Of a stretch of 64,000 nt of DNA, positions 1-64,000 are shown one piece after another. The notes under the pieces were generated by a model, which was not told where the DNA came from, did no database searches, and was given only the letters and a program-made list of their open reading frames with translations. The number at the start of each line of letters is the position of its first letter. Position 1 is the first letter of the stretch. Position numbers and translations under genes: made by a program. The stretch covers positions 62,001 through 126,000 of the IMG/VR virus record IMGVR_UViG_3300042922_000850. One strand, given 5' to 3'. The DNA comes from a virus.

Positions 1-1
1 G

Positions 2-556
2 AATTTGTACAATGCTACACATATCGTTCTGAAAAAAGAAGATGTTGACAAATATTTAACTCTGGGAGAAGTGGAAATACTTGCTAGACTCTGTGAAAAG
101 ATTGTTAGCCGCAGGGGAAAAGAGGACAAGCCACACAATGAATATATTGTGTGCGATACGGATGAAACCTATGCCGAAGAAATCTTGAACACAATTCAAT
201 GGCACGAAGAAAAGAAAGAAATGCGTACATACGGAGACATTATCCAATCATTAAAAGCTGGCGAGAAACCAGCTTATGAAGAAATTAGGCTGGCAGCTCT
301 CATGGGCTCCAATTTACTTTTCTTCGCAAATAATGATATTAAGCGTCTCGCAGGTGAGCCGTCAAAAATTTTTACAAAAGAATGGTATCTGAGTGAGAGT
401 TACACCAGATATCACAAAGCATTAAACACAACACCTTTTAAATGGCTTGGCAATGACCACCCAGATAACCCGCAATATAGAGAAAGATTTAATCTCAGTA
501 ATAAGATATTAGATAAGGTACTTAATGGCATGGAATCTAAGGATAGTACAAACTAA
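2..556 (+). CDS. hypothetical protein, possibly 5' truncated
   Basis: The reading frame is open from the first bases of the window; a TTG at position 5 could start it, but no ribosome binding site is visible, so the true start may lie upstream. The 183 visible residues are hydrophilic and helical, with no signal peptide or membrane segment and no motif I recognise. It ends 33 bases before a promoter-like motif and hairpin, so it appears to close the preceding operon. Confidence 0.7.
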   Translation, partial: NLYNATHIVLKKEDVDKYLTLGEVEILARLCEKIVSRRGKEDKPHNEYIVCDTDETYAEEILNTIQWHEEKKEMRTYGDIIQSLKAGEKPAYEEIRLAALMGSNLLFFANNDIKRLAGEPSKIFTKEWYLSESYTRYHKALNTTPFKWLGNDHPDNPQYRERFNLSNKILDKVLNGMESKDSTN

Positions 557-588
557 CATTACCATATATTCTCAGATAAAACGGTATG

Positions 589-630
589 GTATAAGAAATA
601 AAAGGAAATTGACTTTCCTTTTATTTCTTA
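589..630 (+). promoter_or_regulatory. class I promoter motif plus 5' hairpin
   Basis: GTATAAGAAATAAAA at 589-603 is copy 1 of the repeated class I motif. The bases from 592 form a perfect 17-bp inverted repeat (592-608 with 614-630, 5-nt loop), ending 3 bases before the GGAGG of the next gene. The hairpin would sit at or near the 5' end of the transcript. Confidence 0.6.
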
Positions 631-645
631 TTAAGGAGGTAATTT

Positions 646-939
646 ATGTGCAATTGTGTCAAGGAAGCAGAAGATAAGTACAAAGAATTTTATTTAAAGC
701 AACATCCTGAAAGTGCCCCTGAAAGCGTTAATGTATATTGCGACTGCATAGCGTTAATTTTCGGGAAGAACGGGGGTACGAGATTTTCAATACCGTTCTC
801 AGTTACAGATACCACGAAGTCAGCAAGAAGGCCAAAAGTGAAAAAGATTAATGTTCTTCCCCAATATTGTCCGTTCTGCGGCGAAAAAAGAGAGGAGAGT
901 GATCTCAATGAAGAAGGACACACAAGCGTTCTGCAATAA
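646..939 (+). CDS. small zinc-ribbon-like hypothetical protein
   Basis: This 97-aa protein starts at an ATG 8 bases after AAGGAGG. It has C-x-C near the N-terminus, a second CDC at about residue 32 and CPFCGEK at about residue 75, which together could bind one zinc. It is first in an operon of small genes that continues to about 4.15 kb. The overall arrangement is common in short phage proteins of Gram-positive hosts; function is unknown. Confidence 0.75.
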   Translation: MCNCVKEAEDKYKEFYLKQHPESAPESVNVYCDCIALIFGKNGGTRFSIPFSVTDTTKSARRPKVKKINVLPQYCPFCGEKREESDLNEEGHTSVLQ

Positions 940-1051
940 ATTTAATTGCGAAGATAACATTAAAGGAAAGTGCTCTTCGCAAAAAATAACCGGGAAAGAT
1001 GGCCGGTGCCTTTTTTACAACAGGAAGACCGTCGTTAAAGGGGGTAGCTAG
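908..1051 (+). CDS. short cysteine-rich hypothetical protein
   Basis: This 47-aa protein starts at ATG 908, preceded by GAGGAGAGTG, and overlaps the previous gene by 32 bases. Cysteines in CNKFNC, KGKC and GRC resemble a compact metal-binding knuckle. An in-frame ATG at 851 has no ribosome binding site and lies deep in the upstream gene, so I rejected it. Function unknown. Confidence 0.6.
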   Translation: MKKDTQAFCNKFNCEDNIKGKCSSQKITGKDGRCLFYNRKTVVKGGS

Positions 1052-1052
1052 T

Positions 1053-1247
1053 TTGCTTAAAGAAATGGAAGATAAACGTAAAGAGGCTATTCACAAACTA
1101 GCTACTTGTTCACTGTGTATCGTGTGTAGTAAGGGGTTTTCAGAAAAGGATTTGGAGGATGAGAACTTCCACCATATAGTGACTAAGCGTAGTACAGATT
1201 TATTTGCACATAAGCATTGTTTGGTGGATGGGCAATCAAATAAATGA
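1053..1247 (+). CDS. small Cys/His-rich hypothetical protein
   Basis: A TTG start at 1053, right after GGGGGTAGCTAG and the stop of the previous gene, gives 64 aa. CSLCIVC, then HH and HKHC, form a C-x2-C ... H-x2-C type zinc site such as is seen in treble-clef or HNH-like folds, although no HNH catalytic signature is clear. It lies inside the small-gene operon. Function unknown. Confidence 0.6.
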   Translation: MLKEMEDKRKEAIHKLATCSLCIVCSKGFSEKDLEDENFHHIVTKRSTDLFAHKHCLVDGQSNK

Positions 1248-1267
1248 ATTACAGGGAGGATATTATT

Positions 1268-1618
1268 ATGAATGCCGTTGAAGTAATCTTCGACTTATTG
1301 GATGAGGAGCAGAAACCTTCTGTTTTCGTATTTGTAGTGACAAAGGAGACGAAAACAGACTATCTGGCAAAAAGAAAGTCAGAGGACAGGCCGAGCAGAA
1401 GGTTTTGTAAAGAGGGTCTTGATAAAATCATACGTCAAAAGCCATTATATTATGTTTATCGGTATCTGACAGAAGAAACCCCGGAGCAAATTAATACATC
1501 TGAAAAAATGAAAGATGTCGGCAAATTAATGATGAGCGAGATTGGCTACGACATTCAATCTTACAACCATCAATTAACAAAGCTATCGAATCACTTTGTT
1601 AATTTCATCACGCATTAA
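1268..1618 (+). CDS. hypothetical protein
   Basis: I chose ATG 1268 because GGAGG lies 8 bases upstream; the ATG at 1244 overlaps that ribosome site. The 116-aa product is charged, without membrane segments or cysteines, and not recognised. Confidence 0.7.
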   Translation: MNAVEVIFDLLDEEQKPSVFVFVVTKETKTDYLAKRKSEDRPSRRFCKEGLDKIIRQKPLYYVYRYLTEETPEQINTSEKMKDVGKLMMSEIGYDIQSYNHQLTKLSNHFVNFITH

Positions 1619-1629
1619 CGGGAGGGCTT

Positions 1630-1863
1630 ATGTGGAAAATAAGATTTATCTATGGTGACGGCGGTAAAATAACACTAACCAACAAGAGATCTGCCTTATC
1701 AGAAGAATTGTATGATAAGTATATGCTACTCTATGGCAGATTATCTGATAAGGCTTTATATCAGCAATATCCAAAAAAGAATTATAATGAAGTGGATTTA
1801 AAACAAAATCCGGACTTATCTTTTTTGGATAAAATGAAGCGCATAGAGAAAACTGGAAAATAG
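1630..1863 (+). CDS. hypothetical protein
   Basis: A basic 77-aa protein with a good GGAGG site, 11 bases after the preceding stop. The N-terminal part (about residues 1-20) looks like a beta hairpin and is followed by a Tyr/Lys-rich helix. No family recognised. Confidence 0.65.
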   Translation: MWKIRFIYGDGGKITLTNKRSALSEELYDKYMLLYGRLSDKALYQQYPKKNYNEVDLKQNPDLSFLDKMKRIEKTGK

Positions 1864-1884
1864 GAAAAGGAGTGTGGATTAACG

Positions 1885-2409
1885 ATGGTAGGATATTTTA
1901 CTGTAAGAAGCGGTCCTCTTTACGATAGATACTTGGCGCGTAAAGAGATGGCCGACAAAATAGACGAGGCTTTTAATGAGGTCCGTAGAGAGTTCGGGAT
2001 TAAAACCTCTGAATATGTTCAAGACAACGACCGTCTTGCTATTGTTCCAAGGAAAGAAGACGAAGAGATATTCAGAGATAAATTAAAGGCTTATAAGGGT
2101 AAATTAAAGGTATTTAAGGTAAAGAGTGATGTGCATATCAGGTGGATAAATCTGTGCAAAGAACGCAATTTAAGCGTTCCCATCCGTATGAGACTAATTG
2201 ATTATTTTCCTGTTAACAGAAGTGCGAAAAGCTCTATTGGTCCCATTGATGGAGTTCTGTTTTGTTATTATGAAACGGATGGTAACTTCTTTGCGGCGAA
2301 TAATTATAAACTTCCTGATGGATTTGAGGAAATTAAAGCGAGCGAGTATTGGAAAGCTATCGAGGATTATTATGAAAGATCAAACGAACCAATGCCTAAA
2401 GGAGTGTAG
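1885..2409 (+). CDS. hypothetical protein
   Basis: A 174-aa soluble protein with AAAAGGAG upstream. The alternating helix/strand pattern and the conserved-looking stretch GPIDGVLFCYY (about residues 119-129) suggest a folded alpha/beta domain, but I cannot name the family. It is three bases from the next gene, so they are co-translated. Confidence 0.7.
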   Translation: MVGYFTVRSGPLYDRYLARKEMADKIDEAFNEVRREFGIKTSEYVQDNDRLAIVPRKEDEEIFRDKLKAYKGKLKVFKVKSDVHIRWINLCKERNLSVPIRMRLIDYFPVNRSAKSSIGPIDGVLFCYYETDGNFFAANNYKLPDGFEEIKASEYWKAIEDYYERSNEPMPKGV

Positions 2410-2412
2410 ACC

Positions 2413-3090
2413 ATGACTGGACGAGAATTAATTAAGTATCTATTGGATGGGTTTCCGTTAGACCAAGAAACAGGAATAGATGGATTCTATTCGTTACCAA
2501 ATCAAGATCGTATATACCCAATGGCAAAGATAACTGGTAACACATCAGATGGTTATCATACATTTGATGAACTTTACGCACACCGTACGGTTTTGTTTGC
2601 TGTAATCTGCAATCAAAACCACGGCATCTCTTGGAGATCAAAACTTCACAATGACGGCACTATGTTTGAAGGTATGTTTATCGCCGGAATGGACTTGCCA
2701 TATTATGGTCAGGTGACATACCATTGCGAAGATAAGTATTGGGATTTATTTAATGGTAGTCAGATATTACTGCATGCTCCTGCATGGGATGGCCATCAGC
2801 CTAATGATGTAATTGAAAGAATGACCTCGTATAGAAATATAGAGGTCATGCGCAATAACCAAGAACTCGTTAACCATGTAGGTTTGGTAGCTGTTACGGA
2901 AATGGCTGCATTTTATTTTAATCAAGCTATTCAACAGCAGTACAAAGACCTTAATTTAAATGCCGATCTCCAGAAACAATATTTTGGAACGAAATTGCTG
3001 ACATTCTTCCCGGAAGATTTTAAACGTATTGATGAAAGATTCAGAATGTCCAGGGAATGGGTTAATGAAATACAAAAATACTTAAACTAA
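2413..3090 (+). CDS. WDGH-domain-like phage protein
   Basis: 225 aa. The middle region has the signature of the small domain found in many phage proteins: GYHTFDELYAHR (about 47-58), a stretch with WRSKLHNDGT, then ITYH-like VTYHCEDKYWDLF and finally APAWDGHQPNDVIERM, which carries the WDGH tetrapeptide. In other phages the domain is often fused to nucleotide-metabolism enzymes; here it stands with an N-terminal helix and a C-terminal helical tail and no enzyme domain I can see. Its biochemical role is unknown. Confidence 0.7.
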   Translation: MTGRELIKYLLDGFPLDQETGIDGFYSLPNQDRIYPMAKITGNTSDGYHTFDELYAHRTVLFAVICNQNHGISWRSKLHNDGTMFEGMFIAGMDLPYYGQVTYHCEDKYWDLFNGSQILLHAPAWDGHQPNDVIERMTSYRNIEVMRNNQELVNHVGLVAVTEMAAFYFNQAIQQQYKDLNLNADLQKQYFGTKLLTFFPEDFKRIDERFRMSREWVNEIQKYLN

Positions 3091-3104
3091 GTGGGGGGAC
3101 TATT

Positions 3105-3794
3105 ATGGATAACGACAAACAAAAAATTATTATTCACACAAAAGGTAAGAGATTTTCATTAGATCTAGAGCCTACAGAAGCAGATGACATGTTCTTTGCG
3201 CTTTTAAAAACAGTGGTGACAGCAAGTTCTGATGTGAACTCATCACCGATGTTAAAAGAACTATTCGAGCAGCACCGTAACTCTTCGATAGTTTCAACTA
3301 AGGCGATAGAAGAAGGAAGCGCCTCTGTAGAAGACTCCGAGGATGTTCCTTCTAATATAACAGAAGCTTGCGATGAAACCCAGAGTAGATTAGCTTTTGT
3401 TGACATCCCATATGAAATCAAAGACGAGATAAGAAACAGAGATACCGAAACGCAGACAGTTGCAGACAAGGTGATGGAACAAGCTCGTAATGCCGGAAAC
3501 CGAGGATACCGTGGATTTGTAATGATCCGATGTAAACATTGCGGAGCGGTAAAGGCCACTGCACTGAAAGATTATCTGACGACATTCAAATGTCGCGAAT
3601 GTGGGACCGAAACTGAGTTAGAAAATTTGAAAACGATGTACGTGAACTGTGAATGTGGCGGCAGATATAGATACCAAACAAATTTTACAGCCGATGACAC
3701 ACTGTTTGACGTAGATTGTCTCGGCTGTAATTCACCGGTTACTGTAAGATATAATAGTAACTCTGAAACATTTCAGTCATTAAATCGATATTAA
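3105..3794 (+). CDS. double zinc-ribbon hypothetical protein
   Basis: 229 aa, GGGGGG site upstream. The N-terminal two thirds are acidic and probably partly disordered. The C-terminal third has CKHCG/CREC (about 144-163) and CECGG/CLGC (about 178-203), spaced as two successive zinc ribbons. Such a layout suggests a nucleic-acid or protein adaptor; this is inference. Confidence 0.7.
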   Translation: MDNDKQKIIIHTKGKRFSLDLEPTEADDMFFALLKTVVTASSDVNSSPMLKELFEQHRNSSIVSTKAIEEGSASVEDSEDVPSNITEACDETQSRLAFVDIPYEIKDEIRNRDTETQTVADKVMEQARNAGNRGYRGFVMIRCKHCGAVKATALKDYLTTFKCRECGTETELENLKTMYVNCECGGRYRYQTNFTADDTLFDVDCLGCNSPVTVRYNSNSETFQSLNRY

Positions 3795-3816
3795 TAATCA
3801 AACGGAGGAATTAATT

Positions 3817-4149
3817 ATGAATGAATGTGATTTTGATATTCTTCTCCTTGAATTAATTAACAAGGGGATACTACAACTAGTAAAGAATATGGACGATTGT
3901 ACAATTTCTGATGTGCATCATAAAGACCTTGGACATTTTGTAATAAGAACGTCTGAGGAGGAAGTCTATTATCTATCTGTTAAAAAGTCGGCAGGAGCGA
4001 TAAGCAATAGACTTGTTATTAATACCAGAAATGTCATCGTTCCATCGGTGGCAGCCGATACCGGCTATAACGACGCAGCCACGACGACAGCTACCATAAC
4101 CACCACGGCCACGACTAAGAACAAAGCTTGTCAGCCACCAGTATTTTAA
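3817..4149 (+). CDS. hypothetical protein with Thr/Ala-rich tail
   Basis: 110 aa with a strong GGAGG. Residues 1-78 look globular. The tail (about 85-103) is a low-complexity Ala/Thr run encoded by an ACN/GCN repeat, probably a flexible linker. It is last in the operon and is followed at once by a strong terminator. Function unknown. Confidence 0.7.
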   Translation: MNECDFDILLLELINKGILQLVKNMDDCTISDVHHKDLGHFVIRTSEEEVYYLSVKKSAGAISNRLVINTRNVIVPSVAADTGYNDAATTTATITTTATTKNKACQPPVF

Positions 4150-4195
4150 AAATAAGAAGATTAACTGGGTTATAACCCAGTTAATCTTCTTATTT
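4150..4195 (+). terminator. long terminator hairpin
   Basis: Perfect inverted repeat with about 21-bp arms around a 3-nt centre, immediately after the stop of the preceding gene. The arms start with A-rich and end with T-rich sequence, so it could work in both directions. Confidence 0.75.
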
Positions 4196-4205
4196 AAATT
4201 TTCTC

Positions 4206-4248
4206 GTATAAGTAAGAAAAGAGGGAATAATATTATTCCCTCTTTTCT
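4206..4248 (+). promoter_or_regulatory. class I promoter motif plus 5' hairpin
   Basis: GTATAAGTAAGAAAA at 4206-4220, preceded by TTCTC. Bases 4215-4231 pair perfectly with 4232-4248 (17 bp, no spacer), so the motif's A-rich tail is one arm of a hairpin upstream of the ribosome binding site. Confidence 0.6.
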
Positions 4249-4270
4249 AAATAATCATGGGAGGAATGTT

Positions 4271-4429
4271 ATGTATGTAGAAATGGAACGTAAAAGAAAG
4301 AGGCGCAAAAAAATACTGCGAATTACATTTAATATTATCGGTGTAACTGTCGTGTGTTTGTTTGTCGCTGTCGTCGTTGTTGGCGCAATTTATGTAGCGG
4401 ATATATTTACAAACCAAGGAGGATATTAG
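4271..4429 (+). CDS. small single-pass membrane protein
   Basis: This 52-aa gene has GGAGG just upstream. A very basic N-terminus (residues 1-17, with RKRKRRKK) is followed by a hydrophobic helix of about 24 residues (about 18-43), giving an expected N-in topology. One base separates it from the next gene, whose ribosome site lies inside this coding sequence. Confidence 0.65.
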   Translation: MYVEMERKRKRRKKILRITFNIIGVTVVCLFVAVVVVGAIYVADIFTNQGGY

Positions 4430-4430
4430 G

Positions 4431-4748
4431 ATGGAAGGGCCGGAAGTTGCTCAAGTTTTTCGTAAAATCGCGAGTGCGCTAGAGAAAGGTGAAATGGTAT
4501 ACAAAATCAATATTACCAGTGATTTTGTATGGCCGGAGAATTGTGTTATCGTTGTGAACAAATCAGAAGATGTTCCTGGAATTGATATAACCTTTAAACA
4601 GATTGAACTATCAACAGAAAAGTATCTGGCAATGAAGCTTATCAGCGATAAAGTGATGCCACTTAATGGCGACACCAAAGTCTGTATTTCAGTCGAATCT
4701 GATGTGTTGCCAGTTGTGTCGGAATTATCAGAATTATTCAAAAATTAG
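4431..4748 (+). CDS. hypothetical protein
   Basis: 105 aa, soluble, with GGAGG upstream inside the previous gene. No motif recognised. It sits directly ahead of thyX and is co-transcribed with it. Confidence 0.65.
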   Translation: MEGPEVAQVFRKIASALEKGEMVYKINITSDFVWPENCVIVVNKSEDVPGIDITFKQIELSTEKYLAMKLISDKVMPLNGDTKVCISVESDVLPVVSELSELFKN

Positions 4749-4762
4749 GGAGGGTTATTAAA

Positions 4763-5776
4763 ATGAAATGTATTAAACCAAGCTTTGAGATTTCAATTCA
4801 ACCGGAGGATCCAAAGGGAGTTCTGCAACACATTGAGAAAGTTGCAAGGGTGTGTTATAAGTCCGAGGGGAATATTACAGAAGATGGCGAGAGCGCAAAG
4901 AAACTTTGCACCAATTTAATTAGTAGGGGCCACGAAGCTATGATCGAACACTCTTCTTACATACTTCGCATGAGTGACACATTTTATAAAATCTGCACAA
5001 ATTATATTACAAACTTCGAAGAACATGGCTATAATTTGTTTCTTCGACGTACGTCAGATGGCAATTCACGCCATATTGTTTCCGGAAACGTAAGAGCGTG
5101 GAGAGATTTTATGAGAGCCGCTATCAATATAACTGGTTCTATACCTCCGTGGCTTAGTGTGTTCTTTACTAATGATGTGGACAAAGTGAATTTGTTCGGA
5201 GATTTACCTTTTGTTCATAGTGGACCACAAGATGACGCATGTTGTGAAAAAGAGGTATATATCATTGGCAAAAACGATCTAGAGACCTTGGTAGAAAAAA
5301 GAGTTCATTATGATATCTCTGTAAAATTTATCGTCGACCGCGGCGTATCTCATGAATTAGTTCGCCACAGAGTTGCTAGTTTCGGACAAGAAAGTACAAG
5401 ATACTGCAACTACAGTAACGATAAATTCGGTAGTAGTATTACCGTAATTGATCTTTTCGGCGGCATTAAATTAGATGCCGCGATGGGGAAATTAACATTG
5501 AGCCAGGTTGCCAGTATTTTGGCTGAATGGGAAGCTGCAATGGAAGATGCGGAGAAACATTATCTCAAAATGATGGAACTCGGTGCAACCGCACAAATTT
5601 CTCGTTCCGTTCTTCCGAACTCAACAAAAACCGAAATTACATTTACATCTAATATAGGTGAGTGGCAACAATTCTTCTCTCTGAGATTACCTGCTACGGC
5701 ACATCCTCAAATGAGAGAGGTAACGAGTGGTTTACATAAGAATTTTGTGGAATTATTTCCAGATTCATTTCAATAA
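4763..5776 (+). CDS. thyX: FAD-dependent thymidylate synthase ThyX
   Basis: ThyX converts dUMP to dTMP using FAD, NADPH and methylenetetrahydrofolate, feeding phage DNA synthesis. The signature RHR-x2-S-x4-S-x-RY is present as RHRVASFGQESTRY at about residues 201-214, and EH (residues 61-62) with a downstream FLRRTSDGNSRH stretch matches the substrate region. At 337 aa it is clearly longer than the usual 210-250 aa; the extra sequence lies mainly between about residues 115 and 180. GGAGG sits 12 bases upstream. It ends an operon and is followed by a terminator. The family call is secure. Confidence 0.95.
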   Translation: MKCIKPSFEISIQPEDPKGVLQHIEKVARVCYKSEGNITEDGESAKKLCTNLISRGHEAMIEHSSYILRMSDTFYKICTNYITNFEEHGYNLFLRRTSDGNSRHIVSGNVRAWRDFMRAAINITGSIPPWLSVFFTNDVDKVNLFGDLPFVHSGPQDDACCEKEVYIIGKNDLETLVEKRVHYDISVKFIVDRGVSHELVRHRVASFGQESTRYCNYSNDKFGSSITVIDLFGGIKLDAAMGKLTLSQVASILAEWEAAMEDAEKHYLKMMELGATAQISRSVLPNSTKTEITFTSNIGEWQQFFSLRLPATAHPQMREVTSGLHKNFVELFPDSFQ

Positions 5777-5797
5777 CACTGCGCAATTATATTTCCA

Positions 5798-5835
5798 AGA
5801 ATGGCTGTGAGTTCGTTTCACAGCCATTCTATTTT
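5798..5835 (+). terminator. intrinsic terminator after thyX
   Basis: Inverted repeat AGAATGGCTGTGA / TCACAGCCATTCT (798-810 and 818-830 of the 5 kb block) with a 7-nt loop, followed by ATTTT. The downstream gene has no class I motif of its own, so read-through may serve it. Confidence 0.75.
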
Positions 5836-5849
5836 AAAGGAGAATTGAC

Positions 5850-6047
5850 ATGAGGAAAGTAATAAAAGTAATCTTTGGTATTATCATCCTAAGTGTGTTT
5901 GGTTTGTTCTGCATTAATAATATTGCCAATACAGCAGACAAAAACTTACAGGCGGTTGCTCTCGGGCTTGCAATTGGGTTTGTGATTTTCATATATGCTT
6001 GGGTGTGCGAAATAATTGATATGATAAGTAAGTGTAGAAAGGGATAA
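5850..6047 (+). CDS. small two-helix membrane protein
   Basis: 65 aa with AAAGGAG upstream. Hydrophobic segments at about residues 5-23 and 36-56 with basic ends predict a hairpin in the inner membrane. First gene after the thyX terminator. Function unknown. Confidence 0.65.
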   Translation: MRKVIKVIFGIIILSVFGLFCINNIANTADKNLQAVALGLAIGFVIFIYAWVCEIIDMISKCRKG

Positions 6048-6053
6048 GCTGCC

Positions 6054-6488
6054 ATGAATAAAAAGGAATACATCTTTTTGGTAAAAGATGTTGAGGCCGA
6101 GTACCAAAATCATGTTATACTCACAACTGATGTGGAGAAAGCTATGTTGAATTTCTGCCAAGAGATGCCGAATTATAGTTATGGCAGACAGCTCGAAGTG
6201 TGGTGCGACAACGAATGCATAATTCACCAATTAAAATATGTAGCGTCTCAAATTGGCAGGATATCAGAACTTCTAAGGACCACTTTGGAAGAAGATAGTC
6301 CTGAATTACTGGATATCATGTTAGGCTATCTTCTAAAGGAAAAGGCGCGTTACGAAGATAGCCAGCGATTAGCAAAAGAGGCGGAGGAACAGCGACAGCG
6401 AGAAATCGATTTAAGGCAGCTTGAGGCTCTAAAAGAAAAGTATCCTGATCAATTTCTTAGGCAAATAAGTAAACGGTTTAATTTCTAG
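6054..6488 (+). CDS. hypothetical protein with coiled-coil tail
   Basis: 144 aa. The N-terminal half looks globular (KKEYIFLVKDVEAEY ...), and residues about 95-140 are a charged heptad-like helix rich in Glu, Arg, Gln and Leu. AAAGGGA precedes the ATG. Function unknown. Confidence 0.7.
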   Translation: MNKKEYIFLVKDVEAEYQNHVILTTDVEKAMLNFCQEMPNYSYGRQLEVWCDNECIIHQLKYVASQIGRISELLRTTLEEDSPELLDIMLGYLLKEKARYEDSQRLAKEAEEQRQREIDLRQLEALKEKYPDQFLRQISKRFNF

Positions 6489-6513
6489 GCTTCTACGCTG
6501 AAAAGGAGAGACA

Positions 6514-6855
6514 ATGGAAACAAGGCAAATAACAGAAGTAAGATTATGTATTTTGAAATTAAATATGATGAGAAACGAACATGTAGAAAATGTGGATATA
6601 GCTGCTATATCCACATCGCTCACAGCTCTGCAAAATTGGTATGAAAGTTTATTGGTACCAGTATATAAAGAGCCGGACGAAGGTATTTGCGGCCCGAGAA
6701 CACTTTGCAAAAGCTTTCGAAAAGGTAGTCCATTGGAATATTACAACCCGATAAGTTGGGGACACGGAGGAATATCATCACAATGGGTCCCTATAGATTC
6801 ATTAAGTGAGATACGGTCGCAATTTTATTTTGTTGAAGAAGGAGGGTTTAATTAA
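6514..6855 (+). CDS. hypothetical protein
   Basis: 113 aa, AAAAGGAG site. Unrecognised. The coding sequence carries a 13-bp perfect inverted repeat with a 1-nt centre at 6590-6616, over a Val-Asp-Ile-Ala-Ala-Ile-Ser-Thr stretch. Its stop overlaps the next start (TAATG). Confidence 0.65.
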   Translation: METRQITEVRLCILKLNMMRNEHVENVDIAAISTSLTALQNWYESLLVPVYKEPDEGICGPRTLCKSFRKGSPLEYYNPISWGHGGISSQWVPIDSLSEIRSQFYFVEEGGFN

Positions 6856-7106
6856 TGTTTGGGAGAAAGTTCTACTGGTATTATGTATTGACCGATGGCG
6901 ATGGAATTAGATGCGGTGTTGCAATTACAAAGAGCAACGCATTTCCACTTAGTGGCGTAGTTGAGTTATACAAAAACAACTTTGGGCGCACCCATAATGT
7001 CACCTTTTTTGCAAGAATTAGCAAAAAAGAAAGTGAGCAGATTAAAGATGAAAAGGAGACGGAATTCCTTTATGACGGGGCCAATGTTTCTGCGAAAGAA
7101 GGATGA
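6855..7106 (+). CDS. hypothetical protein
   Basis: 83 aa, translationally coupled to the previous gene. The opening strands YWYYVLTDGDGIRCGVAITKSNA resemble those of the protein at 13698 (FIVIDGDGNSSVYVATTISNA), so the two may be distant paralogues of a small beta-rich family. Function unknown. Confidence 0.65.
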   Translation: MFGRKFYWYYVLTDGDGIRCGVAITKSNAFPLSGVVELYKNNFGRTHNVTFFARISKKESEQIKDEKETEFLYDGANVSAKEG

Positions 7107-7110
7107 AACT

Positions 7111-7452
7111 ATGAGTGTGATTGAAAAAGTGAAAGAGACTATTCAAGATATTGTAGAAAACACTGTTGCGTCAAAAGAAATGCAAGGATTTACGGCCACA
7201 GAGTTAATAGAACTACAAAATAAGTTAAGAAAGGTAGTATACCGGTCTCTCGGAAATGTACTTAGTCAGAGAGATGATATTTTTGCCATCCGTTTTGCCG
7301 TTGATATCGACGATACTATGTTGTCGGAATACAGACAACATAGTATCTTAATGACGAACCAGAGATTAGAGTTGCAGCAATTTGATCCCGTAGCAGAGGA
7401 TTGGATAAAATTAAGGGATATAAAAGGAGAAGATGATTATGAGCCAAGATAA
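7111..7452 (+). CDS. hypothetical protein
   Basis: 113 aa. ATG 7111 is preferred because AAGGATG lies upstream; the open frame extends to 6961 but that part overlaps the previous gene. A 14-bp perfect inverted repeat with an 8-nt loop occupies 7312-7347 within the coding sequence. Overlaps the following gene by 14 bases. Confidence 0.6.
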   Translation: MSVIEKVKETIQDIVENTVASKEMQGFTATELIELQNKLRKVVYRSLGNVLSQRDDIFAIRFAVDIDDTMLSEYRQHSILMTNQRLELQQFDPVAEDWIKLRDIKGEDDYEPR

Positions 7453-8224
7453 TGAAAACAAATCAAATGAGACGTTAGAGTCTGCTGTTCTGCAAGCAAT
7501 TACCGTAGAGTTACAAAGCGATTTAATTCCCAATCTTGTAAAGAAATACCTGGAAAAAGGTATTTCTGATGTTCTTGCAGACTTAACTGGATACGGCGGG
7601 GATGTTAGAAAAGTATTGAAACAGAAACTCAGGGATACTATGGTTCCTTGCATTGAACAAAATGATTTTAATGTATACATGGTTAAGCTAGACACTGTGT
7701 TAACCGAAATTATCAACAAAACATCACTTATTGAGAATAAAGAGATCCTTGATAATTTCAAGGATCTGATGGCAGAGCCCGATAAAGGGTCAATCAAGCT
7801 CTCAGAAATCTTCGTAGAGTGGCAGAAACATGTAGCTGCTAATGTGAACACATCAGGATTAGATGCGAATTGTGAAGATGGGGAACCAAGCTACGAATTG
7901 GTTGAGGTTACCATGAGTGTTGATATCCAGAACAGAGGCAGCGGATATTATAAATCTAATTATGATGATGCAACAGTATTCTTTAAATGCGAGCACGACC
8001 CTGAAATGGACTTCGAATTTCGTCTTTATAAGCATAAGGACACGAAGGTATGGAAAAACATTGGTCTTAACGAATATTGCAACGTAAATGGGTTAAGACA
8101 TCTTGGTGATTTCCAAATCTTTTTGATGAAACTAAATCGAGCCTTTGTTGAGATTGAAATAGACGATCAGGAAGATAGTGCCGAAGTTGAACCAGATGCT
8201 AAACCGGAATGGGAATTAAACTGA
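7439..8224 (+). CDS. hypothetical acidic protein
   Basis: 261 aa. The second of two close ATGs (7439) has the better spacing to AAAGGAGA. The N-terminal 130 residues are helical, and the C-terminal half (about 155-245) alternates strands, with DFEFRLYKHKDTKVWKN and LNRAFVEIEID. The tail is strongly acidic. No family recognised. Confidence 0.65.
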   Translation: MSQDNENKSNETLESAVLQAITVELQSDLIPNLVKKYLEKGISDVLADLTGYGGDVRKVLKQKLRDTMVPCIEQNDFNVYMVKLDTVLTEIINKTSLIENKEILDNFKDLMAEPDKGSIKLSEIFVEWQKHVAANVNTSGLDANCEDGEPSYELVEVTMSVDIQNRGSGYYKSNYDDATVFFKCEHDPEMDFEFRLYKHKDTKVWKNIGLNEYCNVNGLRHLGDFQIFLMKLNRAFVEIEIDDQEDSAEVEPDAKPEWELN

Positions 8225-8268
8225 CCCGAGGTTGATAAGAAAGATGCAGAGAAGGGAGACAATAACTA

Positions 8269-8781
8269 GTGGAGATTGAAAGAAAATGGCTGTTTGATGA
8301 TTTATTTTATAGAGACATAAAGGAAGATGTAAAGCGTGTTGGATATAATAGATATGGCCAAGCGTATTTGAGCATCTGTCCAGAAATACGAATACGCTGG
8401 AAACAGGGTCTTAATGGTGAGAAAAGCTATAAACTCTGTGTTAAGAGCAAGGGCAAAATTGAGCGCATTGAGGTAGAAAAAGATTTAACAGAAGATGAGT
8501 TTAATCAACTCATGATTGTAGGGAATTTAAAGGCCGAGGATTTTATCATAAAGGATACTTTGTTATTTGAGGATGCCGGCGGTAATATCCTGGCTGTTGG
8601 TAATACAGATATTTACCGTGACACAAGGTTTGTCTATGGAGAAATTGAATTCAAGTCTGTTGAAGAAGCTAACGCTTTCGTTACACCGGAATGGTTTGGC
8701 AAAGAAGTAACAGAAGATGATTATTATAAAATGGCGAACTATTGGAAGCGTACCAGAATTGATACTATTGAAGCGAGGTAA
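8269..8781 (+). CDS. CYTH domain protein (triphosphate tunnel metalloenzyme-like)
   Basis: 170 aa with a GTG start after AAGGGAG. The N-terminal EIERKW is the ExExK motif of the CYTH superfamily. Tunnel-strand features follow: RIRWKQ (about 44-49), KSYKLCVKSKG (about 55-65), IEVEKDLT (about 69-76) and YGEIEFKS (about 124-131). Family members hydrolyse inorganic triphosphate or thiamine triphosphate, or make cAMP; which applies here cannot be told from sequence. It lies 1.2 kb from a SLOG nucleotide-binding protein. Confidence 0.85.
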   Translation: MEIERKWLFDDLFYRDIKEDVKRVGYNRYGQAYLSICPEIRIRWKQGLNGEKSYKLCVKSKGKIERIEVEKDLTEDEFNQLMIVGNLKAEDFIIKDTLLFEDAGGNILAVGNTDIYRDTRFVYGEIEFKSVEEANAFVTPEWFGKEVTEDDYYKMANYWKRTRIDTIEAR

Positions 8782-8786
8782 AGCGT

Positions 8787-9332
8787 ATGAAACTCAGAAT
8801 AGGTAATGCCTATTTACTTGATGATGATATTTTCTTAAAAGGGACTATTCAAAAGAAAGGGCTTCGAAAAATATTCGTTCCGGATACAGGCATTGGATGC
8901 GGATTTTCTTACCAAGTTATAACAAGAAAATCCATCGGGAAGAATTTGTTTTTTAGCCTAGAAGATATTAAATCAGATGAGCGTTTAAAGAATTTTGAAA
9001 TTGTAACCGCTGAGAATGTTCTTAAAAATAATGCCACGATCGGAGAGCTTGTTTATATTTATGAGCGCCCTCACGGAGGTTGTGAGCGTGAGGAAAACGC
9101 TCATGCAATGTATACCTATTTTAAAGAGAAGTCTAACGATAATACCGTAATGAAAGCATACTTCTCTTTAGAAACTTGGTTATACGGTGACGGGAAAGAC
9201 AAACCCCTTGAAATAAAGTCTGCAATGTTGTGGGGTGGGCTTATGGTAGCACATAAGCATGGAGATATTTCGTGGGACCAAATGAGAGAGATGTATGGTG
9301 AGTATATAAGCAAGGCAATGAATTTAAGATAA
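8787..9332 (+). CDS. hypothetical protein
   Basis: 181 aa, five bases after the CYTH gene and coupled to it. Conserved-looking features are ERPHGGCEREENAHAMY (about 92-108) and WDQMREMYGEYISK near the C-terminus. No family recognised. Last gene of its operon. Confidence 0.65.
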   Translation: MKLRIGNAYLLDDDIFLKGTIQKKGLRKIFVPDTGIGCGFSYQVITRKSIGKNLFFSLEDIKSDERLKNFEIVTAENVLKNNATIGELVYIYERPHGGCEREENAHAMYTYFKEKSNDNTVMKAYFSLETWLYGDGKDKPLEIKSAMLWGGLMVAHKHGDISWDQMREMYGEYISKAMNLR

Positions 9333-9337
9333 ATCTG

Positions 9338-9383
9338 GTATAAGTAATAAAAGGAAGATATCGATATCTTCCTTTTATTACTT
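9338..9383 (+). promoter_or_regulatory. class I promoter motif plus 5' palindrome
   Basis: GTATAAGTAATAAAA at 9338-9352 after ATCTG. From 9342 to 9383 the sequence is a perfect 42-nt palindrome whose left arm contains the motif's tail. It ends ahead of AAGGAGG. This is the clearest case of the motif-plus-hairpin arrangement. Confidence 0.6.
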
Positions 9384-9402
9384 ATTTTAAGGAGGAAAGT
9401 TT

Positions 9403-9657
9403 ATGAGCGCATATGATAACAATGTAAATTCAACACAATCTGCAACAACCGGAATAGGAACTACATACACCTCGGCTGAACAGTCAGTAAGTAGTGCATT
9501 ATTGCCTACGAAGCATGGTTTTGAACAATTCGTAATTCTTCCGACCAAATTAAACACAGGTTGGGTTGGTATCAGTAACACCGCAATTGAAAACAACAAT
9601 CTTCAGCAAGCGCCATCATCTGCAGCTGAACGTGTGAGCCGATTATTTAGTATATAA
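9403..9657 (+). CDS. hypothetical Ser/Thr/Asn-rich protein
   Basis: 84 aa with AAGGAGG upstream; first gene of the operon. The composition (many Ser, Thr, Asn, Gln) and the lack of charge suggest a flexible N-terminal part; there is no signal peptide. Not recognised. Confidence 0.6.
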   Translation: MSAYDNNVNSTQSATTGIGTTYTSAEQSVSSALLPTKHGFEQFVILPTKLNTGWVGISNTAIENNNLQQAPSSAAERVSRLFSI

Positions 9658-9670
9658 GAAAGGCAATGGT

Positions 9671-9922
9671 ATGAAAGAAAATTACTACGCCTTATTAATC
9701 TGTATTCTTCGACCAGTCTCAATCGAAAGAAGCTTGCAGATGATGGTTGATGAAGAATTTACAAGGCAAAGAGATGAAAATATCAATGATGAAGATATCG
9801 AAAGCATGATTAAGATGAAAAAGAGCGGCATGACTTATGGAAAAATCGGTGAGATTTTCGGCCTTGCAGAAAGCGCTACCTATAGGAGAATTAAAAGATA
9901 CAAAGAAAGGATGAAAAAGTAA
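9671..9922 (+). CDS. small helix-turn-helix protein
   Basis: 83 aa. Residues about 44-80 (IESMIKMKKSGMTYGKIGEIFG, then LAESATYRRIKRYKERMKK) match the resolvase/homeodomain-like helix-turn-helix used in Hin recombinases and many regulators: a G-M-T-Y turn, then a Lys/Arg-rich recognition helix. The N-terminus is a hydrophobic then acidic helix. Probably a DNA-binding regulator; no enzyme domain. Confidence 0.7.
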   Translation: MKENYYALLICILRPVSIERSLQMMVDEEFTRQRDENINDEDIESMIKMKKSGMTYGKIGEIFGLAESATYRRIKRYKERMKK

Positions 9923-10021
9923 GATGCTATTACGAGTAACAAATCTGGGAGAGAACCGTATAACGTCCAGAGGTTATATGTGGTCGTTATCTTCTTCAAT
10001 AACAGCAAGGAGGAATAGAAT

Positions 10022-10507
10022 TTGGGGAAAGTAATTGGCGGCACCGGACATAGGCCTGATAAATTATATGGTTACGATATGAGCAACCCAAAGTATCGCA
10101 CTATGATAGATTGGGTTAAGAAGGAGCTGGTTAGCGAAGATTGCGATGAAGCGATATGCGGTATGGCGCTTGGCTTTGACCAGATTTTTGGTCTTGCTGT
10201 CATCGAATTAAAAGATGAAGGGTATGATATCAAATTGCATTGCGCCATACCTTGCCTGAACTATACTAAGAAGTGGTACAAACAATCTGATATTAACCGC
10301 TATAATTTCATCCTCTCAAGAGCTGATGTTATCAAAATAGTACATGAGGATGAATATAAACCATGGTATCTCGATGATCGCAATAAATATGTTGTGGACT
10401 TATCTGATAAAATGCTTGCTGCGTGGAACGGTAGCAAAGGTGGCACATATAATTGTGTGAAGTACGCGATGAAAAATAATAAACCAATCATTCAAATGGT
10501 ATTCTAA
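10022..10507 (+). CDS. SLOG (YpsA/DUF1273-like) nucleotide-binding protein
   Basis: 161 aa with a TTG start after AAGGAGG. GGTGHRP (about 6-12), GMALGFDQIF (about 47-56) and WNGSKGGTYNCVKYA (about 135-149) match the Rossmann-like SLOG superfamily, where the GTGHR and G-x-GGT loops bind nucleotides or ADP-ribose derivatives. YpsA relatives are linked to cell division or stress in Firmicutes, and other SLOG proteins sense signals in defence systems. A role in nucleotide-signal handling is plausible but inferred. Confidence 0.85.
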   Translation: MGKVIGGTGHRPDKLYGYDMSNPKYRTMIDWVKKELVSEDCDEAICGMALGFDQIFGLAVIELKDEGYDIKLHCAIPCLNYTKKWYKQSDINRYNFILSRADVIKIVHEDEYKPWYLDDRNKYVVDLSDKMLAAWNGSKGGTYNCVKYAMKNNKPIIQMVF

Positions 10508-10522
10508 GGAGGATTTATCGGT

Positions 10523-11458
10523 ATGGCAAAGAAACAAACTATCTTGATAACGGAAAGCAATATAAAACAAATTTATTCCAGGTTAGGCGCATTTTTCCGC
10601 TCATGCGAGCATTGTAAACAATATAAGTCAACATCTCCAAGCGGTGAAGCCATTGGAGATGTTTACCCCGTACATAGTAACCAAGCAAATGATTTAATGT
10701 TATCTGCAGACAAGCCCGCGATCCATTTATTTGCGTCTATCTCTGTAAGCATTTATCCAGGGGAACGTATTTATATCGACTCAAACAAGATTATTATCCA
10801 GAAAAAAAATAAAGAACTAGTGACGAAAACTAAAGGTAAAACCTTTGGTGAAAATTGTTGCTATATAATTTTCGAGAGGGATTATAAATATTATCGCTCG
10901 GTTCAGGTTGATGGTGTAAAATACAGAGTTCTCTACAATTTACTTGGTACCACCTTAAATAAATGTGTCCAGAAACTTATTGAATCTGATGAGAAGGGGG
11001 TTAAAGCTATGATAGAATTTAATGGCCATAGCTTTTATTCTGACACAGTAACATTAGATAGTGCTTATATGGAGATACAGGGTAAAACGTATTCGGAATT
11101 TGTTGCGGATCAGGAAACAGCGCTTGCGCGGTGGAATAAAGAAAGGGCAGAAGACGAAGCTCTTTTACCGGCTAGGATAGAAAGACTTAAAAAAGCCGGT
11201 AGGGAATTAATTCACAAAGAACTTTGGGAAGATTGGGATAAGATGGTTACGGTTAGAGCTAAAGATATATACAAGGGATTTGAAGTCGATAGCTCGTTGA
11301 AAATCATCAAAGTACTGACAGAGGACGAAGACATTGAAAGTGCTGTCAAAGTAATTAGATCACAAGGCCATTCAGGAATGTCTTACAGCCTCGTACGTGA
11401 GATTGTAAGACGGTTTGGGGTTAGAGGTGAAGAATTTGCCGAGGCTTGCGGAAAATGA
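10523..11458 (+). CDS. hypothetical protein
   Basis: 311 aa, GGAGG upstream. Contains CEHCKQY (about 29-35), beta-rich central segments (about 70-180), a coiled-coil-like region (about 195-235) and a helical C-terminus. One CxxC pair alone is not a convincing zinc ribbon. Not recognised. Confidence 0.7.
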   Translation: MAKKQTILITESNIKQIYSRLGAFFRSCEHCKQYKSTSPSGEAIGDVYPVHSNQANDLMLSADKPAIHLFASISVSIYPGERIYIDSNKIIIQKKNKELVTKTKGKTFGENCCYIIFERDYKYYRSVQVDGVKYRVLYNLLGTTLNKCVQKLIESDEKGVKAMIEFNGHSFYSDTVTLDSAYMEIQGKTYSEFVADQETALARWNKERAEDEALLPARIERLKKAGRELIHKELWEDWDKMVTVRAKDIYKGFEVDSSLKIIKVLTEDEDIESAVKVIRSQGHSGMSYSLVREIVRRFGVRGEEFAEACGK

Positions 11459-11487
11459 GTTTAATAGAGATTTGGGAGGATTAATTT

Positions 11488-11652
11488 ATGTCGGTGCTTT
11501 GGTGTGAATTCTTAAATATGTGGTGTAGCGACATTGATGATGAGGATAGAAGCGAGATGTGCCCTCATGGTCCAGACAGTAAGTGTAAAGGATGTTGCGA
11601 TAGCATGGATATTCCTTCGTCTAAAGAAGAAATGAGGAGGCAGTGGGAATGA
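11488..11652 (+). CDS. small cysteine-rich hypothetical protein
   Basis: A 54-aa gene with GGGAGG at the right spacing. Six cysteines (CEFLNMWC, MC, SKC, GCC) point to metal binding or a ferredoxin-like knuckle. Its last codons overlap the next start. Confidence 0.6.
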   Translation: MSVLWCEFLNMWCSDIDDEDRSEMCPHGPDSKCKGCCDSMDIPSSKEEMRRQWE

Positions 11653-11858
11653 TGAGGAAATGTCAGGGTTCTTATTATGTAAATAAAGTGTGGGCTGCAT
11701 TTGAGGATGGATTGTTCCATCCTTGGGGCTCAGACTATGAAGAGTTTGATAATGGTGCGGTTAACTTTACTGTGGCCATTGTTGAGTTACCTAATGGAGG
11801 AATAATAGAGGTCCTGCCAGAAAAATTACGATTTACAGATAAGGATGAACAGCTATGA
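11649..11858 (+). CDS. hypothetical protein
   Basis: 69 aa starting at ATG 11649, overlapping the previous stop, with AGGAGG 8 bases upstream. Compact beta-rich sequence with FHPWGSDYEEF near the middle. Unrecognised. Confidence 0.55.
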   Translation: MMRKCQGSYYVNKVWAAFEDGLFHPWGSDYEEFDNGAVNFTVAIVELPNGGIIEVLPEKLRFTDKDEQL

Positions 11859-12136
11859 GCGAAGAAGAAATGAAAGCAAAGCCACCGAGAGAGCGTATTC
11901 TGGAATACATCAGTGCATACATATTCGAGCATGGGTATTCTCCATGCATAAGAGAGATTGGCGCGGCAGTTGGCTTAAAATCAATGGCATCAGTTAGTTA
12001 TCATGTTAATACCATGTTGTCTATGGGAACGCTAGAGACCGATACAGAGCCAGGAACACCTAGAGCGCTTCGTGTTCCTGGCTTAATGGTTATACGGCGC
12101 GAAGAATTCAAGAAATACGAGAAAAAAGAGGTGTAA
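11855..12136 (+). CDS. LexA-type winged-helix DNA-binding protein without peptidase
   Basis: 93 aa. Residues about 12-72 (RERILEYISAYIFEHGYSPCIREIGAAVG ... SMASVSYHVNTMLSMGTLE) follow the LexA N-terminal DNA-binding domain. The Ser/Lys peptidase half is absent, so RecA-triggered self-cleavage is impossible. It could be a stable repressor or a competitor of host LexA at SOS boxes. ATGA overlap with the upstream gene. Domain call good, role inferred. Confidence 0.85.
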   Translation: MSEEEMKAKPPRERILEYISAYIFEHGYSPCIREIGAAVGLKSMASVSYHVNTMLSMGTLETDTEPGTPRALRVPGLMVIRREEFKKYEKKEV

Positions 12137-12137
12137 A

Positions 12138-12605
12138 ATGACAAAGCAGGAATATCTAGAAAGTATTTTATCAAAAAATCAGATTAAAGAAATTGAGAGA
12201 GCCATCAAAAATGGCTCTCCGGTATTTATTGGCGGTGAAAACCAAGCAACAGGGAAAAGTTCTTTGATGCAATTTCTAAGGATAGCTTATCGTGAGCATA
12301 ACCCTCAAGTATATGATCTTAGCGAAAAGAACATGCAAACGGTCATATATCTCAATCAACCATTAACTGAGCAGATACCCGATATCATTGGAAAAATTGA
12401 TGATATCACAACAAAAAAACCACAACCAAGATATGATGGAAAGTATAATGTCTTATCGCTCCCATCTAATCCGCGTGATTGTTGCCCAGAATATAAGTGC
12501 CCTGTGTGCGGTGAAAGATTTAATGGTTATCTAATAAATCATAATGACGCACATTGCCCAAATGCTGCATGCAATGTAAAACTGTGTGATCCGGGAAACT
12601 TCTAG
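12138..12605 (+). CDS. P-loop-like protein with C-terminal zinc ribbon
   Basis: 155 aa. GGENQATGKSS (about 32-42) looks like a Walker A loop (G-x5-GKS), but no Walker B is evident and the protein is short for an NTPase. The C-terminal part has CPVCGERF ... CPNAACNVKLC (about 121-149), a zinc ribbon. Similar small GGExxxTGK proteins occur in phages without a known role. Confidence 0.7.
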   Translation: MTKQEYLESILSKNQIKEIERAIKNGSPVFIGGENQATGKSSLMQFLRIAYREHNPQVYDLSEKNMQTVIYLNQPLTEQIPDIIGKIDDITTKKPQPRYDGKYNVLSLPSNPRDCCPEYKCPVCGERFNGYLINHNDAHCPNAACNVKLCDPGNF

Positions 12606-12619
12606 AAGAGGTGAAAGCG

Positions 12620-12943
12620 ATGTTCGGCCGAGAAAAATTAAAAGATCAGATAGATAAGTTAACGCGGCAGTTAAGTCTAAAAGATAAGGAGATCACATAT
12701 CTGAATTCTCTTCTTAAAGAGAATTCTGTAGACCCTGAAAAAGGAAGATTTAAAGTGGTTCCTTTCAATCCGGTAACGGTTGATGGTGTTGAAAGGAAAG
12801 TTAAGAAAGTTTACATGGGCACAGGGGGCGGCAAGTCGGCAGAGTGCGACAAAATCCTTGATAAGATGACCGGAAGGTTTTACATAGTTGCTCGTCATAA
12901 AAAAGATGACGAGCAAAAAATAGAAAATACGGAGGAAGATTAA
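12620..12943 (+). CDS. hypothetical protein with N-terminal coiled coil
   Basis: 107 aa. ATG 12620 has GAGGTG at proper spacing; a GTG at 12611 is less likely. Residues about 4-40 form a heptad-like helix and the rest is basic and Gly-rich (KKVYMGTGGGKSAECDK). GTGGGKS is not preceded by the usual strand, so I do not call a P-loop. Confidence 0.6.
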   Translation: MFGREKLKDQIDKLTRQLSLKDKEITYLNSLLKENSVDPEKGRFKVVPFNPVTVDGVERKVKKVYMGTGGGKSAECDKILDKMTGRFYIVARHKKDDEQKIENTEED

Positions 12944-12945
12944 TT

Positions 12946-13350
12946 ATGGATCCTAAGTTAAAGAAATGGGTTGGATTTAACTTTGACCTAAATAAAACAT
13001 TTGAGAAACCACCAAGAGAAGGAACCGATGAATCTGATGAAATGAAACAGTTCTTCAAAGATTTGAAGTCGGATATAAAAAAGGCTCTTGGTAGCAAGGG
13101 TATTAAAATAATTCGCATGAAGCCGAATTATTACAGCACAACAATTGTTGTTGGTGACGGAAAAGAAAAATATGCATATATTTCTTTTGGCGATATGCGA
13201 TGGAACGGACTGTGGAATAGCCAAATTCTAGTGCGAACGATGAAACACGATAAAGACTGGAGTGGTGGTCATAATAACTTTGTTAATTATGATGGTATTC
13301 CTGATAAAATATTGGAATTATGGGAAAGGTCAGCTTCAGAAAAAAGGTGA
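12946..13350 (+). CDS. hypothetical protein
   Basis: 134 aa with GGAGG upstream. Alternating strands around YYSTTIVVGDGKEKYAYISFGDMRW (in two halves, about 64-87) and many aromatics suggest a folded alpha/beta domain. Not recognised. Confidence 0.65.
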   Translation: MDPKLKKWVGFNFDLNKTFEKPPREGTDESDEMKQFFKDLKSDIKKALGSKGIKIIRMKPNYYSTTIVVGDGKEKYAYISFGDMRWNGLWNSQILVRTMKHDKDWSGGHNNFVNYDGIPDKILELWERSASEKR

Positions 13351-13357
13351 CGAGAAC

Positions 13358-13708
13358 ATGAGAATAGTTACATCAGTGTCAAGAAGAAGACTAAAGAATA
13401 TGCTCCGCTGGTTTAAAAACAAAGGTCAGGAAGTTAAAATCTCATACATCTATAATAATTCTAGGGGGCAGCACGAGGAGCGTTCTTACATAGGGATTAT
13501 AAAATCTTTTACTGTGGAGAAAGACGAAGAATACGGAGAATTTAAAATATCTGTACTCTTCACAGATGATTCTTCTATGAAAGAATGCTTAGACTCTTGG
13601 TGGGAATTTTATGACCTTGGAAAATTAAGAATGTGTAATAGTGGACCATATTGTTATTTCTCAATATGGTTTACAGAAAGAAATAAGGAGAAAAGTAATG
13701 GCGCTTAG
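13358..13708 (+). CDS. hypothetical protein
   Basis: 116 aa from ATG 13358, after AAAGGTGA. Basic N-terminal helix (RRRLKNMLRWFKNKG) followed by several strands. Overlaps the next gene by 11 bases. Function unknown. Confidence 0.6.
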   Translation: MRIVTSVSRRRLKNMLRWFKNKGQEVKISYIYNNSRGQHEERSYIGIIKSFTVEKDEEYGEFKISVLFTDDSSMKECLDSWWEFYDLGKLRMCNSGPYCYFSIWFTERNKEKSNGA

Positions 13709-13895
13709 CTTGTGGAATTTCATAGTAATTGATGGTGATGGTAACAGTAGCGTTTACGTAGCAACCACTATCTCAAATGCAATTGACAGTATAGCCGATG
13801 CGTTTGAACCAACAGCAATATTAAGAACCACATTGTACAGTAATAACTGTAATGATTATGATAACGTAGTTACAGTTAATTATTCGGGTACGTAA
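13698..13895 (+). CDS. hypothetical protein
   Basis: 65 aa, start ATG 13698 with AAGGAG upstream. The FIVIDGDGNSS ... TISNAIDSI pattern resembles the start of the protein at 6855, suggesting a small duplicated family. No function. Confidence 0.6.
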   Translation: MALSLWNFIVIDGDGNSSVYVATTISNAIDSIADAFEPTAILRTTLYSNNCNDYDNVVTVNYSGT

Positions 13896-13908
13896 TTAGG
13901 AGGATACA

Positions 13909-14121
13909 ATGGCAAAAGATAGTTCACTGCATTGCAAAATGGATGGCCGAGTGTTTCAAATGAGGGATGGGTCTTCTCACAGACCCATCCCTTTTTCGTC
14001 GGCAAAGCATAATTATACTAAAGGTGATATGGACCGATTGAAAGTTGGTCAAAGCGTTAGTTTTATGCCGATGTTTGGGAACGCAAACCCGGTGTACAGT
14101 AGTTTAGTGAGAATAAGATAG
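13909..14121 (+). CDS. hypothetical protein with terminator-like hairpin in its coding sequence
   Basis: 70 aa with AGGAGG. Beta-rich and basic, possibly an OB/cold-shock-like mini-fold (KVGQSVSFMPMFG), not certain. Bases 13964-13991 are a perfect 11-bp inverted repeat followed by five T (13992-13996), which is indistinguishable from an intrinsic terminator inside the gene and may attenuate this gene and those downstream. Confidence 0.65.
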   Translation: MAKDSSLHCKMDGRVFQMRDGSSHRPIPFSSAKHNYTKGDMDRLKVGQSVSFMPMFGNANPVYSSLVRIR

Positions 14122-14132
14122 AAGGAGTAAAT

Positions 14133-14714
14133 ATGAAAGCTTGGAAACATTTTAAGTTAATATCCCTGCATAAATGGTATGTGTTCAAAAATTGTTGCAG
14201 AGCAGGTATTTATCTACAAGGGATTACCCATGATGTATCGAAATATTCACCAACAGAATATTTCGAATCTATCAAATATTATACCGGAACAAGAAGTCCA
14301 ATAGAAGCCTGCAAAGAATTAAATGGTTACAGCATGGCTTGGTTCCATCATAGAGGACGTAATAAACACCATTGGGAATATTGGGTTGATAATTTTGAAC
14401 AAGGAATGACATACACTCTAATTCCTTATAAATATGCCGTAGAATTGCTATGCGATTGGATTGGCGCAGGTCAAGCTTACGAAAAAGAAAACTGGAGTTT
14501 TCAATCGCAGTATCGTTGGTGGAAGAAGAAAGTAAAGACAGCAAAATTACATCCAGTAATAGCTCATTTTATCGATACGATACTCGCTTTAATGTCGATA
14601 AATAATACTTATTTATATTTGAATAAGGAACATACCAGAGATATTTATGATACTATGGTGACTTTATATGGCCAAGGGATTTTAGAGGAGGCCTGTCCTT
14701 ACTACCCGGAATAA
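14133..14714 (+). CDS. DUF5662 family protein
   Basis: 193 aa, GGAG upstream. The conserved layout of DUF5662 is easy to follow: HKWYVFKNCCRAGIY, then GITHDVSKYSPTEYFE, then GYSMAWFHHRGRNKHHWEYW. The many His residues and the HD pair (33-34) hint at a metal-binding helical fold, possibly HD-like, but the family has no established function. Common in phages and mobile elements of Firmicutes. Confidence 0.85.
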   Translation: MKAWKHFKLISLHKWYVFKNCCRAGIYLQGITHDVSKYSPTEYFESIKYYTGTRSPIEACKELNGYSMAWFHHRGRNKHHWEYWVDNFEQGMTYTLIPYKYAVELLCDWIGAGQAYEKENWSFQSQYRWWKKKVKTAKLHPVIAHFIDTILALMSINNTYLYLNKEHTRDIYDTMVTLYGQGILEEACPYYPE

Positions 14715-14730
14715 AAGACAAGGAGGATTT

Positions 14731-14931
14731 ATGAAAATGGCTAGATCTATAATTGGAGCACTCATGATTATTGCTGGGGTAATAATCATATTTGTCCTGT
14801 CTGCAATTAATCCAGATATGACGGAATGGAGGTTATTTTTAACCTATTGGAAAGAGTATCTAGGCGTAGTAGTCTTGTTTATACTAGGTCAATACATTTT
14901 ATTAAGTGATGGAAGGAGAAAGAAAAAATGA
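14731..14931 (+). CDS. small two-helix membrane protein
   Basis: 66 aa with AGGAGG upstream. Hydrophobic spans at about residues 5-25 and 41-59, followed by a basic GRRKKK tail. The stop overlaps the next start by four bases. Confidence 0.65.
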   Translation: MKMARSIIGALMIIAGVIIIFVLSAINPDMTEWRLFLTYWKEYLGVVVLFILGQYILLSDGRRKKK

Positions 14932-15137
14932 TAGTAATTGGCCAAGACGAAAGAGAACACGAGACCCGTGAGGTAGAACAAAAAGGATTGAAGATTTATT
15001 GCATCCCAGGGAAAGATAGAAGAAAGAAAGAATTGGTTGGGGAATACAAGGATCTTATGCGAGCTTGCGAAGTATTTGCAAGTATTTATGTTGCGAATAA
15101 AGATAAGCAAGCTTCATTTACAATGCCAAAAGAGTAG
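14928..15137 (+). CDS. hypothetical protein
   Basis: 69-aa soluble, charged protein, translationally coupled to the membrane protein upstream (ATGA). Last gene of the left operon, followed by a hairpin terminator. Confidence 0.6.
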   Translation: MIVIGQDEREHETREVEQKGLKIYCIPGKDRRKKELVGEYKDLMRACEVFASIYVANKDKQASFTMPKE

Positions 15138-15138
15138 G

Positions 15139-15166
15139 TTTTAGAGGGGCAATTGCCCCTCTAAAC
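15139..15166 (+). terminator. GGGGCAATTGCCCC terminator, copy 1
   Basis: Palindrome TTTAGAGGGGCAATTGCCCC continuing into TCTAAA. The same core is used again at 16186 and 17116. Closes the first long operon group. Confidence 0.75.
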
Positions 15167-15168
15167 TT

Positions 15169-15208
15169 TCCTCCCATTTCTTGTATAAGTAATAAAAGAA
15201 ATGGGAGG
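15169..15208 (+). promoter_or_regulatory. class I promoter motif between inverted repeats
   Basis: GTATAAGTAATAAAA at 15183-15197. CCTCCCATTTCTT upstream (15169-15181) pairs with AAGAAATGGGAGG downstream (about 15196-15208), so the motif sits in a loop and the ribosome site GGGAGG sits in the stem. Confidence 0.6.
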
Positions 15209-15219
15209 ATAAAAATAAA

Positions 15220-15609
15220 ATGGCAATAAGTGATAAGGAAATAGCATTTGTAGCAATGAACGGAATAGCATTAACAGTAATGGGGCTGATAACAGCATAT
15301 ACAACAAAGAGGTTATCTGAAGAAAAGATAAAAAATATAAAGAAAGGGCAAGAAGTTGAGACACTGAAGACAAATCTTAATAAAATGGAAGATTTTATGG
15401 AATGGGAAATTAGTTACATGGAGGATAAAATAAATCTAAATATGATTCAGCTTAGATCAGTGGATATGTATCGATTTGCAGAAAGAGAATTGAAAGAAAT
15501 TAAAGGAGTAACAGAGGTATACGCAAAAGAAGAATTATTAGCAGGAATACGACAGAGAGTGAATACAATTAGAACATTATTAAATAGTGACGAGGAGGCA
15601 ACAAAATAA
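15220..15609 (+). CDS. membrane-anchored coiled-coil protein
   Basis: 129 aa, GGGAGG upstream. A hydrophobic helix at about residues 8-26 is followed by long charged helices rich in Lys, Glu, Ile and Leu. First member of the cassette array and co-transcribed with the next gene (TAATG overlap). Strong preference for A-ending codons, unlike genes left of 15 kb. Confidence 0.65.
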   Translation: MAISDKEIAFVAMNGIALTVMGLITAYTTKRLSEEKIKNIKKGQEVETLKTNLNKMEDFMEWEISYMEDKINLNMIQLRSVDMYRFAERELKEIKGVTEVYAKEELLAGIRQRVNTIRTLLNSDEEATK

Positions 15610-16184
15610 TGAAAATTAGAATGTCAGCAAAGGATTTAGAGAGATTGAGTAATTTAAAAGAGCAGTTAGACAGGGATGTGCATGAATTGGAAATAATAGA
15701 CAATATGGAAGAAAAAGCAGATTTACAAGATAGTATTGAACGCACAAAAAATGTAATCAAAGGAATAAAAGAAGAACCGATAAGAAATATAATTATTATC
15801 GCGGGCGTGGTAAGCGTTGTAATAGGAACAGGTATTATTGTGTCGGAAATATATAAGTTACACAAGAAAATTCGGAAGATAGATACGATGAAGGTGGCAG
15901 AGAACATTTTAGCAGAGAAGGCTAAATTAGAAACAGAACTGGAAGAAGTAATAGAGAATGAAATTGTAAGTGAAGAGATTGAAGAGATAATTGGAAATGA
16001 TGCGGAGGAAGAATTCGCAGTAAGCGAAGTAGTAGCAGAAGATATTAAACAGACGGAGCCAGATGTAAAAGAAGCATTTGAACAGGAGGTTATAAACGCA
16101 GAGGAGCAGAGAAGCAAGAAGTTAGGTGATTTCGGAGAAAGATTAGCTAAAAAGAGAGACAAAATGAAAGCAAAGAAAGCATAG
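15609..16184 (+). CDS. membrane protein with acidic coiled-coil region
   Basis: 191 aa. A basic helical N-terminus, a transmembrane segment at about residues 59-81 (NIIIIAGVVSVVIGTGIIVS) and an acidic Glu-rich region (about 100-160) that ends in a basic tail. Probably forms a complex with the product of the overlapping upstream gene. Function unknown. Confidence 0.65.
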   Translation: MKIRMSAKDLERLSNLKEQLDRDVHELEIIDNMEEKADLQDSIERTKNVIKGIKEEPIRNIIIIAGVVSVVIGTGIIVSEIYKLHKKIRKIDTMKVAENILAEKAKLETELEEVIENEIVSEEIEEIIGNDAEEEFAVSEVVAEDIKQTEPDVKEAFEQEVINAEEQRSKKLGDFGERLAKKRDKMKAKKA

Positions 16185-16185
16185 A

Positions 16186-16211
16186 TTTAGAGGGGCAATT
16201 GCCCCTCTAAA
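16186..16211 (+). terminator. GGGGCAATTGCCCC terminator, copy 2
   Basis: TTTAGAGGGGCAATTGCCCC and then TCTAAA, directly after the stop of the preceding gene. Same core as copies 1 and 3. Confidence 0.75.
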
Positions 16212-16228
16212 CTTCCCTTCCATTTCTT

Positions 16229-16243
16229 GTATAAGAGATAAAA
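16229..16243 (+). promoter_or_regulatory. class I promoter motif
   Basis: GTATAAGAGATAAAA after CATTTCTT, 14 bases before AAAGGAGG of the next gene. Confidence 0.6.
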
Positions 16244-16269
16244 TATAAACAATAAAGGAGGAATTAGTT

Positions 16270-17112
16270 ATGAGAACAAAAATGAGATTAGTAATTTTAG
16301 CAATGGTAATGGTATTAACGGGGTTACAATCAACAACAGCATTTGCTGAGACAGTGATTTACGGAGAGCGTGTTGAAGAAACAATGTATGACATTGGACT
16401 ATGTGTGAGACTTAGTGAGACAGATATTACACTTAAATATCTTAACAGAAGTGGTCGAGAATTAGATCACATGTTGGAAAAAATGTTTGAACCAACAGGA
16501 ATTAGTAACATGAATATTGGCGTATCAGAAGAAATAGATTATTATACATTAAAGCTATGGCAAATGTCATGGGATGTCGAAACATATGACTATTATGACG
16601 GGTATTACACAGTCAATCTTTATCTGGAATACAGGGAAACAGCAGATGAAACAGCATTTGTAATTCAAAAAGTAAAAGAGTTTGTTCGAGCAAATAAGAA
16701 AAAAGTAGCCGGACTTTCAGATGCAGAGAAATACAGATGGATTTATGATCACCTTATTAACAATATGGATTATGATTATACAGAAGAAAATGATTCATGC
16801 TATGAGGCAATAACGTACGGAACAGGTACATGTGTAGCATACTCAGGATTATACTATCTGATTGCAGTAAATATGGGATTACCATGTAAAATAGTGTACG
16901 GCAAAGCAGGAGGCGGAGATCACGCATGGAATTTAGCAAGGTTAGATGGAAAATGGTATTACGTAGATGCAACGTGGGGCGATGATTATAGTGAGGAATA
17001 TTTCATGAGAGCAAAAAAGAATGTAACTACACATAAAATTAACGAAGAAGCAGCATCAAACAGTATTGATGAGAACGGAGTAATTGTATTTGCAAGGGAA
17101 GATTACAGATAA
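16270..17112 (+). CDS. secreted transglutaminase-like protein
   Basis: 280 aa. Residues 1-26 are a typical signal peptide (basic MRTKMR, hydrophobic core, cleavage likely after AFA). The C-terminal half carries a transglutaminase-like (papain-like) fold: catalytic Cys in GTGTCVAYSG (about 180-189), His in GDHAWN (about 217-222) and Asp in WYYVDATWGD (about 230-239). Members cross-link or hydrolyse peptides, often in cell-wall or spore-coat contexts. The N-terminal domain is unrecognised. A phage gene exported under its own promoter suggests action at the cell surface during infection. Confidence 0.85.
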   Translation: MRTKMRLVILAMVMVLTGLQSTTAFAETVIYGERVEETMYDIGLCVRLSETDITLKYLNRSGRELDHMLEKMFEPTGISNMNIGVSEEIDYYTLKLWQMSWDVETYDYYDGYYTVNLYLEYRETADETAFVIQKVKEFVRANKKKVAGLSDAEKYRWIYDHLINNMDYDYTEENDSCYEAITYGTGTCVAYSGLYYLIAVNMGLPCKIVYGKAGGGDHAWNLARLDGKWYYVDATWGDDYSEEYFMRAKKNVTTHKINEEAASNSIDENGVIVFAREDYR

Positions 17113-17115
17113 AAA

Positions 17116-17137
17116 TAGAGGGGCAATTGCCCCTCTA
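17116..17137. terminator. GGGGCAATTGCCCC terminator, copy 3, bidirectional
   Basis: TAGAGGGGCAATTGCCCCTC hairpin between convergent genes. It overlaps the stop codon of the minus-strand gene and can serve both strands. Confidence 0.75.
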
Positions 17138-17932
17138 AACTTCTTTTTTATTGTATCGCTCTTGCATTTTTAAAATCTCTGTTTGTAGCCGGTTAACACT
17201 ATTGGCTATTAAGTCCAACTCCTCAGGACAATTCTTATTAAAATGTTCCTCTAATTTTTCTGGAATGCGTGAAGATGGCCATGTAGAAACACCATACTTT
17301 CTCAACACATCTAAAATAACGTTTAAGAGTTCAATTTGCTCTTTAGCATTGTATAGCTGGTCAATCTGCTTCTGCATCTCTTGCATATCTCTTGCCATCT
17401 TGGTTCCTAGTGATCTGCCGATATATTTTTTCTTACCTATGTCAGCGAGATAGCTTTCTGCAAACTCTTGCTTAGAACTGCAGAAGGGAATTCTATCACT
17501 ATCTAATTTGTTCATGATGATATACATAAGTAAATTCGGATCTAGTTCAATCTTTTTATATACCGCTTTTTTCACTGTGCGAATTGCACCAGTTACCGGA
17601 TCATAATATTTTAAACCAACACTTTCGGGAAGTTCCTCTTTCTTTACCATCCCTTTAGGCACAACAAAGTAAAATTCATGGCAATATGGAACATAACATT
17701 GCCATTTACCATCTTGTAAGAAATCACCTCGACTAACCTTTACTTCGTATATAGTGATATCAGGGTTTGACCAACTCTTAGCAATTGCAATTGCATCAAA
17801 TATCAATAACCCGTTGCCCACAGGGTTATAAGTCGGTCCATTTTTACACTCGGTGGCGAAGAAATCTTTAACATGATACTGTGCCAGCGCCCGCTTAATC
17901 ATCATAGATGTTACTTTTATGTTATCTGCCAT
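17135..17932 (-). CDS. MmcB-like PD-(D/E)XK nuclease-fold protein
   Basis: 265 aa. Residues about 43-98 (DAIAIAKSWSNPDITIYEVKVSRGDF ... KWQCYVPYCHEFYFVVP, given in parts) show the Asp, then E-V-K, then Tyr/Cys pattern of MmcB-type PD-(D/E)XK endonuclease-fold proteins, linked to DNA repair. Residues about 190-260 form a coiled coil. ATG is preceded by GAGGTG. It is the last gene of a four-gene leftward operon with a sigma-A-like promoter, so it is probably expressed early. Confidence 0.75.
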   Translation of the reverse strand: MADNIKVTSMMIKRALAQYHVKDFFATECKNGPTYNPVGNGLLIFDAIAIAKSWSNPDITIYEVKVSRGDFLQDGKWQCYVPYCHEFYFVVPKGMVKKEELPESVGLKYYDPVTGAIRTVKKAVYKKIELDPNLLMYIIMNKLDSDRIPFCSSKQEFAESYLADIGKKKYIGRSLGTKMARDMQEMQKQIDQLYNAKEQIELLNVILDVLRKYGVSTWPSSRIPEKLEEHFNKNCPEELDLIANSVNRLQTEILKMQERYNKKEV

Positions 17933-17941
17933 AATGCACCT

Positions 17942-18388
17942 CTAAAAACGCGTTTTTTGAAATCCGTCATAAGGGGCGCTATAGCAAAACCCGTTCTCTT
18001 TGATCTCAAACTTAACTCCGCATGCCTCACTAATAATCGGAGCAATTTCATCAAACTCTTCTTTACTTAATAGTTCCAGATGACGGCTATAAAACTTCAT
18101 TGTAAGAAACTTTGATGCTCCGCCCATGATCGGCTTATTAGCGTTCCATTCACAGTCTTCATCGAACCCGCCGTGACCAAGTTCAACAATTTCTCCCGCC
18201 TTAGGATTAGGAATACTGACATAGAATTTATGTGGCCAACCATATTTCCAATCAGAACCAGACATTATAGCTTTACCTTCTTTAATTAATTCTGCAAGCT
18301 GTTTAGGATATAAGCTGCCGCAGTAGCCACAACATTCATATCCATCTCTTTCGTAACGCTCCGCTTCTTCACAACTTCTAGATAACAT
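17942..18388 (-). CDS. hypothetical protein with N-terminal CxxC knuckle
   Basis: 148 aa with AAAAGGAG upstream. CCGYCGSLYPKQ near residue 20 looks like half of a rubredoxin-type zinc knuckle followed by a helix. The remainder contains HKFYVSIPNP and GHGGFDEDC. Second-last in the leftward operon. Function unknown. Confidence 0.65.
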   Translation of the reverse strand: MLSRSCEEAERYERDGYECCGYCGSLYPKQLAELIKEGKAIMSGSDWKYGWPHKFYVSIPNPKAGEIVELGHGGFDEDCEWNANKPIMGGASKFLTMKFYSRHLELLSKEEFDEIAPIISEACGVKFEIKENGFCYSAPYDGFQKTRF

Positions 18389-18417
18389 AGTCTTCGCACT
18401 CCTTTTAAATTTTATTA

Positions 18418-18633
18418 TTATTTAACATTAAGATATGGCCCGTTGCAAGGGCAGTTCTTTTCTGGGCCATATAACATTTCGTCAGGATCATCATGACCGA
18501 TATACTCGGGAACACAATCGCAACAACCTCCACCATGGCACTCTTTTGGTCTTTTGTTTTTATATGATTGCCGATAAATACATTTTGCACATACACACCC
18601 ATTTTTATAGCATTCATTCGAGAAGCTAGACAT
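18418..18633 (-). CDS. cysteine-rich hypothetical protein
   Basis: 71 aa with ten cysteines (CYKNGCVCAKC, CHGGGCCDC, CPC), suggesting one or two metal sites or disulfides. AAAGGAGG is 10 bases upstream, inside the end of the previous leftward gene. Confidence 0.65.
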   Translation of the reverse strand: MSSFSNECYKNGCVCAKCIYRQSYKNKRPKECHGGGCCDCVPEYIGHDDPDEMLYGPEKNCPCNGPYLNVK

Positions 18634-18639
18634 AGTTAT

Positions 18640-18810
18640 CTACCTCCTTTTAGATTTTTTATTATTCTTTGCAGCATAGACCGGACACATATCTTTATCT
18701 TTACTAAAATCTTGCTTTAATTGTAAATGTCTTATCTCTGCGTCTATTTTGGATATATGCGTAAAACAATAGTTTTTTATCAAACAGGTTTCGCTATTAC
18801 AGAATATCAT
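18640..18810 (-). CDS. short hypothetical protein, first gene of leftward operon
   Basis: A 56-aa gene whose ATG follows AAAGGAG by about 8 bases. Contains CNSETC, NYC and MCPVY with a basic KNNKKSKRR end. Its last codons include the ribosome site of the next gene. It begins about 40 bases after a consensus promoter. Confidence 0.65.
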   Translation of the reverse strand: MIFCNSETCLIKNYCFTHISKIDAEIRHLQLKQDFSKDKDMCPVYAAKNNKKSKRR

Positions 18811-18859
18811 TACAACCACTCCTTTAATTATAAATTCCCTTGTAGAGGTATCTTTTATA

Positions 18860-18888
18860 AGTATAATACAAAAGAAAGCTTATGTAAA
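18860..18888 (-). promoter_or_regulatory. sigma-A-type promoter for leftward early operon
   Basis: Reading the minus strand: TTTACA (18888-18883), exactly 17 bases, then TATACT (18865-18860). This is a near-consensus host-type promoter, clearly different from the class I motif, and fits immediate-early expression of the four leftward genes. Confidence 0.75.
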
Positions 18889-18903
18889 TATCCTTGTGCT
18901 ATA

Positions 18904-18938
18904 AAAAAAGAGTTGGCAACATTGCCAACTCTTTTTTT
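18904..18938. terminator. bidirectional intrinsic terminator
   Basis: AAAAAAGAGTTGGCAA and TTGCCAACTCTTTTTT as a perfect stem flanked by A and T tracts. Ends the long minus-strand gene that stops at 18952. Confidence 0.8.
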
Positions 18939-18951
18939 AGGCTGTAAATGA

Positions 18952-21900
18952 TTATTCTTCGAAAGACTGTGCGCTCTCTGAATAGATTTCACCACCAAGG
19001 TCGTGGGAAGGCGCTGACATTTCGGTTACATTGCTAATTTCTTTTGGGGTTATTCCACCAAGTGCACCACACTCCGGGCAATAGCCTAAGTTATCTGGTT
19101 GACCTTTGTAACTGCACACTTCACAATTAATGTCTTTTAATCCGGTTTTAGGATCAATTGTGGGTTCCTCAGGAACAACATTACTTTCTTTCTTTGCCTC
19201 TTCCTTTGTCGGAACATTCATCTCTGCCTCTTTAAACAGTTCATCAAGTTCTTCGGAAGCTAACTTCGAGACTTTTACATTTTTGACCGCATTTTTTATC
19301 GCTTTGACTCCGGCTCCTGCAAGTGCTCCAATTCCTACACCTGCAGCTCCTCCTGCGATAGCGTTGCTTGCAGCTTCACTACCATAATCAGATGGTAGTG
19401 CGGTTGGATTAACTTCTTTTGCTTGGTCAACCGACTTTTGATAAGCTGCTCCACTACCCATAAGACCGCCAATAGCTGCACCACTAAGTGCGCTAGCTTC
19501 TTTAGCGAGTTCATCGAGTTCTTCAGATGCATGCTTAACCGCTTTTGATTTTGCCACATCTTTTACAAGTGCCGGTAAAGATGTAACGATATTGCCAACT
19601 GCTCCCGCACTCGCACCCAATAAACCACCTTTTACCGCTCCTTTAAGAACAGCTTTGGGGTTCTCTTCACTTTCTTTTTTTTTACCTTCTATACCACCAA
19701 GAACTGTTCCTACTCCGGCACTAAATGGAATGAGGCCGGCACCTGCTTCTTTCTCCGCAGACTCATCGGTTGCTTCAAAAGATTGTTTTTCCACATGATT
19801 TTTAAATTCTTCTTGCATTTTTGCCTTAGCTGCTTCAAATTTCTGAGTCCCTTGCTCTGATGCTTTCTGAACCACCTTAGCGCCAAGTGCACTACTAGCC
19901 AAATTCGCGCCTAGCCCAATTCCGGCTCCAGCTAACGCACCTTTAGCAACGCCTTTTAAAGTTTTGTCACGATCGTTTTCTTTGGAAGTTTTAAGACCAC
20001 CAATTGCCCCGCCAACAATTGCACCAGGGAGAACAAACCCTGCTTCTTTCTCCATAATCTCCGTCATATCATATTTTGCCGAACAAACATCGTATGCGAC
20101 TTTATGAAGGTGATCGATTTGTTCAATAGCGGCTTGAATATAATTAGGGCTAACTACTTGGTTACGGTTTTTATACTGCATTACCTTTAATTGCATAAGG
20201 TCACAAGCAACTCTCTCTAATATATCACGATTTTCTATAATATCCTTAGATACTTCATAAATTCTCGGATAATTATGAGTTTCATTAGCTGTTGATGCAA
20301 CCTTTTCTGCGAAGAAGGATGATAAGCTCATAATCTTTGCTACTTCCAAAGCTGATTGCGATTCTCTTTCTAAAGCAATCTTCTCAAACACAGACGATAA
20401 TGTCTTACCCTCAGATGCAACGTTACCTAATTGTGCTGCGATGTCTTTAACTGCACTCGGTGCTCCGCTAAGTCCATCCGATAACATGCTTGCGATTACA
20501 GAAGTTGCAAGAACACCTGCAAGTTCTTTGGGTTTTACCATTGACTTTACGGTATTTTGTATCTTTTTACCTGCAAGAGATTGAACTCTTGCGCCTTGAA
20601 GTGCTTCGATATTCGGATTAGCAGGTAAAGCATAGGTCATTTGAGGATTGTTATTTACTTTGAAGATGATCTCTTGAAACTCCGCCTGATTAAATCCAAG
20701 GAGTTTAAGAACTAACTTTAAATCGTCTTTGGAAATTCTTGTATATGTCTTTACAAATCGTTTCAATATAGCTTTTTTTGTATCAACGTAATTAATTTCC
20801 ACATCGTATGCGCCGAGTTGCTTATCTCTGCATACGATTTTAATTTTATTCTTTTCTACTGCGGCAACCTTTTCAAAAGTATCTTCGTAGCTTTCTACGT
20901 AAGCAAGTTTATCGAGATCTTCTTTGTTCTGAAGATAATCTTTAATAATGCCCTTGATTAAGATTACTCTGGTTTCCGGATCCGTTGCAAGGACAAGGTT
21001 GGTTTCTGTCCTTGCGGGCCCCTGCGTTGCATAAGGGTTTTTATCAACTTTATGATAATTGATACAGATAGAACCTTTTGACATTAGGTTAGATAGCTTA
21101 AATTCGTCCATTGCAAGTTCTTTGGATTTCTTCGCAATGAAATCACCATAGGGCATTTCAAAGAACTTTGCCCCATCAAGAGTGCAAAGATTAACTCTGA
21201 TATTAACATTTAAGATATTCTGAGTTTCACTTGTTGTTAATAAGTTTGCGATTTCTGAGTTATCATAAATGGGCGATAACTCATAGCTTTTTGTTGAGAT
21301 ATCGTTTTTGCGGTCACCGCTACCATAAGTTCTTTCGTTTATCCAATTTACTTTTGAGGGGAATAAAGCTTTGTCTCCATCGAATGCCATGAAGATATCG
21401 CCTTCTTGCAATGTGGACAGGCTCTCCATCTTTATGGAAAATTTTGTCTCTGGCGCTTTTAAGCAAAGGAAACGTTCCGAGTTGCTGAGAATTTTCACAC
21501 GAGCATCGGCGGTGATGACTAATTTTACCTTCTTCGGAGCTTTGTCAGCAAAGGACATAAAATTATCGACAACAATGCCGTTAGTCATGGAAATCTCGTT
21601 ACCATTTTTCTCAGGAAAAGCAATGACTGTGCCGTTTGGTAATTTAATAGCATCGTCATATTGTAAGTTCTTCGCCTTTTCAAATAATTTAAGTTTCTCT
21701 TGGTCATCTGGGACGTTAATCTCAGCCGCCATTTTCTCCATTTCAAGTTTCACTTCTTCTGAAGCTTTTCTCTCAAACTCTTGATTAAGAACTTTCAGGT
21801 CAGCTTCAGTGAATTCTTTAATTGTTGCAGCCTTTTCAAGGAGTTCATCAATCTTCTCTGCAGCATAGATATAATTTTGGCCAGATGGACTACTATGCCC

Positions 21901-22461
21901 AACCGCTTGATCTCTAATTTGCAGAACGTTTCCAAGAAATCCTGTACTTGTAGCTGGGTTGTTCCTGGTATCAAGACCAACATAAGGGTCATCTGTATTA
22001 TTTTGGCGGTCTTTCTCCTGTAATTGCTGTATAGCGTAAACGACCTTTTTCATGTTTTCTCTAGAGTAAGGAACTCTGGTTCCTTCGGATTGAATAACAT
22101 CAAAAGGGATAAGTTCTCCATCAATAACCATAAACGGGAGTTCAATTACTTTGCCAAAATATTTGATTGCAACTACACCATTCGCATCTGAAACATAATC
22201 AGAATGTGCTTTATCCATCTCTTCGGGGTTTAGTTGTATAGCCACATTCGGTGTGCTTGGGAAGAAGGCTAATTCATTAAGCACGTACTTTCTAATAAAA
22301 GTCTCTATATTATCTGCTGTCGGCTGATAAATATCTATCCCTGCATATTTCTTAATAGCAAGATCCTCTTTGCTTAAAGAATAGTCTCTTGCTTCTTTCT
22401 CAAAGCCAAAAGACAAAGATGCTCCAAAGGCATTCGATATATTTCTCAATCTCTTATCCAT
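18952..22461 (-). CDS. large protein with glycine-zipper segments and C-terminal zinc ribbon
   Basis: 1169 aa from the ATG preceded by AGAGGTG; a GTG four codons upstream overlaps that site. Residues 1 to about 640 look globular. About residues 860-1080 contain at least six Gly/Ala-rich zipper-like hydrophobic segments (GAIVGGAIGG, AGAGIGLGAN, GVGTVLGG, GGLLGASAG, GAAIGGLMGSG, GVGIGALAGAG) separated by charged linkers with KEA or EKEAG. The C-terminus has CEVC ... CPEC. The pattern suggests a membrane-inserting or injected virion protein, but no homologue is recognised. It has its own extended -10 promoter. Confidence 0.85.
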   Translation of the reverse strand: MDKRLRNISNAFGASLSFGFEKEARDYSLSKEDLAIKKYAGIDIYQPTADNIETFIRKYVLNELAFFPSTPNVAIQLNPEEMDKAHSDYVSDANGVVAIKYFGKVIELPFMVIDGELIPFDVIQSEGTRVPYSRENMKKVVYAIQQLQEKDRQNNTDDPYVGLDTRNNPATSTGFLGNVLQIRDQAVGHSSPSGQNYIYAAEKIDELLEKAATIKEFTEADLKVLNQEFERKASEEVKLEMEKMAAEINVPDDQEKLKLFEKAKNLQYDDAIKLPNGTVIAFPEKNGNEISMTNGIVVDNFMSFADKAPKKVKLVITADARVKILSNSERFLCLKAPETKFSIKMESLSTLQEGDIFMAFDGDKALFPSKVNWINERTYGSGDRKNDISTKSYELSPIYDNSEIANLLTTSETQNILNVNIRVNLCTLDGAKFFEMPYGDFIAKKSKELAMDEFKLSNLMSKGSICINYHKVDKNPYATQGPARTETNLVLATDPETRVILIKGIIKDYLQNKEDLDKLAYVESYEDTFEKVAAVEKNKIKIVCRDKQLGAYDVEINYVDTKKAILKRFVKTYTRISKDDLKLVLKLLGFNQAEFQEIIFKVNNNPQMTYALPANPNIEALQGARVQSLAGKKIQNTVKSMVKPKELAGVLATSVIASMLSDGLSGAPSAVKDIAAQLGNVASEGKTLSSVFEKIALERESQSALEVAKIMSLSSFFAEKVASTANETHNYPRIYEVSKDIIENRDILERVACDLMQLKVMQYKNRNQVVSPNYIQAAIEQIDHLHKVAYDVCSAKYDMTEIMEKEAGFVLPGAIVGGAIGGLKTSKENDRDKTLKGVAKGALAGAGIGLGANLASSALGAKVVQKASEQGTQKFEAAKAKMQEEFKNHVEKQSFEATDESAEKEAGAGLIPFSAGVGTVLGGIEGKKKESEENPKAVLKGAVKGGLLGASAGAVGNIVTSLPALVKDVAKSKAVKHASEELDELAKEASALSGAAIGGLMGSGAAYQKSVDQAKEVNPTALPSDYGSEAASNAIAGGAAGVGIGALAGAGVKAIKNAVKNVKVSKLASEELDELFKEAEMNVPTKEEAKKESNVVPEEPTIDPKTGLKDINCEVCSYKGQPDNLGYCPECGALGGITPKEISNVTEMSAPSHDLGGEIYSESAQSFEE

Positions 22462-22512
22462 AATAAGCTTCACCTCTCTTAATAATATTAAACGTTATAT
22501 CCGTCTGGAAAT

Positions 22513-22541
22513 ATTATAGCACAAATGAGTTCAATTTTAAA
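22513..22541 (-). promoter_or_regulatory. extended -10 promoter for the 1169-aa gene
   Basis: Minus strand: TTTAAA (22541-22536), 17 bases, then TATAAT (22518-22513) preceded by TGC, giving GTGCTATAAT. Same GTGNTATAAT core as the other class II promoters. Confidence 0.65.
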
Positions 22542-23110
22542 AGTCTATCTATTATATGTCCATGGACATATAATTTGGACACGAAAAATTATATGTCCAG
22601 AAATAAATTACCCTCTGCTACAGTATTTAAAAAAATCCGTGGACATGTAATTTTATTGTAAAAATTTAGATGTCCATGATATTTCGTTGATATACAATGG
22701 TTTCGTCTTTTTTGGACATGAAAACGTGGACTTTTGAAAAACAAACCCCTCTCGGTAGAATTTTTTTTAATGATATTTATATCTTATGTCCATTTTTTGA
22801 AAAAAATTTTTTATTTAAGGTATATGTCTGCAAAAGAAAAGTCCATTAATTTGGTTTTACCATAGCTATCATTATTATTATTATTTATATATATATAATA
22901 GAATAGTTGATAATAAGCGCATACGTCATTTGGGACAAGCCAACAGTTTGGGAAATTATGTATGGGTATGGTAAAACACCGTGGACTTTGACATAGGTTT
23001 TCGTGGACTTTGACATGGACTTTGACATACCTAAATGGACATATGGGGTAAAAAATGGACTTTTGACGTCCAAATTATCATCAAGAAGAGGTCCAAATGG
23101 CAAAACCCTT
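22540..23110. repeat. gene-free GGACA/TGTCC repeat field, candidate origin or operator array
   Basis: About 600 AT-rich bases without a credible gene between a leftward gene and the rightward cassette array. They hold about fifteen GGAC or GTCC half-sites: the palindrome ATGTCCATGGACAT at 22556-22569; GGACA or ATGTCC units near 22576, 22593, 22641, 22671, 22714, 22729 and 22786; and three direct TGGACTTTGACAT repeats at 22982, 23004 and 23016, plus a variant at about 23056. A TATATATA tract lies near 22887-22898. Iterated sites in AT-rich DNA at a strand switch suggest an origin, partition site or repressor array; sequence alone cannot decide. Confidence 0.75.
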
Positions 23111-23148
23111 CATCTTTGACCTAGCATTTTAACTTTACCTCTTTTCCA

Positions 23149-23163
23149 GTATAAGAGATAAAA
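23149..23163 (+). promoter_or_regulatory. class I promoter motif
   Basis: GTATAAGAGATAAAA after CTTTTCCA. It is the first promoter to the right of the GGACA repeat field and precedes ACAGGAGG. Confidence 0.6.
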
Positions 23164-23186
23164 CAAAACACAGGAGGAATAAAATT

Positions 23187-23381
23187 ATGAGACAAATAAG
23201 TAAAAAGACAATGGCAAAGTTAGACATTGTATCCGGAGTAATAGAAGTAACAGTGGGAGTTTTAGGAATGGTTACATTGGGAAAATCACCAAAGAGTTTG
23301 ATTGCAGCAGCATCATTGGTATTTGGAGCAGCAAATGTATGCTTTGGCATAGACGAAGCAGTGGAAGCAGCACAGGAATAA
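23187..23381 (+). CDS. small hydrophobic membrane protein
   Basis: 64 aa, GGAGG upstream. Two hydrophobic stretches (about residues 13-31 and 38-55) after a basic N-terminus. A-ending codons dominate. It is a single-gene cassette with its own promoter and terminator. Function unknown. Confidence 0.65.
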   Translation: MRQISKKTMAKLDIVSGVIEVTVGVLGMVTLGKSPKSLIAAASLVFGAANVCFGIDEAVEAAQE

Positions 23382-23395
23382 ACACAAGGATAGAG

Positions 23396-23423
23396 AAACA
23401 AAAGGACATATGTCCTTTTGTTT
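23396..23423 (+). terminator. terminator hairpin containing GGACATATGTCC
   Basis: AAACAAAAGGACAT and its complement form a perfect 28-nt palindrome. Its centre (23404-23415) is also a GGACAT palindrome like those in the repeat field, so it may be both terminator and binding site. Confidence 0.65.
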
Positions 23424-23431
23424 CCGTTTCA

Positions 23432-23507
23432 ACCACGCCCACCACGTTGTTAATGATATCCGATGCCCAGCTTTATTCCTGCTGTTTTTCTAGTATAAGA
23501 GATAAAA
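23432..23507 (+). promoter_or_regulatory. composite cassette promoter region, copy 1
   Basis: ACCACGCCCACCACGTTGT at 23432-23450, a degenerate GGACA palindrome at about 23454-23468, then CTTTATTCCTGCTGTTTTTC and GTATAAGAGATAAAA at 23493-23507. Element-to-motif distance is 61 bp. Confidence 0.6.
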
Positions 23508-23527
23508 CAAAACACAGGAGGAATAAA

Positions 23528-23752
23528 ATGAAAACAATAAAAACAATAATCGCATTTTTAAAGATAATAGGAAAGGTATTATTTAGTACAAGAGAAGAAA
23601 AAGAAAATATGAAATCAGTATTGAAAGCATATAACGATGCAGTACAGTCATATATGAAAGAAAATAATGTGAGTAGGGAAGTAGCAGAAGATGAAATGAA
23701 TGCAAGACTTCAGCGAGAAGCAATGAAAATGGAAAACAAGACAAGAGCGTAA
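23528..23752 (+). CDS. small amphipathic helical protein, paralogue A1
   Basis: 74 aa from the ATG after GGAGGAATAAA. A hydrophobic/basic N-terminal helix (about 1-18) is followed by a charged helix with AYNDAVQSYMKENNVSREVA. The same pattern (Y-N/D-x4-YM-x-E, then A-E-x-E/Q) recurs in proteins at 27802 and 29349, so the three are paralogues. Function unknown. Confidence 0.65.
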   Translation: MKTIKTIIAFLKIIGKVLFSTREEKENMKSVLKAYNDAVQSYMKENNVSREVAEDEMNARLQREAMKMENKTRA

Positions 23753-23762
23753 GGCTCTTGTC
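23740..23762 (+). terminator. cassette terminator
   Basis: GACAAGAGC / GCTCTTGTC hairpin with loop GTAAG that includes the stop codon of the preceding gene, followed by TTTCG. Confidence 0.65.
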
Positions 23763-23772
23763 TTTCGCTTCA

Positions 23773-23848
23773 ACCACGCCCACCACGTTGTCAAGGACAT
23801 CAGGTGTCCAGTTTTATTCTCGTCGTTTTTCTAGTATAAGAGATAAAA
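23773..23848 (+). promoter_or_regulatory. composite cassette promoter region, copy 2
   Basis: ACCACGCCCACCACGTTGT (23773-23791), GGACATCAGGTGTCC (23795-23809), then a TTTTATTCTC...GTTTTTCT spacer and GTATAAGAGATAAAA (23834-23848). The palindrome ends 25 bases before the motif. Confidence 0.65.
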
Positions 23849-23870
23849 TAAACAAATGGAGGAATTAAAA

Positions 23871-24164
23871 ATGGGTATGAGTATGGCAGGAAGAATTGTT
23901 GTATTAACAGAAAACGGAGCATTTGCAGTAGAAGAAGTAAAAGTTAAGGTTATAGAAGAATCAAGACAGTTTATAGTAAAGGAATGGGATGATACATTAA
24001 GTAAAGTAACAGCGTATGTAAGAGAAGATGGTTATGTAGATATGATTTACGAAGACGGGGTATGTCACACAGTAAATAAGGTATATTTTGAATCAATAGC
24101 ATTTGAAGGTGAGCTTGAAAATCAGAAGCAGATGGCAATAGAAGCAAAATTAATCAAAGCATAA
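23871..24164 (+). CDS. hypothetical protein
   Basis: 97 aa. ATG 23871 is 8 bases after GGAGG; an ATG at 23856 overlaps that site. Beta-rich, acidic and soluble, without a membrane segment. Single-gene cassette. Not recognised. Confidence 0.65.
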   Translation: MGMSMAGRIVVLTENGAFAVEEVKVKVIEESRQFIVKEWDDTLSKVTAYVREDGYVDMIYEDGVCHTVNKVYFESIAFEGELENQKQMAIEAKLIKA

Positions 24165-24170
24165 ACAAAA

Positions 24171-24186
24171 GGGAGCGAAAGCTCCC
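24171..24186 (+). terminator. GGGAGCGAAAGCTCCC terminator, copy 1
   Basis: GNRA-type tetraloop hairpin (loop GAAA) preceded by A-rich and followed by T-rich sequence. The identical stem-loop recurs at 25548 and 25857. Confidence 0.75.
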
Positions 24187-24202
24187 TGTGTCTTTTTCCT
24201 TT

Positions 24203-24286
24203 ACCCCGTCCACCTCGTGCACGAGGTTCTCTCGGACATGCCGTGTCCGTTTTATTCTCCATGTTTTTTTCCTATAAGAAAGAAAA
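24203..24286 (+). promoter_or_regulatory. composite cassette promoter region, copy 3
   Basis: A diverged ACCCCGTCCACCTCG element (24203-24217), GGACATGCCGTGTCC (24234-24248), a TTTTATTCTCC spacer and CTATAAGAAAGAAAA (24272-24286). The palindrome ends 24 bases before the motif; the motif's first base is C instead of G. Confidence 0.6.
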
Positions 24287-24316
24287 TAAAACAGAAAGAT
24301 AAAGAGGTAAGAGATT

Positions 24317-24535
24317 ATGAAAAAAGTAATGAAGGCAACAGTAATAGGATTAGGAATATTTATGATGGGAATGTATAGTTATGAAAGAGGAGTAAAGGAT
24401 ACAAAGGAAATATATGAAAAGGTATTAAGTAATCGAAACGAAGAATTAAATCAATTATTCAAAGAGGTATTGGATGAAAAGAATGAGAAAATTAGAGCAT
24501 TGAAAGCAGAAATATATAGGATGTCAGAGGCGTAA
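24317..24535 (+). CDS. small membrane-anchored coiled-coil protein
   Basis: 72 aa. Transmembrane helix at about residues 6-22, then a Glu/Lys-rich helix to the end. GAGGTAAG precedes the ATG. The coding segment 24484-24501 is perfectly complementary to the downstream untranslated segment at about 24554-24571, so the transcript can fold back on its 3' end. Confidence 0.65.
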   Translation: MKKVMKATVIGLGIFMMGMYSYERGVKDTKEIYEKVLSNRNEELNQLFKEVLDEKNEKIRALKAEIYRMSEA

Positions 24536-24589
24536 GCCTCGCATCTTTTTCTTCCAATGCTCTAATTTTCTCCGCTCACCATGCTGACC

Positions 24590-24642
24590 GGACATCCCAT
24601 GTCCACTTTATTCTCCCTGTTTTTCTCCTATAAGAAAGAAAA
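24590..24642 (+). promoter_or_regulatory. cassette promoter with GGACA palindrome, copy 4
   Basis: GGACATCCCATGTCC (24590-24604), a TTTATTCTCC spacer, then CTATAAGAAAGAAAA (24628-24642). Spacing of 24 bases, as in copies 2 and 3; the ACCACG element has decayed to CTCACCATGCTGACC. Confidence 0.6.
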
Positions 24643-24664
24643 CAATATTAGGAGGTAACACAAA

Positions 24665-24952
24665 ATGAAATTAGAAGAGTTCGGAATACAGGCAGTATTG
24701 GAAGTAAAAAGAATTAGAGTAACACCATGTTATGAAAGTAAATGGGAAATTATGTTAAAGTTAGATGACAGTGAAAAGGTATATGGGGAAAATATAAAAA
24801 ATCACGGGTATGTAGAAATATATAAAGGAAAGGCAATCGTAGGGCTAACGAGGTTAGACACTGAAACACAGGAAAAAATGGAAGATTTGGTACATATGTG
24901 TAAAACGGTAAAAGAAGTATGTGATTTATATTTTGAGGTTTATTATGACTAA
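24665..24952 (+). CDS. hypothetical protein
   Basis: 95 aa, AGGAGG upstream. Soluble, with alternating strands (IQAVLEVKRIRVTP, WEIMLKL, YVEIYKGKAIVGLTR) and a helical C-terminus. Single-gene cassette; not recognised. Confidence 0.65.
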   Translation: MKLEEFGIQAVLEVKRIRVTPCYESKWEIMLKLDDSEKVYGENIKNHGYVEIYKGKAIVGLTRLDTETQEKMEDLVHMCKTVKEVCDLYFEVYYD

Positions 24953-24969
24953 GGGCATTTGCCCTTAGT
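24951..24969 (+). terminator. cassette terminator
   Basis: CTAAGGGCATTTGCCCTTAG hairpin overlapping the stop, followed by TTTTATTTT. Confidence 0.75.
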
Positions 24970-24990
24970 TTTATTTTCCCTATTTTCCAC

Positions 24991-25005
24991 GTATAAGTAA
25001 GAAAA
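24991..25005 (+). promoter_or_regulatory. class I promoter motif
   Basis: GTATAAGTAAGAAAA after TATTTTCCAC. No ACCACG or GGACA element upstream. Confidence 0.6.
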
Positions 25006-25031
25006 TAAACAAAAGAAAGAAGGAATAAATT

Positions 25032-25541
25032 ATGAAATCAAGCATTAAGATAGTAGGAGCAACAACGGTAACAGCAACAGTGGCATTAGTAATTGGAATG
25101 ATGGCAAAGAGAAAAGTGAATCATCGAAGAAAAGAGAAAGAAGGATATTTATTAAAAGAATATTATGAGCACGGATATAGTGAAGGGCATAAGGACGGAT
25201 ACGAAGAGGGACAGCAGAAAATGGAGATTAAACCGGAGAAAACGGGAAGAAGTTATAGTTATGAGAAGTTCATGGACACTTTAAGAAGAAGTGAAGCAGG
25301 TGAGTTTGATTACACCGGATGGAAGATGGTAACATCGGAACAGTCAGGATTTGACAGAAATTATTACAACGGAAGAGTTGTATGGGGATATGATGGAGCA
25401 CCAGATGATGAGTTTTACTTCACAGTAGTAACAGAAGATGGGCACAACGCAAGGATAGTAAGCGTTATGAGAGCAGATGGAACAGAAATCAATTATGATG
25501 AATCATTTATTGTACAGTATTTTATACTGAGAACGTTTTAA
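25032..25541 (+). CDS. membrane-anchored protein with GYxxGxxxG repeats
   Basis: 169 aa. Transmembrane helix at about residues 6-24, basic stretch, then YYEHGYSEGHKDGYEEGQQ (about 46-64), a glycine-every-four repeat also seen in the cassette proteins at 27486 and 35965. The C-terminal domain (about 85-165) is soluble and beta-rich. A cytoplasmic domain tethered to the membrane is likely. Function unknown. Confidence 0.65.
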   Translation: MKSSIKIVGATTVTATVALVIGMMAKRKVNHRRKEKEGYLLKEYYEHGYSEGHKDGYEEGQQKMEIKPEKTGRSYSYEKFMDTLRRSEAGEFDYTGWKMVTSEQSGFDRNYYNGRVVWGYDGAPDDEFYFTVVTEDGHNARIVSVMRADGTEINYDESFIVQYFILRTF

Positions 25542-25547
25542 ACAAGA

Positions 25548-25563
25548 GGGAGCGAAAGCTCCC
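25548..25563 (+). terminator. GGGAGCGAAAGCTCCC terminator, copy 2
   Basis: Identical stem-loop to 24171 and 25857, followed by TTAAACTTTT. Confidence 0.75.
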
Positions 25564-25584
25564 TTAAACTTTTCTCTTTTTCTC

Positions 25585-25599
25585 CTATAAGTAAGAAAA
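25585..25599 (+). promoter_or_regulatory. class I promoter motif
   Basis: CTATAAGTAAGAAAA after TTTTTCTC; C replaces the usual first G. Confidence 0.55.
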
Positions 25600-25624
25600 C
25601 AACGAAAGAGAGGATTTAAAGATT

Positions 25625-25846
25625 ATGGACAACGATAAAGTAATTAAAGAATGTAACATTGAAAGACAAACAGGATTTGCGGCAGAAAACAAAGTAAACG
25701 TAGTTTACGAGGACGGAATGGCAGAGAAGATATTAAATTATTACCCGGATGAATTATCATTCAGCGAAGAAGAATTTATAGGATTAACGAAGCAGCAGGC
25801 GAAGGATTTATTCCATAAAAAAGACATAGCATATTTACAAAGCTAA
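25625..25846 (+). CDS. hypothetical protein
   Basis: 73 aa, acidic, soluble. AGAGGATT upstream. VNVVYEDGMAEKILNYYPDELSF resembles the YEDG stretch in the 23871 protein, a weak similarity. Single-gene cassette. Confidence 0.6.
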   Translation: MDNDKVIKECNIERQTGFAAENKVNVVYEDGMAEKILNYYPDELSFSEEEFIGLTKQQAKDLFHKKDIAYLQS

Positions 25847-25856
25847 ATAAATAAAA

Positions 25857-25872
25857 GGGAGCGAAAGCTCCC
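25857..25872. terminator. GGGAGCGAAAGCTCCC terminator, copy 3
   Basis: Third identical stem-loop, between convergent genes; it is symmetrical enough to end the minus-strand gene as well. Confidence 0.7.
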
Positions 25873-25891
25873 TGGACTTTTTCTTTTTGTA

Positions 25892-26809
25892 TCAGGCTTT
25901 TCTTGGAGATTTGTCAAAGAATATCGATCGCTTCGTATACGGGGTGACTTTGTGAACTCCGATATAATCTTGATTGGGATTTATAATTCTCTCTATTCTG
26001 TTCTTTTCTCCAAGTATCTCGGATTCTTTAATTGCTGCGGCAACATCATTATTTAACAACGGATAATGAGTCTCTTTATATCGCTGTAATTTATCATAAA
26101 TCTCCGGAGACCGCTTTGATCCTTGTTCTAAGTGTGTTAACTGTCTCTTTTTTGTTAAGTCCCCAGAAACTCCGTTATAACGAGAGATCCCACCCGACAT
26201 ATCAGTTATAAGATGGTTCCTTTTTGGGAATGCCAAGTTTTTCGGAAGGACATCTGATACTTTAATATTTTTTGGCAAATACTTACGAGAATGCTCATCT
26301 GTAATGCGGCGAATTTCTTTAATCTTCTTTTGATTTTTTGGTGTATCTCCAATTTCCTCAATCTCACCTACTATTCTATCAACAGTTCTCATCTCTTGTA
26401 GCTCTTTAATTTTACGCTCACCCTCATTAATAGGATGAGTGTGTAGATTTGAATAAGTGGAGTTATTGTTAATACGTGAATCCACTCTATGCTCTCTGAC
26501 CGGACCCGTTTTAATAGCCTTTACTTCACCTTTGTCTATCAGGGCAGCCAATTCTGTTTCACTTGGGAGTTTACGAGAAGTACTTTTTATTTTTTGATAT
26601 GCATTATTAGAAACATCTCCAAGCCCCATTTTTGCCTCAGCAAGCTCTCTTCCCGCTAACGCATTACCCTTTCTATCTCTTAGTTTGCGAAGTGCCCACT
26701 TCCAATTACCATCTGGGACTAAGCGAACCTTTTTTGCAATCTCATGGGCTTTACTTGCGGTTAAGGCCTCTTTATATATTTCGTTCTCATAATGAACCAC
26801 TTTATCCAC
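25892..26809 (-). CDS. hypothetical protein with IYKEA N-terminal motif, possible virion protein
   Basis: 305 aa. I chose the GTG at 26809, after AAGGAAGGAG, because it gives MDKVVHYENEIYKEAL, closely matching MDKIAAYEELIYKEAS of the minus-strand protein at 33547. The rest is basic, Lys/Arg/Asn/His-rich and low in hydrophobics, typical of an extended nucleic-acid-binding or internal virion protein. It has its own leftward promoter in the array of rightward cassettes. Confidence 0.7.
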   Translation of the reverse strand: MDKVVHYENEIYKEALTASKAHEIAKKVRLVPDGNWKWALRKLRDRKGNALAGRELAEAKMGLGDVSNNAYQKIKSTSRKLPSETELAALIDKGEVKAIKTGPVREHRVDSRINNNSTYSNLHTHPINEGERKIKELQEMRTVDRIVGEIEEIGDTPKNQKKIKEIRRITDEHSRKYLPKNIKVSDVLPKNLAFPKRNHLITDMSGGISRYNGVSGDLTKKRQLTHLEQGSKRSPEIYDKLQRYKETHYPLLNNDVAAAIKESEILGEKNRIERIINPNQDYIGVHKVTPYTKRSIFFDKSPRKA

Positions 26810-26837
26810 GCCAACCACGCTCCTTCCTTTTGTAGTA

Positions 26838-26846
26838 ATTATATCA
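26838..26846 (-). promoter_or_regulatory. extended -10 promoter, leftward
   Basis: Minus strand GTGATATAATTA: TGA before TATAAT. The neighbouring ACCACG element lies about 12 bases further upstream. Expected to drive the gene starting at 26809. Confidence 0.55.
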
Positions 26847-26857
26847 CAAACCTGTCG

Positions 26858-26895
26858 ACCACGCACACCACGTTTTTCTGGTATAAGTAATAAAA
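26858..26895 (+). promoter_or_regulatory. ACCACG element and class I promoter motif
   Basis: ACCACGCACACCACGTTTT (26858-26876) leads directly into CTGGTATAAGTAATAAAA (motif from 26881). A second partial element, CCACGCCAACCACGC, lies at 26806-26820. Divergent with the leftward promoter at 26838. Confidence 0.6.
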
Positions 26896-26953
26896 GGAGG
26901 ATGTTAATGCCTTCTTTTGTAATCGACACAATAACAGAAAGGAGGGGCAGTTA

Positions 26954-27109
26954 ATGAATACCTCAATCAAAATAACTATTAAAGTACTTGGTTTTGTACC
27001 ATCGGTGTTTTTGAATTTAGCTTTGATATCTGCGGGTACAGGGGTAGCGCTAAGTGCTGGGAAAAACTTGGTAACGATATGTTCTAATGTAATGAAGACA
27101 GAGTTATAG
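26954..27109 (+). CDS. small hydrophobic protein
   Basis: 51 aa, start after AGGAGGGG. The sequence is hydrophobic over about residues 10-36 and may form one membrane helix. A 15-codon open frame with its own GGAGG (26907-26954) precedes it and overlaps its start, which could be a leader peptide for translational coupling. Confidence 0.55.
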   Translation: MNTSIKITIKVLGFVPSVFLNLALISAGTGVALSAGKNLVTICSNVMKTEL

Positions 27110-27124
27110 CAGAGATATAGCAAG

Positions 27125-27155
27125 GAAGACAGAGTGGCAGTGCCACTCTGTCTTC
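27125..27155 (+). terminator. cassette terminator
   Basis: Perfect palindrome with a 15-bp stem (GAAGACAGAGTGGCA and complement). Confidence 0.75.
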
Positions 27156-27177
27156 ACCATTATACCGCTTTTATCTG

Positions 27178-27192
27178 GTATAAGTAATAAAA
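27178..27192 (+). promoter_or_regulatory. class I promoter motif
   Basis: GTATAAGTAATAAAA after CTTTTATCTG. Confidence 0.6.
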
Positions 27193-27215
27193 TAAAGAGA
27201 ATGGAGAATTTGATC

Positions 27216-27413
27216 ATGGAAGAGAAATTATACACAGAACAAGAAGTAATCGAGCATATGATAAGAGCAGTTAAGACTTATAAGGATGGGATAACCCTTG
27301 GCAGAAAAGAGGGAGCAGTAATAGGTATAGTAATTGGGGTGGTATTAGTAGCATCAATAGAAATTGGGAATGCGATTAGCCGAATGAAAGCTAAGAAGGA
27401 GGCAGAGGCGTAA
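27216..27413 (+). CDS. small single-pass membrane protein
   Basis: 65 aa from ATG 27216 (GGAG 9 bases upstream; ATG 27201 overlaps the ribosome site). Soluble N-terminal 33 residues, then a helix AVIGIVIGVVLVASIEIG, then a basic tail. This gives a C-terminal membrane anchor, unlike most cassette proteins. Confidence 0.6.
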   Translation: MEEKLYTEQEVIEHMIRAVKTYKDGITLGRKEGAVIGIVIGVVLVASIEIGNAISRMKAKKEAEA

Positions 27414-27444
27414 GCCTCTACTCTTTATTTTCTACTATTTTCTG

Positions 27445-27459
27445 GTACAAGAGATAAAA
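27445..27459 (+). promoter_or_regulatory. class I promoter motif, GTACAAG variant
   Basis: GTACAAGAGATAAAA after ATTTTCTG. Preceded by a GAGGCGTAAGCCTC hairpin at 27407-27420 that ends the upstream cassette. CTCTTTATTTT upstream pairs with AAAATAAAGAG just downstream of the motif. Confidence 0.55.
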
Positions 27460-27485
27460 TAAAGAGAATAGAGGAGAAATTAACT

Positions 27486-27632
27486 ATGGGAGCAAAAATC
27501 AGGATGGCAATAAGAACAATTGAAGCAATACAAGCAATGGGAGCAGTAATAGTAGTTGCGGCAGCAGCATATGGTGTAGGTTATAAACAAGGACACGAAG
27601 ACGGGCGGAGACAAGGCGTTAGATATAGATAA
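27486..27632 (+). CDS. short membrane peptide with GxxxG tail
   Basis: A 48-aa gene with GGAG upstream. Membrane helix at about residues 15-31, then YGVGYKQGHEDGRRQG, the same glycine-every-four motif as in 25032 and 35965. Single-gene cassette. Confidence 0.6.
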   Translation: MGAKIRMAIRTIEAIQAMGAVIVVAAAAYGVGYKQGHEDGRRQGVRYR

Positions 27633-27642
27633 ATAGATGATT

Positions 27643-27674
27643 AACAGGGTGAGGAGCAATAGGCTCCTCCTGTT
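27643..27674 (+). terminator. cassette terminator
   Basis: AACAGG, a mismatch region, GAGGAGC / GCTCCTC, CTGTT: a bulged stem followed by ATTTG. Confidence 0.6.
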
Positions 27675-27683
27675 ATTTGTCTG

Positions 27684-27778
27684 ACCACGCCCACCACGTG
27701 CGCGATGTTTACAGCATGGTTATAAACTGCTATAAATTCTTGTATAAGTAATAAAAGAAGAACAACAATGTTCTTCCA
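27684..27778 (+). promoter_or_regulatory. ACCACG element, class I motif and 5' hairpin
   Basis: ACCACGCCCACCACGTG (27684-27700), then GTATAAGTAATAAAA (27742-27756), 58 bp apart, then GAAGAAC / GTTCTTC as a 7-bp hairpin before the ribosome site of the 27802 gene. Confidence 0.6.
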
Positions 27779-27801
27779 AATATATTTTATGGAGGGTTTT
27801 C

Positions 27802-28050
27802 ATGAAAAAAACCGCATTTTATTTTAATGTAATACGTATAAGGTTATTTGGCACAAAAGAAGAGAGAGAAGACGAAAGAAGAGTGAGAAATCTTTATAAT
27901 AATATGATAATCGGATATATGGAAAAAGAAGGGCTGAAGAGCAAGCGAAAGGCAGAACGGCAATTAATTAACAGTCTAGAATTTTCTGCTCAAGAGGCAA
28001 GGAAAAAACGCGAAGAACAACGAAAATTGTGGAGGAAAGGTAATGTTTAA
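27802..28050 (+). CDS. small amphipathic helical protein, paralogue A2
   Basis: 82 aa, GGAGG upstream. Shares with the 23528 and 29349 proteins an N-terminal hydrophobic/basic helix, then LYNNMIIGYMEKEGLKSKRKAE. Very basic C-terminus. Function unknown. Confidence 0.65.
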   Translation: MKKTAFYFNVIRIRLFGTKEEREDERRVRNLYNNMIIGYMEKEGLKSKRKAERQLINSLEFSAQEARKKREEQRKLWRKGNV

Positions 28051-28234
28051 AGTAAAGGTATTTCCAGTCCCGTTTCGCAATATCGGGCTCGGATGTTATA
28101 TTGACACCCTCCATATAGGTCTTATCCCATTTATTAATCTTATTACAATGGAAGACACCCCATCCAGGCACCGAATTGATATTGGTTGGCTGTGCTTTTC
28201 TATCTTAATCCTTACCGGAAAGCGCAATACCTAA
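28043..28234 (+). CDS. hypothetical protein of unusual composition
   Basis: 63 aa, overlapping the upstream gene by 8 bases, with GGAGGAAAGG before ATG. Its codon use is balanced and GC-richer than in the other cassette genes. Proline and isoleucine rich. It could be a chance frame, but the start signal is good. Confidence 0.45.
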   Translation: MFKVKVFPVPFRNIGLGCYIDTLHIGLIPFINLITMEDTPSRHRIDIGWLCFSILILTGKRNT

Positions 28235-28356
28235 CCACGCCCACCACGTGTGTCACACTACCTAGTAAATATATAAGGGGAGTGTGACACACAGTATGTT
28301 GTCAACCGCATATGATTGCAAACCAAGCTTGCAATCATATGCGGTTGACAACATAC
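28234..28356. repeat. ACCACG element followed by two large inverted repeats
   Basis: ACCACGCCCACCACGTG (28234-28250) runs into a 12-bp inverted repeat (28248-28259 with 28281-28292) that encloses AAATATATAAGGGG, and then a perfect 28-bp inverted repeat (28294-28321 with 28329-28356, 7-nt loop). No open frame. The long palindrome separates the ACCACG element from its class I motif (156 bp instead of about 60), as if roughly 95 bases had been inserted. Confidence 0.8.
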
Positions 28357-28389
28357 ACTATACCGGTCTTTAATTCACGCCCTTTTCTG

Positions 28390-28404
28390 GTACAAGAAAT
28401 AAAA
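28390..28404 (+). promoter_or_regulatory. class I promoter motif, GTACAAG variant
   Basis: GTACAAGAAATAAAA after CTTTTCTG, downstream of the double inverted repeat. Confidence 0.55.
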
Positions 28405-28426
28405 CAAACAATAGGAGGAAGATAAA

Positions 28427-28624
28427 ATGAAAATCGGAACAGTAGTAGTAATCAGTACATTAACAGCAGCATTAGGATTTACAATAGGCATATTTGTAGG
28501 CGCAGTAGCAGGTGCAATAGCAGTATCAGAAATAATAACAGATAAGGAAGATGAAGACAGCAACGAAAGTGAAAGCAGTAATGAAAGTGAAAGCAGTAAA
28601 GACGTCTTCTCATTCCTTGTATAA
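28427..28624 (+). CDS. membrane peptide with acidic Ser-rich tail
   Basis: 65 aa, AGGAGG upstream. Membrane helix over about residues 4-33, with glycine spacing that suggests helix packing, followed by an acidic region with the repeat NESESSNESESS. The stop codon TAA lies inside the next class I motif, with no terminator between, so the two cassettes are fused end to start. Confidence 0.6.
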   Translation: MKIGTVVVISTLTAALGFTIGIFVGAVAGAIAVSEIITDKEDEDSNESESSNESESSKDVFSFLV

Positions 28625-28633
28625 GTAATAAAA
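28619..28633 (+). promoter_or_regulatory. class I promoter motif overlapping upstream stop
   Basis: GTATAAGTAATAAAA after CATTCCTT; its GTATAA supplies the last sense codon and stop of the preceding gene. Confidence 0.6.
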
Positions 28634-28655
28634 TAAAGAGAAAGGAGAGAGTATT

Positions 28656-28856
28656 ATGCAAAGCAGTATTACAATAGACGGCGGAGTTAATTTAGAAGCA
28701 CAAGAGATTAAAATAAGTAATATAGAAGGAAAGGCTGTCATTGAAATTGGAGCAATAAAAACAATTTTAGACGAAGGGGAATCTATTACAATCAAGTGTC
28801 AACAGGGGTTGCAATCATTAGAAATAGGGGATTTTGTCGTAGCATCAAAACAGTGA
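28656..28856 (+). CDS. hypothetical protein
   Basis: 66 aa, AAAGGAGAG upstream. Soluble and beta-rich (ITIDGGVNLEAQEIKISNIEGKA in two strands). Not recognised. Single-gene cassette. Confidence 0.65.
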   Translation: MQSSITIDGGVNLEAQEIKISNIEGKAVIEIGAIKTILDEGESITIKCQQGLQSLEIGDFVVASKQ

Positions 28857-28860
28857 TAGT

Positions 28861-28884
28861 GAAGAGGGGTTAAACCCCCTCTTC
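28861..28884 (+). terminator. cassette terminator
   Basis: GAAGAGGGGTTAAACCCCCTCTTC hairpin with flanking T-rich sequence. Confidence 0.7.
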
Positions 28885-28891
28885 TTTCCTC

Positions 28892-28906
28892 GTATAAGTA
28901 ATAAAA
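28892..28906 (+). promoter_or_regulatory. class I promoter motif
   Basis: GTATAAGTAATAAAA after CTTTCCTC. Confidence 0.6.
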
Positions 28907-28932
28907 TAAAGAACGCAGAGGAGGAAGAATAT

Positions 28933-29136
28933 ATGGATTTAACAGCAGTGATAGCAAGAGTAAGAGCAGATGGTCACACTATAAGAGAGACAGAAAGTAC
29001 ATATCAGTTTTATGCAAATGACGAGTATATTAAATCGTTAGAAGTAAGAGGATTATTAGTGAAGGGAGATTGTCATAAGATAAGGAATAGCACATTTAGG
29101 CTATACAAAGAAAAATGGTACAAAAGGGCAAAGTAA
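28933..29136 (+). CDS. hypothetical protein
   Basis: 67 aa, GAGGAGG upstream. Soluble, basic C-terminus (RLYKEKWYKRAK). The last codons overlap a terminator stem (AAAAGGGCA ... TGCCCTTTT). Not recognised. Confidence 0.65.
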   Translation: MDLTAVIARVRADGHTIRETESTYQFYANDEYIKSLEVRGLLVKGDCHKIRNSTFRLYKEKWYKRAK

Positions 29137-29178
29137 TTGCCCTTTTGTCTCTTCTCTCATAAAATCCTTTATCTTATT

Positions 29179-29193
29179 GTATAAGTAATAAAA
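29179..29193 (+). promoter_or_regulatory. class I promoter motif with long-range complement
   Basis: GTATAAGTAATAAAA. AAATCCTTTATCTTAT at about 29162-29177, just upstream, is the exact reverse complement of the segment in the first codons of the next gene (about 29224-29239), a 16-bp match bracketing promoter and ribosome site. Confidence 0.6.
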
Positions 29194-29217
29194 TAAGAGA
29201 AAGGAGGTAATTTATAT

Positions 29218-29346
29218 ATGAAAGATAAGATAAAGGATTTAAGTACGGCAATGATGATAGTCATTACAGTAGGAGCAGCAGTTATAGCTGGAGCAATTGT
29301 ATTAGTTATATCTCGAATTAGAGATGCGATTAAGGGGAGACTTTAA
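29218..29346 (+). CDS. short single-pass membrane peptide
   Basis: 42 aa, AAGGAGG upstream. Basic N-terminus (MKDKIKD), hydrophobic helix over about residues 11-32, basic end. Two bases before the next gene, which shares its transcript. Confidence 0.6.
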   Translation: MKDKIKDLSTAMMIVITVGAAVIAGAIVLVISRIRDAIKGRL

Positions 29347-29348
29347 TT

Positions 29349-29549
29349 ATGATGGTATTGATCGGGAGGATATTTAAAAACGTATTTGGCAAGAAAATGC
29401 AAGTAGATGATGTACAAGTTTTAGTTGAGGACCATGATGAAATAGTCTATCAATATATGAAGACTAATAAAGTAGATAGAGCAGCCGCAGAGAAGGAAGT
29501 AAACAAAATGATATTGGACTTAAAGGTAGTGAGAGAAAAGAGAGGTTAA
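29349..29549 (+). CDS. small amphipathic helical protein, paralogue A3
   Basis: 66 aa. N-terminal hydrophobic helix, then DHDEIVYQYMKTNKVDRAAAEKEV, matching the 23528 and 27802 proteins. A weak ribosome site (GGGGAG) suggests coupling to the preceding membrane peptide. Confidence 0.6.
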   Translation: MMVLIGRIFKNVFGKKMQVDDVQVLVEDHDEIVYQYMKTNKVDRAAAEKEVNKMILDLKVVREKRG

Positions 29550-29560
29550 AACCTCTCTTT
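29538..29560 (+). terminator. cassette terminator
   Basis: AAGAGAGGTTAAAACCTCTC hairpin then TTT, at the stop of the preceding gene. Confidence 0.7.
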
Positions 29561-29572
29561 CACTATCATCTG

Positions 29573-29606
29573 GTATAAGTTATAAAACAAGAGAAGTCTT
29601 GTTATT
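29573..29606 (+). promoter_or_regulatory. class I promoter motif plus 5' hairpin
   Basis: GTATAAGTTATAAAA then AAAACAAG AGAAGT CTTGTT hairpin. It heads the operon with the radical SAM gene. Confidence 0.6.
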
Positions 29607-29628
29607 TTATTTTTAAGGAGGTAAGGTT

Positions 29629-29847
29629 ATGTCCAACCCAATTAGGGACTGTGCAAATGCCCATAAGCGCACGGGAGAAATGTTAAATGATTTTCTTTAT
29701 GAAGATGGAAAACCATTATTGAAAGGAGGTAAACCGGGTGTGCGTAAGGACCATACAAAAGAAGAATTAGAACAGATGCTAGAAGGGATATTAATAAGTT
29801 CTTTTGAAAATTATAATGATATTGCGAATGAACTTGGCTGGGAATGA
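29629..29847 (+). CDS. hypothetical protein, first gene of radical SAM operon
   Basis: 72 aa, AAGGAGG upstream. Soluble; Gly/Lys-rich middle (GKPLLKGGKPGVRKDH) and a helical C-terminus. Codon use is normal, unlike the surrounding cassettes. The size and Gly/Lys loop would fit a substrate or partner of the radical SAM enzyme, but this is speculation. Confidence 0.6.
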   Translation: MSNPIRDCANAHKRTGEMLNDFLYEDGKPLLKGGKPGVRKDHTKEELEQMLEGILISSFENYNDIANELGWE

Positions 29848-29868
29848 TTTATATTAAGGAGGAGAAAG

Positions 29869-30201
29869 ATGAGCAACCAGAAGAAAAGATATTTTATCAT
29901 CACAATAATAGCACTTGTAGCTGTTATTGCAGGAGGCACTATTTTTAATAGCCGACTATTAGGTTCTATCGGATTAACAGCTTATGTAATAAATGCCACA
30001 ATAGACCTTGTACTTGCTTTTAAAAGAGATGAATTAATTTCACTAAGAGACCTGAGAATTTACAAAGAGTTTTTTGTGGACAATAAAGGCGTTTACATCT
30101 CGGCGGTTCTAATGTTTATAATAACATTACTGACCCCTGTAGTAATGTATGCTTTCTTTATAATCATCTGGATAAATACGATCAAAGAGTTTATAGGTTA
30201 A
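29869..30201 (+). CDS. membrane protein with three predicted helices
   Basis: 110 aa, AGGAGG upstream. Hydrophobic segments at about residues 9-25, 31-50 and 74-104 (the last long enough for one bent or two short helices). Co-transcribed with the radical SAM gene 13 bases downstream. No family recognised. Confidence 0.65.
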   Translation: MSNQKKRYFIITIIALVAVIAGGTIFNSRLLGSIGLTAYVINATIDLVLAFKRDELISLRDLRIYKEFFVDNKGVYISAVLMFIITLLTPVVMYAFFIIIWINTIKEFIG

Positions 30202-30213
30202 GGAGGAAAGATT

Positions 30214-31104
30214 ATGGATTTATATTCAGTTGGACTAATGATTACTAAGCGGTGTAATTTCCATTGCGGGCATTGTATGTTTTCATGCAACGCAAAGGGT
30301 GACAATATGTCTGATGAGGTAATTAAAGCTGCAGGCTATTTTATTAGAGAAAATAACGTTGACCATGTAGCCATCTACGGCGGAGAACCATTTTTAAACA
30401 TCCCGCTCTTTGATAAAGTGCTTGACGAAGTTTATGATAGGGATATAGGATTTTTTGTGTCTACAAATGGGAGTTTTATGGGATCCAAGGCAAAAAGAGA
30501 GTATGTGTATAAACTGTTGTGTCGGATGAAAAACAATAGCTCTGAATTTACGGGCATCAGGGTATCAAACACCGTTTTTCATAATGCGTGTCGAACAGAA
30601 AAACAAAAGGCGTCTATCAAACAATTAAAATGGTGGATTAGTGATCCATATTCTTGGGTCGAAGATAATTATGACAGCTACGAAGAATGCTATGACGAAA
30701 ACCCTTTTGACTTTCCAAGGGGAAGGGGGTCATTATACATTGACCCGGAGAACGCGAGTGAAAAAATGAATCCTAGTGGGCGAGCTTTAAAACATGCTGA
30801 TATTCATGATAAAGCATGTCATTGTTCAATGACATGCAATACAAATGAGATTTATGACGAGTTTGAAATGAATATCAGTACGAACGGGGATATTTCAGTA
30901 TGTTGTTATTGCGACGGATGCGTTGTAGGAAATATACTAGAGGAAAATATTTGTCCAAGCGTAATATTCGAACGTACAAAGAAGCTGAATGAGTTTTTTA
31001 AAGAGAAGTATGATGTTCATCAAAAGACGAAGATGGTAGATATCTGCCAAATATGTAAGAAATACCGGATTGGACCAGATGGCATAAGAAAATATAGGAG
31101 GTAG
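30214..31104 (+). CDS. radical SAM protein with SPASM/twitch-like C-terminus
   Basis: 296 aa. CNFHCGHC at residues 14-21 is the CxxxCxxC [4Fe-4S] site of radical SAM enzymes, followed by the SAM-binding GGEP (about 57-60). The C-terminal region has many more cysteines: HDKACHCSMTC (about 202-210), SVCCYCDGCVVGN (about 232-244) and DICQICKKY, consistent with an auxiliary cluster as in SPASM/twitch domains. Such enzymes usually modify peptides or proteins, or mature other enzymes. It differs from QueE-type phage radical SAM proteins in length and in the cysteine-rich tail. The substrate is unknown; it sits with small membrane and soluble proteins. Confidence 0.85.
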   Translation: MDLYSVGLMITKRCNFHCGHCMFSCNAKGDNMSDEVIKAAGYFIRENNVDHVAIYGGEPFLNIPLFDKVLDEVYDRDIGFFVSTNGSFMGSKAKREYVYKLLCRMKNNSSEFTGIRVSNTVFHNACRTEKQKASIKQLKWWISDPYSWVEDNYDSYEECYDENPFDFPRGRGSLYIDPENASEKMNPSGRALKHADIHDKACHCSMTCNTNEIYDEFEMNISTNGDISVCCYCDGCVVGNILEENICPSVIFERTKKLNEFFKEKYDVHQKTKMVDICQICKKYRIGPDGIRKYRR

Positions 31105-31110
31105 TACATA

Positions 31111-31383
31111 GTGGCGATATACGAAATAACGATCACAAGAACAATTGAAGAGAAGCAAAAAATTTATGTTGAAAGCAGCACTGGGGTAATTCATAAGGTC
31201 CTCAGTAAACAAAATAATATCGACCAGAGTTTGGAGAGTTATGTTAAGAACGTTGGGAGAGAAATTGAAATATTAGATAAAGAGAAACCTAAGGTAAGAA
31301 AGCTCACAATGGGTTCAATATCACATTGGTGCAAACGAATTGGTCCAGGACAATATATTTGGAATGATGCACCGGGGAGGTAA
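31111..31383 (+). CDS. hypothetical protein in radical SAM operon
   Basis: 90 aa with a GTG start after AGGAGG, six bases after the radical SAM stop. Basic, with IGPGQYIWNDAPGR at the C-terminus. The initial strands (IYEITITRTIEEKQKIYVE) suggest a small alpha/beta fold. Unknown. Confidence 0.6.
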   Translation: MAIYEITITRTIEEKQKIYVESSTGVIHKVLSKQNNIDQSLESYVKNVGREIEILDKEKPKVRKLTMGSISHWCKRIGPGQYIWNDAPGR

Positions 31384-31384
31384 T

Positions 31385-31597
31385 ATGACAAGAAAAGAAA
31401 TGTTTGTTAATTGGGCGGTAACTACTTCGGGTGTCTATTTTATAAATGTTATGATGTTTTCATTTACGAATGATATGATGGCCTTCAGAGCGATCAATCC
31501 CACCGCTTATACAGCTGTAGGCATAGGACAAATAATTGCCGATGTTATTTTAATAATAGCTCTTTCTCGTTATCTTTTTAAACGAAAGAGTAAATAA
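31385..31597 (+). CDS. small two-helix membrane protein
   Basis: 70 aa from ATG 31385, with GGGGAGG inside the previous gene. Hydrophobic segments at about residues 10-27 and 40-62, with a basic KRKSK end. Last gene of the radical SAM operon. Confidence 0.6.
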   Translation: MTRKEMFVNWAVTTSGVYFINVMMFSFTNDMMAFRAINPTAYTAVGIGQIIADVILIIALSRYLFKRKSK

Positions 31598-31622
31598 AAA
31601 TTTTAGGAATAAAAATATTCTG

Positions 31623-31637
31623 GTATAAGAAAGAAAA
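31623..31637 (+). promoter_or_regulatory. class I promoter motif for the tRNA-like gene
   Basis: GTATAAGAAAGAAAA ends two bases before the tRNA acceptor stem. With no room for a leader, it constrains the transcription start to within or just after the motif. Confidence 0.65.
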
Positions 31638-31639
31638 GG

Positions 31640-31711
31640 AAAGCAGTAGCTCAGATGGGAGAGCACCAGTATTAATACTGAGGGTGGCAGGTTCGATACC
31701 TGTCTGCTTTT
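31640..31711 (+). tRNA. tRNA-like gene, anticodon arm irregular (UAA by position)
   Basis: A 72-nt cloverleaf: acceptor arms AAAGCAG / CTGCTTT pair fully; D stem GCTC/GAGC with an 8-nt loop; T arm GCAGG-TTCGATA-CCTGT with one G-T pair. No CCA is encoded. The 17-nt anticodon arm CCAGTATTAATACTGAG pairs poorly in the canonical register, but CAGT/ACTG can pair around a 6-nt loop. Canonical numbering puts TAA at 34-36 (reading UUA, Leu), yet there is no long variable arm as Leu tRNAs have. So it is a tRNA or tRNA mimic of uncertain identity. Confidence 0.7.
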
Positions 31712-31717
31712 GTTTTC

Positions 31718-31737
31718 ATTGTTTTTAAAAAACAATG
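31718..31737 (+). terminator. terminator after tRNA-like gene
   Basis: CATTGTTTTT / AAAAAACAATG hairpin of A-T pairs directly downstream of the tRNA 3' end. Confidence 0.6.
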
Positions 31738-31745
31738 TATTTCTA

Positions 31746-31760
31746 GTATAAGGAATAAAA
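31746..31760 (+). promoter_or_regulatory. class I promoter motif
   Basis: GTATAAGGAATAAAA after TATTTCTA. Confidence 0.6.
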
Positions 31761-31783
31761 CAAAACAAAGGAGGTTCATAAGT

Positions 31784-31996
31784 ATGAACGAGGAAGTATA
31801 CGAGACAACAGAAGAGGTAACAGAGGCAGTAGCAGGTATGGATGACAATCGAATAAAGATTGCAGTAGTAGCAGTAGCGGGGGTTGTATTATTAGCAGGA
31901 GCAGGTTTTACATGGCTGAAGTTAAGAAAGAAAAAGAAATTGGCAGTATCAGATGCAGACATCGATTTAGATGAAGTTGCAGCAGACGAACAATAA
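31784..31996 (+). CDS. small single-pass membrane protein
   Basis: 70 aa, AAGGAGG upstream. Acidic N-terminus (residues 1-23), membrane helix at about 24-46, basic KLRKKKKL and then an acidic tail. The charge bias suggests the N-terminus is outside and the tail in the cytoplasm. Single-gene cassette. Confidence 0.65.
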   Translation: MNEEVYETTEEVTEAVAGMDDNRIKIAVVAVAGVVLLAGAGFTWLKLRKKKKLAVSDADIDLDEVAADEQ

Positions 31997-32000
31997 GGTT

Positions 32001-32032
32001 TAAGAACCGGGGGCATATGCCCTTGGTTCTTT
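32001..32032 (+). terminator. cassette terminator
   Basis: AAGAACCGGGGGCATATGCC then CTTGGTTCTTTT; imperfect stem with G-T pairs. Confidence 0.65.
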
Positions 32033-32056
32033 TCTGCTAATTGAGCGGATTTTATT

Positions 32057-32071
32057 GTATAAGAAATAAAA
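32057..32071 (+). promoter_or_regulatory. class I promoter motif
   Basis: GTATAAGAAATAAAA after ATTTTATT. Confidence 0.6.
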
Positions 32072-32093
32072 CAAATGAAAGGAGAATTAAAGT

Positions 32094-32279
32094 ATGGACG
32101 CAACAACAGATAAGAAAGTAGGAGAGGTATTAGTACAGACAATTGTATTAACTTCAAAAGAAGGAACATTAAAAGGATTTATCGCAGGATGTATTGTAAC
32201 AGGGATAGCAATAGGTGGTATTTATATTGCAAACAAACATGGAATAGCAATTAAAAGCTTCATCAAAGAAAAGATTTAA
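32094..32279 (+). CDS. small single-pass membrane protein
   Basis: 61 aa, AAAGGAG upstream. Soluble N-terminus, one Gly-rich membrane helix (about residues 28-46), basic amphipathic end. A-ending codons. Single-gene cassette. Confidence 0.6.
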   Translation: MDATTDKKVGEVLVQTIVLTSKEGTLKGFIAGCIVTGIAIGGIYIANKHGIAIKSFIKEKI

Positions 32280-32281
32280 AT

Positions 32282-32307
32282 ATATAGGAGGCGCTTGCCT
32301 CCTATAT
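32282..32307 (+). terminator. cassette terminator
   Basis: ATATAGGAGGCGCTTGCCTC and then CTATAT as a compact stem, followed by TCTTTCTTTT. Confidence 0.7.
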
Positions 32308-32333
32308 TCTTTCTTTTGATGTTGAATTTTCTT

Positions 32334-32348
32334 GTATAAGAAATAAAA
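32334..32348 (+). promoter_or_regulatory. class I promoter motif
   Basis: GTATAAGAAATAAAA after ATTTTCTT. Confidence 0.6.
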
Positions 32349-32375
32349 GAATAATAGATAATGGAGGATACGAGA

Positions 32376-32552
32376 ATGAGAAAGTTGATAAGAAGAAAAA
32401 TCAAAGAGACAATGGTAAGCGTAGGATTTAAGTTAGTAACTACAGTTATGGCACTTGTAATGACGGCAAAAGAGTTGTGGAATATGAGAGAAACCAGGAA
32501 AGACATTAATAAAATGAAAAGAATGTGGAGCGAATGGGCAAACGAAAAATAA
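32376..32552 (+). CDS. small basic amphipathic membrane-associated protein
   Basis: 58 aa from ATG 32376; GGAGG is 9 bases upstream and an ATG at 32361 overlaps it. Very basic N-terminus (RKLIRRKIKE), hydrophobic stretch at about residues 13-31, then a charged helix rich in Arg, Lys and Trp. Single-gene cassette. Confidence 0.6.
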   Translation: MRKLIRRKIKETMVSVGFKLVTTVMALVMTAKELWNMRETRKDINKMKRMWSEWANEK

Positions 32553-32557
32553 AGAAA

Positions 32558-32580
32558 AGAGGAGGCGTTGCCTCCTCTAA
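32558..32580. terminator. terminator between convergent genes
   Basis: AGAGGAGGCGTTGCCTCCTCT hairpin, followed by a T run interrupted by AAGTCA. Usable from both strands. Confidence 0.65.
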
Positions 32581-32581
32581 G

Positions 32582-33547
32582 TCATTTTTTTATTCCAAAT
32601 AAGCTACTAACATAATCGGATACATTCTTGCTAGCGACTATAGGGGCTCTTTTTTTGAAATTTTCTTCTGCTACTTGCTTTTCCATTTGGTCAGCAAGTT
32701 TTTTATCATAAACACCGCTATCACCATATTTTAAACCATAAGTTTCATAAGTTTTACCCTTCTGAAACTTCTTAGCGCCAGGATACATTTTTAAATATTT
32801 AGGGTCTGCAGTTTCTCCTGAAGTGGCCCGAAGTGCTTTATAGAAATTTCTTGTGTGCAAAGGAGCAACTGCAACATTAGCAGATTCCCTTGCAATTACT
32901 TTGGGAGATACGTGAGCACTATTGCCGATTTGCTCTGGCCGAAAATCATGTTTAATCATGCCATTCTTCTTGTTTTTTAATTTCTTCTCAACCTGTTGAG
33001 TAGCTCTGTTTTCATCTACTTCATGTCTAAGACTAATCGCCTTATTCCATTTATCAAAATCTTTTTTTACCGGTTTACTCATGCTAAAAACATGTTCTTT
33101 CTGATAAACATTATCTGCAAACTCTTGGTCAATTTTTGATTTTGATGGTGCATAAGCTACCCTGCTCTTCGACACAGATCCGGCACCGTCTTTTACTCCG
33201 GATATACTCCGAGAAGCGGCTTCAAAATTTACCTTCAGCGCTTTTTCAGCAGGATTAATACCCTTGCTTTTAAATTTTTGTTCGGCTACATATTCTGCAT
33301 TAGGCTTATGGATATCCTTAAACAGTGCTTTTCCATAAGTTAGTGGATTGGATGTTGTCTTAACCTTATAATCTTTAGCGATTGCTTTCGTTCCCTTTTC
33401 CAATCCCTTTAGTTCCCTGTTGTAATTTAGGATATTCTTTTTTACTAACTCTCTACGAGCAAGATCAGATAAAGTACCGAGTTCTCGTTTCCATGCTCTA
33501 CTGGCTTCTTTATAAATTAGTTCTTCATATGCTGCGATTTTATCCAT
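32582..33547 (-). CDS. hypothetical protein with IYKEA N-terminal motif, possible virion protein
   Basis: 321 aa, AAAGGAG upstream. The N-terminus MDKIAAYEELIYKEAS matches the product of the minus-strand gene starting at 26809, and both are long, basic, Lys-rich and poor in hydrophobic residues. The rest is unrecognised. The isolated minus-strand position with its own promoter parallels the 1169-aa protein, which also has KEA motifs, so the three could be expressed together late in infection. Confidence 0.75.
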   Translation of the reverse strand: MDKIAAYEELIYKEASRAWKRELGTLSDLARRELVKKNILNYNRELKGLEKGTKAIAKDYKVKTTSNPLTYGKALFKDIHKPNAEYVAEQKFKSKGINPAEKALKVNFEAASRSISGVKDGAGSVSKSRVAYAPSKSKIDQEFADNVYQKEHVFSMSKPVKKDFDKWNKAISLRHEVDENRATQQVEKKLKNKKNGMIKHDFRPEQIGNSAHVSPKVIARESANVAVAPLHTRNFYKALRATSGETADPKYLKMYPGAKKFQKGKTYETYGLKYGDSGVYDKKLADQMEKQVAEENFKKRAPIVASKNVSDYVSSLFGIKK

Positions 33548-33580
33548 CTATACAAGTCTCCTTTGCTTGGGTTTAGAATA

Positions 33581-33589
33581 ATTATATCA
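33581..33589 (-). promoter_or_regulatory. extended -10 promoter, leftward
   Basis: Minus strand GTGATATAATTA (TATAAT at 33586-33581 preceded by TGA), the same twelve bases as at 26838. The ACCTCGCCCACAACG element abuts its upstream side. Confidence 0.6.
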
Positions 33590-33591
33590 CG

Positions 33592-33667
33592 ACCTCGCCC
33601 ACAACGCACTTCACTGCATTTCACCGTACCCTTTATTCCATGCTCTTTTCTAGTATAAGAAATAAAA
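33592..33667 (+). promoter_or_regulatory. ACCACG-like element and class I promoter motif
   Basis: ACCTCGCCCACAACGCAC (33592-33609) lies 61 bp before GTATAAGAAATAAAA (33653-33667), the same distance as at 23432 and 23773. TTTATTCCATGCTCTTTTCT fills the spacer. Confidence 0.6.
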
Positions 33668-33689
33668 CAATACATAGGAGGAAAATAGC

Positions 33690-34004
33690 ATGACAGAGGT
33701 AATGAAAGAAGCAATGAAAGAACTTGAAGTTTTAAGAAAGCAAGAAGAAAGAGTGAAGACAATAATTTTTAATGAACTGGCTGATAAAGATGGGCCAATG
33801 TTAGAAGAAGGGTTTACAATTCACGCAAAGAAATTTAGCAGTGTAGAAGTGGCAAAGCTTTTAGGAGTACACGTACATACATTACGCAGATGGATACAAT
33901 CTGGTAAATTAGTGGCAGAAACAGGAATGGGACCGCATGGAATACAAATACATGAATGGGCGTTAAAAGAGTTTATTAGAAAAAACAGAGAGGTTTTTAT
34001 TTAA
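33690..34004 (+). CDS. MerR/excisionase-type helix-turn-helix protein
   Basis: 104 aa, AGGAGG upstream. Residues about 49-95 (KKFSSVEVAKLLGVHVHTLRRW, then IQSGKLVAETGMGPHGIQIHEWALKEFI) follow the winged helix-turn-helix of the MerR/excisionase class. The N-terminal half is a charged helix, possibly for dimerisation. It is the only obvious DNA-binding protein inside the cassette array and is thus a candidate regulator of it. Confidence 0.8.
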   Translation: MTEVMKEAMKELEVLRKQEERVKTIIFNELADKDGPMLEEGFTIHAKKFSSVEVAKLLGVHVHTLRRWIQSGKLVAETGMGPHGIQIHEWALKEFIRKNREVFI

Positions 34005-34024
34005 AGAGGCAACCGCCTCTTTAA
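34003..34024 (+). terminator. cassette terminator
   Basis: TAAAGAGGCAACCGCCTCTTTA hairpin overlapping the stop. Confidence 0.75.
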
Positions 34025-34040
34025 AATTTGTTGTTTTATT

Positions 34041-34055
34041 GTATAAGAAATAAAA
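34041..34055 (+). promoter_or_regulatory. class I promoter motif
   Basis: GTATAAGAAATAAAA. TTGTTGTTTTATT upstream is nearly complementary to AATAAAACAACAA across the motif. Confidence 0.6.
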
Positions 34056-34108
34056 CAACAAATAATAGTAACAGAAAGTGGGGAATAATAAATAGGAGGA
34101 TACGTATT

Positions 34109-34216
34109 ATGGGAGTAATTAAAAGCGTAAACAAGCAAACGATTGTATTGGTAGTAATTGGATCAGCAATAGGATTTATTACAACTTTGGCAGCGGAAGC
34201 ATCCAGAAGAAAATAG
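34109..34216 (+). CDS. very short membrane peptide
   Basis: 35 aa, AGGAGG upstream. Membrane helix at about residues 10-28 between basic ends. Its own class I motif and terminator support it despite the size. Confidence 0.55.
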   Translation: MGVIKSVNKQTIVLVVIGSAIGFITTLAAEASRRK

Positions 34217-34227
34217 GATAAGAGGAA

Positions 34228-34252
34228 TTAGGGGAGAGTCAGCTCCCCTAAA
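34228..34252 (+). terminator. cassette terminator
   Basis: TTAGGGGAG and CTCCCCTAA with loop AGTCAG, followed by ACCTTCGTCTTTTT. Confidence 0.7.
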
Positions 34253-34302
34253 CCTTCGTCTTTTTGTCAAAAACTTATATTATAAAACCAGACAGGTTTC
34301 TA

Positions 34303-34317
34303 GTATAAGAAAGAAAA
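34303..34317 (+). promoter_or_regulatory. class I promoter motif
   Basis: GTATAAGAAAGAAAA after GGTTTCTA. Confidence 0.6.
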
Positions 34318-34346
34318 GAAGTATATAAGAAAGAAGGAGAGATAGT

Positions 34347-34697
34347 ATGAAAATGCAGAATGTAATTTTAGGAACAGTTGTAGTAGGGATAGCAATTATT
34401 GTAACAACAGCGGTAATAACGACAAAAGTTATAAAAAAGAAGGCAGGTGATAAGCAAACACCAGAACATCTGGAGGAGAGTGGTGAAGTATCTTTTTATA
34501 AAGAAAAGTTTAATATCGATACAGAGGCGGCAGAAGCAATCGCATCGACTATGGATATCGTCATGGCAGAATTAGAGGAAGCGGATAGACCGGCATCGAG
34601 AGAGAATTTAATCGAAGCAATACAAGATGAATTTAATATAGGGGTTAACCCGGAAGACATTGTGGATGCATACATAGCATATTGCAACATGGATTAG
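34347..34697 (+). CDS. membrane-anchored protein with acidic helical domain
   Basis: 116 aa, AAGGAG upstream. Membrane helix at about residues 5-26, then a soluble acidic helical domain (about 50-116). Function unknown. Confidence 0.65.
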   Translation: MKMQNVILGTVVVGIAIIVTTAVITTKVIKKKAGDKQTPEHLEESGEVSFYKEKFNIDTEAAEAIASTMDIVMAELEEADRPASRENLIEAIQDEFNIGVNPEDIVDAYIAYCNMD

Positions 34698-34701
34698 AGG
34701 A

Positions 34702-34730
34702 TGAGGGACATTAAGTGTCCCTCAAATTTT
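34702..34730 (+). terminator. cassette terminator
   Basis: TGAGGGACA / TGTCCCTCA hairpin (loop TTAAG) followed by AAATTTTC. Confidence 0.75.
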
Positions 34731-34742
34731 CTTCATCTTATC

Positions 34743-34866
34743 GTATAAGTAATAAAAGAAAAAGGTGAATAGAAATAAATATATAAGATAGGCGCCTATT
34801 CACACCGCAGTTTGACAAAATGCGGTATATAATGTGCAGACAGCAATAGCAGACAAATATTTGTCT
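34743..34866 (+). promoter_or_regulatory. class I promoter motif with a structured leader
   Basis: GTATAAGTAATAAAA (34743-34757) is followed by about 135 bases of leader before the next ATG. Three hairpins are visible: GTGAATAG (34765) with CTATTCAC (34796), enclosing AAATATATAAG; CCGCA with TGCGG (34805-34825); and AGACAAATATTTGTCT (34851-34866). A leader this long is exceptional here and could be a regulatory RNA. I do not recognise a riboswitch class. Confidence 0.5.
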
Positions 34867-34892
34867 GACTTTTATTTTTAGGGGGTAATTTT

Positions 34893-35288
34893 ATGAAAAA
34901 AATGAAGACATTTATTCAAAATGAAAGGCTTAATTTGGGTGTAGGTATAGATACCGGTGAATGGCAGTTAACACCATCCTTTAGTATCTATTTTGAGAGA
35001 GATTGGTACAATAGCCGGCTAATCCAGTTTTCATGGCTCTGCTTCTTTATCGCCGGTGTAGTGTATAGTAAAGAGCATTTGCATGCACAGGCGATAAAAG
35101 ATATTGAAAAAACCAACTACCTTTTTACTAACAAAAAGGTAGTTGTAATGGCTAAGATTGCCACATATACATGGGAAGTCTTGCCGGTAATTGGATATGC
35201 CCAATTACCGGATAATCCCGAACACGGAACTATATTTGAAGTAACATGGTTATGTTTCACGTTCGGTGCATCTTTTTATAAACAATAA
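34893..35288 (+). CDS. hypothetical protein
   Basis: 131 aa, GGGGG upstream. Beta-rich, with two related segments: WYNSRLIQFSWLCFFIAGVVYSK (about 43-65) and GTIFEVTWLCFTFGASFYKQ at the C-terminus. Both contain a W-L-C-F core, suggesting an internal duplication. The coding sequence carries 13-bp (35114-35145) and 11-bp (35184-35211) perfect inverted repeats. Codon use is ordinary. Confidence 0.6.
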   Translation: MKKMKTFIQNERLNLGVGIDTGEWQLTPSFSIYFERDWYNSRLIQFSWLCFFIAGVVYSKEHLHAQAIKDIEKTNYLFTNKKVVVMAKIATYTWEVLPVIGYAQLPDNPEHGTIFEVTWLCFTFGASFYKQ

Positions 35289-35413
35289 AGAGATAAAAGA
35301 GCGGGGGATTTTGCCCTAACTGGTTCACTTTTGAGGTACAAAATCAAAAATAAATATTTTAAAAGGTTAAATTAAAATTCAGGGCATTAATAAGTAGTGC
35401 AGATTGGAGAAAA

Positions 35414-35572
35414 ATGAACGTTGAAAGAATGGGAAAAAACTTTGAATTATGTATCAGAGACGAATCCAATCTTATAGTTGCATGGCAAGCGGGGATGTCA
35501 GAAGAAGATATTAATGATATGTTAAAAAGACATTTTGGATGGCGAAGAAGTCATGCATATGTAGAGAGCTAA
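35414..35572 (+). CDS. short hypothetical protein
   Basis: 52 aa, TTGGAG upstream. Soluble, with the pattern VAWQAGMSEEDINDMLKRHFGW. No class I motif precedes it in the 125-base gap from the previous gene, so it is probably on that transcript. Confidence 0.5.
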   Translation: MNVERMGKNFELCIRDESNLIVAWQAGMSEEDINDMLKRHFGWRRSHAYVES

Positions 35573-35631
35573 ACTGAAAAGTAGCGGTGGGTGAAAATAT
35601 ATTCTTCGCTCCTGAGTTTTTCCTTTTTCTG

Positions 35632-35646
35632 GTATAAGAAACAAAA
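35632..35646 (+). promoter_or_regulatory. class I promoter motif
   Basis: GTATAAGAAACAAAA after TTTTTCTG. Confidence 0.6.
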
Positions 35647-35667
35647 GGATTAAAGGAGGATAATATT

Positions 35668-35811
35668 ATGAACGAAGCAAGTATGGGGTTAGACCAAGAA
35701 CAACGAATGAAAGAAGTTGAACGAAGAGTTCAGAACGAAATAAGTCACGGAGAGATTTTAACTGAGAAGGAATTTAACAGCATTATAGAGGATGTAATGA
35801 AAACAAATTGA
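35668..35811 (+). CDS. short hypothetical protein
   Basis: 47 aa, AAAGGAGG upstream. Highly charged, probably two helices; the pattern EILTEKEFNSIIEDVMK resembles the SHOCT/short C-terminal helical pairs common in phage peptides. Single-gene cassette. Confidence 0.55.
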   Translation: MNEASMGLDQEQRMKEVERRVQNEISHGEILTEKEFNSIIEDVMKTN

Positions 35812-35812
35812 G

Positions 35813-35832
35813 AGAGGAGCTTATGCTCCTTT
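35813..35832 (+). terminator. cassette terminator
   Basis: AGAGGAGCTTATGCTCCTTT with a T-rich tail. Confidence 0.7.
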
Positions 35833-35852
35833 TTAATTTCTTCTTTTTTTTG

Positions 35853-35891
35853 GTATAAGAAAGAAAATAAGAGAATGTAATGTAATTCTCT
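35853..35891 (+). promoter_or_regulatory. class I promoter motif plus 5' hairpin
   Basis: GTATAAGAAAGAAAA, then TAAGAGAAT / ATTCTCTTA as a 9-bp hairpin. Confidence 0.6.
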
Positions 35892-35964
35892 TAAGTTTGT
35901 TTTCATTTGTAACATAGGAAGTAAGACAAAAGAAAATATTAAATAATTCAAGGAGGATTCACAA

Positions 35965-36492
35965 ATGCAGATTTTAACAAAGGGAACAATGATTGCAACG
36001 GTTATCGTGTCAGGGGCAACAGCAGTAACATCTATAGTAGTATCCGCAAGAGAGAAAAAGAAATCAGGTAAACTTCTAAGTGAAATGTGTGATGCATATG
36101 AGGAGTTGTCAAAGAAAAATGCCGATATGAGCAAAACTATTGAGGCGAACAACGCTTTTATGTCTAGGGCGGAAAACGAACTTACAGAAAGAGCTAAGAA
36201 CATCCGTGAACTATCCAGAGATAAAGTTTCTCTCGAAGGAAAACTTACTATTGAGAAAAACATATCGAAAACGTCATTTAACAATGGATTTTCAGCAGGT
36301 GACGAAGCAGGATATGCTCGTGGTTATGAAACTGGATTTAAAGAAGGCAAGAAAGCCGGAGTAAAAGAAAGTAAGAAGATTGATAAGGAAACTACCGATA
36401 GCACAGCTGCTCCTGGTAAAGAACGCAAAAAGAGAGAAAGTAAGAGCACAGAGAGTAAGAATGTGGCTGGCGAAGAAACGTTGGGCAAATAA
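35965..36492 (+). CDS. membrane-anchored coiled-coil protein with GxxxG repeats
   Basis: 175 aa, AAGGAGG upstream. Membrane helix at about residues 6-27, coiled coil at about 30-100, then GFSAGDEAGYARGYETGFKEG (written here in full only to 20 residues: GFSAGDEAGYARGYETGFKE), a glycine-every-four motif as in 25032 and 27486, and a basic disordered tail. Function unknown. Last unit of the cassette array. Confidence 0.65.
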   Translation: MQILTKGTMIATVIVSGATAVTSIVVSAREKKKSGKLLSEMCDAYEELSKKNADMSKTIEANNAFMSRAENELTERAKNIRELSRDKVSLEGKLTIEKNISKTSFNNGFSAGDEAGYARGYETGFKEGKKAGVKESKKIDKETTDSTAAPGKERKKRESKSTESKNVAGEETLGK

Positions 36493-36504
36493 GGATAATG
36501 GGCT

Positions 36505-36530
36505 ATCAGGAGGCTACATAGCCTCCTGAT
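36505..36530 (+). terminator. cassette terminator
   Basis: ATCAGGAGGCT and AGCCTCCTGAT with loop ACAT, followed by ATTTTGC. Confidence 0.75.
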
Positions 36531-36576
36531 ATTTTGCTATGTCAATTTAGCAAAATGCTTTTATTTTTTACTTCTC

Positions 36577-36620
36577 GTATAAGAAAGAAAAGGGGGATAT
36601 TTTCTTCTTTTCTTTCTTGC
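36577..36620 (+). promoter_or_regulatory. class I promoter motif plus 5' hairpin
   Basis: GTATAAGAAAGAAAA; AAGAAAGAAAAG pairs with CTTTTCTTTCTT at about 36609-36620. It starts the long operon group that follows the cassette array; the leader before the first GTG is about 100 bases. Confidence 0.55.
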
Positions 36621-36698
36621 TATCATGATTTTACAATGATAAAATAGAAAGAAAAATGCGTTACAAAGGGTAAAAATATTAATATAGGAGGCAAAATT

Positions 36699-36932
36699 GT
36701 GGAGAAACAAGTACCGGGTAATGAGCCAGTGGGAACAGGCTTTTTAAACACAGCTGATATACTGGGCAATCCCTGTGATATAAGAAACAGTTCAATTATG
36801 ACTGTTCTTTATTACTTACAAAACGCAACAAATTTTGTTATTTGTGACGAGCAAGGTAATAGATACTTGATATCTGAAACAAAGTATGAAAAAGAAACTG
36901 GATCAATACTATTAGAAATTAAAAGAAAGTAA
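36699..36932 (+). CDS. hypothetical protein
   Basis: 77 aa with a GTG start after AGGAGG. Soluble, with ICDEQGNRYLISETKY near the C-terminus. No family recognised. Confidence 0.6.
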   Translation: MEKQVPGNEPVGTGFLNTADILGNPCDIRNSSIMTVLYYLQNATNFVICDEQGNRYLISETKYEKETGSILLEIKRK

Positions 36933-36944
36933 GGGAGATAAATT

Positions 36945-37925
36945 ATGATGACCTATGATGAATTTAAAGCAAATGTTTCAACGGATGTTCTTAATTATTT
37001 ACCAGGTGGAGCAGACGAATGGATAGCGGGAGTTAAACCTATCAGAAAGACAAACCAAATTCTTGATGGCCTTTTGATCTTAAGAACAAATCAGGAAACA
37101 GAGAAAGTGGCCTGCCCTATTATATATCTAGAGCAATGTTACAAATATATAAAAGAGGGTGCCCATTCATACGAAAACGTATTAGAGAGTATTGCTGATG
37201 GATACCTAAAGGAACTGAAGGCGCACGAACAGATTGTCGATAAAGCGGACATCTGTAAAGAAAGCGCATCCGATCATCTTTTTTGCACTGTAATTAACGT
37301 GGAAAAGAACGAGAAATTACTTGCCTGCACCCCCCATCAAATCAAACATGGCCTTGCGATTATTTGCAAGTGGCTTTTTAGCAAGGATGAGGATGGGTTA
37401 GTAACAGCTTTGGTCAATGAAGGCATTATGAAAGAGCAATTAAACATGGATGAGGATGAAATGTTTTCGCTTGCAATGAAGAATACAAAACGGATGTTCC
37501 CAACAAAGATCTGCCCTATCTGTGTGAGTGTTGAAAAAACATTGGAACGGATGGGAATGCCAAAAGAAATGATAAAGAAAGCAGTAAAAGAAATTACTCC
37601 AGAAAACGATATGTTTGTTGTCTCAAACGATATTGGGCAAAACGGAGCCATCAACTTTTTATATGATGAAACGTTACTTCGGTTATCAGATATAATGAAA
37701 GGTAATTTTTATATTCTGCCCTCTAGTATTCACGAAGTGATTGCAGTAAGAGATCCTAACAAATATACTGGGTATAGCGAACAAGTGGCACGGAATATGC
37801 TGGAAACGGTTATGGAGGTAAACAAGACCGAGGTTTCTGCCCCCGATTTTTTATCAGACAGCGTTTATTATTATGAATGGCTATCTGAGAAGATGACCAT
37901 AAAGAAAGCAAGCACACAACAATAA
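36945..37925 (+). CDS. DUF5688 family protein
   Basis: 326 aa, GGGAG upstream. The pattern MTYDEFKANVSTDVLNYLPG, a KTNQILDGLLI stretch and PIIYLEQCYKYIKEG matches DUF5688, a family frequent in Lachnospiraceae/Ruminococcaceae genomes and mobile elements. The C-terminal part, with NFYILPSSIHEVIAV, is also typical. Function is not established. The family's distribution supports a gut-clostridial host. Confidence 0.85.
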   Translation: MMTYDEFKANVSTDVLNYLPGGADEWIAGVKPIRKTNQILDGLLILRTNQETEKVACPIIYLEQCYKYIKEGAHSYENVLESIADGYLKELKAHEQIVDKADICKESASDHLFCTVINVEKNEKLLACTPHQIKHGLAIICKWLFSKDEDGLVTALVNEGIMKEQLNMDEDEMFSLAMKNTKRMFPTKICPICVSVEKTLERMGMPKEMIKKAVKEITPENDMFVVSNDIGQNGAINFLYDETLLRLSDIMKGNFYILPSSIHEVIAVRDPNKYTGYSEQVARNMLETVMEVNKTEVSAPDFLSDSVYYYEWLSEKMTIKKASTQQ

Positions 37926-37944
37926 TATTAAGGTAGGTGAAAGA

Positions 37945-38454
37945 ATGTTTCATATAGTAAAAACCTTAGTATACCGGGGAGTGGATATCTTCTTGGTACA
38001 GCAAGAAGAAGATGATAAAATCTATATCCCTAGAGATTGCATCAGAAAAGCTCTGCAATATGTTAATAGCGGACAAATATCGAAGATGCAATCTCGATAT
38101 AGCAAGATTTTTCAATCCGAGTACATCCGTGATTTTACACTGCAGGTTCCTGAGGGTGGAGTTGTAAATGGTACCGGGTTATACACTATACGAGGAATGG
38201 TTGAGGTGTGTTCCCATACACAAAAATTTAGAGCTGCAGATGCGCTCATGGATTTCTTAAAACATGAGTTAAATATCATGGGCGTGCAAGAGCTGTTCCC
38301 TGAAATTGCACAGATTCATCCGTTTACTGTTTTTGATAAAACAGAGCGGGAGTTATTAATACAAATCAATCTTCATATGTCCAAGATAGAGAAGATATTG
38401 GAAGATATCAAAGAGAGGTTAACTGAGGAGGATAATCATGGACAAACAGAATAA
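37945..38454 (+). CDS. BRO-N/antirepressor-like protein (tentative)
   Basis: 169 aa, AGGTAGGTG upstream. Layout reminiscent of BRO/antirepressor N-domains: YRGVDIFLVQQE, YIPRDCIRKALQYVN, then TGLYTIRGMVEVCSHTQKFR and AADALMDFLKHEL. The C-terminal helix is coiled-coil-like. Overlaps the next gene by 17 bases. The assignment is weak. Confidence 0.6.
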   Translation: MFHIVKTLVYRGVDIFLVQQEEDDKIYIPRDCIRKALQYVNSGQISKMQSRYSKIFQSEYIRDFTLQVPEGGVVNGTGLYTIRGMVEVCSHTQKFRAADALMDFLKHELNIMGVQELFPEIAQIHPFTVFDKTERELLIQINLHMSKIEKILEDIKERLTEEDNHGQTE

Positions 38455-38770
38455 ACTGGTCGACAGGGTTAAATACCAAACGATAAAAAAGTTTACTTAT
38501 GATCAGATGCAAAATTTTTTAATAGACATTTATACAATAGGATATAAATCGGCTGTAGAACAAATTAATCCTTCGATTAAAAGCATTGATGAAAGCGCTG
38601 TGGAAAGGGCGATAAAGGAATTAATCCGGAAAGAGTTTGGCATAGGAGAAAAACGATATTCTGCTGCCGGCATGGAACAAAAGATTAAAGAAGCTCTGGA
38701 TGGTAGCTTTGAAGATTTAGACGTTGCTGAAATTAGTGTTAAACTTGATGAAAAGAGGCGAGAACTTTAG
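38438..38770 (+). CDS. hypothetical protein
   Basis: 110 aa, GAGGAGG upstream. Mostly helical and charged, with a conserved-looking VERAIKELIRKEFGIGEKRYS. Unrecognised. Confidence 0.65.
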   Translation: MDKQNKLVDRVKYQTIKKFTYDQMQNFLIDIYTIGYKSAVEQINPSIKSIDESAVERAIKELIRKEFGIGEKRYSAAGMEQKIKEALDGSFEDLDVAEISVKLDEKRREL

Positions 38771-39175
38771 ATGGTATACACTACATATTTTGGGAGACTT
38801 AAAAAGATACCTGTTCTTTCAAGAAAAATTATTGTAGCAAGATACGTGCCACCACAGTTCAATCTGAAAGCTGCGGCAAATACATATCACTACCCGCAGC
38901 TTTCTCCATCAACATCTTTATTAAAATCATATAAAGATGGGTTATGCGATTGGGATACTTTTGCCGAGGAATACCGACAGGAAATGGAGAATCGCCCAGA
39001 CCTTATAAAATGTATCGATGCCATGGCAAAGTATATAAAAGAACATGGTGATGAAGATATTTTTTTAGTCTGTTATGAAAAGGATCCAAACTCTTGTCAT
39101 CGGTATCTGTTGGCGCTTCATTTAAAAGAAAAATATCAAATTGATTGTGAGGAGTGGAGAGATGGAAGTATTTAA
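38771..39175 (+). CDS. DUF488 family protein
   Basis: 134 aa, starting directly after the previous stop. ARYVPP (about 23-28), PSTSLLKSYKDG (about 45-56), then FLVCYEKDPNSCHRYLLA (about 98-115) are the DUF488 signature, including the C-x8-CHR arrangement. The family is of unknown function, sometimes proposed to act in stress or DNA repair. Confidence 0.85.
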   Translation: MVYTTYFGRLKKIPVLSRKIIVARYVPPQFNLKAAANTYHYPQLSPSTSLLKSYKDGLCDWDTFAEEYRQEMENRPDLIKCIDAMAKYIKEHGDEDIFLVCYEKDPNSCHRYLLALHLKEKYQIDCEEWRDGSI

Positions 39176-39452
39176 AATTGAAAAGGATTTAAGTTTTGAC
39201 CTTGAGTTCTGGCTTGAAAAGTTAGCTGTGAAATCAAATGACATCCTTTTAATGAAAACATCTAGTGAAATACCTGATGTTGTGACAAAAAATGTAGTAG
39301 AACAATTTGCCGCATTAGTACAGGGTGAAGAGAAATTCGAAGGCGTAAAGATGTTTATCATCCCAAGCTCAGGCATAGACATATCGTTGTTAACTGACCT
39401 GCAATTAGAAGAAATGGGATTAATGCGCATCCCAAAAAAGAAAAAGAAATAA
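39162..39452 (+). CDS. hypothetical protein
   Basis: 96 aa from ATG 39162 (GGAG upstream), overlapping DUF488 by 14 bases. Acidic body with a basic KKKKK end. Unrecognised. Confidence 0.6.
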   Translation: MEVFKIEKDLSFDLEFWLEKLAVKSNDILLMKTSSEIPDVVTKNVVEQFAALVQGEEKFEGVKMFIIPSSGIDISLLTDLQLEEMGLMRIPKKKKK

Positions 39453-39486
39453 CTTTAAAACATTAGCGAAAGTAGGCAAATCTATT

Positions 39487-39738
39487 ATGGCAAATATCAT
39501 TCAGTTTCCTACAAAGAAGATTAAAGTTAGTCTTGATATGATGCGTTTGATCGGGTCTCCAGTGCCACACCGGATAATTGTGGCGGCCATAGAATTAGAG
39601 TTAAAGAATTGCAATTGTTCTTATCGCGAGCAACATGATGATATAGCCAACGGAGGAACAAAATTAACTTGCATTGTTGATAAAATGCCAAGGGATAATG
39701 AGATGTTAGGGATACGTTGGGAAGTAATAGAAGAATAA
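39487..39738 (+). CDS. hypothetical protein
   Basis: 83 aa. Weak ribosome site (GTAGG). Starts with MANIIQFPTKK, an opening often seen in short phage regulators, but no domain follows that I can name. Confidence 0.6.
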   Translation: MANIIQFPTKKIKVSLDMMRLIGSPVPHRIIVAAIELELKNCNCSYREQHDDIANGGTKLTCIVDKMPRDNEMLGIRWEVIEE

Positions 39739-39749
39739 AGGAGGATCTT

Positions 39750-40097
39750 ATGCCAAGCTTTGATGAATTGGGAAGGCCAGGGAAGTGTGATGTATGTAGT
39801 AAGGAGGCAAATGTAGTTGTTCTCTCATCAAGTATGGGGCCAATAAGTTGGGCTTACTGCGAAAATTGTGCGACTAAAAGATTGGAACCATACGGCGGTA
39901 TGATAGCATATATTTCATCGTTAAATTACCCAGATGATGTTAATCCGGATTATGTAAAGGAAATCCGAAGAATATTAAAAGAATTGGGCAAAACAGAAGA
40001 GGAATTTATTGCAGACTGTAAAAAATCCAATGAGGAATATACGGAATATCTTAAAAATCAGTCGGAAGAACTTTGTGAAGAGAGTGAGGAAGAATAA
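39750..40097 (+). CDS. zinc-ribbon hypothetical protein with acidic tail
   Basis: 115 aa from ATG 39750 after AGGAGG. CDVCSKEA (about 13-20) and YCENCATKR (about 36-44) form one zinc ribbon. The C-terminus is a Glu-rich helix. Probably a protein or RNA adaptor (inference). Confidence 0.65.
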   Translation: MPSFDELGRPGKCDVCSKEANVVVLSSSMGPISWAYCENCATKRLEPYGGMIAYISSLNYPDDVNPDYVKEIRRILKELGKTEEEFIADCKKSNEEYTEYLKNQSEELCEESEEE

Positions 40098-40098
40098 C

Positions 40099-40650
40099 AT
40101 GAACCAAGAAGATTTTAGCATCAGCCAGTTTACAAGTAGCACCGCAGTTTATCTATTAAACGCGATAGCAGAAACCATTGAATTTGAAATGGGGGAGGAA
40201 GATGCTATCGATCATATAGTTGAAGCATTTAATAAGCTTGCAACAGTAATAGAGCGGAAAAACGTCAATATCTCTGATTTTCAGAACGATAACAACTTTA
40301 TATTGCAAACAGCAAAGGATCTAATAGTTTTAATTAATGATGAAAATCCATATGCAGTAATTAAAGAAAAATATAATAACTTAAGAGACGAATATATTAC
40401 AAGCTTCGGTAATTCTTTTATTTCAATGAACAGAAAAGACCTCGAAAATTTGGGATTTGCTTTCTGGCAACCATCAGAGCCTCTGATGTTAATACCAATC
40501 TGGGCTTATCGGCTGCTCCCGACAGACCTAGAGCTTACGTCAATTAATGGGGACAAGGCAATTGCGTTTAATCCAATTATTCGGGTTGACCGTAGTTCAG
40601 ATATTCGATTTGGTCATCTTGGATGGGGATTTTACTTAAGAAAGGAGTAA
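40099..40650 (+). CDS. hypothetical protein
   Basis: 183 aa from ATG 40099, GAGGAAG upstream. Helical N-terminal two thirds; the C-terminus has PLMLIPIWAYRLLPTDLELTS and FGHLGWGFYL, reminding of small beta domains that follow helical regions in phage proteins. Unrecognised. Confidence 0.65.
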   Translation: MNQEDFSISQFTSSTAVYLLNAIAETIEFEMGEEDAIDHIVEAFNKLATVIERKNVNISDFQNDNNFILQTAKDLIVLINDENPYAVIKEKYNNLRDEYITSFGNSFISMNRKDLENLGFAFWQPSEPLMLIPIWAYRLLPTDLELTSINGDKAIAFNPIIRVDRSSDIRFGHLGWGFYLRKE

Positions 40651-40653
40651 ACA

Positions 40654-41178
40654 ATGTTTGGTAGAGTACTGTGGTTCGACGATAATAAAGGATATGGATT
40701 TATAGGTTCCTCGGATGCAAGCTGCGATATTAAGGAGGACATCTTCTTTCATTACAGCGAGATAAAAACGGAAGAATCATTCAAAACACTTATGTATGGA
40801 CAACCTGTAGAATTTGACATGCAAACTACGGGGACAGCAAAGGATCGTGTTATCGCGGTTAATATAAAGCCAATGCCATTTATTAACGAGAATACGAATA
40901 AGCCATTTCTATTGACAAGCTTTGTTGAATTTACAGATGAATCACCTTTAGGCTGCACCTTGCAAGAGTTTCAAACAGTTATTGGTTCCAAGGAGAAGAA
41001 GGGTATTAAACATATCTTTTCCTATCCGAGCTCCGGAATGCTCTTAGGACTTAGTCGTCCTGCCTCAGATTTTAATGGTCAGGAATTGAGCCGGATAGCA
41101 GAAACTATTCTTGATAACCGGTATAGGAAGATCATAGAAACAGGAGACTGGCTTAGTTACGATATATTACAAGTATAA
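40654..41178 (+). CDS. cold-shock-domain protein
   Basis: 174 aa, AAAGGAG upstream. Residues 1-72 form a cold-shock OB fold: WFDDNKGYGFIGS (RNP1-like, about 6-18), DIFFHYSEIKTE (RNP2-like, about 29-40) and GQPVEFDM. The C-terminal 100 residues have no known domain. Likely binds single-stranded RNA or DNA, as an antiterminator or RNA chaperone; inferred. Confidence 0.85.
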   Translation: MFGRVLWFDDNKGYGFIGSSDASCDIKEDIFFHYSEIKTEESFKTLMYGQPVEFDMQTTGTAKDRVIAVNIKPMPFINENTNKPFLLTSFVEFTDESPLGCTLQEFQTVIGSKEKKGIKHIFSYPSSGMLLGLSRPASDFNGQELSRIAETILDNRYRKIIETGDWLSYDILQV

Positions 41179-41190
41179 GGTGGGTGTTTT

Positions 41191-41625
41191 ATGGACCGAA
41201 GAGAGATATTAACTAATAAGGCAATTTGCGTTTGCGTAGAAGCGCGAAAAGCTGTCGAGCGGCAAACCGTTAAAATGGGATCAGCTAACGAAAAAAGACA
41301 AAAGGGCATAATAGGTTTGATTTTTGACACGGAAAGTATTTTGAAAAAATCTCATATTGAAAGAAACACGACAGTTTCGCTAGAATATCTGGAAAAGGGT
41401 CTAAATAATATATGCCTAATTGATTTAAAAATGAAGGGGATGAAAAATATTTATAGCCCTGTGCGCGAGATATTCCCGGAGATTGTTAAATGTACCGTCA
41501 AACTTGCCCACGACGCAGACAATGCGGGCAGCGTAGACGATGTGAACGGTATTTTCATTCCCTTCCCTTCTCCGGAACAATTTGCTAACCTTGCAAGACA
41601 GCTATTTTCAAGAGGAGGTGAGTAA
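41191..41625 (+). CDS. hypothetical protein
   Basis: 144 aa, AAGGTGGG upstream. Helical, with two Cys and the stretch IFIPFPSPEQFANLARQLF at the end. One base from the next gene. Confidence 0.65.
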   Translation: MDRREILTNKAICVCVEARKAVERQTVKMGSANEKRQKGIIGLIFDTESILKKSHIERNTTVSLEYLEKGLNNICLIDLKMKGMKNIYSPVREIFPEIVKCTVKLAHDADNAGSVDDVNGIFIPFPSPEQFANLARQLFSRGGE

Positions 41626-41829
41626 ATGGATTATTATCAGGAAAAATACGAAACACTATTACGCGATTATAAGAAGCTACAAAGGAAATGCGACGATTTA
41701 GAGGAGAATAATCGGAAACTGTATGACCAGTTAGATAGTGCAAATTTCCGAATAAGACAAGAATTGGAGCCCAGAATAAAACGCGAAGGAAGAAGATATG
41801 ATGCGTGGGTAACTGATCCAGAAAGATAG
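41626..41829 (+). CDS. short coiled-coil protein
   Basis: 67 aa, GAGGAGGTGAG upstream. Almost entirely a heptad-type helix (YETLLRDYKKLQRKCDDLEE), with a basic end. Probably a dimer or a partner of a neighbour. Confidence 0.65.
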   Translation: MDYYQEKYETLLRDYKKLQRKCDDLEENNRKLYDQLDSANFRIRQELEPRIKREGRRYDAWVTDPER

Positions 41830-41860
41830 GAAATAAGTTTAATTTGAAAGGAGGATGTTT

Positions 41861-42130
41861 ATGTTATTAAAGCAAGTCGTTAAAGATATAGGAGTCGAGG
41901 TAGAGAGTCATTATATCAGTACACGTAGGATATTTGATATTAACTTTATCAATTCTGATTTATATCAAATATTTAATATTAGCTTTATCAATTCTGATGG
42001 AGACAATGACGAAACTCAGTTTGAGGCACAAAACATCGATGAGTTAGATGCGCTGTATACCGAGTTTTGTAAAGAGAATGGGTTTAAAACTGACACAGTG
42101 TATGGTATAACCATCGTTGCGCCAGATTAA
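41861..42130 (+). CDS. hypothetical protein with internal 13-residue duplication
   Basis: 89 aa from ATG 41861 (the ATG at 41855 abuts GGAGG). Residues about 23-34 (RIFDINFINSDL) and 37-48 (IFNISFINSDGD) are a near-exact tandem duplication encoded by a 39-bp direct repeat (about 41930-42000). The rest is acidic. Function unknown. Confidence 0.6.
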   Translation: MLLKQVVKDIGVEVESHYISTRRIFDINFINSDLYQIFNISFINSDGDNDETQFEAQNIDELDALYTEFCKENGFKTDTVYGITIVAPD

Positions 42131-42149
42131 AATTAATGGAGGAAAGAAT

Positions 42150-42428
42150 ATGAAAATGAATGTTATTTTTAAATGTGGGGGAGTAATGGTAAACAAACAT
42201 TCTGATGGCGGTAAACACAATGGGTGGAATAATCCATTTGGGGAAAATTTGCCGGCTGTAGGAGATTATATTGAACTTGGAGAGCACACAGAAAAATTTA
42301 CTCATTTAGAATATACCCCAATGAAAAGATATATTGTAAAATCAAGGGCATTTTCTGCCATTGAAGATAGCAATAATCTTTATTCTTCGCCAACCTGTGT
42401 AATTGAATTGGAGGAAGTGTCTAAGTAA
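42150..42428 (+). CDS. hypothetical protein
   Basis: 92 aa from ATG 42150, GGAGG upstream. Beta-rich; VGDYIELGEHTEKFTHLEYTP and the VKS(R)AFSAI pattern suggest a small barrel. Unrecognised. Confidence 0.6.
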   Translation: MKMNVIFKCGGVMVNKHSDGGKHNGWNNPFGENLPAVGDYIELGEHTEKFTHLEYTPMKRYIVKSRAFSAIEDSNNLYSSPTCVIELEEVSK

Positions 42429-42461
42429 CCATTTCTATAAACAAAGACTTCGTGAGGTAAA

Positions 42462-42839
42462 ATGATGATCAGATGTAGTAACTCGGCTCTTTTACGAACA
42501 AACTGTTGTGTGGAGTGTGCGGCTCAAAACTTAGAGGACGAACGATGTTCCTGTATTATTGCAGAGGAGTTAGGATTTGATAAATGGAAAATTGTAAAGT
42601 ACTGCAAGTATGCGGTTTTAATAAGAGGATGGAGAGCAAGTAGCGAAGTTCATTTCGGTGACAAAGAACAGAAATTCGATGATAAAGAACAGAAAGTGGG
42701 TGGCAAAATTCGTTTTAACGGCGAAGAACATGAAGTGGAAGTAGAGATAAAGGACGACCAGTTATTTATTCACTTCTCGGAGGGTGCTAACACATCAAAT
42801 TGGTATCACGCCGTATATATTGACCACAAACGCAGCTAA
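42462..42839 (+). CDS. cysteine-rich hypothetical protein
   Basis: 125 aa, GAGGT upstream. Cysteines at CSNS, NCCVECA, RCSCI and YCKYA in the first 55 residues suggest metal binding. A GDKEQKFDDKEQK tandem repeat (about 67-79) links to a beta-rich C-terminus. Confidence 0.6.
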   Translation: MMIRCSNSALLRTNCCVECAAQNLEDERCSCIIAEELGFDKWKIVKYCKYAVLIRGWRASSEVHFGDKEQKFDDKEQKVGGKIRFNGEEHEVEVEIKDDQLFIHFSEGANTSNWYHAVYIDHKRS

Positions 42840-42862
42840 TGTTAAGAAAGGATGATAGTAGC

Positions 42863-43234
42863 ATGTCAATTGCAAAGAAGGACAGATTTATAAACACAAA
42901 TTTAAGACTAGCTCTTACATTCCAAGGCAGAGAAGTTTCCTTCCCTCCAGAAGCTTTTTATTATGAAGGGAATGAATATATTATTCTCGGGAAATCAAAC
43001 AAGGATGACCTAATCCCTATTAATGTGACGGACATCGAAATGCAAAAGATTGTTACGATGGGAGAGTTAGGGCAATATATCTGCACAAACATCGCAGGAG
43101 ATATATTTGATGCTTGTATATATAGAGGAGAAGATGGTGAGCACGCCTTCCTGCTTGCAATCCGAACAAGAGAGAAACCGGAGAAACAAAAGGGCGCACA
43201 AACCACAACAGGAAAGACGGAGGATGGAGAATAA
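42863..43234 (+). CDS. hypothetical protein
   Basis: 123 aa from ATG 42863 (AAGGATG upstream; the ATG at 42839 lacks a ribosome site). A disordered Lys/Gln/Thr C-terminal tail follows a globular region. It overlaps the SbcD-like gene by one base, so it may be functionally linked to it. Confidence 0.6.
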   Translation: MSIAKKDRFINTNLRLALTFQGREVSFPPEAFYYEGNEYIILGKSNKDDLIPINVTDIEMQKIVTMGELGQYICTNIAGDIFDACIYRGEDGEHAFLLAIRTREKPEKQKGAQTTTGKTEDGE

Positions 43235-44253
43235 TGAAATTAATGTATTTTACGGACCCACATGTACGTGTGAAATCTCCCCTATATCGATTAGATGATT
43301 ACGGGGAACGTATTCTCAAGAAACTTAATTACGTGGCGCAATTGGGCCATGAACACAACGTAGACGGATATATCTGTGGCGGTGATATACTTGACCGCCC
43401 GGATATACCATATTCAATGATGGCGAAACTCATATCTGTTCTAATAAAATTTGAAAAGCCAATTTATACCGTTATTGGAAATCATGAGGAATTCGGATAC
43501 AACCCAAATTCACACCCACGTACAGCATTATCTATTGTGACAGCGTCAGGGTTGCTTACAAGACTTTCAATGAACAACCCCATCATTCTTACGGACGCTC
43601 TGGGAAACAAAGTGTCTTTAACCGGATGCGACGCACATTCCGAACTTGATAAGTATGGCAGAGTATCTGATTATGTAGATATACCAGAGGTTACAAACGC
43701 AGTAAGAATTCATGTTGTGCATGGGTTCCTGGCGAAGCGCCCATGGCCTCAAGTGCCTGTCACCACAATCGACGATATTTTACACACAAAAGCACATCTT
43801 GTTCTTTCTGGCCACGAACACAGCGGTTTCGGAGTAGTCAGAAAGGGCGGGAAAGTGTTTTGTAATCCGGGTGCACTTGGTCGTGTAACTGCGTCGGTAG
43901 GTGATGTAAATTTGGATGTTAAAGTTGCTTTGATTGATACAGGAGTAGCTGTTGATAGTGACGGAATTAATATCGACCTTCTTAAATTCCCTATTGAAAT
44001 TGCTCCTCCGGCAAACGAGGTTATTGATCGCGAGAAACTTGAATTGGAAAAAGAGCATAAACAAGCGCAGGCTGCATTCGTGGCATCTGCAAAAGAAGCA
44101 ATCAAGAAATTTAATTTTGAAGAGGGATTTAACCTTTATTCAATGCTTGATTTCCTTATCCTTGAAGATGAAATTCCGGAAGAAGTACAGAAACTCATGA
44201 GATATTATATTGAGAAGGCAGAGGAAGAATTATCGAAAGGCGGCGGAGAATAA
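43234..44253 (+). CDS. sbcD: SbcD/Mre11-like metallophosphoesterase (nuclease subunit)
   Basis: 339 aa. The five metallophosphoesterase motifs are in order: FTDPH (6-10; D-x-H), GGDILDRP (about 48-55), GNHEEFG (about 81-87), VVHGF (about 158-162) and LSGHEHSG (about 192-199). This layout is that of SbcD/Mre11 and phage gp47 nucleases, which with SbcC/Rad50 resect or cleave DNA ends. The C-terminal helices (about 260-339) would carry the Rad50-binding site. The SbcC halves lie at 48.6 and 54.7 kb, so the complex is encoded in this window. Confidence 0.85.
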   Translation: MKLMYFTDPHVRVKSPLYRLDDYGERILKKLNYVAQLGHEHNVDGYICGGDILDRPDIPYSMMAKLISVLIKFEKPIYTVIGNHEEFGYNPNSHPRTALSIVTASGLLTRLSMNNPIILTDALGNKVSLTGCDAHSELDKYGRVSDYVDIPEVTNAVRIHVVHGFLAKRPWPQVPVTTIDDILHTKAHLVLSGHEHSGFGVVRKGGKVFCNPGALGRVTASVGDVNLDVKVALIDTGVAVDSDGINIDLLKFPIEIAPPANEVIDREKLELEKEHKQAQAAFVASAKEAIKKFNFEEGFNLYSMLDFLILEDEIPEEVQKLMRYYIEKAEEELSKGGGE

Positions 44254-44259
44254 TACCTC

Positions 44260-44439
44260 ATGGATGAAAAATTAAAGCAAAAATTAAAAGACCACATCGA
44301 CAGTCTTAAGCCAAAGGAAATAGCAGAAATTAAATATTCTGAGTGCGGGATTTGTTTAGACCCAAAAGAATGCGGGAAAACAACTTTGGAAAACTGCAAA
44401 AGAAAGTTAAGAAAACATCTGAAAGATGGTTTATCATAA
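44260..44439 (+). CDS. short Cys-containing hypothetical protein
   Basis: 59 aa. C-x2-C, then C-x8-C (YSECGICLDPKECGKTTLENC) suggests a small iron-sulfur or zinc knuckle; the ends are basic. It follows the sbcD-like gene by six bases; the ribosome site is weak (GGCGGAG). Confidence 0.55.
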   Translation: MDEKLKQKLKDHIDSLKPKEIAEIKYSECGICLDPKECGKTTLENCKRKLRKHLKDGLS

Positions 44440-44471
44440 TTTGTTATCGTGCTTTATTTTGTTGCAGAGCT

Positions 44472-44490
44472 CTGCATACAGTGCGATAAT
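44472..44490 (+). promoter_or_regulatory. possible class II promoter
   Basis: CATACAGTGCGATAATAAAT resembles the CATAAC-GTGNTATAATAAAA sites at 48156 and 62399, with G in the first -10 position. Located in the only sizeable gap between sbcD and the next operon. Confidence 0.4.
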
Positions 44491-44510
44491 AAATTAATGG
44501 AGGTGCAGAT

Positions 44511-45035
44511 ATGAAAGCAGATAAAGAATTAACATTGGAAGAGATAGGGGGAGGAATAGCTCAGCTTATAACCGACACTATTAATAAAAACCCTTCAGTT
44601 AATGTCCGTAATGATTCCGAGGGCAGGGATATTTTGAAAAATCGGATACTTGAATTTGCGGAAGAATTTATAAAAGTCGACCCTTTGCTTAAGATTGATA
44701 ATGAAACACACACAATTTATATTTACGATATTTTTGACATGAATATCTTAACAAGAGCTCCTCTCACTTATCCTGAAATTAAAATGAACTGCGAGTATAA
44801 AGTTATAGCAGAAGATGATAAGGTGTTTGGGACAATAGTTTGGGAACGTGAAGAGAAGGAGTGTAGCTTTACCTTTACCACATGTTACACTCCTTCTCAG
44901 ACGCTAGAGTATATTTCACTAGCAATAAATGTGAAAGGAGGTGAAGAGCAACATGATGGAGAAATATGGAACAGATATGGAGAATCTTCCATTGACGGAC
45001 GATCAGTACCGTCAATTGATGAGATTAGCTTCTGA
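44511..45035 (+). CDS. hypothetical protein
   Basis: 174 aa, GGAGGTG upstream. Helical N-terminus, beta-rich middle. A 13-bp perfect inverted repeat (44853-44865 with 44886-44898) lies in the coding sequence. Overlaps the next gene by 83 bases, so its last 27 residues are double-coded. Confidence 0.6.
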   Translation: MKADKELTLEEIGGGIAQLITDTINKNPSVNVRNDSEGRDILKNRILEFAEEFIKVDPLLKIDNETHTIYIYDIFDMNILTRAPLTYPEIKMNCEYKVIAEDDKVFGTIVWEREEKECSFTFTTCYTPSQTLEYISLAINVKGGEEQHDGEIWNRYGESSIDGRSVPSIDEISF

Positions 45036-45126
45036 TAATCCGCAGGAAGAATTTAAAATGCCTACAAATCGTAAGGCCGCAGATGAATTAATTGAAAAGT
45101 TGGCAGGTGAAGCATATGAGAGATAA
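44953..45126 (+). CDS. small hypothetical protein
   Basis: 57 aa from ATG 44953 after AAAGGAGGTG. Acidic, helical; ENLPLTDDQYRQLMRLASDNP resembles the tethering helices found in small phage regulators. Overlaps genes on both sides. Confidence 0.5.
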   Translation: MMEKYGTDMENLPLTDDQYRQLMRLASDNPQEEFKMPTNRKAADELIEKLAGEAYER

Positions 45127-45436
45127 GCAAGAATATAATTTAGATCAATTTAATCTTTCAGCATTTGATGAAGTGGCCAGTGAAACAAACCATTCAATAG
45201 AAGATGGATTAGATCCAATTACACATGCACAACAGATGACTGTCTACTCTCTATTTGGGCAGCTGGGACTGGATAAAACTGATTTTAAAATTGAGAAAGT
45301 AAGCAAGATGACAAAAGCTCAGGCCATGGACTTAATAGATCAGTTGATTAAAATGCAGGAAGAAAAAGAAGAAAGAGATGCTGAGGATGACTTTGAAGAT
45401 TACTATGGAGAAATTGGAGAGGACTTAAAATTTTAA
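45116..45436 (+). CDS. acidic hypothetical protein
   Basis: 106 aa from ATG 45116, AGGTG upstream. The central stretch (THAQQMTVYSLFGQLGL ... MTKAQAMDLIDQLIKMQE) is like the short C-terminal helical module that follows SSB or recombination proteins in phages, with the pattern Q-x3-L-x2-LG ... S/T-x-A-S/M-x-LI-x-L. The end is strongly acidic. Tentative role near single-stranded DNA. Confidence 0.6.
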   Translation: MRDKQEYNLDQFNLSAFDEVASETNHSIEDGLDPITHAQQMTVYSLFGQLGLDKTDFKIEKVSKMTKAQAMDLIDQLIKMQEEKEERDAEDDFEDYYGEIGEDLKF

Positions 45437-45457
45437 ATGACGAGGGGGGTAAGACCA

Positions 45458-46366
45458 ATGGACATCGCTACATTGTCGACTGTGAAGGAAGGGTCAAAAA
45501 TTGATATCCGTGCCATGATCACAGATAAGAAGACATTATTAAAAACAAATAAAGAAAGTTATCTTTCTTTAGACATTCAGGATGCTACAGGTAAAATAAA
45601 CTTTCCTATATGGGATAATATCGCTACATTGGATAGCGCATTGGAAGTCGGGACACTTGTGGATATTGCCGATGCAATCCTCGGTTCATGGAATGGCGCT
45701 ATCCAGCTGAAAAATCCCAGGTTCCACGTTTTAACAGAAGAGGAGTTAGAGACGGTAGACATCAATCAATTTATCCCATCTTATAATATTCCTCCGGAAC
45801 TGATAGATTATATGGAGCAAACGATTACAAATATGGATGAACCGTATAAAACAATTGCAACCTGCGCCACAGGAGCGTTGGGCTATAATACTCAGCGATG
45901 GAAGGCATTTACTGAATGTGTTGCAGCGGAAAAGCATCACGGAAATAAGCGCGGCGGCTTATTTCTACATACTTACGGTGTTCTCATTAATTCGGAGAGC
46001 GTTATAAATGCATATGTAACAAAACCATTCTTTTGTGACGCAAAAGAAGTTATCAATCCGTCTCGCCTGCGTTTAAAAGCAATTCTCCACGATATCAAAA
46101 AAGTGGATGAATACGAGTACCAAACAAATATCCGAAGAAAACCGGGCAGACCTCTCGGACACATTTATGATGGGGTAAGTTATCTAAGCGAAATCAATAA
46201 AGAAGCTGGATACGTTTTGTCCAAAGAAGAAGAGAATGATATTGCATGGTCAATCTTAACACATCACGGTCAATATGGACCTGCTAATCCTGAGACTTTA
46301 GAGGAATGGATATTACACTTGTCAGATATGATAGATAGCAGGGTTGTAGGATCTGTGGAAAAATAA
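45458..46366 (+). CDS. YhaM-like OB-fold plus HD-domain exonuclease
   Basis: 302 aa from ATG 45458 (AGGGGGG 9 bases upstream). Residues 1-95 form an OB fold (EGSKIDIRAMITDKK ... YLSLDIQDATGKINFPIWDN). An HD domain follows: HHG (about 163-165), LHTYGV, ILHDIKKVDEY (about 210-220), LGHIYDGV, TH-HGQ (about 266-270) and LSDMIDSR (about 288-295). The OB+HD order is that of YhaM 3'-5' exoribonuclease, which also degrades DNA. Likely a nucleotide-scavenging or RNA-turnover enzyme. Confidence 0.85.
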   Translation: MDIATLSTVKEGSKIDIRAMITDKKTLLKTNKESYLSLDIQDATGKINFPIWDNIATLDSALEVGTLVDIADAILGSWNGAIQLKNPRFHVLTEEELETVDINQFIPSYNIPPELIDYMEQTITNMDEPYKTIATCATGALGYNTQRWKAFTECVAAEKHHGNKRGGLFLHTYGVLINSESVINAYVTKPFFCDAKEVINPSRLRLKAILHDIKKVDEYEYQTNIRRKPGRPLGHIYDGVSYLSEINKEAGYVLSKEEENDIAWSILTHHGQYGPANPETLEEWILHLSDMIDSRVVGSVEK

Positions 46367-46373
46367 TAATATC

Positions 46374-46417
46374 GTATAAGAAATAAAAGAGGATGAACAA
46401 TATCCTCTTTTATTTTA
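46374..46417 (+). promoter_or_regulatory. class I promoter motif plus 5' hairpin
   Basis: GTATAAGAAATAAAA (46374-46388); AAATAAAAGAGGAT pairs with ATCCTCTTTTATTT across a 7-nt loop. Precedes the Spo0A-C-like gene. Confidence 0.65.
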
Positions 46418-46441
46418 TTTAATTAAAAGGAGGATATAAAA

Positions 46442-46951
46442 ATGGAACGAGTTATTTTAAATAGGCTCAGGGAAGAATTAAAGAGCCTATCAGTAAAGGA
46501 AAGAGAAGAGTATGCACAGGAGTTGGGAATTATTTTGGCAGAAAGACCCGTCGCTCGGATTGAAACATTGGCAGCGGAAGAGGAAGTAAGTAAAGAAATA
46601 TCGATCTTTGAGATCAAAGAACTGTTGAGAAAGTTTGGTATGCCAACCAATATCAAGGGTTATACTTTCGTTGCAGATGCGATCAACCTCTGTCTTACTG
46701 ATCCATCTTCCAGTGCAGCGTGGGTGAAGTGTATTTATATAGACGTTGCCTTAAAGAATGACACCACGCCTTCTCGTGCAGAAAGAGCGATGCGTCATGC
46801 AATTGAAATGGTCTGTAATCGTGCTCGAAATGACGGACTATTATATGAAATATTTGAAGCGGAAATGGATTCCGAGGGCGGCAAAGTTTGCAATAGCCGT
46901 TTTGTCTCAGGTCTCGTAGAATATCTTAAAGAAAAGCACTCTATTCAATAA
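46442..46951 (+). CDS. Spo0A C-terminal-like DNA-binding protein
   Basis: 169 aa, AAAGGAGG upstream. Residues about 54-165 resemble the effector domain of the sporulation master regulator Spo0A: IKELLRKFGMPTNIKGYTFV then ADAINLC, IYIDVALKNDTTPSRAERAM then RHAIEMVCNRARNDGLL, and NSRFVSGLVEYLKEKH. The TTPSRAERAMRHAIE helix corresponds to the Spo0A recognition helix (TTASRVERAIRHAIE). No receiver domain is present; the first 50 residues are a charged helix. It would not need phosphorylation and could bind Spo0A-box-like sites on host or phage DNA. Confidence 0.85.
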   Translation: MERVILNRLREELKSLSVKEREEYAQELGIILAERPVARIETLAAEEEVSKEISIFEIKELLRKFGMPTNIKGYTFVADAINLCLTDPSSSAAWVKCIYIDVALKNDTTPSRAERAMRHAIEMVCNRARNDGLLYEIFEAEMDSEGGKVCNSRFVSGLVEYLKEKHSIQ

Positions 46952-46982
46952 AAAATAACTTTAAAATGTGGAGGTAATTTAT

Positions 46983-48098
46983 ATGAGTTTCGATGCAAGG
47001 GAAACCAACAAGAATAACGTCATAGCAAAATTATTAGGCGAAAATGGAACAAGTAGTAAACTACTACAATTCACTCAAGATAATCCGGGAGAAAGAATAG
47101 GCAATTTTAACAATTTAAGGGATATGGCGTATGATATTCATAAGAACAGCAAGGATTATACGGTAGCCTTAAAGGATATGGTAGCTTACTCAGAGATGCG
47201 CGATGATATTGAAAATCTGTATTTGGGTGTAGACTTACCGGAGAAATATTTTGATAGTAAGTTCCTGTTTAGCAACAACGGTTTATCTGGAATTTGCGGA
47301 CAATTAGATATTCCTGCTGCATACATAAGGAAATGTTTAGAAGAAAATGTTACAGAGCATGCAGCTCACACTCTTAATTATTGGATAAGCCGCGCAAAGA
47401 ACAGTGCAAAAGAGATGCTCCTTCGCACCACTTCGTCCCGTATTCATGGCGTACTATCAAGTAAATATTCTGTTTTTGATGATCATGAAGTATTTGATAT
47501 AACGGAAGGTATCCTTGGTCAGCGCAACAATTACGAGGTAAAAAACTATCACCTAGACCCTGAGTTCATGAAGCTTCGTATCGTATCTAGAGATAAAGTT
47601 AATATCAACGGCAGACCACTAAGCTTCGGTTTTGATATTAATAATTCTAGAGTGGGTAGAAGTTCGTTAGAATTGAGCGTAATTATCTTCGACCATATCT
47701 GTCGTAACGGAATGATCATGGGTGGCGGCGCAGGTTTATTTTATAATAAGAGACATGTCGGCATAAGCAGAGAGACTTTCGTTACAGAGTTTACCGACAT
47801 GCTAGACAATGCCCCTGACACAGTCGCTTTTATCCAAAAGGCTATAAATTCGGCAGGCAATGAAAAATTAAACAGTGAGACAATTCAGCGTTATCTGGAT
47901 AAGTTTAAGGCCGAGAATATGTCTAAGAATATCAGCGGCAGGGTAGAACAAATGTTTGCCGAAAAATACGATAACAATTTATTCGGATTTGTAGGTGCGG
48001 TAACAGAGGTTGCACAGGACTACAATTTAGAAGTCAGAGAACGAATGGAAAAATTCGCAGGCACATTAATATATCAGTCCGGTAGAAAAATCTCTTAA
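46983..48098 (+). CDS. DUF932 phage/plasmid-like protein
   Basis: 371 aa from ATG 46983, GGAGG upstream. LSGICGQLDIPAAYIRKCL (about 95-113), RTTSSRIHGVLSSKYSVFDD (about 145-164), and the later SLELSVIIFDHICRNGMIMG follow the DUF932 family, common in plasmids and phages near recombination genes. No enzymatic role is known. Confidence 0.8.
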   Translation: MSFDARETNKNNVIAKLLGENGTSSKLLQFTQDNPGERIGNFNNLRDMAYDIHKNSKDYTVALKDMVAYSEMRDDIENLYLGVDLPEKYFDSKFLFSNNGLSGICGQLDIPAAYIRKCLEENVTEHAAHTLNYWISRAKNSAKEMLLRTTSSRIHGVLSSKYSVFDDHEVFDITEGILGQRNNYEVKNYHLDPEFMKLRIVSRDKVNINGRPLSFGFDINNSRVGRSSLELSVIIFDHICRNGMIMGGGAGLFYNKRHVGISRETFVTEFTDMLDNAPDTVAFIQKAINSAGNEKLNSETIQRYLDKFKAENMSKNISGRVEQMFAEKYDNNLFGFVGAVTEVAQDYNLEVRERMEKFAGTLIYQSGRKIS

Positions 48099-48113
48099 AA
48101 CTAAATATTATTT

Positions 48114-48143
48114 CTTCTGACGGGTAATTTTACCCGTCAGAAG
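48114..48143 (+). terminator. intrinsic terminator
   Basis: CTTCTGACGGGTA / TACCCGTCAGAAG with loop ATTT, between DUF932 and the next operon. Confidence 0.75.
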
Positions 48144-48155
48144 TCGTCATAACCG

Positions 48156-48164
48156 TGCTATAAT
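48156..48164 (+). promoter_or_regulatory. class II extended -10 promoter
   Basis: CATAACCGTGCTATAATAAAA region: TGC followed by TATAAT at 48159-48164. Heads the SbcC-N / dnaE operon. Matches the site before the primase gene (62399). Confidence 0.65.
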
Positions 48165-48199
48165 AAAATCTCATTAAAAGTTAGGAAGGAGAAAGATTT

Positions 48200-48607
48200 A
48201 TGTCTAAATTGGTAAGCGCTAAATGCAAAAAATGCGGGAACTATCTTAATTTTGATATTGGAAATATGGATAAAGAAGAAGCTGAGAACTCGCTTAAAGC
48301 AATCCGCAGTTGGCAATGTTCTGCCGGCAATCATGTAGAATTGATGTCACCCTTTGATTTATACGAATTTGATTGGGATAATATCACAGAGAACGAACCC
48401 GTAACAGAAGAACAGTTTCAAGCAGATTTAAAAGAAAAGTTTAAGGAAGTATATTCTTCTGACGAATTTGGAGAAGCATATAGTATTGATAGCTTTGCTT
48501 TAGGGAAGTGCCTTTGCCACCCTCGCAATGGTGACGAGGATAGTATGATCATCTTTGACTTTATTCACGGACCAAGCGGAAAGAGATATTATATATCCAT
48601 GTTATAG
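48200..48607 (+). CDS. zinc-finger hypothetical protein
   Basis: 135 aa, AAGGAG upstream. CKKCGNYLNFD (about 8-18) with CSAGNH (about 40-45) can bind zinc; the C-terminal half includes GKCLCHP. First gene of the replication operon. Function unknown. Confidence 0.65.
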   Translation: MSKLVSAKCKKCGNYLNFDIGNMDKEEAENSLKAIRSWQCSAGNHVELMSPFDLYEFDWDNITENEPVTEEQFQADLKEKFKEVYSSDEFGEAYSIDSFALGKCLCHPRNGDEDSMIIFDFIHGPSGKRYYISML

Positions 48608-48623
48608 AAAGGAAACCTCAATT

Positions 48624-49931
48624 ATGAGAAAAATTAAACTGGTAATTCTGCATAATTTTAAGTCTCATGCTCACAGCGAAATTCCATTCGATGATTTTAC
48701 TGCGATAATCGGCCCATCGAATAGTGGCAAGTCAACAGTTTTTAAGGCTATTCGTCTGTGCTTATATAATGAACCATCAGGAGATCGATTCATTACGCAT
48801 GGCGAAAAATTATGTTATGTAGAGGTAAGATTTGATGATAACTCCGGGATACGAAGAACTCGTGGTAAGGATGACCAGGAGATAAACCTCTATGAAATCA
48901 TTCATACAGATGGTAAAGTTGATCCCTATACAAATTTCGGGGCAGGTCCGGTTGCTCCCATTATCGCATTTCATGGTATGCCAAAAGTAAATTTATTTGG
49001 CGAAGAGGAATGTTTGAATATGGCAGACCAATTTTCTGCACCCTTTTTGCTAACCTCGACTTCTGAAAAACGGGCAAAAATGATTGGTAAAATAGCTAAG
49101 ACTGACGTCGCTGACCTTGCTCTCTCAAATCTTAATTCTGAGGTAAGAAATAGAACTGCCTTAAAGAAGAAATATACCAAGGAACTCAAAGAAAAACATG
49201 AATCACTCAAGGAACTAAAGGATTTGCCTTATGCTGAAAGCTTGATAGATTCGCTAGACCTAAAACTTGATAAGGCGAAGAATATCGACAATAGACTAAG
49301 GCGAATTATGGTTATACAAAAAGAATTAGAAGCGCTGACGAAGAAAAAAGACAGTCTCTTTGATTTCATTCAAAAAGAAGCTGACATAAATAATCTGATC
49401 AATCAATTAGATGGGATATTGGCCTTAGACCACAGAATGACAAAGATAATAACCATCCAGAGGAATTTGATAAAGGCTATCGGAGAAAAAGATGCTACGC
49501 AAAGATTAATCGATACCGTAGATATGGATCAGCTTGGCGCTATTTGTATAGATATGGATAAGCTTCTTTCCGTTACTGCAGATGTATTCCATATTCAAAA
49601 GATACAAGAAAAATTAGAGTCAGAGATAAAACGGAAGGGTATCGCAGAAAAAACAATTAAAGATGTTCCAGATGTTGATCTTATTGTCAGTGAATTGGAA
49701 AATTGCCGCTCAACCCTGCTAAGCTTAAACAATATTCTTTCGATTAAGTCAAAACTTGATACAGAAAAGTTAAGGGTACCGAGAGGAAGAGAGGTTATAG
49801 CAAACCTTGAAAAACAATATACTGGTAAATTCGAAATATATAAGCAAGCTCTGATTGATAATAAACAGTGTCCTGTCTGTCAATCAGAAATAACAGAGGA
49901 GAAAGTGGCCGCAATCACAGACTTGATGTAA
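48624..49931 (+). CDS. sbcC: SbcC/Rad50-like ATPase, N-terminal half ending at zinc hook
   Basis: 435 aa from ATG 48624, AAAGGAAA upstream. The N-terminus KLVILHNFKSHAHSEIPF and Walker A GPSNSGKST (about 31-39) are those of SMC/Rad50 ATPases, followed by a charged coiled coil (about 170-400) and the zinc hook CPVC at about 415-418. The protein stops 18 residues after the hook, so Walker B, signature and H-loop are missing; they occur in the separate gene at 54686. Expected to act with the SbcD-like nuclease. See that entry. Confidence 0.85.
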   Translation: MRKIKLVILHNFKSHAHSEIPFDDFTAIIGPSNSGKSTVFKAIRLCLYNEPSGDRFITHGEKLCYVEVRFDDNSGIRRTRGKDDQEINLYEIIHTDGKVDPYTNFGAGPVAPIIAFHGMPKVNLFGEEECLNMADQFSAPFLLTSTSEKRAKMIGKIAKTDVADLALSNLNSEVRNRTALKKKYTKELKEKHESLKELKDLPYAESLIDSLDLKLDKAKNIDNRLRRIMVIQKELEALTKKKDSLFDFIQKEADINNLINQLDGILALDHRMTKIITIQRNLIKAIGEKDATQRLIDTVDMDQLGAICIDMDKLLSVTADVFHIQKIQEKLESEIKRKGIAEKTIKDVPDVDLIVSELENCRSTLLSLNNILSIKSKLDTEKLRVPRGREVIANLEKQYTGKFEIYKQALIDNKQCPVCQSEITEEKVAAITDLM

Positions 49932-49943
49932 GGAGGTGGCATA

Positions 49944-52900
49944 ATGCAAGAAGAAAAAGATCGCGATAAGTTTACTCATTTGCACGTACATACCCAAGGT
50001 TCGTTAGCAGATTCTATGTTAAAAGAAATTGAACTTGCAAAAGCAATTAAAGCAAAAGGGATGCACGCAGTTGCGATTACAGATCACGGTAATATGTTCA
50101 ATGTAATAAAGTTCTATAAAGCTTGTAAGCGTGAGGGTATTAAGCCAATAATCGGTATGGAAGCTTATGTCGCCCCGAGATCTAATTTATTAAAACAACA
50201 TAAAATAGATGATGCAAATTACCATTTGGTTCTACTCGCAGAAAACAATGATGGTTATCAGAATTTAATGAGTATTGCTTCAGATTCATCAATTAACGGT
50301 ATGTACTATAGGCCTAGAACAGACAAGTCGAAACTAAGAGAATGGAGCAAAGGCATAATCGCTTTATCTGCTTGTTTAGGTGGAGAGGTTCAGCAATATA
50401 TTCTCGAAAAAGATTACAATACGGCAAAGAAAGTTGCTTTAGAATATCAAGATATTTTTGGAGTTGGTAATTTCTTTTTAGAATTGCAAGACCATGGCCT
50501 GCCTGAACAAAAGATGGTAAATGAAGCTTTGCTTAAAATGAGCAAGGAGACGAATATACCTCTGGTTTGCACAAATGACTGCCATTATCTAACCAATGGC
50601 GATTATGAGCCACACGACGTTCTCATGGCTATCCAAGCAAAGACCACAGTAGATAGCGAAAAACGAAAAAAGTATGGATCGGATCAATTCTATGTAAAAA
50701 CGCAAGAAGAAATGGAACAACTATTCAGTTATATCCCAGAGGCGCTTGAAAATACAGTAAAGATTGCAGAGCGATGTAATGTGGTAATTGATTTTCACTC
50801 TAATAAATTACCGCCATTCCGGTTACCGGCTAACTTTACTGGGACTAATTTCGAATATCTTATGATGCTTACGTATAAAGGTTTGAAGAAATTTTATGGT
50901 GAAATAACGCCAGAGATTAAAGAAAAAGCTGAATACGAAGCAAATGTTGTAAATGGTATGGGTTATGTAAATTACTTCTTAATTGTGTGGGACTTTTTCC
51001 GGTTCTGCATTGAGGGAACTGATGAACCAGGCCAACCAAGTCCTCCAGGATGGATACCAATTTTAACAGGTCCAGGCAGAGGAAGCGGAGCAGGAAGTAT
51101 TCTGTTATATGCCTTAGAAATTACTAAAATAGATCCAATAAGATATGACCTTTTGTTCGAGAGATTTTTAGACCCATCTCGTGTTTCCATGCCAGATGTG
51201 GATAGCGATTTCGAATATGAGAGAAGACAGGAGGTTATTGATTATGTAATTCGAAAATACGGAAGACAATCTGTGTGCCAGATTATAACGTACGGCACAT
51301 TAGCAGCAAGGGCCGCTATTCGAGCAGTTGGTAAAGCGCTTGATTTGCCGTATAGTATTTATGATGAAACGGCAAAAATGATACCGATTGAACCGGGGAT
51401 TACAATTAAAGATGCTCTGGAACAAAATCCAGATTTATTTCGTAAGTACGATAATGATGAAATCATACATCGTCTGCTTAATATTTCTATGAGACTAGAA
51501 GGACTACCGACTTATACAAGTACTCATGCTGCAGGTGTGTTAATCACGGATGATCGTGGAGTTACCGCACACGTTCCGGTTTGGGCAAATGAGGGCGCGA
51601 TTGTATCTCAATATGATATGAATATACTTGAAGAGTTAGGGCTTCTGAAAATGGACTTCCTTGGGCTTCGTACACTAGGAGTAATTCGAGAAGCTATGGA
51701 CATGATTAAGAAAAACCATGGGGTTACAGTTGACCTTGATCAGGTTTATCAATGTCTGGATATGGCTCCGCTACGATTACTTGAAGAAGGGAAGACAGAT
51801 GGTATTTTCCAGTTAGAAGGTGGCGGTCTAACTGAGTTTGTAAGAGAGTTAAAGCCAAAGAGCATGGAAGAGTGGATTGCTGTAATTTCTCTCTATCGCC
51901 CAGGACCAATGGATTCAATTCCACAATATATGGCCAATCGAAGAAACCCGGACCTTATCCAATATCCGTTCGAGGTATTACGAGAAGTGCTTGGGGAAAC
52001 CTTTGGAGTCCTCTGCTATCAAGAGCAATGTATGAAATCTGTTATTATTGTATCAGGATATGATAAATCCGACTCTGATGGCTTTCGTAAGGTTATTTCG
52101 AAGAAGAAGAAAGACCTAATCCCATTACATCGAAAATGGTTTATCGACGGAAGAAACCAAGTGGATTTGGACGAATACGGAAAGCAAAAGGACTATGGGC
52201 ACGTTATACCAGGAGGCATTACAAAAGGGCAAGCAAGAGAAGCTTTAGAGAGGTTCTTCGATAAGATGGAGGACTTTGGTAAATATGCTTTTAACAAATC
52301 CCATGCCGCAGCGTATGCCGTTGTTGGATATGTAACTGCGTGGCTGAAGTTCTATTATCCAGTAGAATTTATGGCGGCATTAATGAATTCTTTAGCAGGA
52401 GCTACAAAGCAAACAAAAACCGCTCGTTATATTAACCACTGCAGAAACAGTCTTGGTATTGATATTGTTGCACCAGATATTAACACGAGTGAGGAAAGAT
52501 TTGTTGCCACAGAAGATGGAAAAATCATCTTTACATTAAACGCAAAAAATGTATCAGCGACTAGCTTGCAAATCATTAAAGCGCAAAGAGCCACATCTAA
52601 ATTTAGAGACTTTGATGACTTTATACGCAGAACTCTCGACGGAGTGGGAAAACAAGATATTACTGCGTTCGCTTCTATAGGAGCATTTGATAGCCTTGGT
52701 AGCATAAGTTCACAAATCACTGCAGGAGCCGCCGATATTGCTGACAAGATGTCCAAAACCAAACAAGCAAGAGCCAGAGCAAGAAATTCGGGGAGAGCAT
52801 TTGAAATTGAAAAATGGTTAACCCTCGATGTAGCTATACCTTATGGTATAAAAGAGTTTCCGAACAGAGTTCGTTGGGCTTTGGAAAAAGAATATCTGGG

Positions 52901-53501
52901 ATTATATCTAACAGGCCACCCAATCTATGACTATCTTTATTACTCAGAACAATACTCTAATTTTAAGCTATCCGAGTTAGATTACGAGATCGATGAAGAA
53001 ACCGGATTGGTAATTATGAGTACACCAATCCACGGAAGAAAAACAGTAAGGTTTGTTGGAATGTTTAGCAGCATAAAGAAAACCATTACAAGAAAGAATA
53101 AAGAAAAGATGGCTATCGCAGAAGTTGAAGACTTAACCGGTACCGCAAAGATGATGATATGGCCAAATAATTATCTGGCTGTGGAAGACTTATTATCTAC
53201 GGATAAGGTCTACGACTTTACAGGATATATTAAAACAGATCCAGAGGAACCACCGGTCATTGTCCTAACTTCTCTCGAACCACTTGAAATACCAAAAATC
53301 AAGAAGCTCGTTATTCGAGAAAACGACAGGTTTAAACTCAAATCCGTTGTTGATTCCATTCGTTACAACAGACTTTTTAGAGGAGATACTCCGGTATATG
53401 TGGAGTGTGGTAATATCAGGTTGCTGCTTGATAATAAATGCTGGGTAAACTTGGACACAATAGACTTGAGTGAGTGCGAATATCAAATTATTGACAAATA
53501 A
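49944..53501 (+). CDS. dnaE: DNA polymerase III alpha subunit (DnaE type)
   Basis: 1185 aa, AAGGAGGTG upstream. Full-length C-family replicase: PHP domain with THLHVHTQGSLAD (about 10-22), ITDHGN and CTNDCHYL; palm motifs PGRGSGAGSILLYAL (about 374-388) and PDVDSDFEYERR (about 415-426) with catalytic aspartates, and LLKMDFLGLRTL (about 569-580); RPGPMDSIPQY; a finger/beta-binding region; and a C-terminal OB fold (AIAEVEDLTGTAKMMIWP). The 3'-5' exonuclease domain of PolC is absent, as is usual for DnaE. It lies between the two SbcC halves. A phage-encoded replicase of this type fits a large genome with substantially autonomous replication. Confidence 0.97.
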   Translation: MQEEKDRDKFTHLHVHTQGSLADSMLKEIELAKAIKAKGMHAVAITDHGNMFNVIKFYKACKREGIKPIIGMEAYVAPRSNLLKQHKIDDANYHLVLLAENNDGYQNLMSIASDSSINGMYYRPRTDKSKLREWSKGIIALSACLGGEVQQYILEKDYNTAKKVALEYQDIFGVGNFFLELQDHGLPEQKMVNEALLKMSKETNIPLVCTNDCHYLTNGDYEPHDVLMAIQAKTTVDSEKRKKYGSDQFYVKTQEEMEQLFSYIPEALENTVKIAERCNVVIDFHSNKLPPFRLPANFTGTNFEYLMMLTYKGLKKFYGEITPEIKEKAEYEANVVNGMGYVNYFLIVWDFFRFCIEGTDEPGQPSPPGWIPILTGPGRGSGAGSILLYALEITKIDPIRYDLLFERFLDPSRVSMPDVDSDFEYERRQEVIDYVIRKYGRQSVCQIITYGTLAARAAIRAVGKALDLPYSIYDETAKMIPIEPGITIKDALEQNPDLFRKYDNDEIIHRLLNISMRLEGLPTYTSTHAAGVLITDDRGVTAHVPVWANEGAIVSQYDMNILEELGLLKMDFLGLRTLGVIREAMDMIKKNHGVTVDLDQVYQCLDMAPLRLLEEGKTDGIFQLEGGGLTEFVRELKPKSMEEWIAVISLYRPGPMDSIPQYMANRRNPDLIQYPFEVLREVLGETFGVLCYQEQCMKSVIIVSGYDKSDSDGFRKVISKKKKDLIPLHRKWFIDGRNQVDLDEYGKQKDYGHVIPGGITKGQAREALERFFDKMEDFGKYAFNKSHAAAYAVVGYVTAWLKFYYPVEFMAALMNSLAGATKQTKTARYINHCRNSLGIDIVAPDINTSEERFVATEDGKIIFTLNAKNVSATSLQIIKAQRATSKFRDFDDFIRRTLDGVGKQDITAFASIGAFDSLGSISSQITAGAADIADKMSKTKQARARARNSGRAFEIEKWLTLDVAIPYGIKEFPNRVRWALEKEYLGLYLTGHPIYDYLYYSEQYSNFKLSELDYEIDEETGLVIMSTPIHGRKTVRFVGMFSSIKKTITRKNKEKMAIAEVEDLTGTAKMMIWPNNYLAVEDLLSTDKVYDFTGYIKTDPEEPPVIVLTSLEPLEIPKIKKLVIRENDRFKLKSVVDSIRYNRLFRGDTPVYVECGNIRLLLDNKCWVNLDTIDLSECEYQIIDK

Positions 53502-53515
53502 AGGAGGCTATTTAT

Positions 53516-53770
53516 ATGGCGACAATTACAGAAAATGATATCTTAAAAGTAAAAAACGAGGCTCTTGCAATCAGAGACCAGGTGATTTCTGCAAAATCAA
53601 CACTTGAAAACGTAACAACTAATATTAAAAATTATGAGGAAGAATTGAGACAATTAGATGTTGACCCAGATAAGATAGATGAAAAAATTGCCGAGATGTC
53701 AGCACAGCGAGATGAGATTTACACATCTTCCTTACAAACCATAAATGATTGGAAATCAAAAATGGTTTAG
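53516..53770 (+). CDS. short coiled-coil protein
   Basis: 84 aa, AAGGAGG upstream. Nearly all charged heptad helix (ALAIRDQVISAKSTLENVTT ... EELRQLDVDPDKIDEKIAEM). Located between the SbcC halves, so it may be a piece of, or partner for, the split coiled coil; this is inference. Confidence 0.65.
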   Translation: MATITENDILKVKNEALAIRDQVISAKSTLENVTTNIKNYEEELRQLDVDPDKIDEKIAEMSAQRDEIYTSSLQTINDWKSKMV

Positions 53771-53781
53771 GGGGAAGATGA

Positions 53782-54762
53782 TTGCTCGGTAAACCGTGGA
53801 CAGATGCAGATAAAGACTTCTTAATTAAGTCATACGCTGAAGAAAGTATCGAATACATATCTGATTATCTAGGCAGAAGTAAAAATGCTGTTATGGCCAA
53901 AGCCAGAGAACTTGACTTGAAAAAGATAGTCAAAAAGAATACTTGGACAGAACAAGAGATTTCTTATTTGGTAAAGATGTACCCTAAACAAAGTGCCAAA
54001 TACATCGCTAAGAAATTAGGGCGTGGGGTCGATGCGGTCTTCCGTATGGCACACAAAATGAATTTAACAAAGAAAAGGGGCAGAAAAGCAAAACCCAGAT
54101 GGACACAAGACGAAATATTCTACCTCACAAATTTATATGCAACAAAAGATATTAAAAAGATTGCGGAAAGATTAGGAAGAACGGAATCGGCTGTAATTCA
54201 TAAGGCTTCACAACTTCATTTATTCAGGGAGAAGAATTACAATCGAAACGGTGTTCCTTGGGCAGACTCGGAGTTCGATTATCTGAGAAAACACTATGCA
54301 ACAAAGAATACCGTAACGCTATCCATTGAGATGGATCGCCCAATAAGCACTATTCAGGAGTATGCAGCTAGGATGGGTATACACAAGAAAAGAGCCGCCG
54401 CACCTAAGCCACTTCGAAAAATAAGTCATGGCGGTATAGGGAAGTGGACGGATTGGGAATCGCAATATCTTAGAGAGACGTATGATATATTCCATTGGAA
54501 ACACATGCGTTATGATGCATTGTGTCGTTCTCCCAAGTCAATCAACAAAAGATTAAAAACCATGGGACTATACGAACTACGTGTACGAAGAGTTCGTAGT
54601 TATACGGTAGTTTTTTATTACCGAACAGAAGAAGAACTGAGACAAAAATGGGAATATGTGAATTTTTGGAAAGAGGTGACAAACGATGCTTACCCAGGAT
54701 CAAGAAAAGATGGCTACAGATTTCGAGGCAGCATTGCAGCAGTTGAAAGAGGCTGTAAGTAA
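53782..54762 (+). CDS. protein with five Myb/SANT-like helix-turn-helix repeats
   Basis: 326 aa with a TTG start after GGGGGAAG. Five consecutive repeats of 45-55 aa, each with a starting Trp and a third-helix basic patch: KPWTDADKDFLIKSY (about 4), NTWTEQEISYLVKMY (about 53), PRWTQDEIFYLTNLY (about 107), VPWADSEFDYLRKHY (about 161) and GKWTDWESQYLRETY (about 219). They are followed by GRS-KNAVMAKARELDL-type recognition helices. Multi-Myb arrays bind long DNA sites, suggesting an origin- or promoter-binding role. The 3' end overlaps the next gene by 77 bases. Confidence 0.8.
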   Translation: MLGKPWTDADKDFLIKSYAEESIEYISDYLGRSKNAVMAKARELDLKKIVKKNTWTEQEISYLVKMYPKQSAKYIAKKLGRGVDAVFRMAHKMNLTKKRGRKAKPRWTQDEIFYLTNLYATKDIKKIAERLGRTESAVIHKASQLHLFREKNYNRNGVPWADSEFDYLRKHYATKNTVTLSIEMDRPISTIQEYAARMGIHKKRAAAPKPLRKISHGGIGKWTDWESQYLRETYDIFHWKHMRYDALCRSPKSINKRLKTMGLYELRVRRVRSYTVVFYYRTEEELRQKWEYVNFWKEVTNDAYPGSRKDGYRFRGSIAAVERGCK

Positions 54763-55378
54763 AATGCGATTTAGAAAGGAAACTCTTCTAAACGACTCTG
54801 AAAAGTTACAAAAAGACATCGATGATTTAAAGATTGGTGATTATGATAAGGCAGCTATCCTGATGAATAAATTAGCAAACAATCAACGGGCAGCGGCAAG
54901 TGAACAGTTATCTAAATTAGGGACGATGGCGTTACAGTATACTTTTGGCCCTAACTATGAGATGCAAATTGAAATGGCAGGGACTTTGAAAAAGCCTAAA
55001 GCAGACATATGGTTTATTCAAGATGGAAAAGTCGATGAAAGAGAAGATCCGATGGAAGACAATGGTGGTGGCGTTGTCGATATTATTGGTTCCTCCATGC
55101 GCGTAGTGATTATGGATAACTATTCTGATGCTTCAAAAGGAATTCCTTATATTGATGGACCGATCCTATTTGATGAACCCTTCAAGATGGTTAGTAGTGA
55201 ATACATACCTCAAATGAGCGAATTTATTTCTAACGTAGCGAAGGATTTTAACCGACAGGTTATTGCGGTAACCCATAACGATTATCTATCATCTATGACA
55301 GACTCAAACATTTTTATCTCATTGGATGAGAACAAAAGGAGCGTTGTCGTTATACAAAAGAACAAAAAGGAGGAATAA
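54686..55378 (+). CDS. sbcC: SbcC/Rad50-like ATPase, C-terminal half
   Basis: 230 aa, AGAGGTGAC upstream. After an N-terminal coiled coil (about 1-75), the C-lobe of a Rad50-type ATPase is visible: a signature-like GGGVVDIIGSSMR (about 130-142), Walker B PILFDEPFKMVS (about 160-171) and the H-loop VIAVTHNDYL (about 192-201). Walker A is absent and is provided by the gene at 48624. The two halves, separated by 4.75 kb including dnaE, would assemble into one head. The strong ribosome site supports this start despite the 77-base overlap. Confidence 0.85.
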   Translation: MLTQDQEKMATDFEAALQQLKEAVSKMRFRKETLLNDSEKLQKDIDDLKIGDYDKAAILMNKLANNQRAAASEQLSKLGTMALQYTFGPNYEMQIEMAGTLKKPKADIWFIQDGKVDEREDPMEDNGGGVVDIIGSSMRVVIMDNYSDASKGIPYIDGPILFDEPFKMVSSEYIPQMSEFISNVAKDFNRQVIAVTHNDYLSSMTDSNIFISLDENKRSVVVIQKNKKEE

Positions 55379-55660
55379 ATGCCCATGCTATTATTCGGGA
55401 AGAAAGAAAGTGTTTGTGCACCAACCCCAAAGTATCGGACCGAAATTTCCAAATTGGTTGATGAGCGAAAAGCAGTACAAAATGTAATGCGGTTTATCTG
55501 TGATCCGGATTTGTATAATGTTTACCAGGATAAGTTACAGAATATTGATGCGGAACTTGGTTTACTATATAAAAAGGCTCGCACAGAAAACGAAAGGAAT
55601 GATCAGTTGTATGTTGTCACCTCAACTATTAAGCAATATCAAAAAAATCTTTATCAATAA
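55379..55660 (+). CDS. hypothetical coiled-coil protein
   Basis: 93 aa, starting directly at the previous stop, GGAGG upstream. Charged helices; LVDERKAVQNVMRFICDPD and KLQNIDAELGLLYKKAR. Possibly an accessory subunit for the ATPase. Overlaps the next gene by 50 bases. Confidence 0.6.
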   Translation: MPMLLFGKKESVCAPTPKYRTEISKLVDERKAVQNVMRFICDPDLYNVYQDKLQNIDAELGLLYKKARTENERNDQLYVVTSTIKQYQKNLYQ

Positions 55661-56075
55661 AATTGAATTGATGCAACAACGCGATGAATTACGAACCTCC
55701 GTCGCAAATGGAAAAGACTTTTTTTATAAGTACGCAAAGTCTGGTGATGGCAAGCTTCTTGGCGATGGTGCTCAAAGGATGTTGGAGATAATCCAGCGGA
55801 TAGCGGACATTGAGAGTGAAATAAAAAGGATGGATACTCTGATTATTTCAAACCTAGAAATGGAAATTAACCAAGTTAATTTTAAGTTTGTCATCCCGCA
55901 ACACCCAAATGATGCGGGCGATATTATACAAAGCACAGAATATTTTGTAACAAATGAGGATACTTCAAGAGAAAATAGCTTGGATATTAATGATTTATGG
56001 ACTATTATACTTTTGAAGGAGATGTTTGATGTTAAAAACGTTGAGCTAATTCCGAAAGAGAAAGGTGGTGAATAA
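55611..56075 (+). CDS. hypothetical protein
   Basis: 154 aa from ATG 55611 (AAAGGA about 12 bases upstream); an alternative ATG at 55671 has no ribosome site. Helical, with an IADIESEIKRMDTLI coiled coil in the middle, and a mixed C-terminus. Unrecognised. Confidence 0.55.
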   Translation: MLSPQLLSNIKKIFINKIELMQQRDELRTSVANGKDFFYKYAKSGDGKLLGDGAQRMLEIIQRIADIESEIKRMDTLIISNLEMEINQVNFKFVIPQHPNDAGDIIQSTEYFVTNEDTSRENSLDINDLWTIILLKEMFDVKNVELIPKEKGGE

Positions 56076-56076
56076 G

Positions 56077-56328
56077 ATGTTTATTAATTTTTACGATGAG
56101 TTAGAAATGATCGACGAGTTAAAACAGAGAGTTGGCGAACTTGTAGTTTTACACTATGAGTGTGAAGACTGCGGGACCGATCAGGTAACAGATGAGTTAG
56201 AGATAACTTCTGACATGATTGATGATTTACAAGCAGATGGATATTTTATGTGTAGTTGGCCTTGTACTGATTGCGGCGCAAACACTAAGTTTATGAGAAC
56301 AGACATGATGAGGGGAATTGAGTACTAG
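56077..56328 (+). CDS. small zinc-ribbon protein
   Basis: 83 aa from ATG 56077, AAAGGTGG upstream. CEDCGTDQ (about 29-36) and CSWPCTDCGANTKF (about 59-72) form one zinc ribbon. Acidic. Possibly a transcription-associated adaptor (inference). Confidence 0.65.
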   Translation: MFINFYDELEMIDELKQRVGELVVLHYECEDCGTDQVTDELEITSDMIDDLQADGYFMCSWPCTDCGANTKFMRTDMMRGIEY

Positions 56329-56348
56329 GCATACGGGGGTAAAGTGGA

Positions 56349-56489
56349 ATGTGTATTTTTAAGAAGGTTGCTACTGCTATATTAAAGTTCGTGACAGTAG
56401 TTGTTGTACCAGCTACATATCTTTTAATCAAAGGGTTCGTTGATTCTATGTTCCCGTCTTCTGCACGAGAAATATTTGAAAATTCATAA
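56349..56489 (+). CDS. short single-pass membrane peptide
   Basis: 46 aa; GGGGGT about 10 bases upstream. Basic N-terminus, membrane helix over about residues 8-28. The end overlaps an inverted repeat that runs into the next class I motif. Confidence 0.5.
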   Translation: MCIFKKVATAILKFVTVVVVPATYLLIKGFVDSMFPSSAREIFENS

Positions 56490-56519
56490 TCTCAAATATT
56501 TCTCGTATAAGAAAGGTGA
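56466..56519 (+). promoter_or_regulatory. hairpin overlapping a class I promoter motif
   Basis: CGAGAAATATTTGA (56466-56479) pairs with TCAAATATTTCTCG about ten bases on, whose last bases are the start of CTCGTATAAGAAAGG (motif from 56505). It may terminate the upstream transcript and start the next. Confidence 0.5.
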
Positions 56520-56670
56520 AGCGGGGCAACCCCGCCTGGAAACGATAATATACAGGCTTGTTATATAGTATGTTTGTAAGGTTAGCAAATAAAACAAATA
56601 ACCATATTATCAACGAAATACAAAATATAACTATAATACTAGGCTCTTGGCGGTTTGCCAAGAGCTATTT
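56512..56670 (+). ncRNA. candidate noncoding RNA of about 160 nt
   Basis: Between a class I motif and a terminator-like hairpin (56643-56665) there is no ribosome site and no credible frame. The segment opens with a GGGGCAACCCC stem-loop (about 56522-56533), has an AU-rich middle and ends in GCTCTTGGC-GGTTT-GCCAAGAGC, followed by TATTTATTT. The promoter-body-terminator layout supports a small RNA; structure and target are unknown. Confidence 0.5.
56643..56665 (+). terminator. terminator of candidate ncRNA
   Basis: GCTCTTGGC and GCCAAGAGC with a 5-nt loop, followed by TATTTATTT. Confidence 0.7.
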
Positions 56671-56688
56671 ATTTCATTAAATTTTATG

Positions 56689-56731
56689 GTATAAGAAAGA
56701 AAAGGTAGAGAAGACACGATTCTCTACCTTT
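56689..56731 (+). promoter_or_regulatory. class I promoter motif plus 5' hairpin
   Basis: GTATAAGAAAGAAAA; AAAGGTAGAGAA (56701-56712) pairs with TTCTCTACCTTT (56720-56731). Heads the operon with the acidic paralogue family. Confidence 0.65.
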
Positions 56732-56762
56732 AAATAATTTTATTTAAAGGAGGATAAAAACT

Positions 56763-57701
56763 ATGACTCAAAATTTAGAATCAGTTTTATCATTTTTATT
56801 AAGACCGGCGGTAGAATATAACCTGCCGCAGAAAAAATATTGGGGAACAGTGGTTAAAGAAAATTCAATGTTAGTTGCTTCTGGTAGTTTCACAATTGAA
56901 ATCGGGAACATTCATTTCGACAAAAAGCCAGATGGAGAGTATTTTAGTTTTCTGGAGAGCAAGTTTGCTGAGTTTGCATATCCGCTAAATCCGGCTCAGA
57001 TTCAAGAAAAAGTGAGTTCTCAGTGCAGCTTTGTTGGCAAGGTGGTATTCCCATTAACAAATATTATTAACCGGTTGTCTGATATCGATAAGCAACTCGT
57101 ACCTAATGGCAAGGATTCTATATTGAAACGCTGTAGACTTATCGTGTCTCCTGGGTTTTTAGAATCTGGAGATATGACACTAAAGTTTACAGACAATGGA
57201 AACGGGTGGGAATTCAAACATGCTTCTCTACCAAAACCAGTTCGCCTACACAAAGATTCTGTAATAGGACCTGACGGAATAAGAAAAGATACTGTGTACA
57301 GGTGCGAATTAAAAGATAGCGATGATCTTCTTGTAAATGTAATTGAACCGTATGGAAAAATGAGACTTGGTATTTTATATTCTCCAAAAGGATTTGTACC
57401 GGTGAATTTAGAGGAGATTAACCGAATGAGCGGTAAAATACCACCCGACATGATAATCTGTTCAAATATAATTGAACCGAACCCAATCCCGGCTCCACCA
57501 ATTCATTTAGACGCTAGTACAATGTTCGATTTATTAAATGTATTTTTAATGTGCCAGAACACAGAAAAGATAGAAATGCACTTACCTGATGATCCCAACA
57601 AACCGGTAATGTTTACTAACGTTCCTACGAGTGATGATGATTTAAGAATAAGAGTTGTTGTGGGAACGCTCAACCCGTTCTACGGAGCACAGAGGAGGTA
57701 A
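56763..57701 (+). CDS. hypothetical protein, possible clamp-like fold
   Basis: 312 aa, AAAGGAGG upstream. Mixed alpha/beta; the C-terminal KIEMHLPDDPNKPVMFTN ... LRIRVVVGTLNPF vaguely resembles the end of sliding clamps (K-P-V-x-I ... V-x-x-x-P), but length and N-terminus do not settle it. Otherwise unrecognised. First gene of the operon. Confidence 0.6.
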   Translation: MTQNLESVLSFLLRPAVEYNLPQKKYWGTVVKENSMLVASGSFTIEIGNIHFDKKPDGEYFSFLESKFAEFAYPLNPAQIQEKVSSQCSFVGKVVFPLTNIINRLSDIDKQLVPNGKDSILKRCRLIVSPGFLESGDMTLKFTDNGNGWEFKHASLPKPVRLHKDSVIGPDGIRKDTVYRCELKDSDDLLVNVIEPYGKMRLGILYSPKGFVPVNLEEINRMSGKIPPDMIICSNIIEPNPIPAPPIHLDASTMFDLLNVFLMCQNTEKIEMHLPDDPNKPVMFTNVPTSDDDLRIRVVVGTLNPFYGAQRR

Positions 57702-57708
57702 TTAGCTA

Positions 57709-58227
57709 GTGTATAGTACTTTTCATGAAAGGTTGGAAGAAGATGCGGATATTGACCTTGAGCACTTCAGTGTCTTGAGGCATACAGGCAAGGAGTTAAT
57801 AGCGCAAGGGGAGAATATCGCCTATCCAATTTTCGCATATGGATGGGACTATCTTCTTTCAAGTACGTTGATTACAATCCATAACAATGACTTCAGGAAG
57901 GAAGTTAAAACAAAGTATCAAGAGGCATTTATTGATGCGGATGACCTGGACTTCATTCCAAGTGTACTAGAAGTCGCAGATGCTATTGATGAATATAATA
58001 TGATTGTTATCCATGATTTTTATAAAAATAATGGATATTCTATCGATGATATTGATGTTATCATTGGAAATTATATTCAAGAGTTCTCATGCTCCATGGA
58101 GGATTGGGTTGAAGAAGTTTTTAGAGATTTTGGATACGCTTATTATGGTTCATCCGTAAGTCGGTGCCACGATATTACGGATGAATATGCTCCACAGAAT
58201 ATACTTCTAGTGGAATTTTTAAGATAG
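57709..58227 (+). CDS. acidic paralogue family protein 1
   Basis: 172 aa with a GTG start after GAGGAGG. The most diverged member of a tandem family; its C-terminal PQNILLVEFL corresponds to the DCQN(L/I)(L/I)L(P/Q) signature of the others. Rich in Asp and Glu. Function unknown. Confidence 0.6.
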   Translation: MYSTFHERLEEDADIDLEHFSVLRHTGKELIAQGENIAYPIFAYGWDYLLSSTLITIHNNDFRKEVKTKYQEAFIDADDLDFIPSVLEVADAIDEYNMIVIHDFYKNNGYSIDDIDVIIGNYIQEFSCSMEDWVEEVFRDFGYAYYGSSVSRCHDITDEYAPQNILLVEFLR

Positions 58228-58240
58228 GAGGCACTAATTT

Positions 58241-58885
58241 ATGAACAACCTCGCAATAAAAGGGGACCATTCCTTAGAAACTAGTGACACCCCACGGGTA
58301 TATTTCTATAACAAATATTATAATATGCCGGAAGCATACGACGCGGATACACTATGTAGTATGGTTATTAATCATCCACAGTATACAGAAGATAAGGAGG
58401 AGAACGAGAAGAGAATACTTCAAATCTATAATGATGTAATGGAACAGATGGGTGGCGAAGCTATCCCATCATTTATCGATATTACCGCTTCTGTTTCATC
58501 GTATAATGAAAATATATTTTATAATATAGCTGTTCTTCAAGTAATGGAAAATGGTTCATATTTGGATGTGGACGATATTGAGGAGCTGCTCGAAGAGGAA
58601 ACAACTTCCGTAATGGAGTGGTTTAGTTATAATTTAGAATATTGTAATTTGGATGACTCTATATTTGAACTGTTGCATAGAAATAAATTGTCCTTTTCGG
58701 TGTCTGAAGATGACTCACAATATGAAGATTTAATAAGAGTAGATGAGGTTGTTAGAACTTTGCCAGAAGGCGGAAAAGAATATGACATTATAATTGCTGA
58801 TTGCCAGAACATAATTCTCCCGTGCTTTGGAATTCGTGATTTCTTTTTACAAGACAACCTTATCTTATATAGACCTGGGGAGTGA
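58241..58885 (+). CDS. acidic paralogue family protein 2
   Basis: 214 aa, AGGAGG upstream. The region KRILQIYNDVMEQMGGEAIP, then SFIDITASVSSYNENIFYNIAVL, aligns with members 3-5, and the C-terminal IIADCQNIILPCFGIRDFF carries the family signature. Strongly acidic, with an EELLEEE run. Function unknown. Confidence 0.7.
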   Translation: MNNLAIKGDHSLETSDTPRVYFYNKYYNMPEAYDADTLCSMVINHPQYTEDKEENEKRILQIYNDVMEQMGGEAIPSFIDITASVSSYNENIFYNIAVLQVMENGSYLDVDDIEELLEEETTSVMEWFSYNLEYCNLDDSIFELLHRNKLSFSVSEDDSQYEDLIRVDEVVRTLPEGGKEYDIIIADCQNIILPCFGIRDFFLQDNLILYRPGE

Positions 58886-58889
58886 AAAA

Positions 58890-59546
58890 ATGTTTGATTT
58901 AGATTTTGTCAACAAAAGTTTGGGTTTATGCGACGAACCATACATGTCAAACGAAGATTTTCACAATCGGACAGAAGAAATACTAGGTTCGCTATTCTTA
59001 AGATCAAATTGCGTTACAAAAAAGGATTACCGAAAACATTGTGATTACATTTTCAAATCATATGAGATTAACTTTAAAGCTGTGGGTGGGCCGCCAGATA
59101 TTGAAGATATTATTCTTAATATTGAAACTGACAATTGGGAAAAAATGTTGGAACTTGGTAAATTAGATTTATGTTACGGACAAGGGAAACAGGGGTATTT
59201 AAAATTTATCAGCTATCAGGATTTTGAAAAAGACTTTATGGCGGAACAAGCAATTGAGAAATTGGCCGAAATGTGGTATACCGATTATCATTTTGAGGAT
59301 TCTGACGATATGTTCGAATATGTTATGAAAATCTTGAATGAGCACAATTTAGCATACACTTATCCAGAATCTAAATTGATTGAGTATCGCAAGGGTAAAA
59401 GAGAGATTGTTTGCTTCAACGACTGTCAGAATTTATTACTCCCGGAATGGCAGCTCCATATGATTATTTCGCGAGGTGGCAGCCATGAATATACAGCGGA
59501 TGAAATCAAAGCCCTGTTGAGTGTATCTATTATATCAAAAGATTAA
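58890..59546 (+). CDS. acidic paralogue family protein 3
   Basis: 218 aa from ATG 58890 after GGGGAG. Shares with members 2, 4 and 5 the order: helix with E-x-I-F/L, GGPPDIEDIILNIE, LGKLDLCYGQG and a C-terminal NDCQNLLLPEWQLHMI. Followed by DEIKALLSV. Function unknown. Confidence 0.7.
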   Translation: MFDLDFVNKSLGLCDEPYMSNEDFHNRTEEILGSLFLRSNCVTKKDYRKHCDYIFKSYEINFKAVGGPPDIEDIILNIETDNWEKMLELGKLDLCYGQGKQGYLKFISYQDFEKDFMAEQAIEKLAEMWYTDYHFEDSDDMFEYVMKILNEHNLAYTYPESKLIEYRKGKREIVCFNDCQNLLLPEWQLHMIISRGGSHEYTADEIKALLSVSIISKD

Positions 59547-59558
59547 GGAGGGAATTGT

Positions 59559-60209
59559 TTGAGCAATGAGATTTCTGTAAAAAACGATTATTCCGAGCAA
59601 TTTGAAAACTTAATGAGTAAGATAGTCTCCTCTTTTGTGGACAAAGAGGAGACTCGTTATAAAGCCCAAGAAAAAATAATCACGGATGCTTATATGGAGG
59701 TCTTAAATTATGGAGGAGATAGTGCGCCCGACTTTTCAGAAATTGTCTTGAATATAGAAGAGCGGAATTCCGATATATTGGCAGAACTAGCTGCTATGGA
59801 TATGGAATGCGGAATGATGTGTCCGGAGCACTCTCATCAAGAACTGACATCATATTTTATGGGGCCGGCAGAAGACGAAGAAGATAATTTGTACTCAGCA
59901 TATTTAAGTGCATGGTATGAAGAATACTCGGCAGAATTTCGTTATGAGCTACCATATTTTATAAGCACAGTTTTGGAAGAATTGGGCTTTTGTTATTTGA
60001 TTAGTGACGAGGCTGATGGGCCTAAAGATTATCAATATGGCTTATCGAATAACTTTGCCATTTATGTTAATGATGCACAAAATTTATTACTACAAGATTG
60101 GCATCTTAAAATACTTGCTGGAGACCGATTAGGTAACTACAGTTATACACAGCAAGATATAGAAAATTTGCTTAACATCAGATTTGATTCAAAACCAGAA
60201 AGGGGGTAA
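59559..60209 (+). CDS. acidic paralogue family protein 4
   Basis: 216 aa with a TTG start after GGAGGG. Motifs APDFSEIVLNIE, LAAMDMECGMM and VNDAQNLLLQDWHLKIL align with member 3 throughout, and the tail (QQDIENLLNI) as well. A 12-bp perfect inverted repeat (59624-59635 with 59643-59654) is in the coding sequence. Function unknown. Confidence 0.7.
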   Translation: MSNEISVKNDYSEQFENLMSKIVSSFVDKEETRYKAQEKIITDAYMEVLNYGGDSAPDFSEIVLNIEERNSDILAELAAMDMECGMMCPEHSHQELTSYFMGPAEDEEDNLYSAYLSAWYEEYSAEFRYELPYFISTVLEELGFCYLISDEADGPKDYQYGLSNNFAIYVNDAQNLLLQDWHLKILAGDRLGNYSYTQQDIENLLNIRFDSKPERG

Positions 60210-60214
60210 ATAAT

Positions 60215-60844
60215 TTGTATGCTGTTGAAGAATCTAAAGAAACGCAACTATGCAGTTTCTACGAGGGGCGATTAGATGAATTGCTCGATGACATGTTTCT
60301 CGGGGAAAGCTGGATCGAGACACCTGAAGATTGGGAGCGCAAGGAAGAGAAGTTGATGGAAATCTATCAGGAGGTATGGACCAATGAGCTTGTTACAAAA
60401 ACAGCCGTGCCGGAATTATCAGATATTTTAGATGCTGTTTACGATCACAATATGGAAATACAATCAGAAATTGTGGCTCTCGATCTTGAATACGGCCAAT
60501 ATGGTGAACGGTCATTTTATGTAGAAGACTTTTACGACGATAAAGAAGATGCCCAAGAAGCTGTAGAAGAGGCTTGGGAAAACGACCTCAATATAGAGAC
60601 TAATTATATGTACAACACAGATAGTTTGGTATTAAAAATATTGCATAAATTAAAATGCTCTTTCTTGGCAAACGAACAGACATTGCACGAATTCTTTTGT
60701 GAAGACTGGCCAGAGGGGTGTGATGCAGTAGTTGGTGATTGCCAGAATTTATTGCTTCCAGAATGGCATTTAGCGTCAATGCAAGAATATGAACACTCTG
60801 TGACAGACGAAGAAAGAATATTGGTACAATTGGTATCGAGGTGA
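60215..60844 (+). CDS. acidic paralogue family protein 5
   Basis: 209 aa with a TTG start after GGGGG. Motifs VPELSDILDAVYDHN, IVALDLEYGQYG and VGDCQNLLLPEWHLASM. The Glu/Asp content is especially high, with no compensating basic patch. Function unknown. Confidence 0.7.
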   Translation: MYAVEESKETQLCSFYEGRLDELLDDMFLGESWIETPEDWERKEEKLMEIYQEVWTNELVTKTAVPELSDILDAVYDHNMEIQSEIVALDLEYGQYGERSFYVEDFYDDKEDAQEAVEEAWENDLNIETNYMYNTDSLVLKILHKLKCSFLANEQTLHEFFCEDWPEGCDAVVGDCQNLLLPEWHLASMQEYEHSVTDEERILVQLVSR

Positions 60845-60848
60845 CGAC

Positions 60849-61214
60849 ATGAGTTATTTTTTAATACCGGACTACGGGACTCTTAATATAGGCTGTCCGT
60901 CAGGAGAAGATATATTAATCTATATGTACCGGGCTTACATGGATTGTTGCAAGCCGCATAAGGTATTTGGTTATCTCTCCGATACAGCGCCAAGTTTATT
61001 TGAGTTTTATGATAGTCTGACAGACCAAGTGCACTCATCAGATCGCAGAACATTTTTATTCCGAGGGATTGCATTAAACCGGGGAGAGCTAAGCGATCCA
61101 TATTTTGTGGAGATGCTTTTAAAAGACTTCCTGTTTCAATATACGAGAGATGATGGGATTGAGGGATGCGATTGCCAAAATATAATACTACAGGAGATGG
61201 TTGAAGATGAGTAG
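60849..61214 (+). CDS. acidic paralogue family protein 6, shortened
   Basis: 121 aa, GAGGTGAC upstream. It retains only the C-terminal DCQNIILQEM signature and a helical body (TAPSLFEFYDSLTDQV), and is much shorter than members 2-5. Overlaps the next gene by 8 bases. Confidence 0.6.
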   Translation: MSYFLIPDYGTLNIGCPSGEDILIYMYRAYMDCCKPHKVFGYLSDTAPSLFEFYDSLTDQVHSSDRRTFLFRGIALNRGELSDPYFVEMLLKDFLFQYTRDDGIEGCDCQNIILQEMVEDE

Positions 61215-61518
61215 AGAAAGCAAGATAATCGAGGAGAAGATACTCTCAGAATACTTCAAGATTATAAGTGAAGGATTTGTTCCTCAAACAAAAGCTTTAA
61301 GAGAAAAGGTAAAGTACCGTATGGATGTAGAATGTTTTGATCTTATATACGGTCAAACATTTGAAGACGAGATAACGGAAAACGCAATACACGATGTTCT
61401 GTCGCTTTATAAGCATGTGCATTATCATGACGGAAAGCGGTTTTTCGAATGTCAAAACCCATTATTTTTCGAGTGGTTTTCTTATCAGAAAATTCTACTG
61501 CTAACACAAAATCCTTAA
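61207..61518 (+). CDS. acidic paralogue family protein 7, shortened
   Basis: 103 aa from ATG 61207, AGGAGATGG upstream. Contains CFDLIYGQTFEDE, the equivalent of the LDLxYGQ motif in members 3-5, and FECQNPLFFEWFSYQKI as a diverged C-terminal signature. The tandem array ends here. Confidence 0.6.
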   Translation: MSRESKIIEEKILSEYFKIISEGFVPQTKALREKVKYRMDVECFDLIYGQTFEDEITENAIHDVLSLYKHVHYHDGKRFFECQNPLFFEWFSYQKILLLTQNP

Positions 61519-61545
61519 TTATAAATGAGAGAGGATATATAGACT

Positions 61546-62286
61546 ATGATTAATACAAAATATCAAGCAGTAGAATGTTTTACGTTTTTGCAAAAGATTT
61601 GCTCCAGAAATGGATGTGAGGAATGTGAGGAGAAGTCATGCGGAGTTTTGTTTGTCGGCCAACACGCTTACTCTGCTACTGCCAATATTGTTGGGAGAAT
61701 AGGTGTTAATGATAATCTTCCGATGGACAATCCAATTTTCTGGAGCTACGGCAGGGAGGGAGAAATTAATCGCCCAAGCCAAGATAAGTTTCTACTAAAC
61801 ACGAAGGGATACATTAAAAATAATCCATCCATGGGAGCATTTTTAAGCAGCGGTTTTATAGATCGCTTTGATCATTACTTGAACAAAGCTCCTGCGAATG
61901 ATTTCCGTATTCGCAGGAAAGATCTATTGGATCACTTAGACAGTCAAGGCTTAAGTTCGGCAAAACAAAACAAAATGAAAATACAAATTGGCTCAGCATT
62001 AACGGACGTGACATTTAATGCTGAGCCAATTAAATGGACAAAGGCAATGGATAGTCCATTTTCATTTGAGTTGCCTCGCTTTGTATACCCTGGTACATAT
62101 CAAAAAAGCAATATCGATAAAAACGTGGTCTGTTCTATCAATTTGCTATCTTTCTATGAAATTATTGCAAATGGGTTTACAGAGTATGAAATTATCCGTA
62201 TTAAATACGACAACGCTGGCCCTGTTGTTATCGAGGGAAAAGCAAGAAATAAAAGTGAGGTTTTCTTTGCTGTATCTCAAATATGA
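61546..62286 (+). CDS. hypothetical protein, possible sliding-clamp-like fold
   Basis: 246 aa, AGAGGAT upstream. N-terminal Cys-rich CSRNGCEECEEKSC (about 19-32). The C-terminus AGPVVIEGKARNKSEVFFAV is like the last strand of PCNA/beta clamps, and the length equals that of PCNA, but the evidence is thin. The coding sequence carries a 16-bp perfect inverted repeat (61987-62002 with 62015-62030) and a 9-bp one at 61891-61917. Located just before the primase. Confidence 0.6.
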   Translation: MINTKYQAVECFTFLQKICSRNGCEECEEKSCGVLFVGQHAYSATANIVGRIGVNDNLPMDNPIFWSYGREGEINRPSQDKFLLNTKGYIKNNPSMGAFLSSGFIDRFDHYLNKAPANDFRIRRKDLLDHLDSQGLSSAKQNKMKIQIGSALTDVTFNAEPIKWTKAMDSPFSFELPRFVYPGTYQKSNIDKNVVCSINLLSFYEIIANGFTEYEIIRIKYDNAGPVVIEGKARNKSEVFFAVSQI

Positions 62287-62303
62287 TAACATAAAATTCT
62301 ATC

Positions 62304-62318
62304 GTATAAGTAACAAAA
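62304..62318 (+). promoter_or_regulatory. class I promoter motif with imperfect hairpin
   Basis: GTATAAGTAACAAAA; AGAGTATAGGA..AAGTG downstream pairs imperfectly with CACTTCCTATA..TACTCT (about 62324-62380). It lies about 95 bp upstream of the class II site, so the primase may have two promoters. Confidence 0.55.
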
Positions 62319-62398
62319 CAGGGAGAGTATAGGATAAAGTGGGCTAAAAAATAAAGTCACTTCCTATATTTTTACTCTTTAAAAGTGCCATAACAAAG

Positions 62399-62407
62399 TG
62401 GTATAAT
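62399..62407 (+). promoter_or_regulatory. class II extended -10 promoter
   Basis: CATAACAAAGTGGTATAATAAAA region: TGG then TATAAT at 62402-62407, 35 bases before the primase start. Near-identical to the site at 48156. Confidence 0.65.
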
Positions 62408-62441
62408 AAAAATTACTGAAAGAATAGGGGGCCAAGGTCGC

Positions 62442-64000
62442 ATGAACAAAAAGGAATGGTATGAGCAAACAATAGAATTCATCACAAACGATCTTGAGGA
62501 TTTTTACCAGCATTTTTATAAAAATGATGAGAAAGGTTTTAAACTCGTTTCTATTGGGAGCGGTTACAGACTAAACCCATGTCCGGTATGTGGGCACAAC
62601 GATTGCGCAACTGTAGGAGAAGCCGTGAATTGTTTTTCTTGCCATTGGTCTGGTACCCATATTAGTGCATGGTACGAGTATGCTACAGGAGTGTTGGGTA
62701 TTCCGCTAAGGGATGCTATTGCGAAACTAGACATATTTACAGGTCTTAGATTTCCAAACTCAGCCGGTAGCAATATTGAGGACTATGCGCAGGAAATAGC
62801 TAGACAGAACATCTTAAGAGTTGCTGAAAAACACTATCATGAACAGCTGATAAAATGTACTCAAACATTTAATGTGGGAACCCGGTGGGTAACCCCGTTA
62901 GATTATCTCCTGAAAATAAGACAGAGAAAAATGACAACTATTGAAGATATGAAAATAGGCTTCATATCGAATTATTTTGATCTGCATAAACTACTTATTT
63001 CTATGGGGTATACCAAACAACAAATCAAAGATGCAAAAGCATGGGCTCCAGAAGGATTATTTATCTATTACTACAAAGATCCTCTTACAAAAGATATCAC
63101 GAGGATTAATACGAAAAACCCATTTCAAGCCAAGATACAGAAAAAAGATGATAGTGGCAGCACCATCGAGGGCGATGTTATTCAAGGATACTCAGTTGGT
63201 GATAAAGTGCCAATGTTTACCCCGCGGTTTTCTTTTAAGAAACCTTTTGTGGCGGTCGAAGGGGAAAATGACCTCGGTGCAATTTACGAAAACGGAGCTA
63301 CTAATTCAAGTTGTATCGGTGGTAACCTTTCCGATGAACAATTTGAAGCTGCCTTCGAAAATGCTGAAAATATCATATATGTAATGTTCGACAATGATGA
63401 AAAGGGCAATGAATATGTTGATAGGATGAACAGGCTTCTTCCTGATAAAGATATAAGAAAGATTGAATATCCCTTGAATTTCAATGACCCAGATGATTAT
63501 TACCGAAGCCCCGAGGCTAAGCATATAGACATCTTGATAAAGGACGCGAAGAGACTTGAAACGGAAGGATATAAAATATCTCATATTGGCAATGCATGGA
63601 CAATTGCGAACCGCCACAGAAAAGTTGAATTTATTATCGATATGCACAGTTCCGACAAAGGTCAAATGGTCGGAACTGTGAATCTCTTTAGCGATGGAAT
63701 ATTAATTGATAGGGAAGTCGATAAGGACTTAACTAAATGCAAAGCTAATAAGAAGCCATTCAATTTTTATCTACATGATAAGATTAATGAGCACTTTAAT
63801 TCCGGATTAGGTGAAAAATCTGCTGATGAGCTAGCGGACATTTATTGGTGTTCTGCAAAGAAACAGGAAATTGTAAGGCGATTAGCTAAAATCTTATTTG
63901 ATTCAAATAATGATGATAAGATTGTTAATATGCTGAAGATAAAACTAAAGACTTCGGACGGAAGAGAGGATGTCATTGACGCTATTTTAAAAGAAGCTAA
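62442..64000 (+). CDS. DNA primase with CHC2-type zinc finger and TOPRIM domain (3' truncated by window)
   Basis: The frame is open from ATG 62442 to the window end (519 codons, no stop); GGGG is upstream. Residues about 47-67 (CPVCGHNDC ... CFSCHWSG) form the zinc finger. A TOPRIM domain follows: FVAVEGENDLGAIYENG (about 269-285) with the catalytic Glu, NLSDEQF, and VMFDNDEKGNEYVDRM (about 314-329) with D-x-D, then NDPDDYY. These are primase hallmarks. Whether a helicase domain follows, as in T7 gp4-like proteins, lies beyond the window. Works with the DnaE polymerase. Confidence 0.9.
   Translation, partial: MNKKEWYEQTIEFITNDLEDFYQHFYKNDEKGFKLVSIGSGYRLNPCPVCGHNDCATVGEAVNCFSCHWSGTHISAWYEYATGVLGIPLRDAIAKLDIFTGLRFPNSAGSNIEDYAQEIARQNILRVAEKHYHEQLIKCTQTFNVGTRWVTPLDYLLKIRQRKMTTIEDMKIGFISNYFDLHKLLISMGYTKQQIKDAKAWAPEGLFIYYYKDPLTKDITRINTKNPFQAKIQKKDDSGSTIEGDVIQGYSVGDKVPMFTPRFSFKKPFVAVEGENDLGAIYENGATNSSCIGGNLSDEQFEAAFENAENIIYVMFDNDEKGNEYVDRMNRLLPDKDIRKIEYPLNFNDPDDYYRSPEAKHIDILIKDAKRLETEGYKISHIGNAWTIANRHRKVEFIIDMHSSDKGQMVGTVNLFSDGILIDREVDKDLTKCKANKKPFNFYLHDKINEHFNSGLGEKSADELADIYWCSAKKQEIVRRLAKILFDSNNDDKIVNMLKIKLKTSDGREDVIDAILKEA

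Follow-up and report, generated by a model that had tools for sequence, protein, structure and literature searches.

The window considered here, a stretch of 64,000 nucleotides (positions 62,001 to 126,000 of the IMG/VR record IMGVR_UViG_3300042922_000850), carries many copies of a TATAAG-centred word, and the question that these raise is what, if anything, reads them. A sequence-only reading had counted 36 copies on the plus strand and suggested that a sigma factor or RNA polymerase (RNAP) specific to the phage reads them; that suggestion gains support here, in that the phage encodes both and RNAP-bearing relatives carry the motif. The best explanation, to which we give a probability of about 0.74, is that the copies are early promoters of a fused RNAP delivered by the virion together with its own sigma factor, here called sigmaV.

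The motif and its position

All 36 copies were recovered where that reading had placed them, 31 as GTATAAG, three as CTATAAG and two as GTACAAG. A search with GTATAAGNAATAAAA, allowing up to two mismatches, gave 39 matches in the window, 37 of them on the plus strand, compared with 2.9 in shuffles (sd 1.6, max 7); each of the two minus-strand matches (619 and 9373) is the distal arm of a palindrome whose start lies in a plus-strand copy. Across the whole 166,758-bp record (G000), a weight matrix found 43 sites on the plus strand and 0 on the minus strand, which is the outcome that an opposite-strand control predicts for promoters. The measured logo, TTTTCTnGTATAAGWAATAAAAnAA, contains the TTTTCT that had been seen before most copies, along with a weak T-run 19–22 bases upstream of the motif G. 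None of the 36 copies departs from G at the final position of the –10 element, and conservation runs for 10 bases downstream. The reported lack of a –35 element was also borne out, TTG at 17-bp spacing occurring in just 2% of sites and no such element appearing at any spacing. The TATAAG core differs from TATAAT by one base.

The copies, all on the plus strand and named below as putative class I promoters, are spread unevenly over the window. Downstream of several of those that head long operons there is a palindrome extending back into the motif: the copies at 589–604 and 36577–36592 are each followed by an 18-bp stem, and that at 9338–9353 by a 21-bp stem, all starting inside the motif. Stems of 15, 16 and 12 bp follow the copies at 4206–4221, 46374–46389 (upstream of a DNA polymerase III alpha gene cluster) and 56689–56704. 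Further copies lie at 15183–15198 and 16229–16244. The copy at 23149–23164 is the first in a run of small-gene cassettes, and beyond it stand those at 23493–23508, 23834–23849, 24272–24287 (CTATAAG), 24628–24643 (CTATAAG), 24991–25006, 25585–25600 (CTATAAG), 26881–26896, 27178–27193, 27445–27460 (GTACAAG), 27742–27757, 28390–28405 (GTACAAG), 28619–28634, 28892–28907, 29179–29194, 29573–29588, 31623–31638, 31746–31761, 32057–32072, 32334–32349, 33653–33668, 34041–34056, 34303–34318, 34743–34758, 35632–35647 and 35853–35868. The copy at 56505–56520 (GTATAAGAAAGGTGAA) keeps the GTATAAG core and has a different 3' half, AAAGGTGAA, resembling the type found in G020 and in Salmonella phage Arash; the last, at 62304–62319, has a primase-like gene about 700 bases further on. 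For the DNA between 44000 and 56000 of the window, no close match was found in the phage collection.

The claim that nearly all copies are intergenic holds for 35 of the 36, in a window that is 76% coding (P about 1e-20), as an in-gene control predicts for promoters. The single genic site (23493) is scored so solely because the start codon of the called ORF is probably placed too early. The copy said to overlap a stop codon is that at 28619, where an ORF ends at 28624, and the one said to abut a tRNA is that at 31623, which would serve a tRNA-Ile (31639–31712, plus strand) starting 16 bases after the motif start. Of the proposed checks on orientation and distance, the first gave one strand only across the whole genome, and the second a fixed short distance to start codons, mostly 36–45 bases, though a few leaders run to hundreds of bases. 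Of the G000 sites, 40% have a hairpin resembling an intrinsic terminator in the 75 bases before them, against 3% of random positions, and the same trend is seen in four relatives. Copies also head monocistronic cassettes, and in G000, G015 and G001 the motif sits directly upstream of tRNAs, which argues against a translation signal.

The strand that bears the motif carries replication genes and small early-type genes; the genes behind it (class I) include replication genes, a second sigma gene, the tRNA and numerous small genes of takeover type. Structural genes, for the most part on the opposite strand, have host-like promoters, TTG-N17-TATAAT (class II), from which they are probably transcribed later by the host RNAP. 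The motif is almost certainly a start signal for genes expressed at one stage of infection, probably the early one.

The phage polymerase and the sigma-like proteins

The search of the remaining genome for a multisubunit-type RNAP, which the sequence-only reading had called for, found a fused beta-beta' enzyme of 2301 aa in one ORF outside the window (G000:25094–31999, minus strand). It has all Rpb1/Rpb2 domains and the catalytic NADFDGD, aligns to bacterial RNAPs with E about 1e-115, and retains the length of the clamp coiled-coil region. Nine Pfam RNAP domain families were matched in the one chain, which sets it apart from the reduced RNAPs of the crAss/P23-45/YonO kind. This is the single RNAP match in G000, where neither a second RNAP nor an alpha domain was detected. 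Relatives have full-length RNAP fusions that are 43–52% identical. The gene adjoins the portal gene, and has the same placement within the structural module of relatives.

The same search for sigma factors gave two sigma-like proteins. One is a classical sigma of 201 aa (G000:49545–50150, plus strand) with complete regions 2 and 4, whose gene stands behind a motif copy at 49408. It was considered as the reader of the motif and rejected: it is probably not the reader because the closest motif-bearing relatives, as far as their sequences go, have no such gene (it was not found in G001, G005, G012, G014 or G015). Small HTH matches resembling sigma region 4 occur in 77-aa frames of G005 and G014. 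The other protein, sigmaV (G000:154055–154945, minus strand, in the tail module and outside the window), is a divergent sigma70-like protein orthologous to gp10 of Arash. By profile, sigma70 regions 2, 3 and 4 are all matched; the family profile meets SigA at 9e-16, and at 4e-9 against SigA structures with the Arash row and the two most distant others left out. The G000 sequence alone is weak (Sigma70_r3, E = 0.015), and the structural model has a low pTM (0.38) and low whole-chain TM scores; the leading fold matches are all sigma factors or their complexes except for one integrative model labelled RPSB-RPOC. Homologs of sigmaV occur in all RNAP/motif genomes that have that region.

Motif and polymerase in relatives

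Of the 14 RNAP-carrying relatives with enough sequence, 13 show enrichment of a TATAAG-like word on the replication strand, G039 being the one in which a de novo word search gave no motif. That search, which as a control recovers T4's TATAAATA, finds a TATAAG-like core on the replication strand of Arash and of further relatives whose RNAP identity ranges from 46% to 26%. The flanks drift as the RNAP diverges: the 15-mer is missing in G016 and in most relatives at 26–33% RNAP identity, and exact GGTATAAGNAA is at background level in most distant RNAP relatives. The expectation that the exact motif would be present in every RNAP relative was thus wrong, drifted versions being found in most of those examined, and the putative promoter family can be written as GTATAAG, GTTATAAG, GGTATAAG, GGSATAAG, GGTATAAC and GGTATATA. 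Five relatives found via RNAP or terminase have strand-biased motifs (forward/reverse 16/0, 0/2, 0/8, 0/31 and 1/6), and seven contigs chosen solely for one match to the motif plus a ribosome-binding site have that match and no others. The pairing of RNAP and motif is a co-occurrence among related phages that could partly reflect common descent.

Arash (OQ632216) is a distant member of this lineage, with homologous portal, terminase, capsid protein and RNAP, and a gp10 homologous to sigmaV. Its RNAP is split inside beta' (1525 + 606 aa), whereas that of G000 is one chain, and it carries the GGTATAAG motif on its replication strand in 30 intergenic copies. Mass spectrometry of its particles found the RNAP gp206 to be the most-detected protein (3516 spectra), with 1210 spectra for gp216 and 467 for the sigma gp10, and its authors cautioned that abundant enzymes may be carried through purification along with the particles; the word 'promoter' is absent from the text of that paper (PMC10585845).

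Which enzyme reads the motif?

The mechanism that we infer, covering promoter function, recognition and timing, builds on the motif, its strand rule, the terminators upstream, the fused RNAP, sigmaV and their conservation in relatives, all of which are read from sequence. The motif would be the early-class promoter of a contractile-tailed phage, recognised by the single-chain 2301-residue RNAP with sigmaV as its guide. By analogy with Arash, both proteins are probably inside the particles of the G000 phage; packaged there, they would enter with the DNA, and class I genes could therefore be transcribed at once after delivery. The structural genes would be transcribed later by the host RNAP from TTG-N17-TATAAT. 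Against this scheme stand the weakness of the G000 sigmaV sequence and model, the background level of exact GGTATAAGNAA in most distant relatives, the lack of a motif in G039, the possible co-purification of enzymes with Arash particles and, in G014, an RNAP-portal block that is on the motif strand.

An unlikely variant keeps the phage RNAP as reader and has it made after infection, class I then being middle genes that follow an immediate-early phase of the host RNAP. The host-like TTGCCC-N17-TATATT sequence upstream of the RNAP gene is in its favour, since the host RNAP could make the enzyme from it. Set against this are the position of that gene beside the portal gene in the structural module of relatives, the Arash homolog and its sigma in purified particles, and the presence in class I of replication genes and of the short ORFs that early regions typically hold. 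Rather improbable, too, is that the host RNAP core reads the motif with a phage sigma (the 201-aa protein or sigmaV), as with SPO1 and T4 late genes, and that the phage RNAP serves other genes. A sigma with complete regions 2 and 4 is indeed encoded, itself behind the motif copy at 49408, and sigmaV is sigma70-like in all three regions; but five motif-bearing relatives (those named above) yielded no 201-aa sigma, motif occurrence tracks the RNAP lineage, and the structural genes have ordinary TTG-N17-TATAAT promoters, so that the phage enzyme is left with class I as its natural target.

Two further readings dispense with phage factors at this step or with promoters altogether. That these are ordinary sigma-A-type promoters of the host that lack a –35 element, or promoters of an alternative host sigma, is suggested by the closeness of TATAAG to TATAAT. 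This seems very improbable given the invariant final G, the conservation downstream of it and the lack of TTG at any spacing, and also given that the opposite strand uses canonical promoters and that a related core occurs in a phage of Salmonella, where the host sigmas are presumably unrelated. An RNA-level processing or translation signal would suit the restriction to the plus strand, the leader position and the stem-loops after some copies. It is scarcely credible for copies that stand just after terminators, just before tRNAs or at the head of monocistronic cassettes, and that have a conserved T-rich block upstream of TATAAG.

Comparison with known systems

The nearest precedents for early promoters read by a virion RNAP are in jumbo phages of the phiKZ/AR9 type (PMC7598289). 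As there, a phage-specific, AT-rich conserved block of about 10 nt lies upstream of early operons, and the phage has its own cellular-type RNAP together with a motif in one orientation before presumed early operons; the phiKZ/AR9 RNAP is particle-borne. Unlike phiKZ and AR9, which have several split subunits in two sets (virion and non-virion, with split beta and beta'), late promoters without host-like elements and genomes above 200 kb, the present phage has one RNAP, in which full-length beta and beta' are fused, and a sigma70-like partner that can be recognised as such, in a 166,758-bp record that is possibly incomplete. If our preferred reading is true, the enzyme would differ from known virion RNAPs in depending on a sigma factor. 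We lean, with less assurance, towards the wider proposal of a deep myophage lineage with a particle-borne single-chain holoenzyme (beta-beta' with a sigma70-type factor), a promoter family that drifts with the enzyme, and structural genes under host-type promoters. Promoter family, fused full-domain RNAP and virion sigma would then form one system, and related start signals in the cultured Salmonella phage Arash make the idea testable. The lineage would provide a natural alpha-free single-chain enzyme of bacterial type, for working out the essential parts of RNAP, and many naturally occurring promoter-sigma pairs for studying the evolution of promoter specificity.

One-chain phage RNAPs are also known from crAss-like phage phi14:2 (gp66) and Thermus phage P23-45; these are minimal two-barrel enzymes, whereas the G000 RNAP keeps the full complement of domains found in cellular beta and beta'. 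Pre-early genes of P23-45 are transcribed by its virion RNAP, and late genes by the host RNAP (PMC10770324). A Caudovirales lineage with deeply branching multi-subunit RNAP consists, like G000, of tailed phages encoding cellular-type beta and beta'; promoters and sigma factors are not mentioned in the text of that report (PMC7481178). The literature matches listed for GTATAAG as a phage promoter looked unrelated, and there was no match for YerA41 with promoter. The T4 late promoter TATAAATA is likewise a –10-like element without a –35, although its sequence differs from the TATAAG element and it serves a different gene class; it is read by the host RNAP with gp55 and gp33.

Placement of the motif

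The sequence-only reading had listed 36 plus-strand GTATAAG-type sites (class I sites, proposed early promoters), and all 36 are present in the window where it placed them. The window holds 39 matches to the 15-mer, about 13-fold more than the 2.9 found in shuffles. It spans bases 62001–126000 of a 166,758-bp IMG/VR virus record (G000; the records are metagenomic and possibly incomplete). Scanning that whole record with a position matrix built from every window site except the one at 56505 (35 sites) gave 43 sites, and 43/43 are on the plus strand. The consensus logo reads TTTTCTnGTATAAGWAATAAAAnAA, and 19–22 bases upstream lies a weaker T-run. That the sites are mostly intergenic and lack a –35 element was also borne out: 35 of 36 window sites fall outside genes called by a simple purpose-made caller, in a window that is 76% coding (P ~1e-20), and TTG at 17-bp spacing accompanies 2% of class I sites versus 3% of background. 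Terminator-like hairpins lie upstream of 40% of the G000 sites versus 3% of random places. One site does adjoin a tRNA, 16 bases upstream of it, and tRNAs in two relatives (G001 and G015) are also preceded by the motif, at ~17–23 bases. The motif might have been a translation signal; strand and intergenic placement, the lack of a –35 element, the upstream hairpins and the motif–tRNA spacing fit a promoter instead.

Window 23149–36592 is densely packed with ~25 small genes. Many look monocistronic; each has a class I promoter of its own, and often a terminator-like hairpin lies just upstream. The site at 56505–56520 keeps the core, its 3' half (AAAGGTGAA) resembling the versions in G020 and the distantly related cultured Salmonella phage Arash; it is perhaps a relic or variant promoter. 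The tRNA-Ile at 31639–31712 has a predicted AAT anticodon (A at position 34), which is unusual in bacterial isoleucine tRNA.

The RNA polymerase and its relatives

G000 encodes a tail sheath, major head protein, portal, terminase and DNA polymerase III alpha. The RNA polymerase (RNAP) gene that had been thought worth seeking in the rest of the genome was found as a single 2301-aa ORF (25094–31999, –), a fused beta–beta' enzyme encoded between the portal and DinG-like helicase genes. It matches nine RNAP domain families, Rpb2_3 through Rpb1_5, and contains NADFDGD. Searches of G000 found neither a second RNAP nor an alpha dimerisation domain. In relative G014 the RNAP–portal block (91766–107711) is on the replication strand and the terminase and capsid genes are on the other; compared with G000, the block is apparently inverted.

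Five virus records with 41–52% identical RNAP (that of G001 being cut off by the contig end) all carry the motif, strand-biased, and seven contigs picked solely for one motif plus ribosome-site match have one copy apiece. A profile search gave 47 RNAP-bearing loci. In the genomes open to examination, a mechanical word search of leader regions, which on T4 recovers the known late element TATAAATA, reported as leading replication-strand words GTATAAGATATTAA in G016 (RNAP 46% identical), GTTATAAGTAAAGTGAA in G020 (33%), GGTATAAGAA in G025 (28%), GGnATAAG in G043 (29%) and G040, GGTATAAG in Arash, GGTATAAC in G027 and GGTATATA in G041; in G039 it gave nothing convincing. G005, G001 and G012 have the G000-type motif. 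The motif or a related core thus occurs in 13 of 14 relatives counted (G001, G005, G012, G014, G015, G016, G020, G025, G027, G039, G040, G041, G043 and Arash), a co-occurrence with RNAP drawn from within one lineage. Core sites in nine tabulated genomes are intergenic on the replication strand, with nearly none intergenic on the other; for Arash the figures are 30/30 versus 1. Because exact GGTATAAGNAA alone is at background level in most of the distant relatives, the conserved feature is, as judged from these sequences, a drifting core and not a fixed word.

Candidate sigma factors for reading the motif

The rest-of-genome search likewise yielded the anticipated sigma-like gene, outside the window: a separate 201-aa classical sigma (G000:49545–50150, +) preceded by its own class I motif. 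It is unlikely to be the reader, because it was not found in the five motif-bearing relatives with 41–52% identical RNAP; G016 and G025 encode related proteins (463 and 271 aa, respectively). Standing behind a class I promoter, it is possibly a switch to later genes.

The other candidate is sigmaV, a divergent sigma70-like protein. Published particle proteomics of Arash detected RNAP gp206, which gave the most spectra (3516), together with gp216 (1210 spectra) and sigma gp10 (467 spectra) (PMC10585845). Homologs of gp10 occur across the lineage, including a 296-aa protein in the G000 tail module (154055–154945, –), and sigmaV matched in 4/4 extra genomes of the word search (3e-20 to 9e-64). 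The family alignment has sigma-like regions 2, 3 and 4; its profile, with neither Arash nor the two most distant members in the build, matches SigA structures at 4e-9. The predicted fold of the G000 homolog matches sigma factors, with low whole-chain TM scores. We call sigmaV of G000 a putative virion protein because Arash gp10 was detected in particles.

Proposed division of transcription

On the favoured reading, RNAP and sigmaV would enter the cell with the phage DNA and fire the class I promoters, and structural genes would be left to host RNAP through TTG-N17-TATAAT promoters. Jumbo-phage virion RNAPs offer a parallel, their early promoters being phage-specific AT-rich motifs of ~10 nt centred near –10 (PMC7598289); P23-45, in which host RNAP transcribes the late genes, is a precedent for the second step (PMC10770324).

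If TATAAG is the –10 element, transcription would start in the AAAA at motif positions 12–15. Perfect palindromes of 16–21 bp start inside the motif and extend beyond its end at copies leading long operons (589–640, 9338–9390, 36577–36620 and 46374–46420). Single-gene cassettes lack them. Of 41 G000 sites, 7 are overlapped by a stem of 12 bp or more, versus ~0–1% of random positions. Several of the operon-leading palindromes extend back to motif position 2. A simple hairpin at the 5' end of the RNA would account for them only if transcription started further upstream.

TATAAT sites before structural-strand genes have TTG at 17-bp spacing in 33% of cases versus 3% of background, and TTG-N17/18-TATAAT promoters, clearly distinct from the motif class, occur in structural-strand leaders of six related genomes. 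Structural-strand proteins are also over-rich in [FILMV]xKxA (14 versus 3.1 expected in one 1169-aa protein), in relatives too; rich loci are window 18952–22461 (–) and G000:10475–12943, 38771–39985 and 47796–48590. These could be prohead protease cleavage sites.

What the first reader, a model, noticed from the sequence alone, without database searches (positions are those of the whole stretch)
15139..36620. Array of about 30 mini-transcription units encoding tiny proteins
From 15 to 36.6 kb the rule is: hairpin terminator, class I motif, GGAGG, one 35-190-aa gene, terminator. Most products are one membrane helix plus a charged tail or a short amphipathic helix. Terminators are recycled (the GGGGCAATTGCCCC core three times; GGGAGCGAAAGCTCCC three times), as are promoter regions. 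It looks like a modular, duplicating store of host-takeover or membrane-acting peptides with individually tunable expression.
Basis: partly seen in the sequence, partly recalled or inferred. Interest (0 to 1): 0.75.

Follow-up and report, generated by a model that had tools for sequence, protein, structure and literature searches.

The report
Phage array of one-gene transcription units
A large phage that carries its own single-chain RNA polymerase keeps about 29 tiny transcription units, mostly one small gene each with its own promoter and terminator, in a region whose layout its relatives share but whose genes they do not, which looks like a swap-in store of proteins made early in infection.

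Summary
Between 15.1 and 36.6 kb, 29 copies of GTATAAGNRATAAAA, all on the + strand, lead 22 single-gene protein units, one tRNA unit, four two-gene units, one five-gene operon and one operon leaving the region. Most end in hairpin terminators. Sigma-70-like sites are at background. The region is not a pure array: six minus-strand genes interrupt it. About half the products, not most, have a membrane helix.

The host genome is a 166.8-kb myophage encoding a 2301-aa fused beta-beta' RNA polymerase beside the portal gene. Relatives with this polymerase carry the same one-stranded motif, and one at 36% polymerase identity carries a diverged form (TTATAAGTAAAGTG). None of the array's + genes has a BLAST relative in four relatives, although the backbone is colinear. 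Unit genes share A-ending codons unlike the rest of the genome, while the capsid gene prefers T-ending ones.

Best reading: an early-gene bank transcribed by the phage polymerase, probably virion-borne, in which cassettes turn over at repeated terminator-promoter spacers. It resembles T4 PeSLs and the SPO1 takeover module but differs in promoters, polymerase and codon regime. Early timing, packaging and host takeover are inferred. "Tunable expression" is unsupported.

The parts
15184..16208 (+). unit 1: motif 15184, genes 15220-15609 (129 aa, 1 TM) and 15609-16184 (191 aa, 1 TM), GGGGCAATTGCCCC terminator
16230..17137 (+). unit 2: motif 16230, secreted transglutaminase-like protein 16270-17112 (Pfam 1e-12), terminator 17116-17137
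23150..23430 (+). unit 3: motif, 64-aa TM protein 23187-23381, hairpin
23494..23764 (+). unit 4: motif, 74-aa amphipathic protein 23528-23752 (paralogue of 27802 and 29349), terminator with stop codon in its loop
23835..24187 (+). unit 5: motif, 97/102-aa protein ending at 24164, GGGAGCGAAAGCTCCC terminator
24273..24540 (+). unit 6: motif, 72-aa protein 24317-24535, terminator with stop codon in its loop
24629..24970 (+). unit 7: motif, 95-aa protein 24665-24952, terminator
24992..25565 (+). unit 8: motif, 169-aa TM protein 25032-25541, GGGAGCGAAAGCTCCC terminator
25586..25873 (+). unit 9: motif, 73-aa protein 25625-25846, GGGAGCGAAAGCTCCC terminator
26882..27154 (+). unit 10: motif, 51-aa TM protein 26954-27109, hairpin
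27179..27419 (+). unit 11: motif, 65/70-aa TM protein ending at 27413, terminator with stop codon in its loop
27446..27674 (+). unit 12: motif, 48-aa TM protein 27486-27632, hairpin
27743..28290 (+). unit 13: motif, genes 27802-28050 (82 aa) and 28043-28234 (63 aa), hairpin
28391..28624 (+). unit 14: motif, 65-aa protein with 1 TM and acidic tail 28427-28624; next promoter overlaps its end, no terminator
28620..28883 (+). unit 15: motif, 66-aa protein 28656-28856, terminator
28893..29148 (+). unit 16: motif, 67-aa protein 28933-29136, terminator overlapping the stop codon
29180..29561 (+). unit 17: motif, genes 29218-29346 (42 aa, TM) and 29349-29549 (66 aa), hairpin at the stop codon
29574..31597 (+). 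unit 18: motif leading a five-gene operon including radical-SAM/SPASM protein 30214-31104
31624..31712 (+). unit 19: motif followed directly by tRNA-Ile(AAU) 31639-31712
31747..32032 (+). unit 20: motif, 70-aa protein with 1 TM and acidic tail 31784-31996, hairpin
32058..32307 (+). unit 21: motif, 61-aa TM protein 32094-32279, terminator
32335..32578 (+). unit 22: motif, 58/63-aa TM protein ending at 32552, bidirectional terminator
33654..34025 (+). unit 23: motif, 104-aa HTH_17/MerR-like protein 33690-34004, terminator
34042..34251 (+). unit 24: motif flanked by a 15-bp inverted repeat, 35-aa TM protein 34109-34216, hairpin
34304..34724 (+). unit 25: motif, 116-aa TM protein 34347-34697, terminator
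34744..35572 (+). unit 26: motif, genes 34893-35288 (131 aa, paralogue of 28043) and 35414-35572 (52 aa)
35633..35834 (+). unit 27: motif, 47-aa protein 35668-35811, terminator
35854..36531 (+). unit 28: motif, 175-aa TM protein 35965-36492, terminator
36578..36591 (+). motif 29, leading the downstream operon from 36699
18952..22461 (-). conserved 1169-aa minus-strand gene at the array; its homologues in G5 and G11 also sit beside mini-unit arrays
25892..26809 (-). interrupting minus-strand gene
32582..33547 (-). interrupting minus-strand gene, homologous to G000:50395-51258
17135..18633 (-). three interrupting minus-strand genes (MmcB-like and two unknown)

Best explanation
The array is a phage early-gene bank. 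(a) Each unit is one promoter (TTTTCTnGTATAAGNAATAAAA), a short leader with a strong ribosome-binding site, usually one small gene, and its own hairpin terminator: shown in sequence. (b) The promoter is most likely read by the phage's own 2301-aa fused beta-beta' RNA polymerase: inferred. (c) That polymerase is encoded beside the portal gene in the minus-strand structural module, so it is probably made late, packaged and injected, which would make the units early genes: inferred. (d) Because each unit is transcriptionally closed, genes can be gained, lost or replaced without polar effects, and the repeated terminator-promoter spacers offer homology for exchange. Relatives keep the layout with non-homologous contents: shown; that spacers mediate exchange is inferred. 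(e) The products, about half of them with a membrane helix and several with charged or acidic tails, most plausibly modify the host envelope, exclude superinfecting phage or block defence: guess.
For: Architecture. Sigma-70-like sites at background, so host-type promoters do not explain the units. Polymerase: Rpb2/Rpb1 Pfam domains in one 2301-aa frame; conserved NADFDGD motif; portal is the upstream neighbour, with the same neighbours in G1, G7 and G11. Motif and polymerase travel together: one-stranded motif excess in G0 41/1, G1 28/0, G7 19/1, G5 6/0, G11 25/2, reversed-pattern controls 0-5 per strand; also G17; G20 (polymerase 36% identical) has the diverged TTATAAGNAAAG, 13 + and 0 -; more distant polymerase carriers lack the G0 form. 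Minus-strand genes carry TATAAT-like boxes instead. Turnover: none of the called array + genes has a BLAST relative at E 1e-3 in G1, G5, G7 or G11, while 43 of 67 minus-strand and 21 of 35 large + genes do. Same slot: G5 and G11 units lie beside the 1169-aa-gene homologue. Unit genes are real and form one class: true frame best in 35 of 35; A-ending fourfold codons 61-67% against 36-40% in other + genes. Known virion polymerases of jumbo phages use a roughly 10-nt AT-rich motif centred near -10 of early genes (PMC7598289).
Against: No transcript, start-site, proteome or timing data. Packaging is inferred from gene position only. A phage sigma factor steering host RNA polymerase to the motif would give the same sequence signature. 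No near-identical relative was found, so recent cassette exchange is not shown; the three G11-like records are the same DNA. G1 (46% GC) shows neither the codon bias nor a significant helix excess. Nearly all products have no informative family match, so function is open.
Confidence: 0.6

Rival explanations
1. The motif is a promoter for host RNA polymerase redirected by a phage-encoded sigma or appropriator, used in the middle or late phase (compare T4 late promoters, TATAAATA; from memory), and the array is a middle/late gene set.
For: TATAAG resembles a -10 box and there is no -35 element; T4 late promoters have the same simple form (own knowledge). Several conserved proteins beside the polymerase gene have no assigned family.
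Against: The structural genes, the obvious late set, lack the motif entirely (43 forward, 0 reverse) and carry TATAAT-like boxes instead. The motif diverges with the phage polymerase.
Confidence: 0.25
2. The array is an ordinary hypervariable early region in which small genes accumulate, without any exchange role for the spacers; spacer similarity reflects selection on promoter and terminator alone.
For: Spacer similarity concentrates on promoter and terminator; gene paralogues are few; no close strains are available to show exchange.
Against: Neighbouring spacers are alike beyond the functional parts (93% over 58 nt, 77% over 132 nt) while the genes between them are unrelated; G11 shows the same (90% over 89 nt).
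Confidence: 0.3
3. T4-style translational silencing: upstream sequence pairs with the ribosome-binding site in read-through RNA, so only RNA started at the unit's own promoter is translated.
For: At 15184, 24629, 25586 and 32335 the site is almost fully paired in read-through RNA (0.00-0.02 unpaired) and free in RNA from the unit's own promoter.
Against: Across 22 G0 sites real upstream sequence is no better than shuffled or swapped upstream sequence (0.35 against 0.37 and 0.32; p = 0.32 and 0.51). The effect is compositional.
Confidence: 0.08
4. Small units are annotation noise in non-coding DNA.
For: Genes are short, mostly without homologues.
Against: Correct spacing to ribosome-binding sites, true reading frame best in 35 of 35 and strong codon bias, in-frame paralogues.
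Confidence: 0.02

Closest known systems
PeSLs (promoter early stem-loops) of T4-like phages (Arbiol 2010; Comeau 2014; as described in PMC4503421)
   Same: Repeated intergenic cassette of a terminator hairpin plus an early-type promoter between small orphan genes in a hypervariable region, credited with gene shuffling.
   Different: Promoter is not sigma-70-like and is tied to a phage with its own fused RNA polymerase; different backbone families; almost every small gene has its own unit; exchange between close strains not shown here.
SPO1 host-takeover module, 26 genes (PMC6873191)
   Same: Dense cluster of small genes with strong promoters and ribosome-binding sites.
   Different: No homology or terminal-redundancy evidence; helix count 5 of 24 in SPO1 genes 37-60 and fourfold A only 0.37 against 0.32 in structural genes, whereas here it is 0.61-0.67 against 0.33-0.40.
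Virion RNA polymerase early-promoter systems of jumbo phages phiKZ and AR9 (PMC7598289)
   Same: Phage-encoded cellular-type polymerase and an about 10-nt AT-rich motif ahead of presumed early genes.
   Different: Polymerase here is one fused chain of about 2300 aa, not four or five polypeptides; genome under 200 kb; packaging not shown.

Membership tests
PeSL arrays of T4-like phages | Composite spacer of terminator stem-loop plus promoter, repeated between small genes | tested here: met
PeSL arrays of T4-like phages | Promoter is a host sigma-70 early promoter | tested here: not met
   sigma-70-like sites at background, 69 against 69.4; motif lacks a -35 box
PeSL arrays of T4-like phages | Hypervariable region rich in orphan small genes | tested here: met
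PeSL arrays of T4-like phages | Spacer-bounded cassette exchange between close relatives | tested here: inconclusive
   no close strain that differs; spacer duplication seen
PeSL arrays of T4-like phages | Belongs to a T4-like genome | not tested
   no tree was made; best PHROG families are phrog_675 terminase and phrog_405 DNA polymerase
SPO1-type host-takeover module | Cluster of small genes with own promoters and strong ribosome-binding sites | tested here: met
SPO1-type host-takeover module | Early expression and inhibition of host processes | not testable with these tools
   needs expression and toxicity data
Virion-RNAP early promoter class | Conserved AT-rich motif of about 10 nt ahead of one gene class | tested here: met
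Virion-RNAP early promoter class | Cellular-type multisubunit-like polymerase encoded by the phage | tested here: met
Virion-RNAP early promoter class | Polymerase present in the virion; motif at -10 of mapped early starts | not testable with these tools
   needs virion proteomics and start-site mapping

The most novel reading that the evidence does not exclude
A dedicated early expression compartment: a virion-carried single-chain beta-beta' polymerase, a promoter that coevolves with it, and a separate A-ending codon regime with weakly structured mRNA together define a slot into which unrelated small membrane-anchored effectors are recruited, so that layout and codon style are inherited while the genes are not.
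Probability: 0.35. Interest if true: 0.78.

Novelty: new variant of a known kind. Interest (0 to 1): 0.62.

Why it matters
Phage early regions are a main source of unknown small host-acting proteins. Here a promoter signature finds them in a family of large phages: the motif-led genes can be listed, cloned and tested as a set. The link between a fused phage RNA polymerase and a diverging promoter gives a tractable case of polymerase-promoter coevolution, and the separate codon regime of the units raises a testable question about translation or mRNA stability early in infection.

Tried and rejected
Read-through hairpins hiding the ribosome-binding site: only compositional. Host-type promoters: background level. 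Strain-level cassette turnover: the only close set of records (G11, three metagenomes) is 100% identical DNA in the compared stretch, and promoter-pattern scans returned, as multi-hit contigs, just G1 and the G11 set. Relatives in bacterial genomes: none by the 1169-aa gene. Homologues of single array proteins in deposited phages or IMG/VR: none for the five tried. Family scans of 32 array proteins: only isolated matches, best 4e-7 to a PHROG of unknown function, two weak spanin-like ones. Codon bias as plain high-expression bias: rejected as a general rule, because the major capsid gene shows the opposite, T-ending preference. Codon bias as regional mutation bias: rejected, minus-strand genes inside the array have ordinary composition. 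DNA-level search against deposited phages: no match.
Full report
What was checked. The window is bases 62001-126000 of a 166,758-base IMG/VR virus record. The consensus is TTTTCTnGTATAAGNAATAAAA followed by an A-rich leader. Twenty-nine sites lie at 15184-36578.

Anatomy. Reading together, the 29 sites lead 22 single-gene protein units, one tRNA-Ile unit, four two-gene units, one five-gene operon and one operon that leaves the region: 35 protein genes. ATG mostly follows the motif by 34-43 nt. Terminator-like hairpins are 46 against 12.7 +/- 3.8 expected, and sigma-70-like sites are at background. Strong hairpins follow 20 of 29 array gene ends, against 13 of 110 other + junctions; at about five units the hairpin overlaps the stop codon, which sits in the loop (GGCGTAAGCC and similar). 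Six minus-strand genes interrupt the array, one of 1169 aa.

Coding reality. The true frame scores best in 35 of 35 array genes. The promoter-led genes use A in about two thirds of fourfold-degenerate codons, against 36-40% in other + genes and 33% in minus genes (p = 5e-8 against other small + genes). The 22 genes with the highest value in the genome all belong to motif-led units (unit assignment). The capsid gene prefers T instead. Minus genes within the array are ordinary, so this is not a regional mutation effect. Unit mRNAs are less structured than other small genes (-0.126 against -0.187 kcal/mol per nt, p = 1e-6). The bias recurs in G11 (0.85 against about 0.5) and more weakly in G7 and G17, points the same way in G5 and G20 on few genes, and is absent in the GC-richer G1. 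Its cause is unresolved: it is strong in four-codon boxes, Leu, Arg and Ile but not in Lys AAA/AAG in G0, so plain A-enrichment does not fit well.

Products. Eighteen of 35 have a hydrophobic segment of membrane-helix strength, so 'most' overstates it. Pooled over six genomes, 41 of 88 motif-led small genes have one against 49 of 348 other small + genes (p = 4e-10). Recurrent form: short basic N-terminus, one helix rich in small residues, charged or acidic tail. Two in-array paralogue families exist: 23528/27802/29349 and 28043/34893. Family libraries give little.

Genome and relatives. The genome encodes a contractile-tail phage and a 2301-aa fused beta-beta' RNA polymerase with NADFDGD intact, directly downstream of the portal gene on the minus strand. 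Relatives with fused polymerase: G7 (52% identical), G11 (47%), G17 (44%), G1 (43%), G5 (41%), G20 (36%) and others; 18 of 21 records found by terminase have matches, where complete in one open frame of about 2030-2330 aa. G0 and G11 are colinear in their backbone but start at different points of a common order, as expected of near-complete permuted records.

Promoter and polymerase travel together. The motif is one-stranded in G0 41/1, G1 28/0, G7 19/1, G5 6/0 and G11 25/2. G11 prefers GTATAAGAYATTAAA; G20 uses TTATAAGTAAAGTG, 13 + and 0 -; records with more distant polymerases lack the G0 form. Minus-strand genes carry TATAAT-like boxes. I infer, not show, that the fused polymerase reads the motif.

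Turnover. None of the called array + genes has a BLAST relative in G1, G5, G7 or G11, whereas 43 of 67 minus-strand genes do. The slot persists: in G5 and G11 mini-units with unrelated small genes sit beside the homologue of the 1169-aa gene. Spacers are repeated (93% over 58 nt, 88% over 57 nt, 77% over 132 nt). No close strain is available, so the exchange step is not observed.

Mechanism. Shown: closed units, shared promoter, strand restriction, codon class, orphan contents in a conserved slot. Inferred: polymerase-promoter pairing, late synthesis and packaging of the polymerase, hence early expression. Guess: membrane-level host modification, superinfection exclusion or anti-defence. A T4-style hairpin that would silence read-through RNA was tested and is not specific beyond base composition.

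Comparison. PeSLs of T4-like phages are the closest described kind; the promoter type differs. SPO1's takeover module is similar in layout, but its codon usage is ordinary and its helix fraction lower. Jumbo-phage virion polymerases provide the precedent for an AT-rich early motif. I therefore call this a new variant of a known kind.

Noticed in passing
record G000:25094-31999 (outside window), locus L010:5094-11999: 2301-aa fused beta-beta' RNA polymerase beside the portal gene; long single frames with matching polymerase domains occur in many IMG/VR records found by terminase.
   Followed up: partly
window 590, 4207, 9339, 46375, 56690; G000:55841: Promoters of operons, unlike mini-units, are followed by a long inverted repeat that begins within or just after the motif, e.g. 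TAAGTAATAAAAGGAAGATATCGATATCTTCCTTTTATTACTTA; possibly a 5' mRNA-protecting stem-loop.
   Followed up: partly
window 23433, 23774, 26806, 26859, 27685, 28235: Element CCACGCCCACCACGT, all + strand (six matches against 0.09 expected), in array spacers in nearly all cases; role unknown.
   Followed up: partly
window 23738-23764, 24527-24540, 27404-27419, 29120-29148, 29541-29561: Stop codon lies in the loop of the terminator hairpin, a compact reuse of sequence.
   Followed up: no
window 31639-31712: tRNA-Ile with anticodon AAU, unusual for bacteria, as its own motif-led unit.
   Followed up: no
window 29629-31597: Five-gene operon with a radical-SAM protein (weak SPASM match) and small neighbours; could be a peptide-modifying set.
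   Followed up: no
window 22500-23150: About 690 nt without called genes between the 1169-aa gene and the array, with repeated TGGACTTTGACA/GGACAT words.
   Followed up: no
window 25892-26809, 32582-33547 and G000:50395-51258: Minus-strand genes sharing an N-terminal segment; two of them (32582 and G000:50395) are clear paralogues.
   Followed up: no
window 18952-22461: 1169-aa protein conserved in all four relatives compared, without any family match; marks the array slot.
   Followed up: partly
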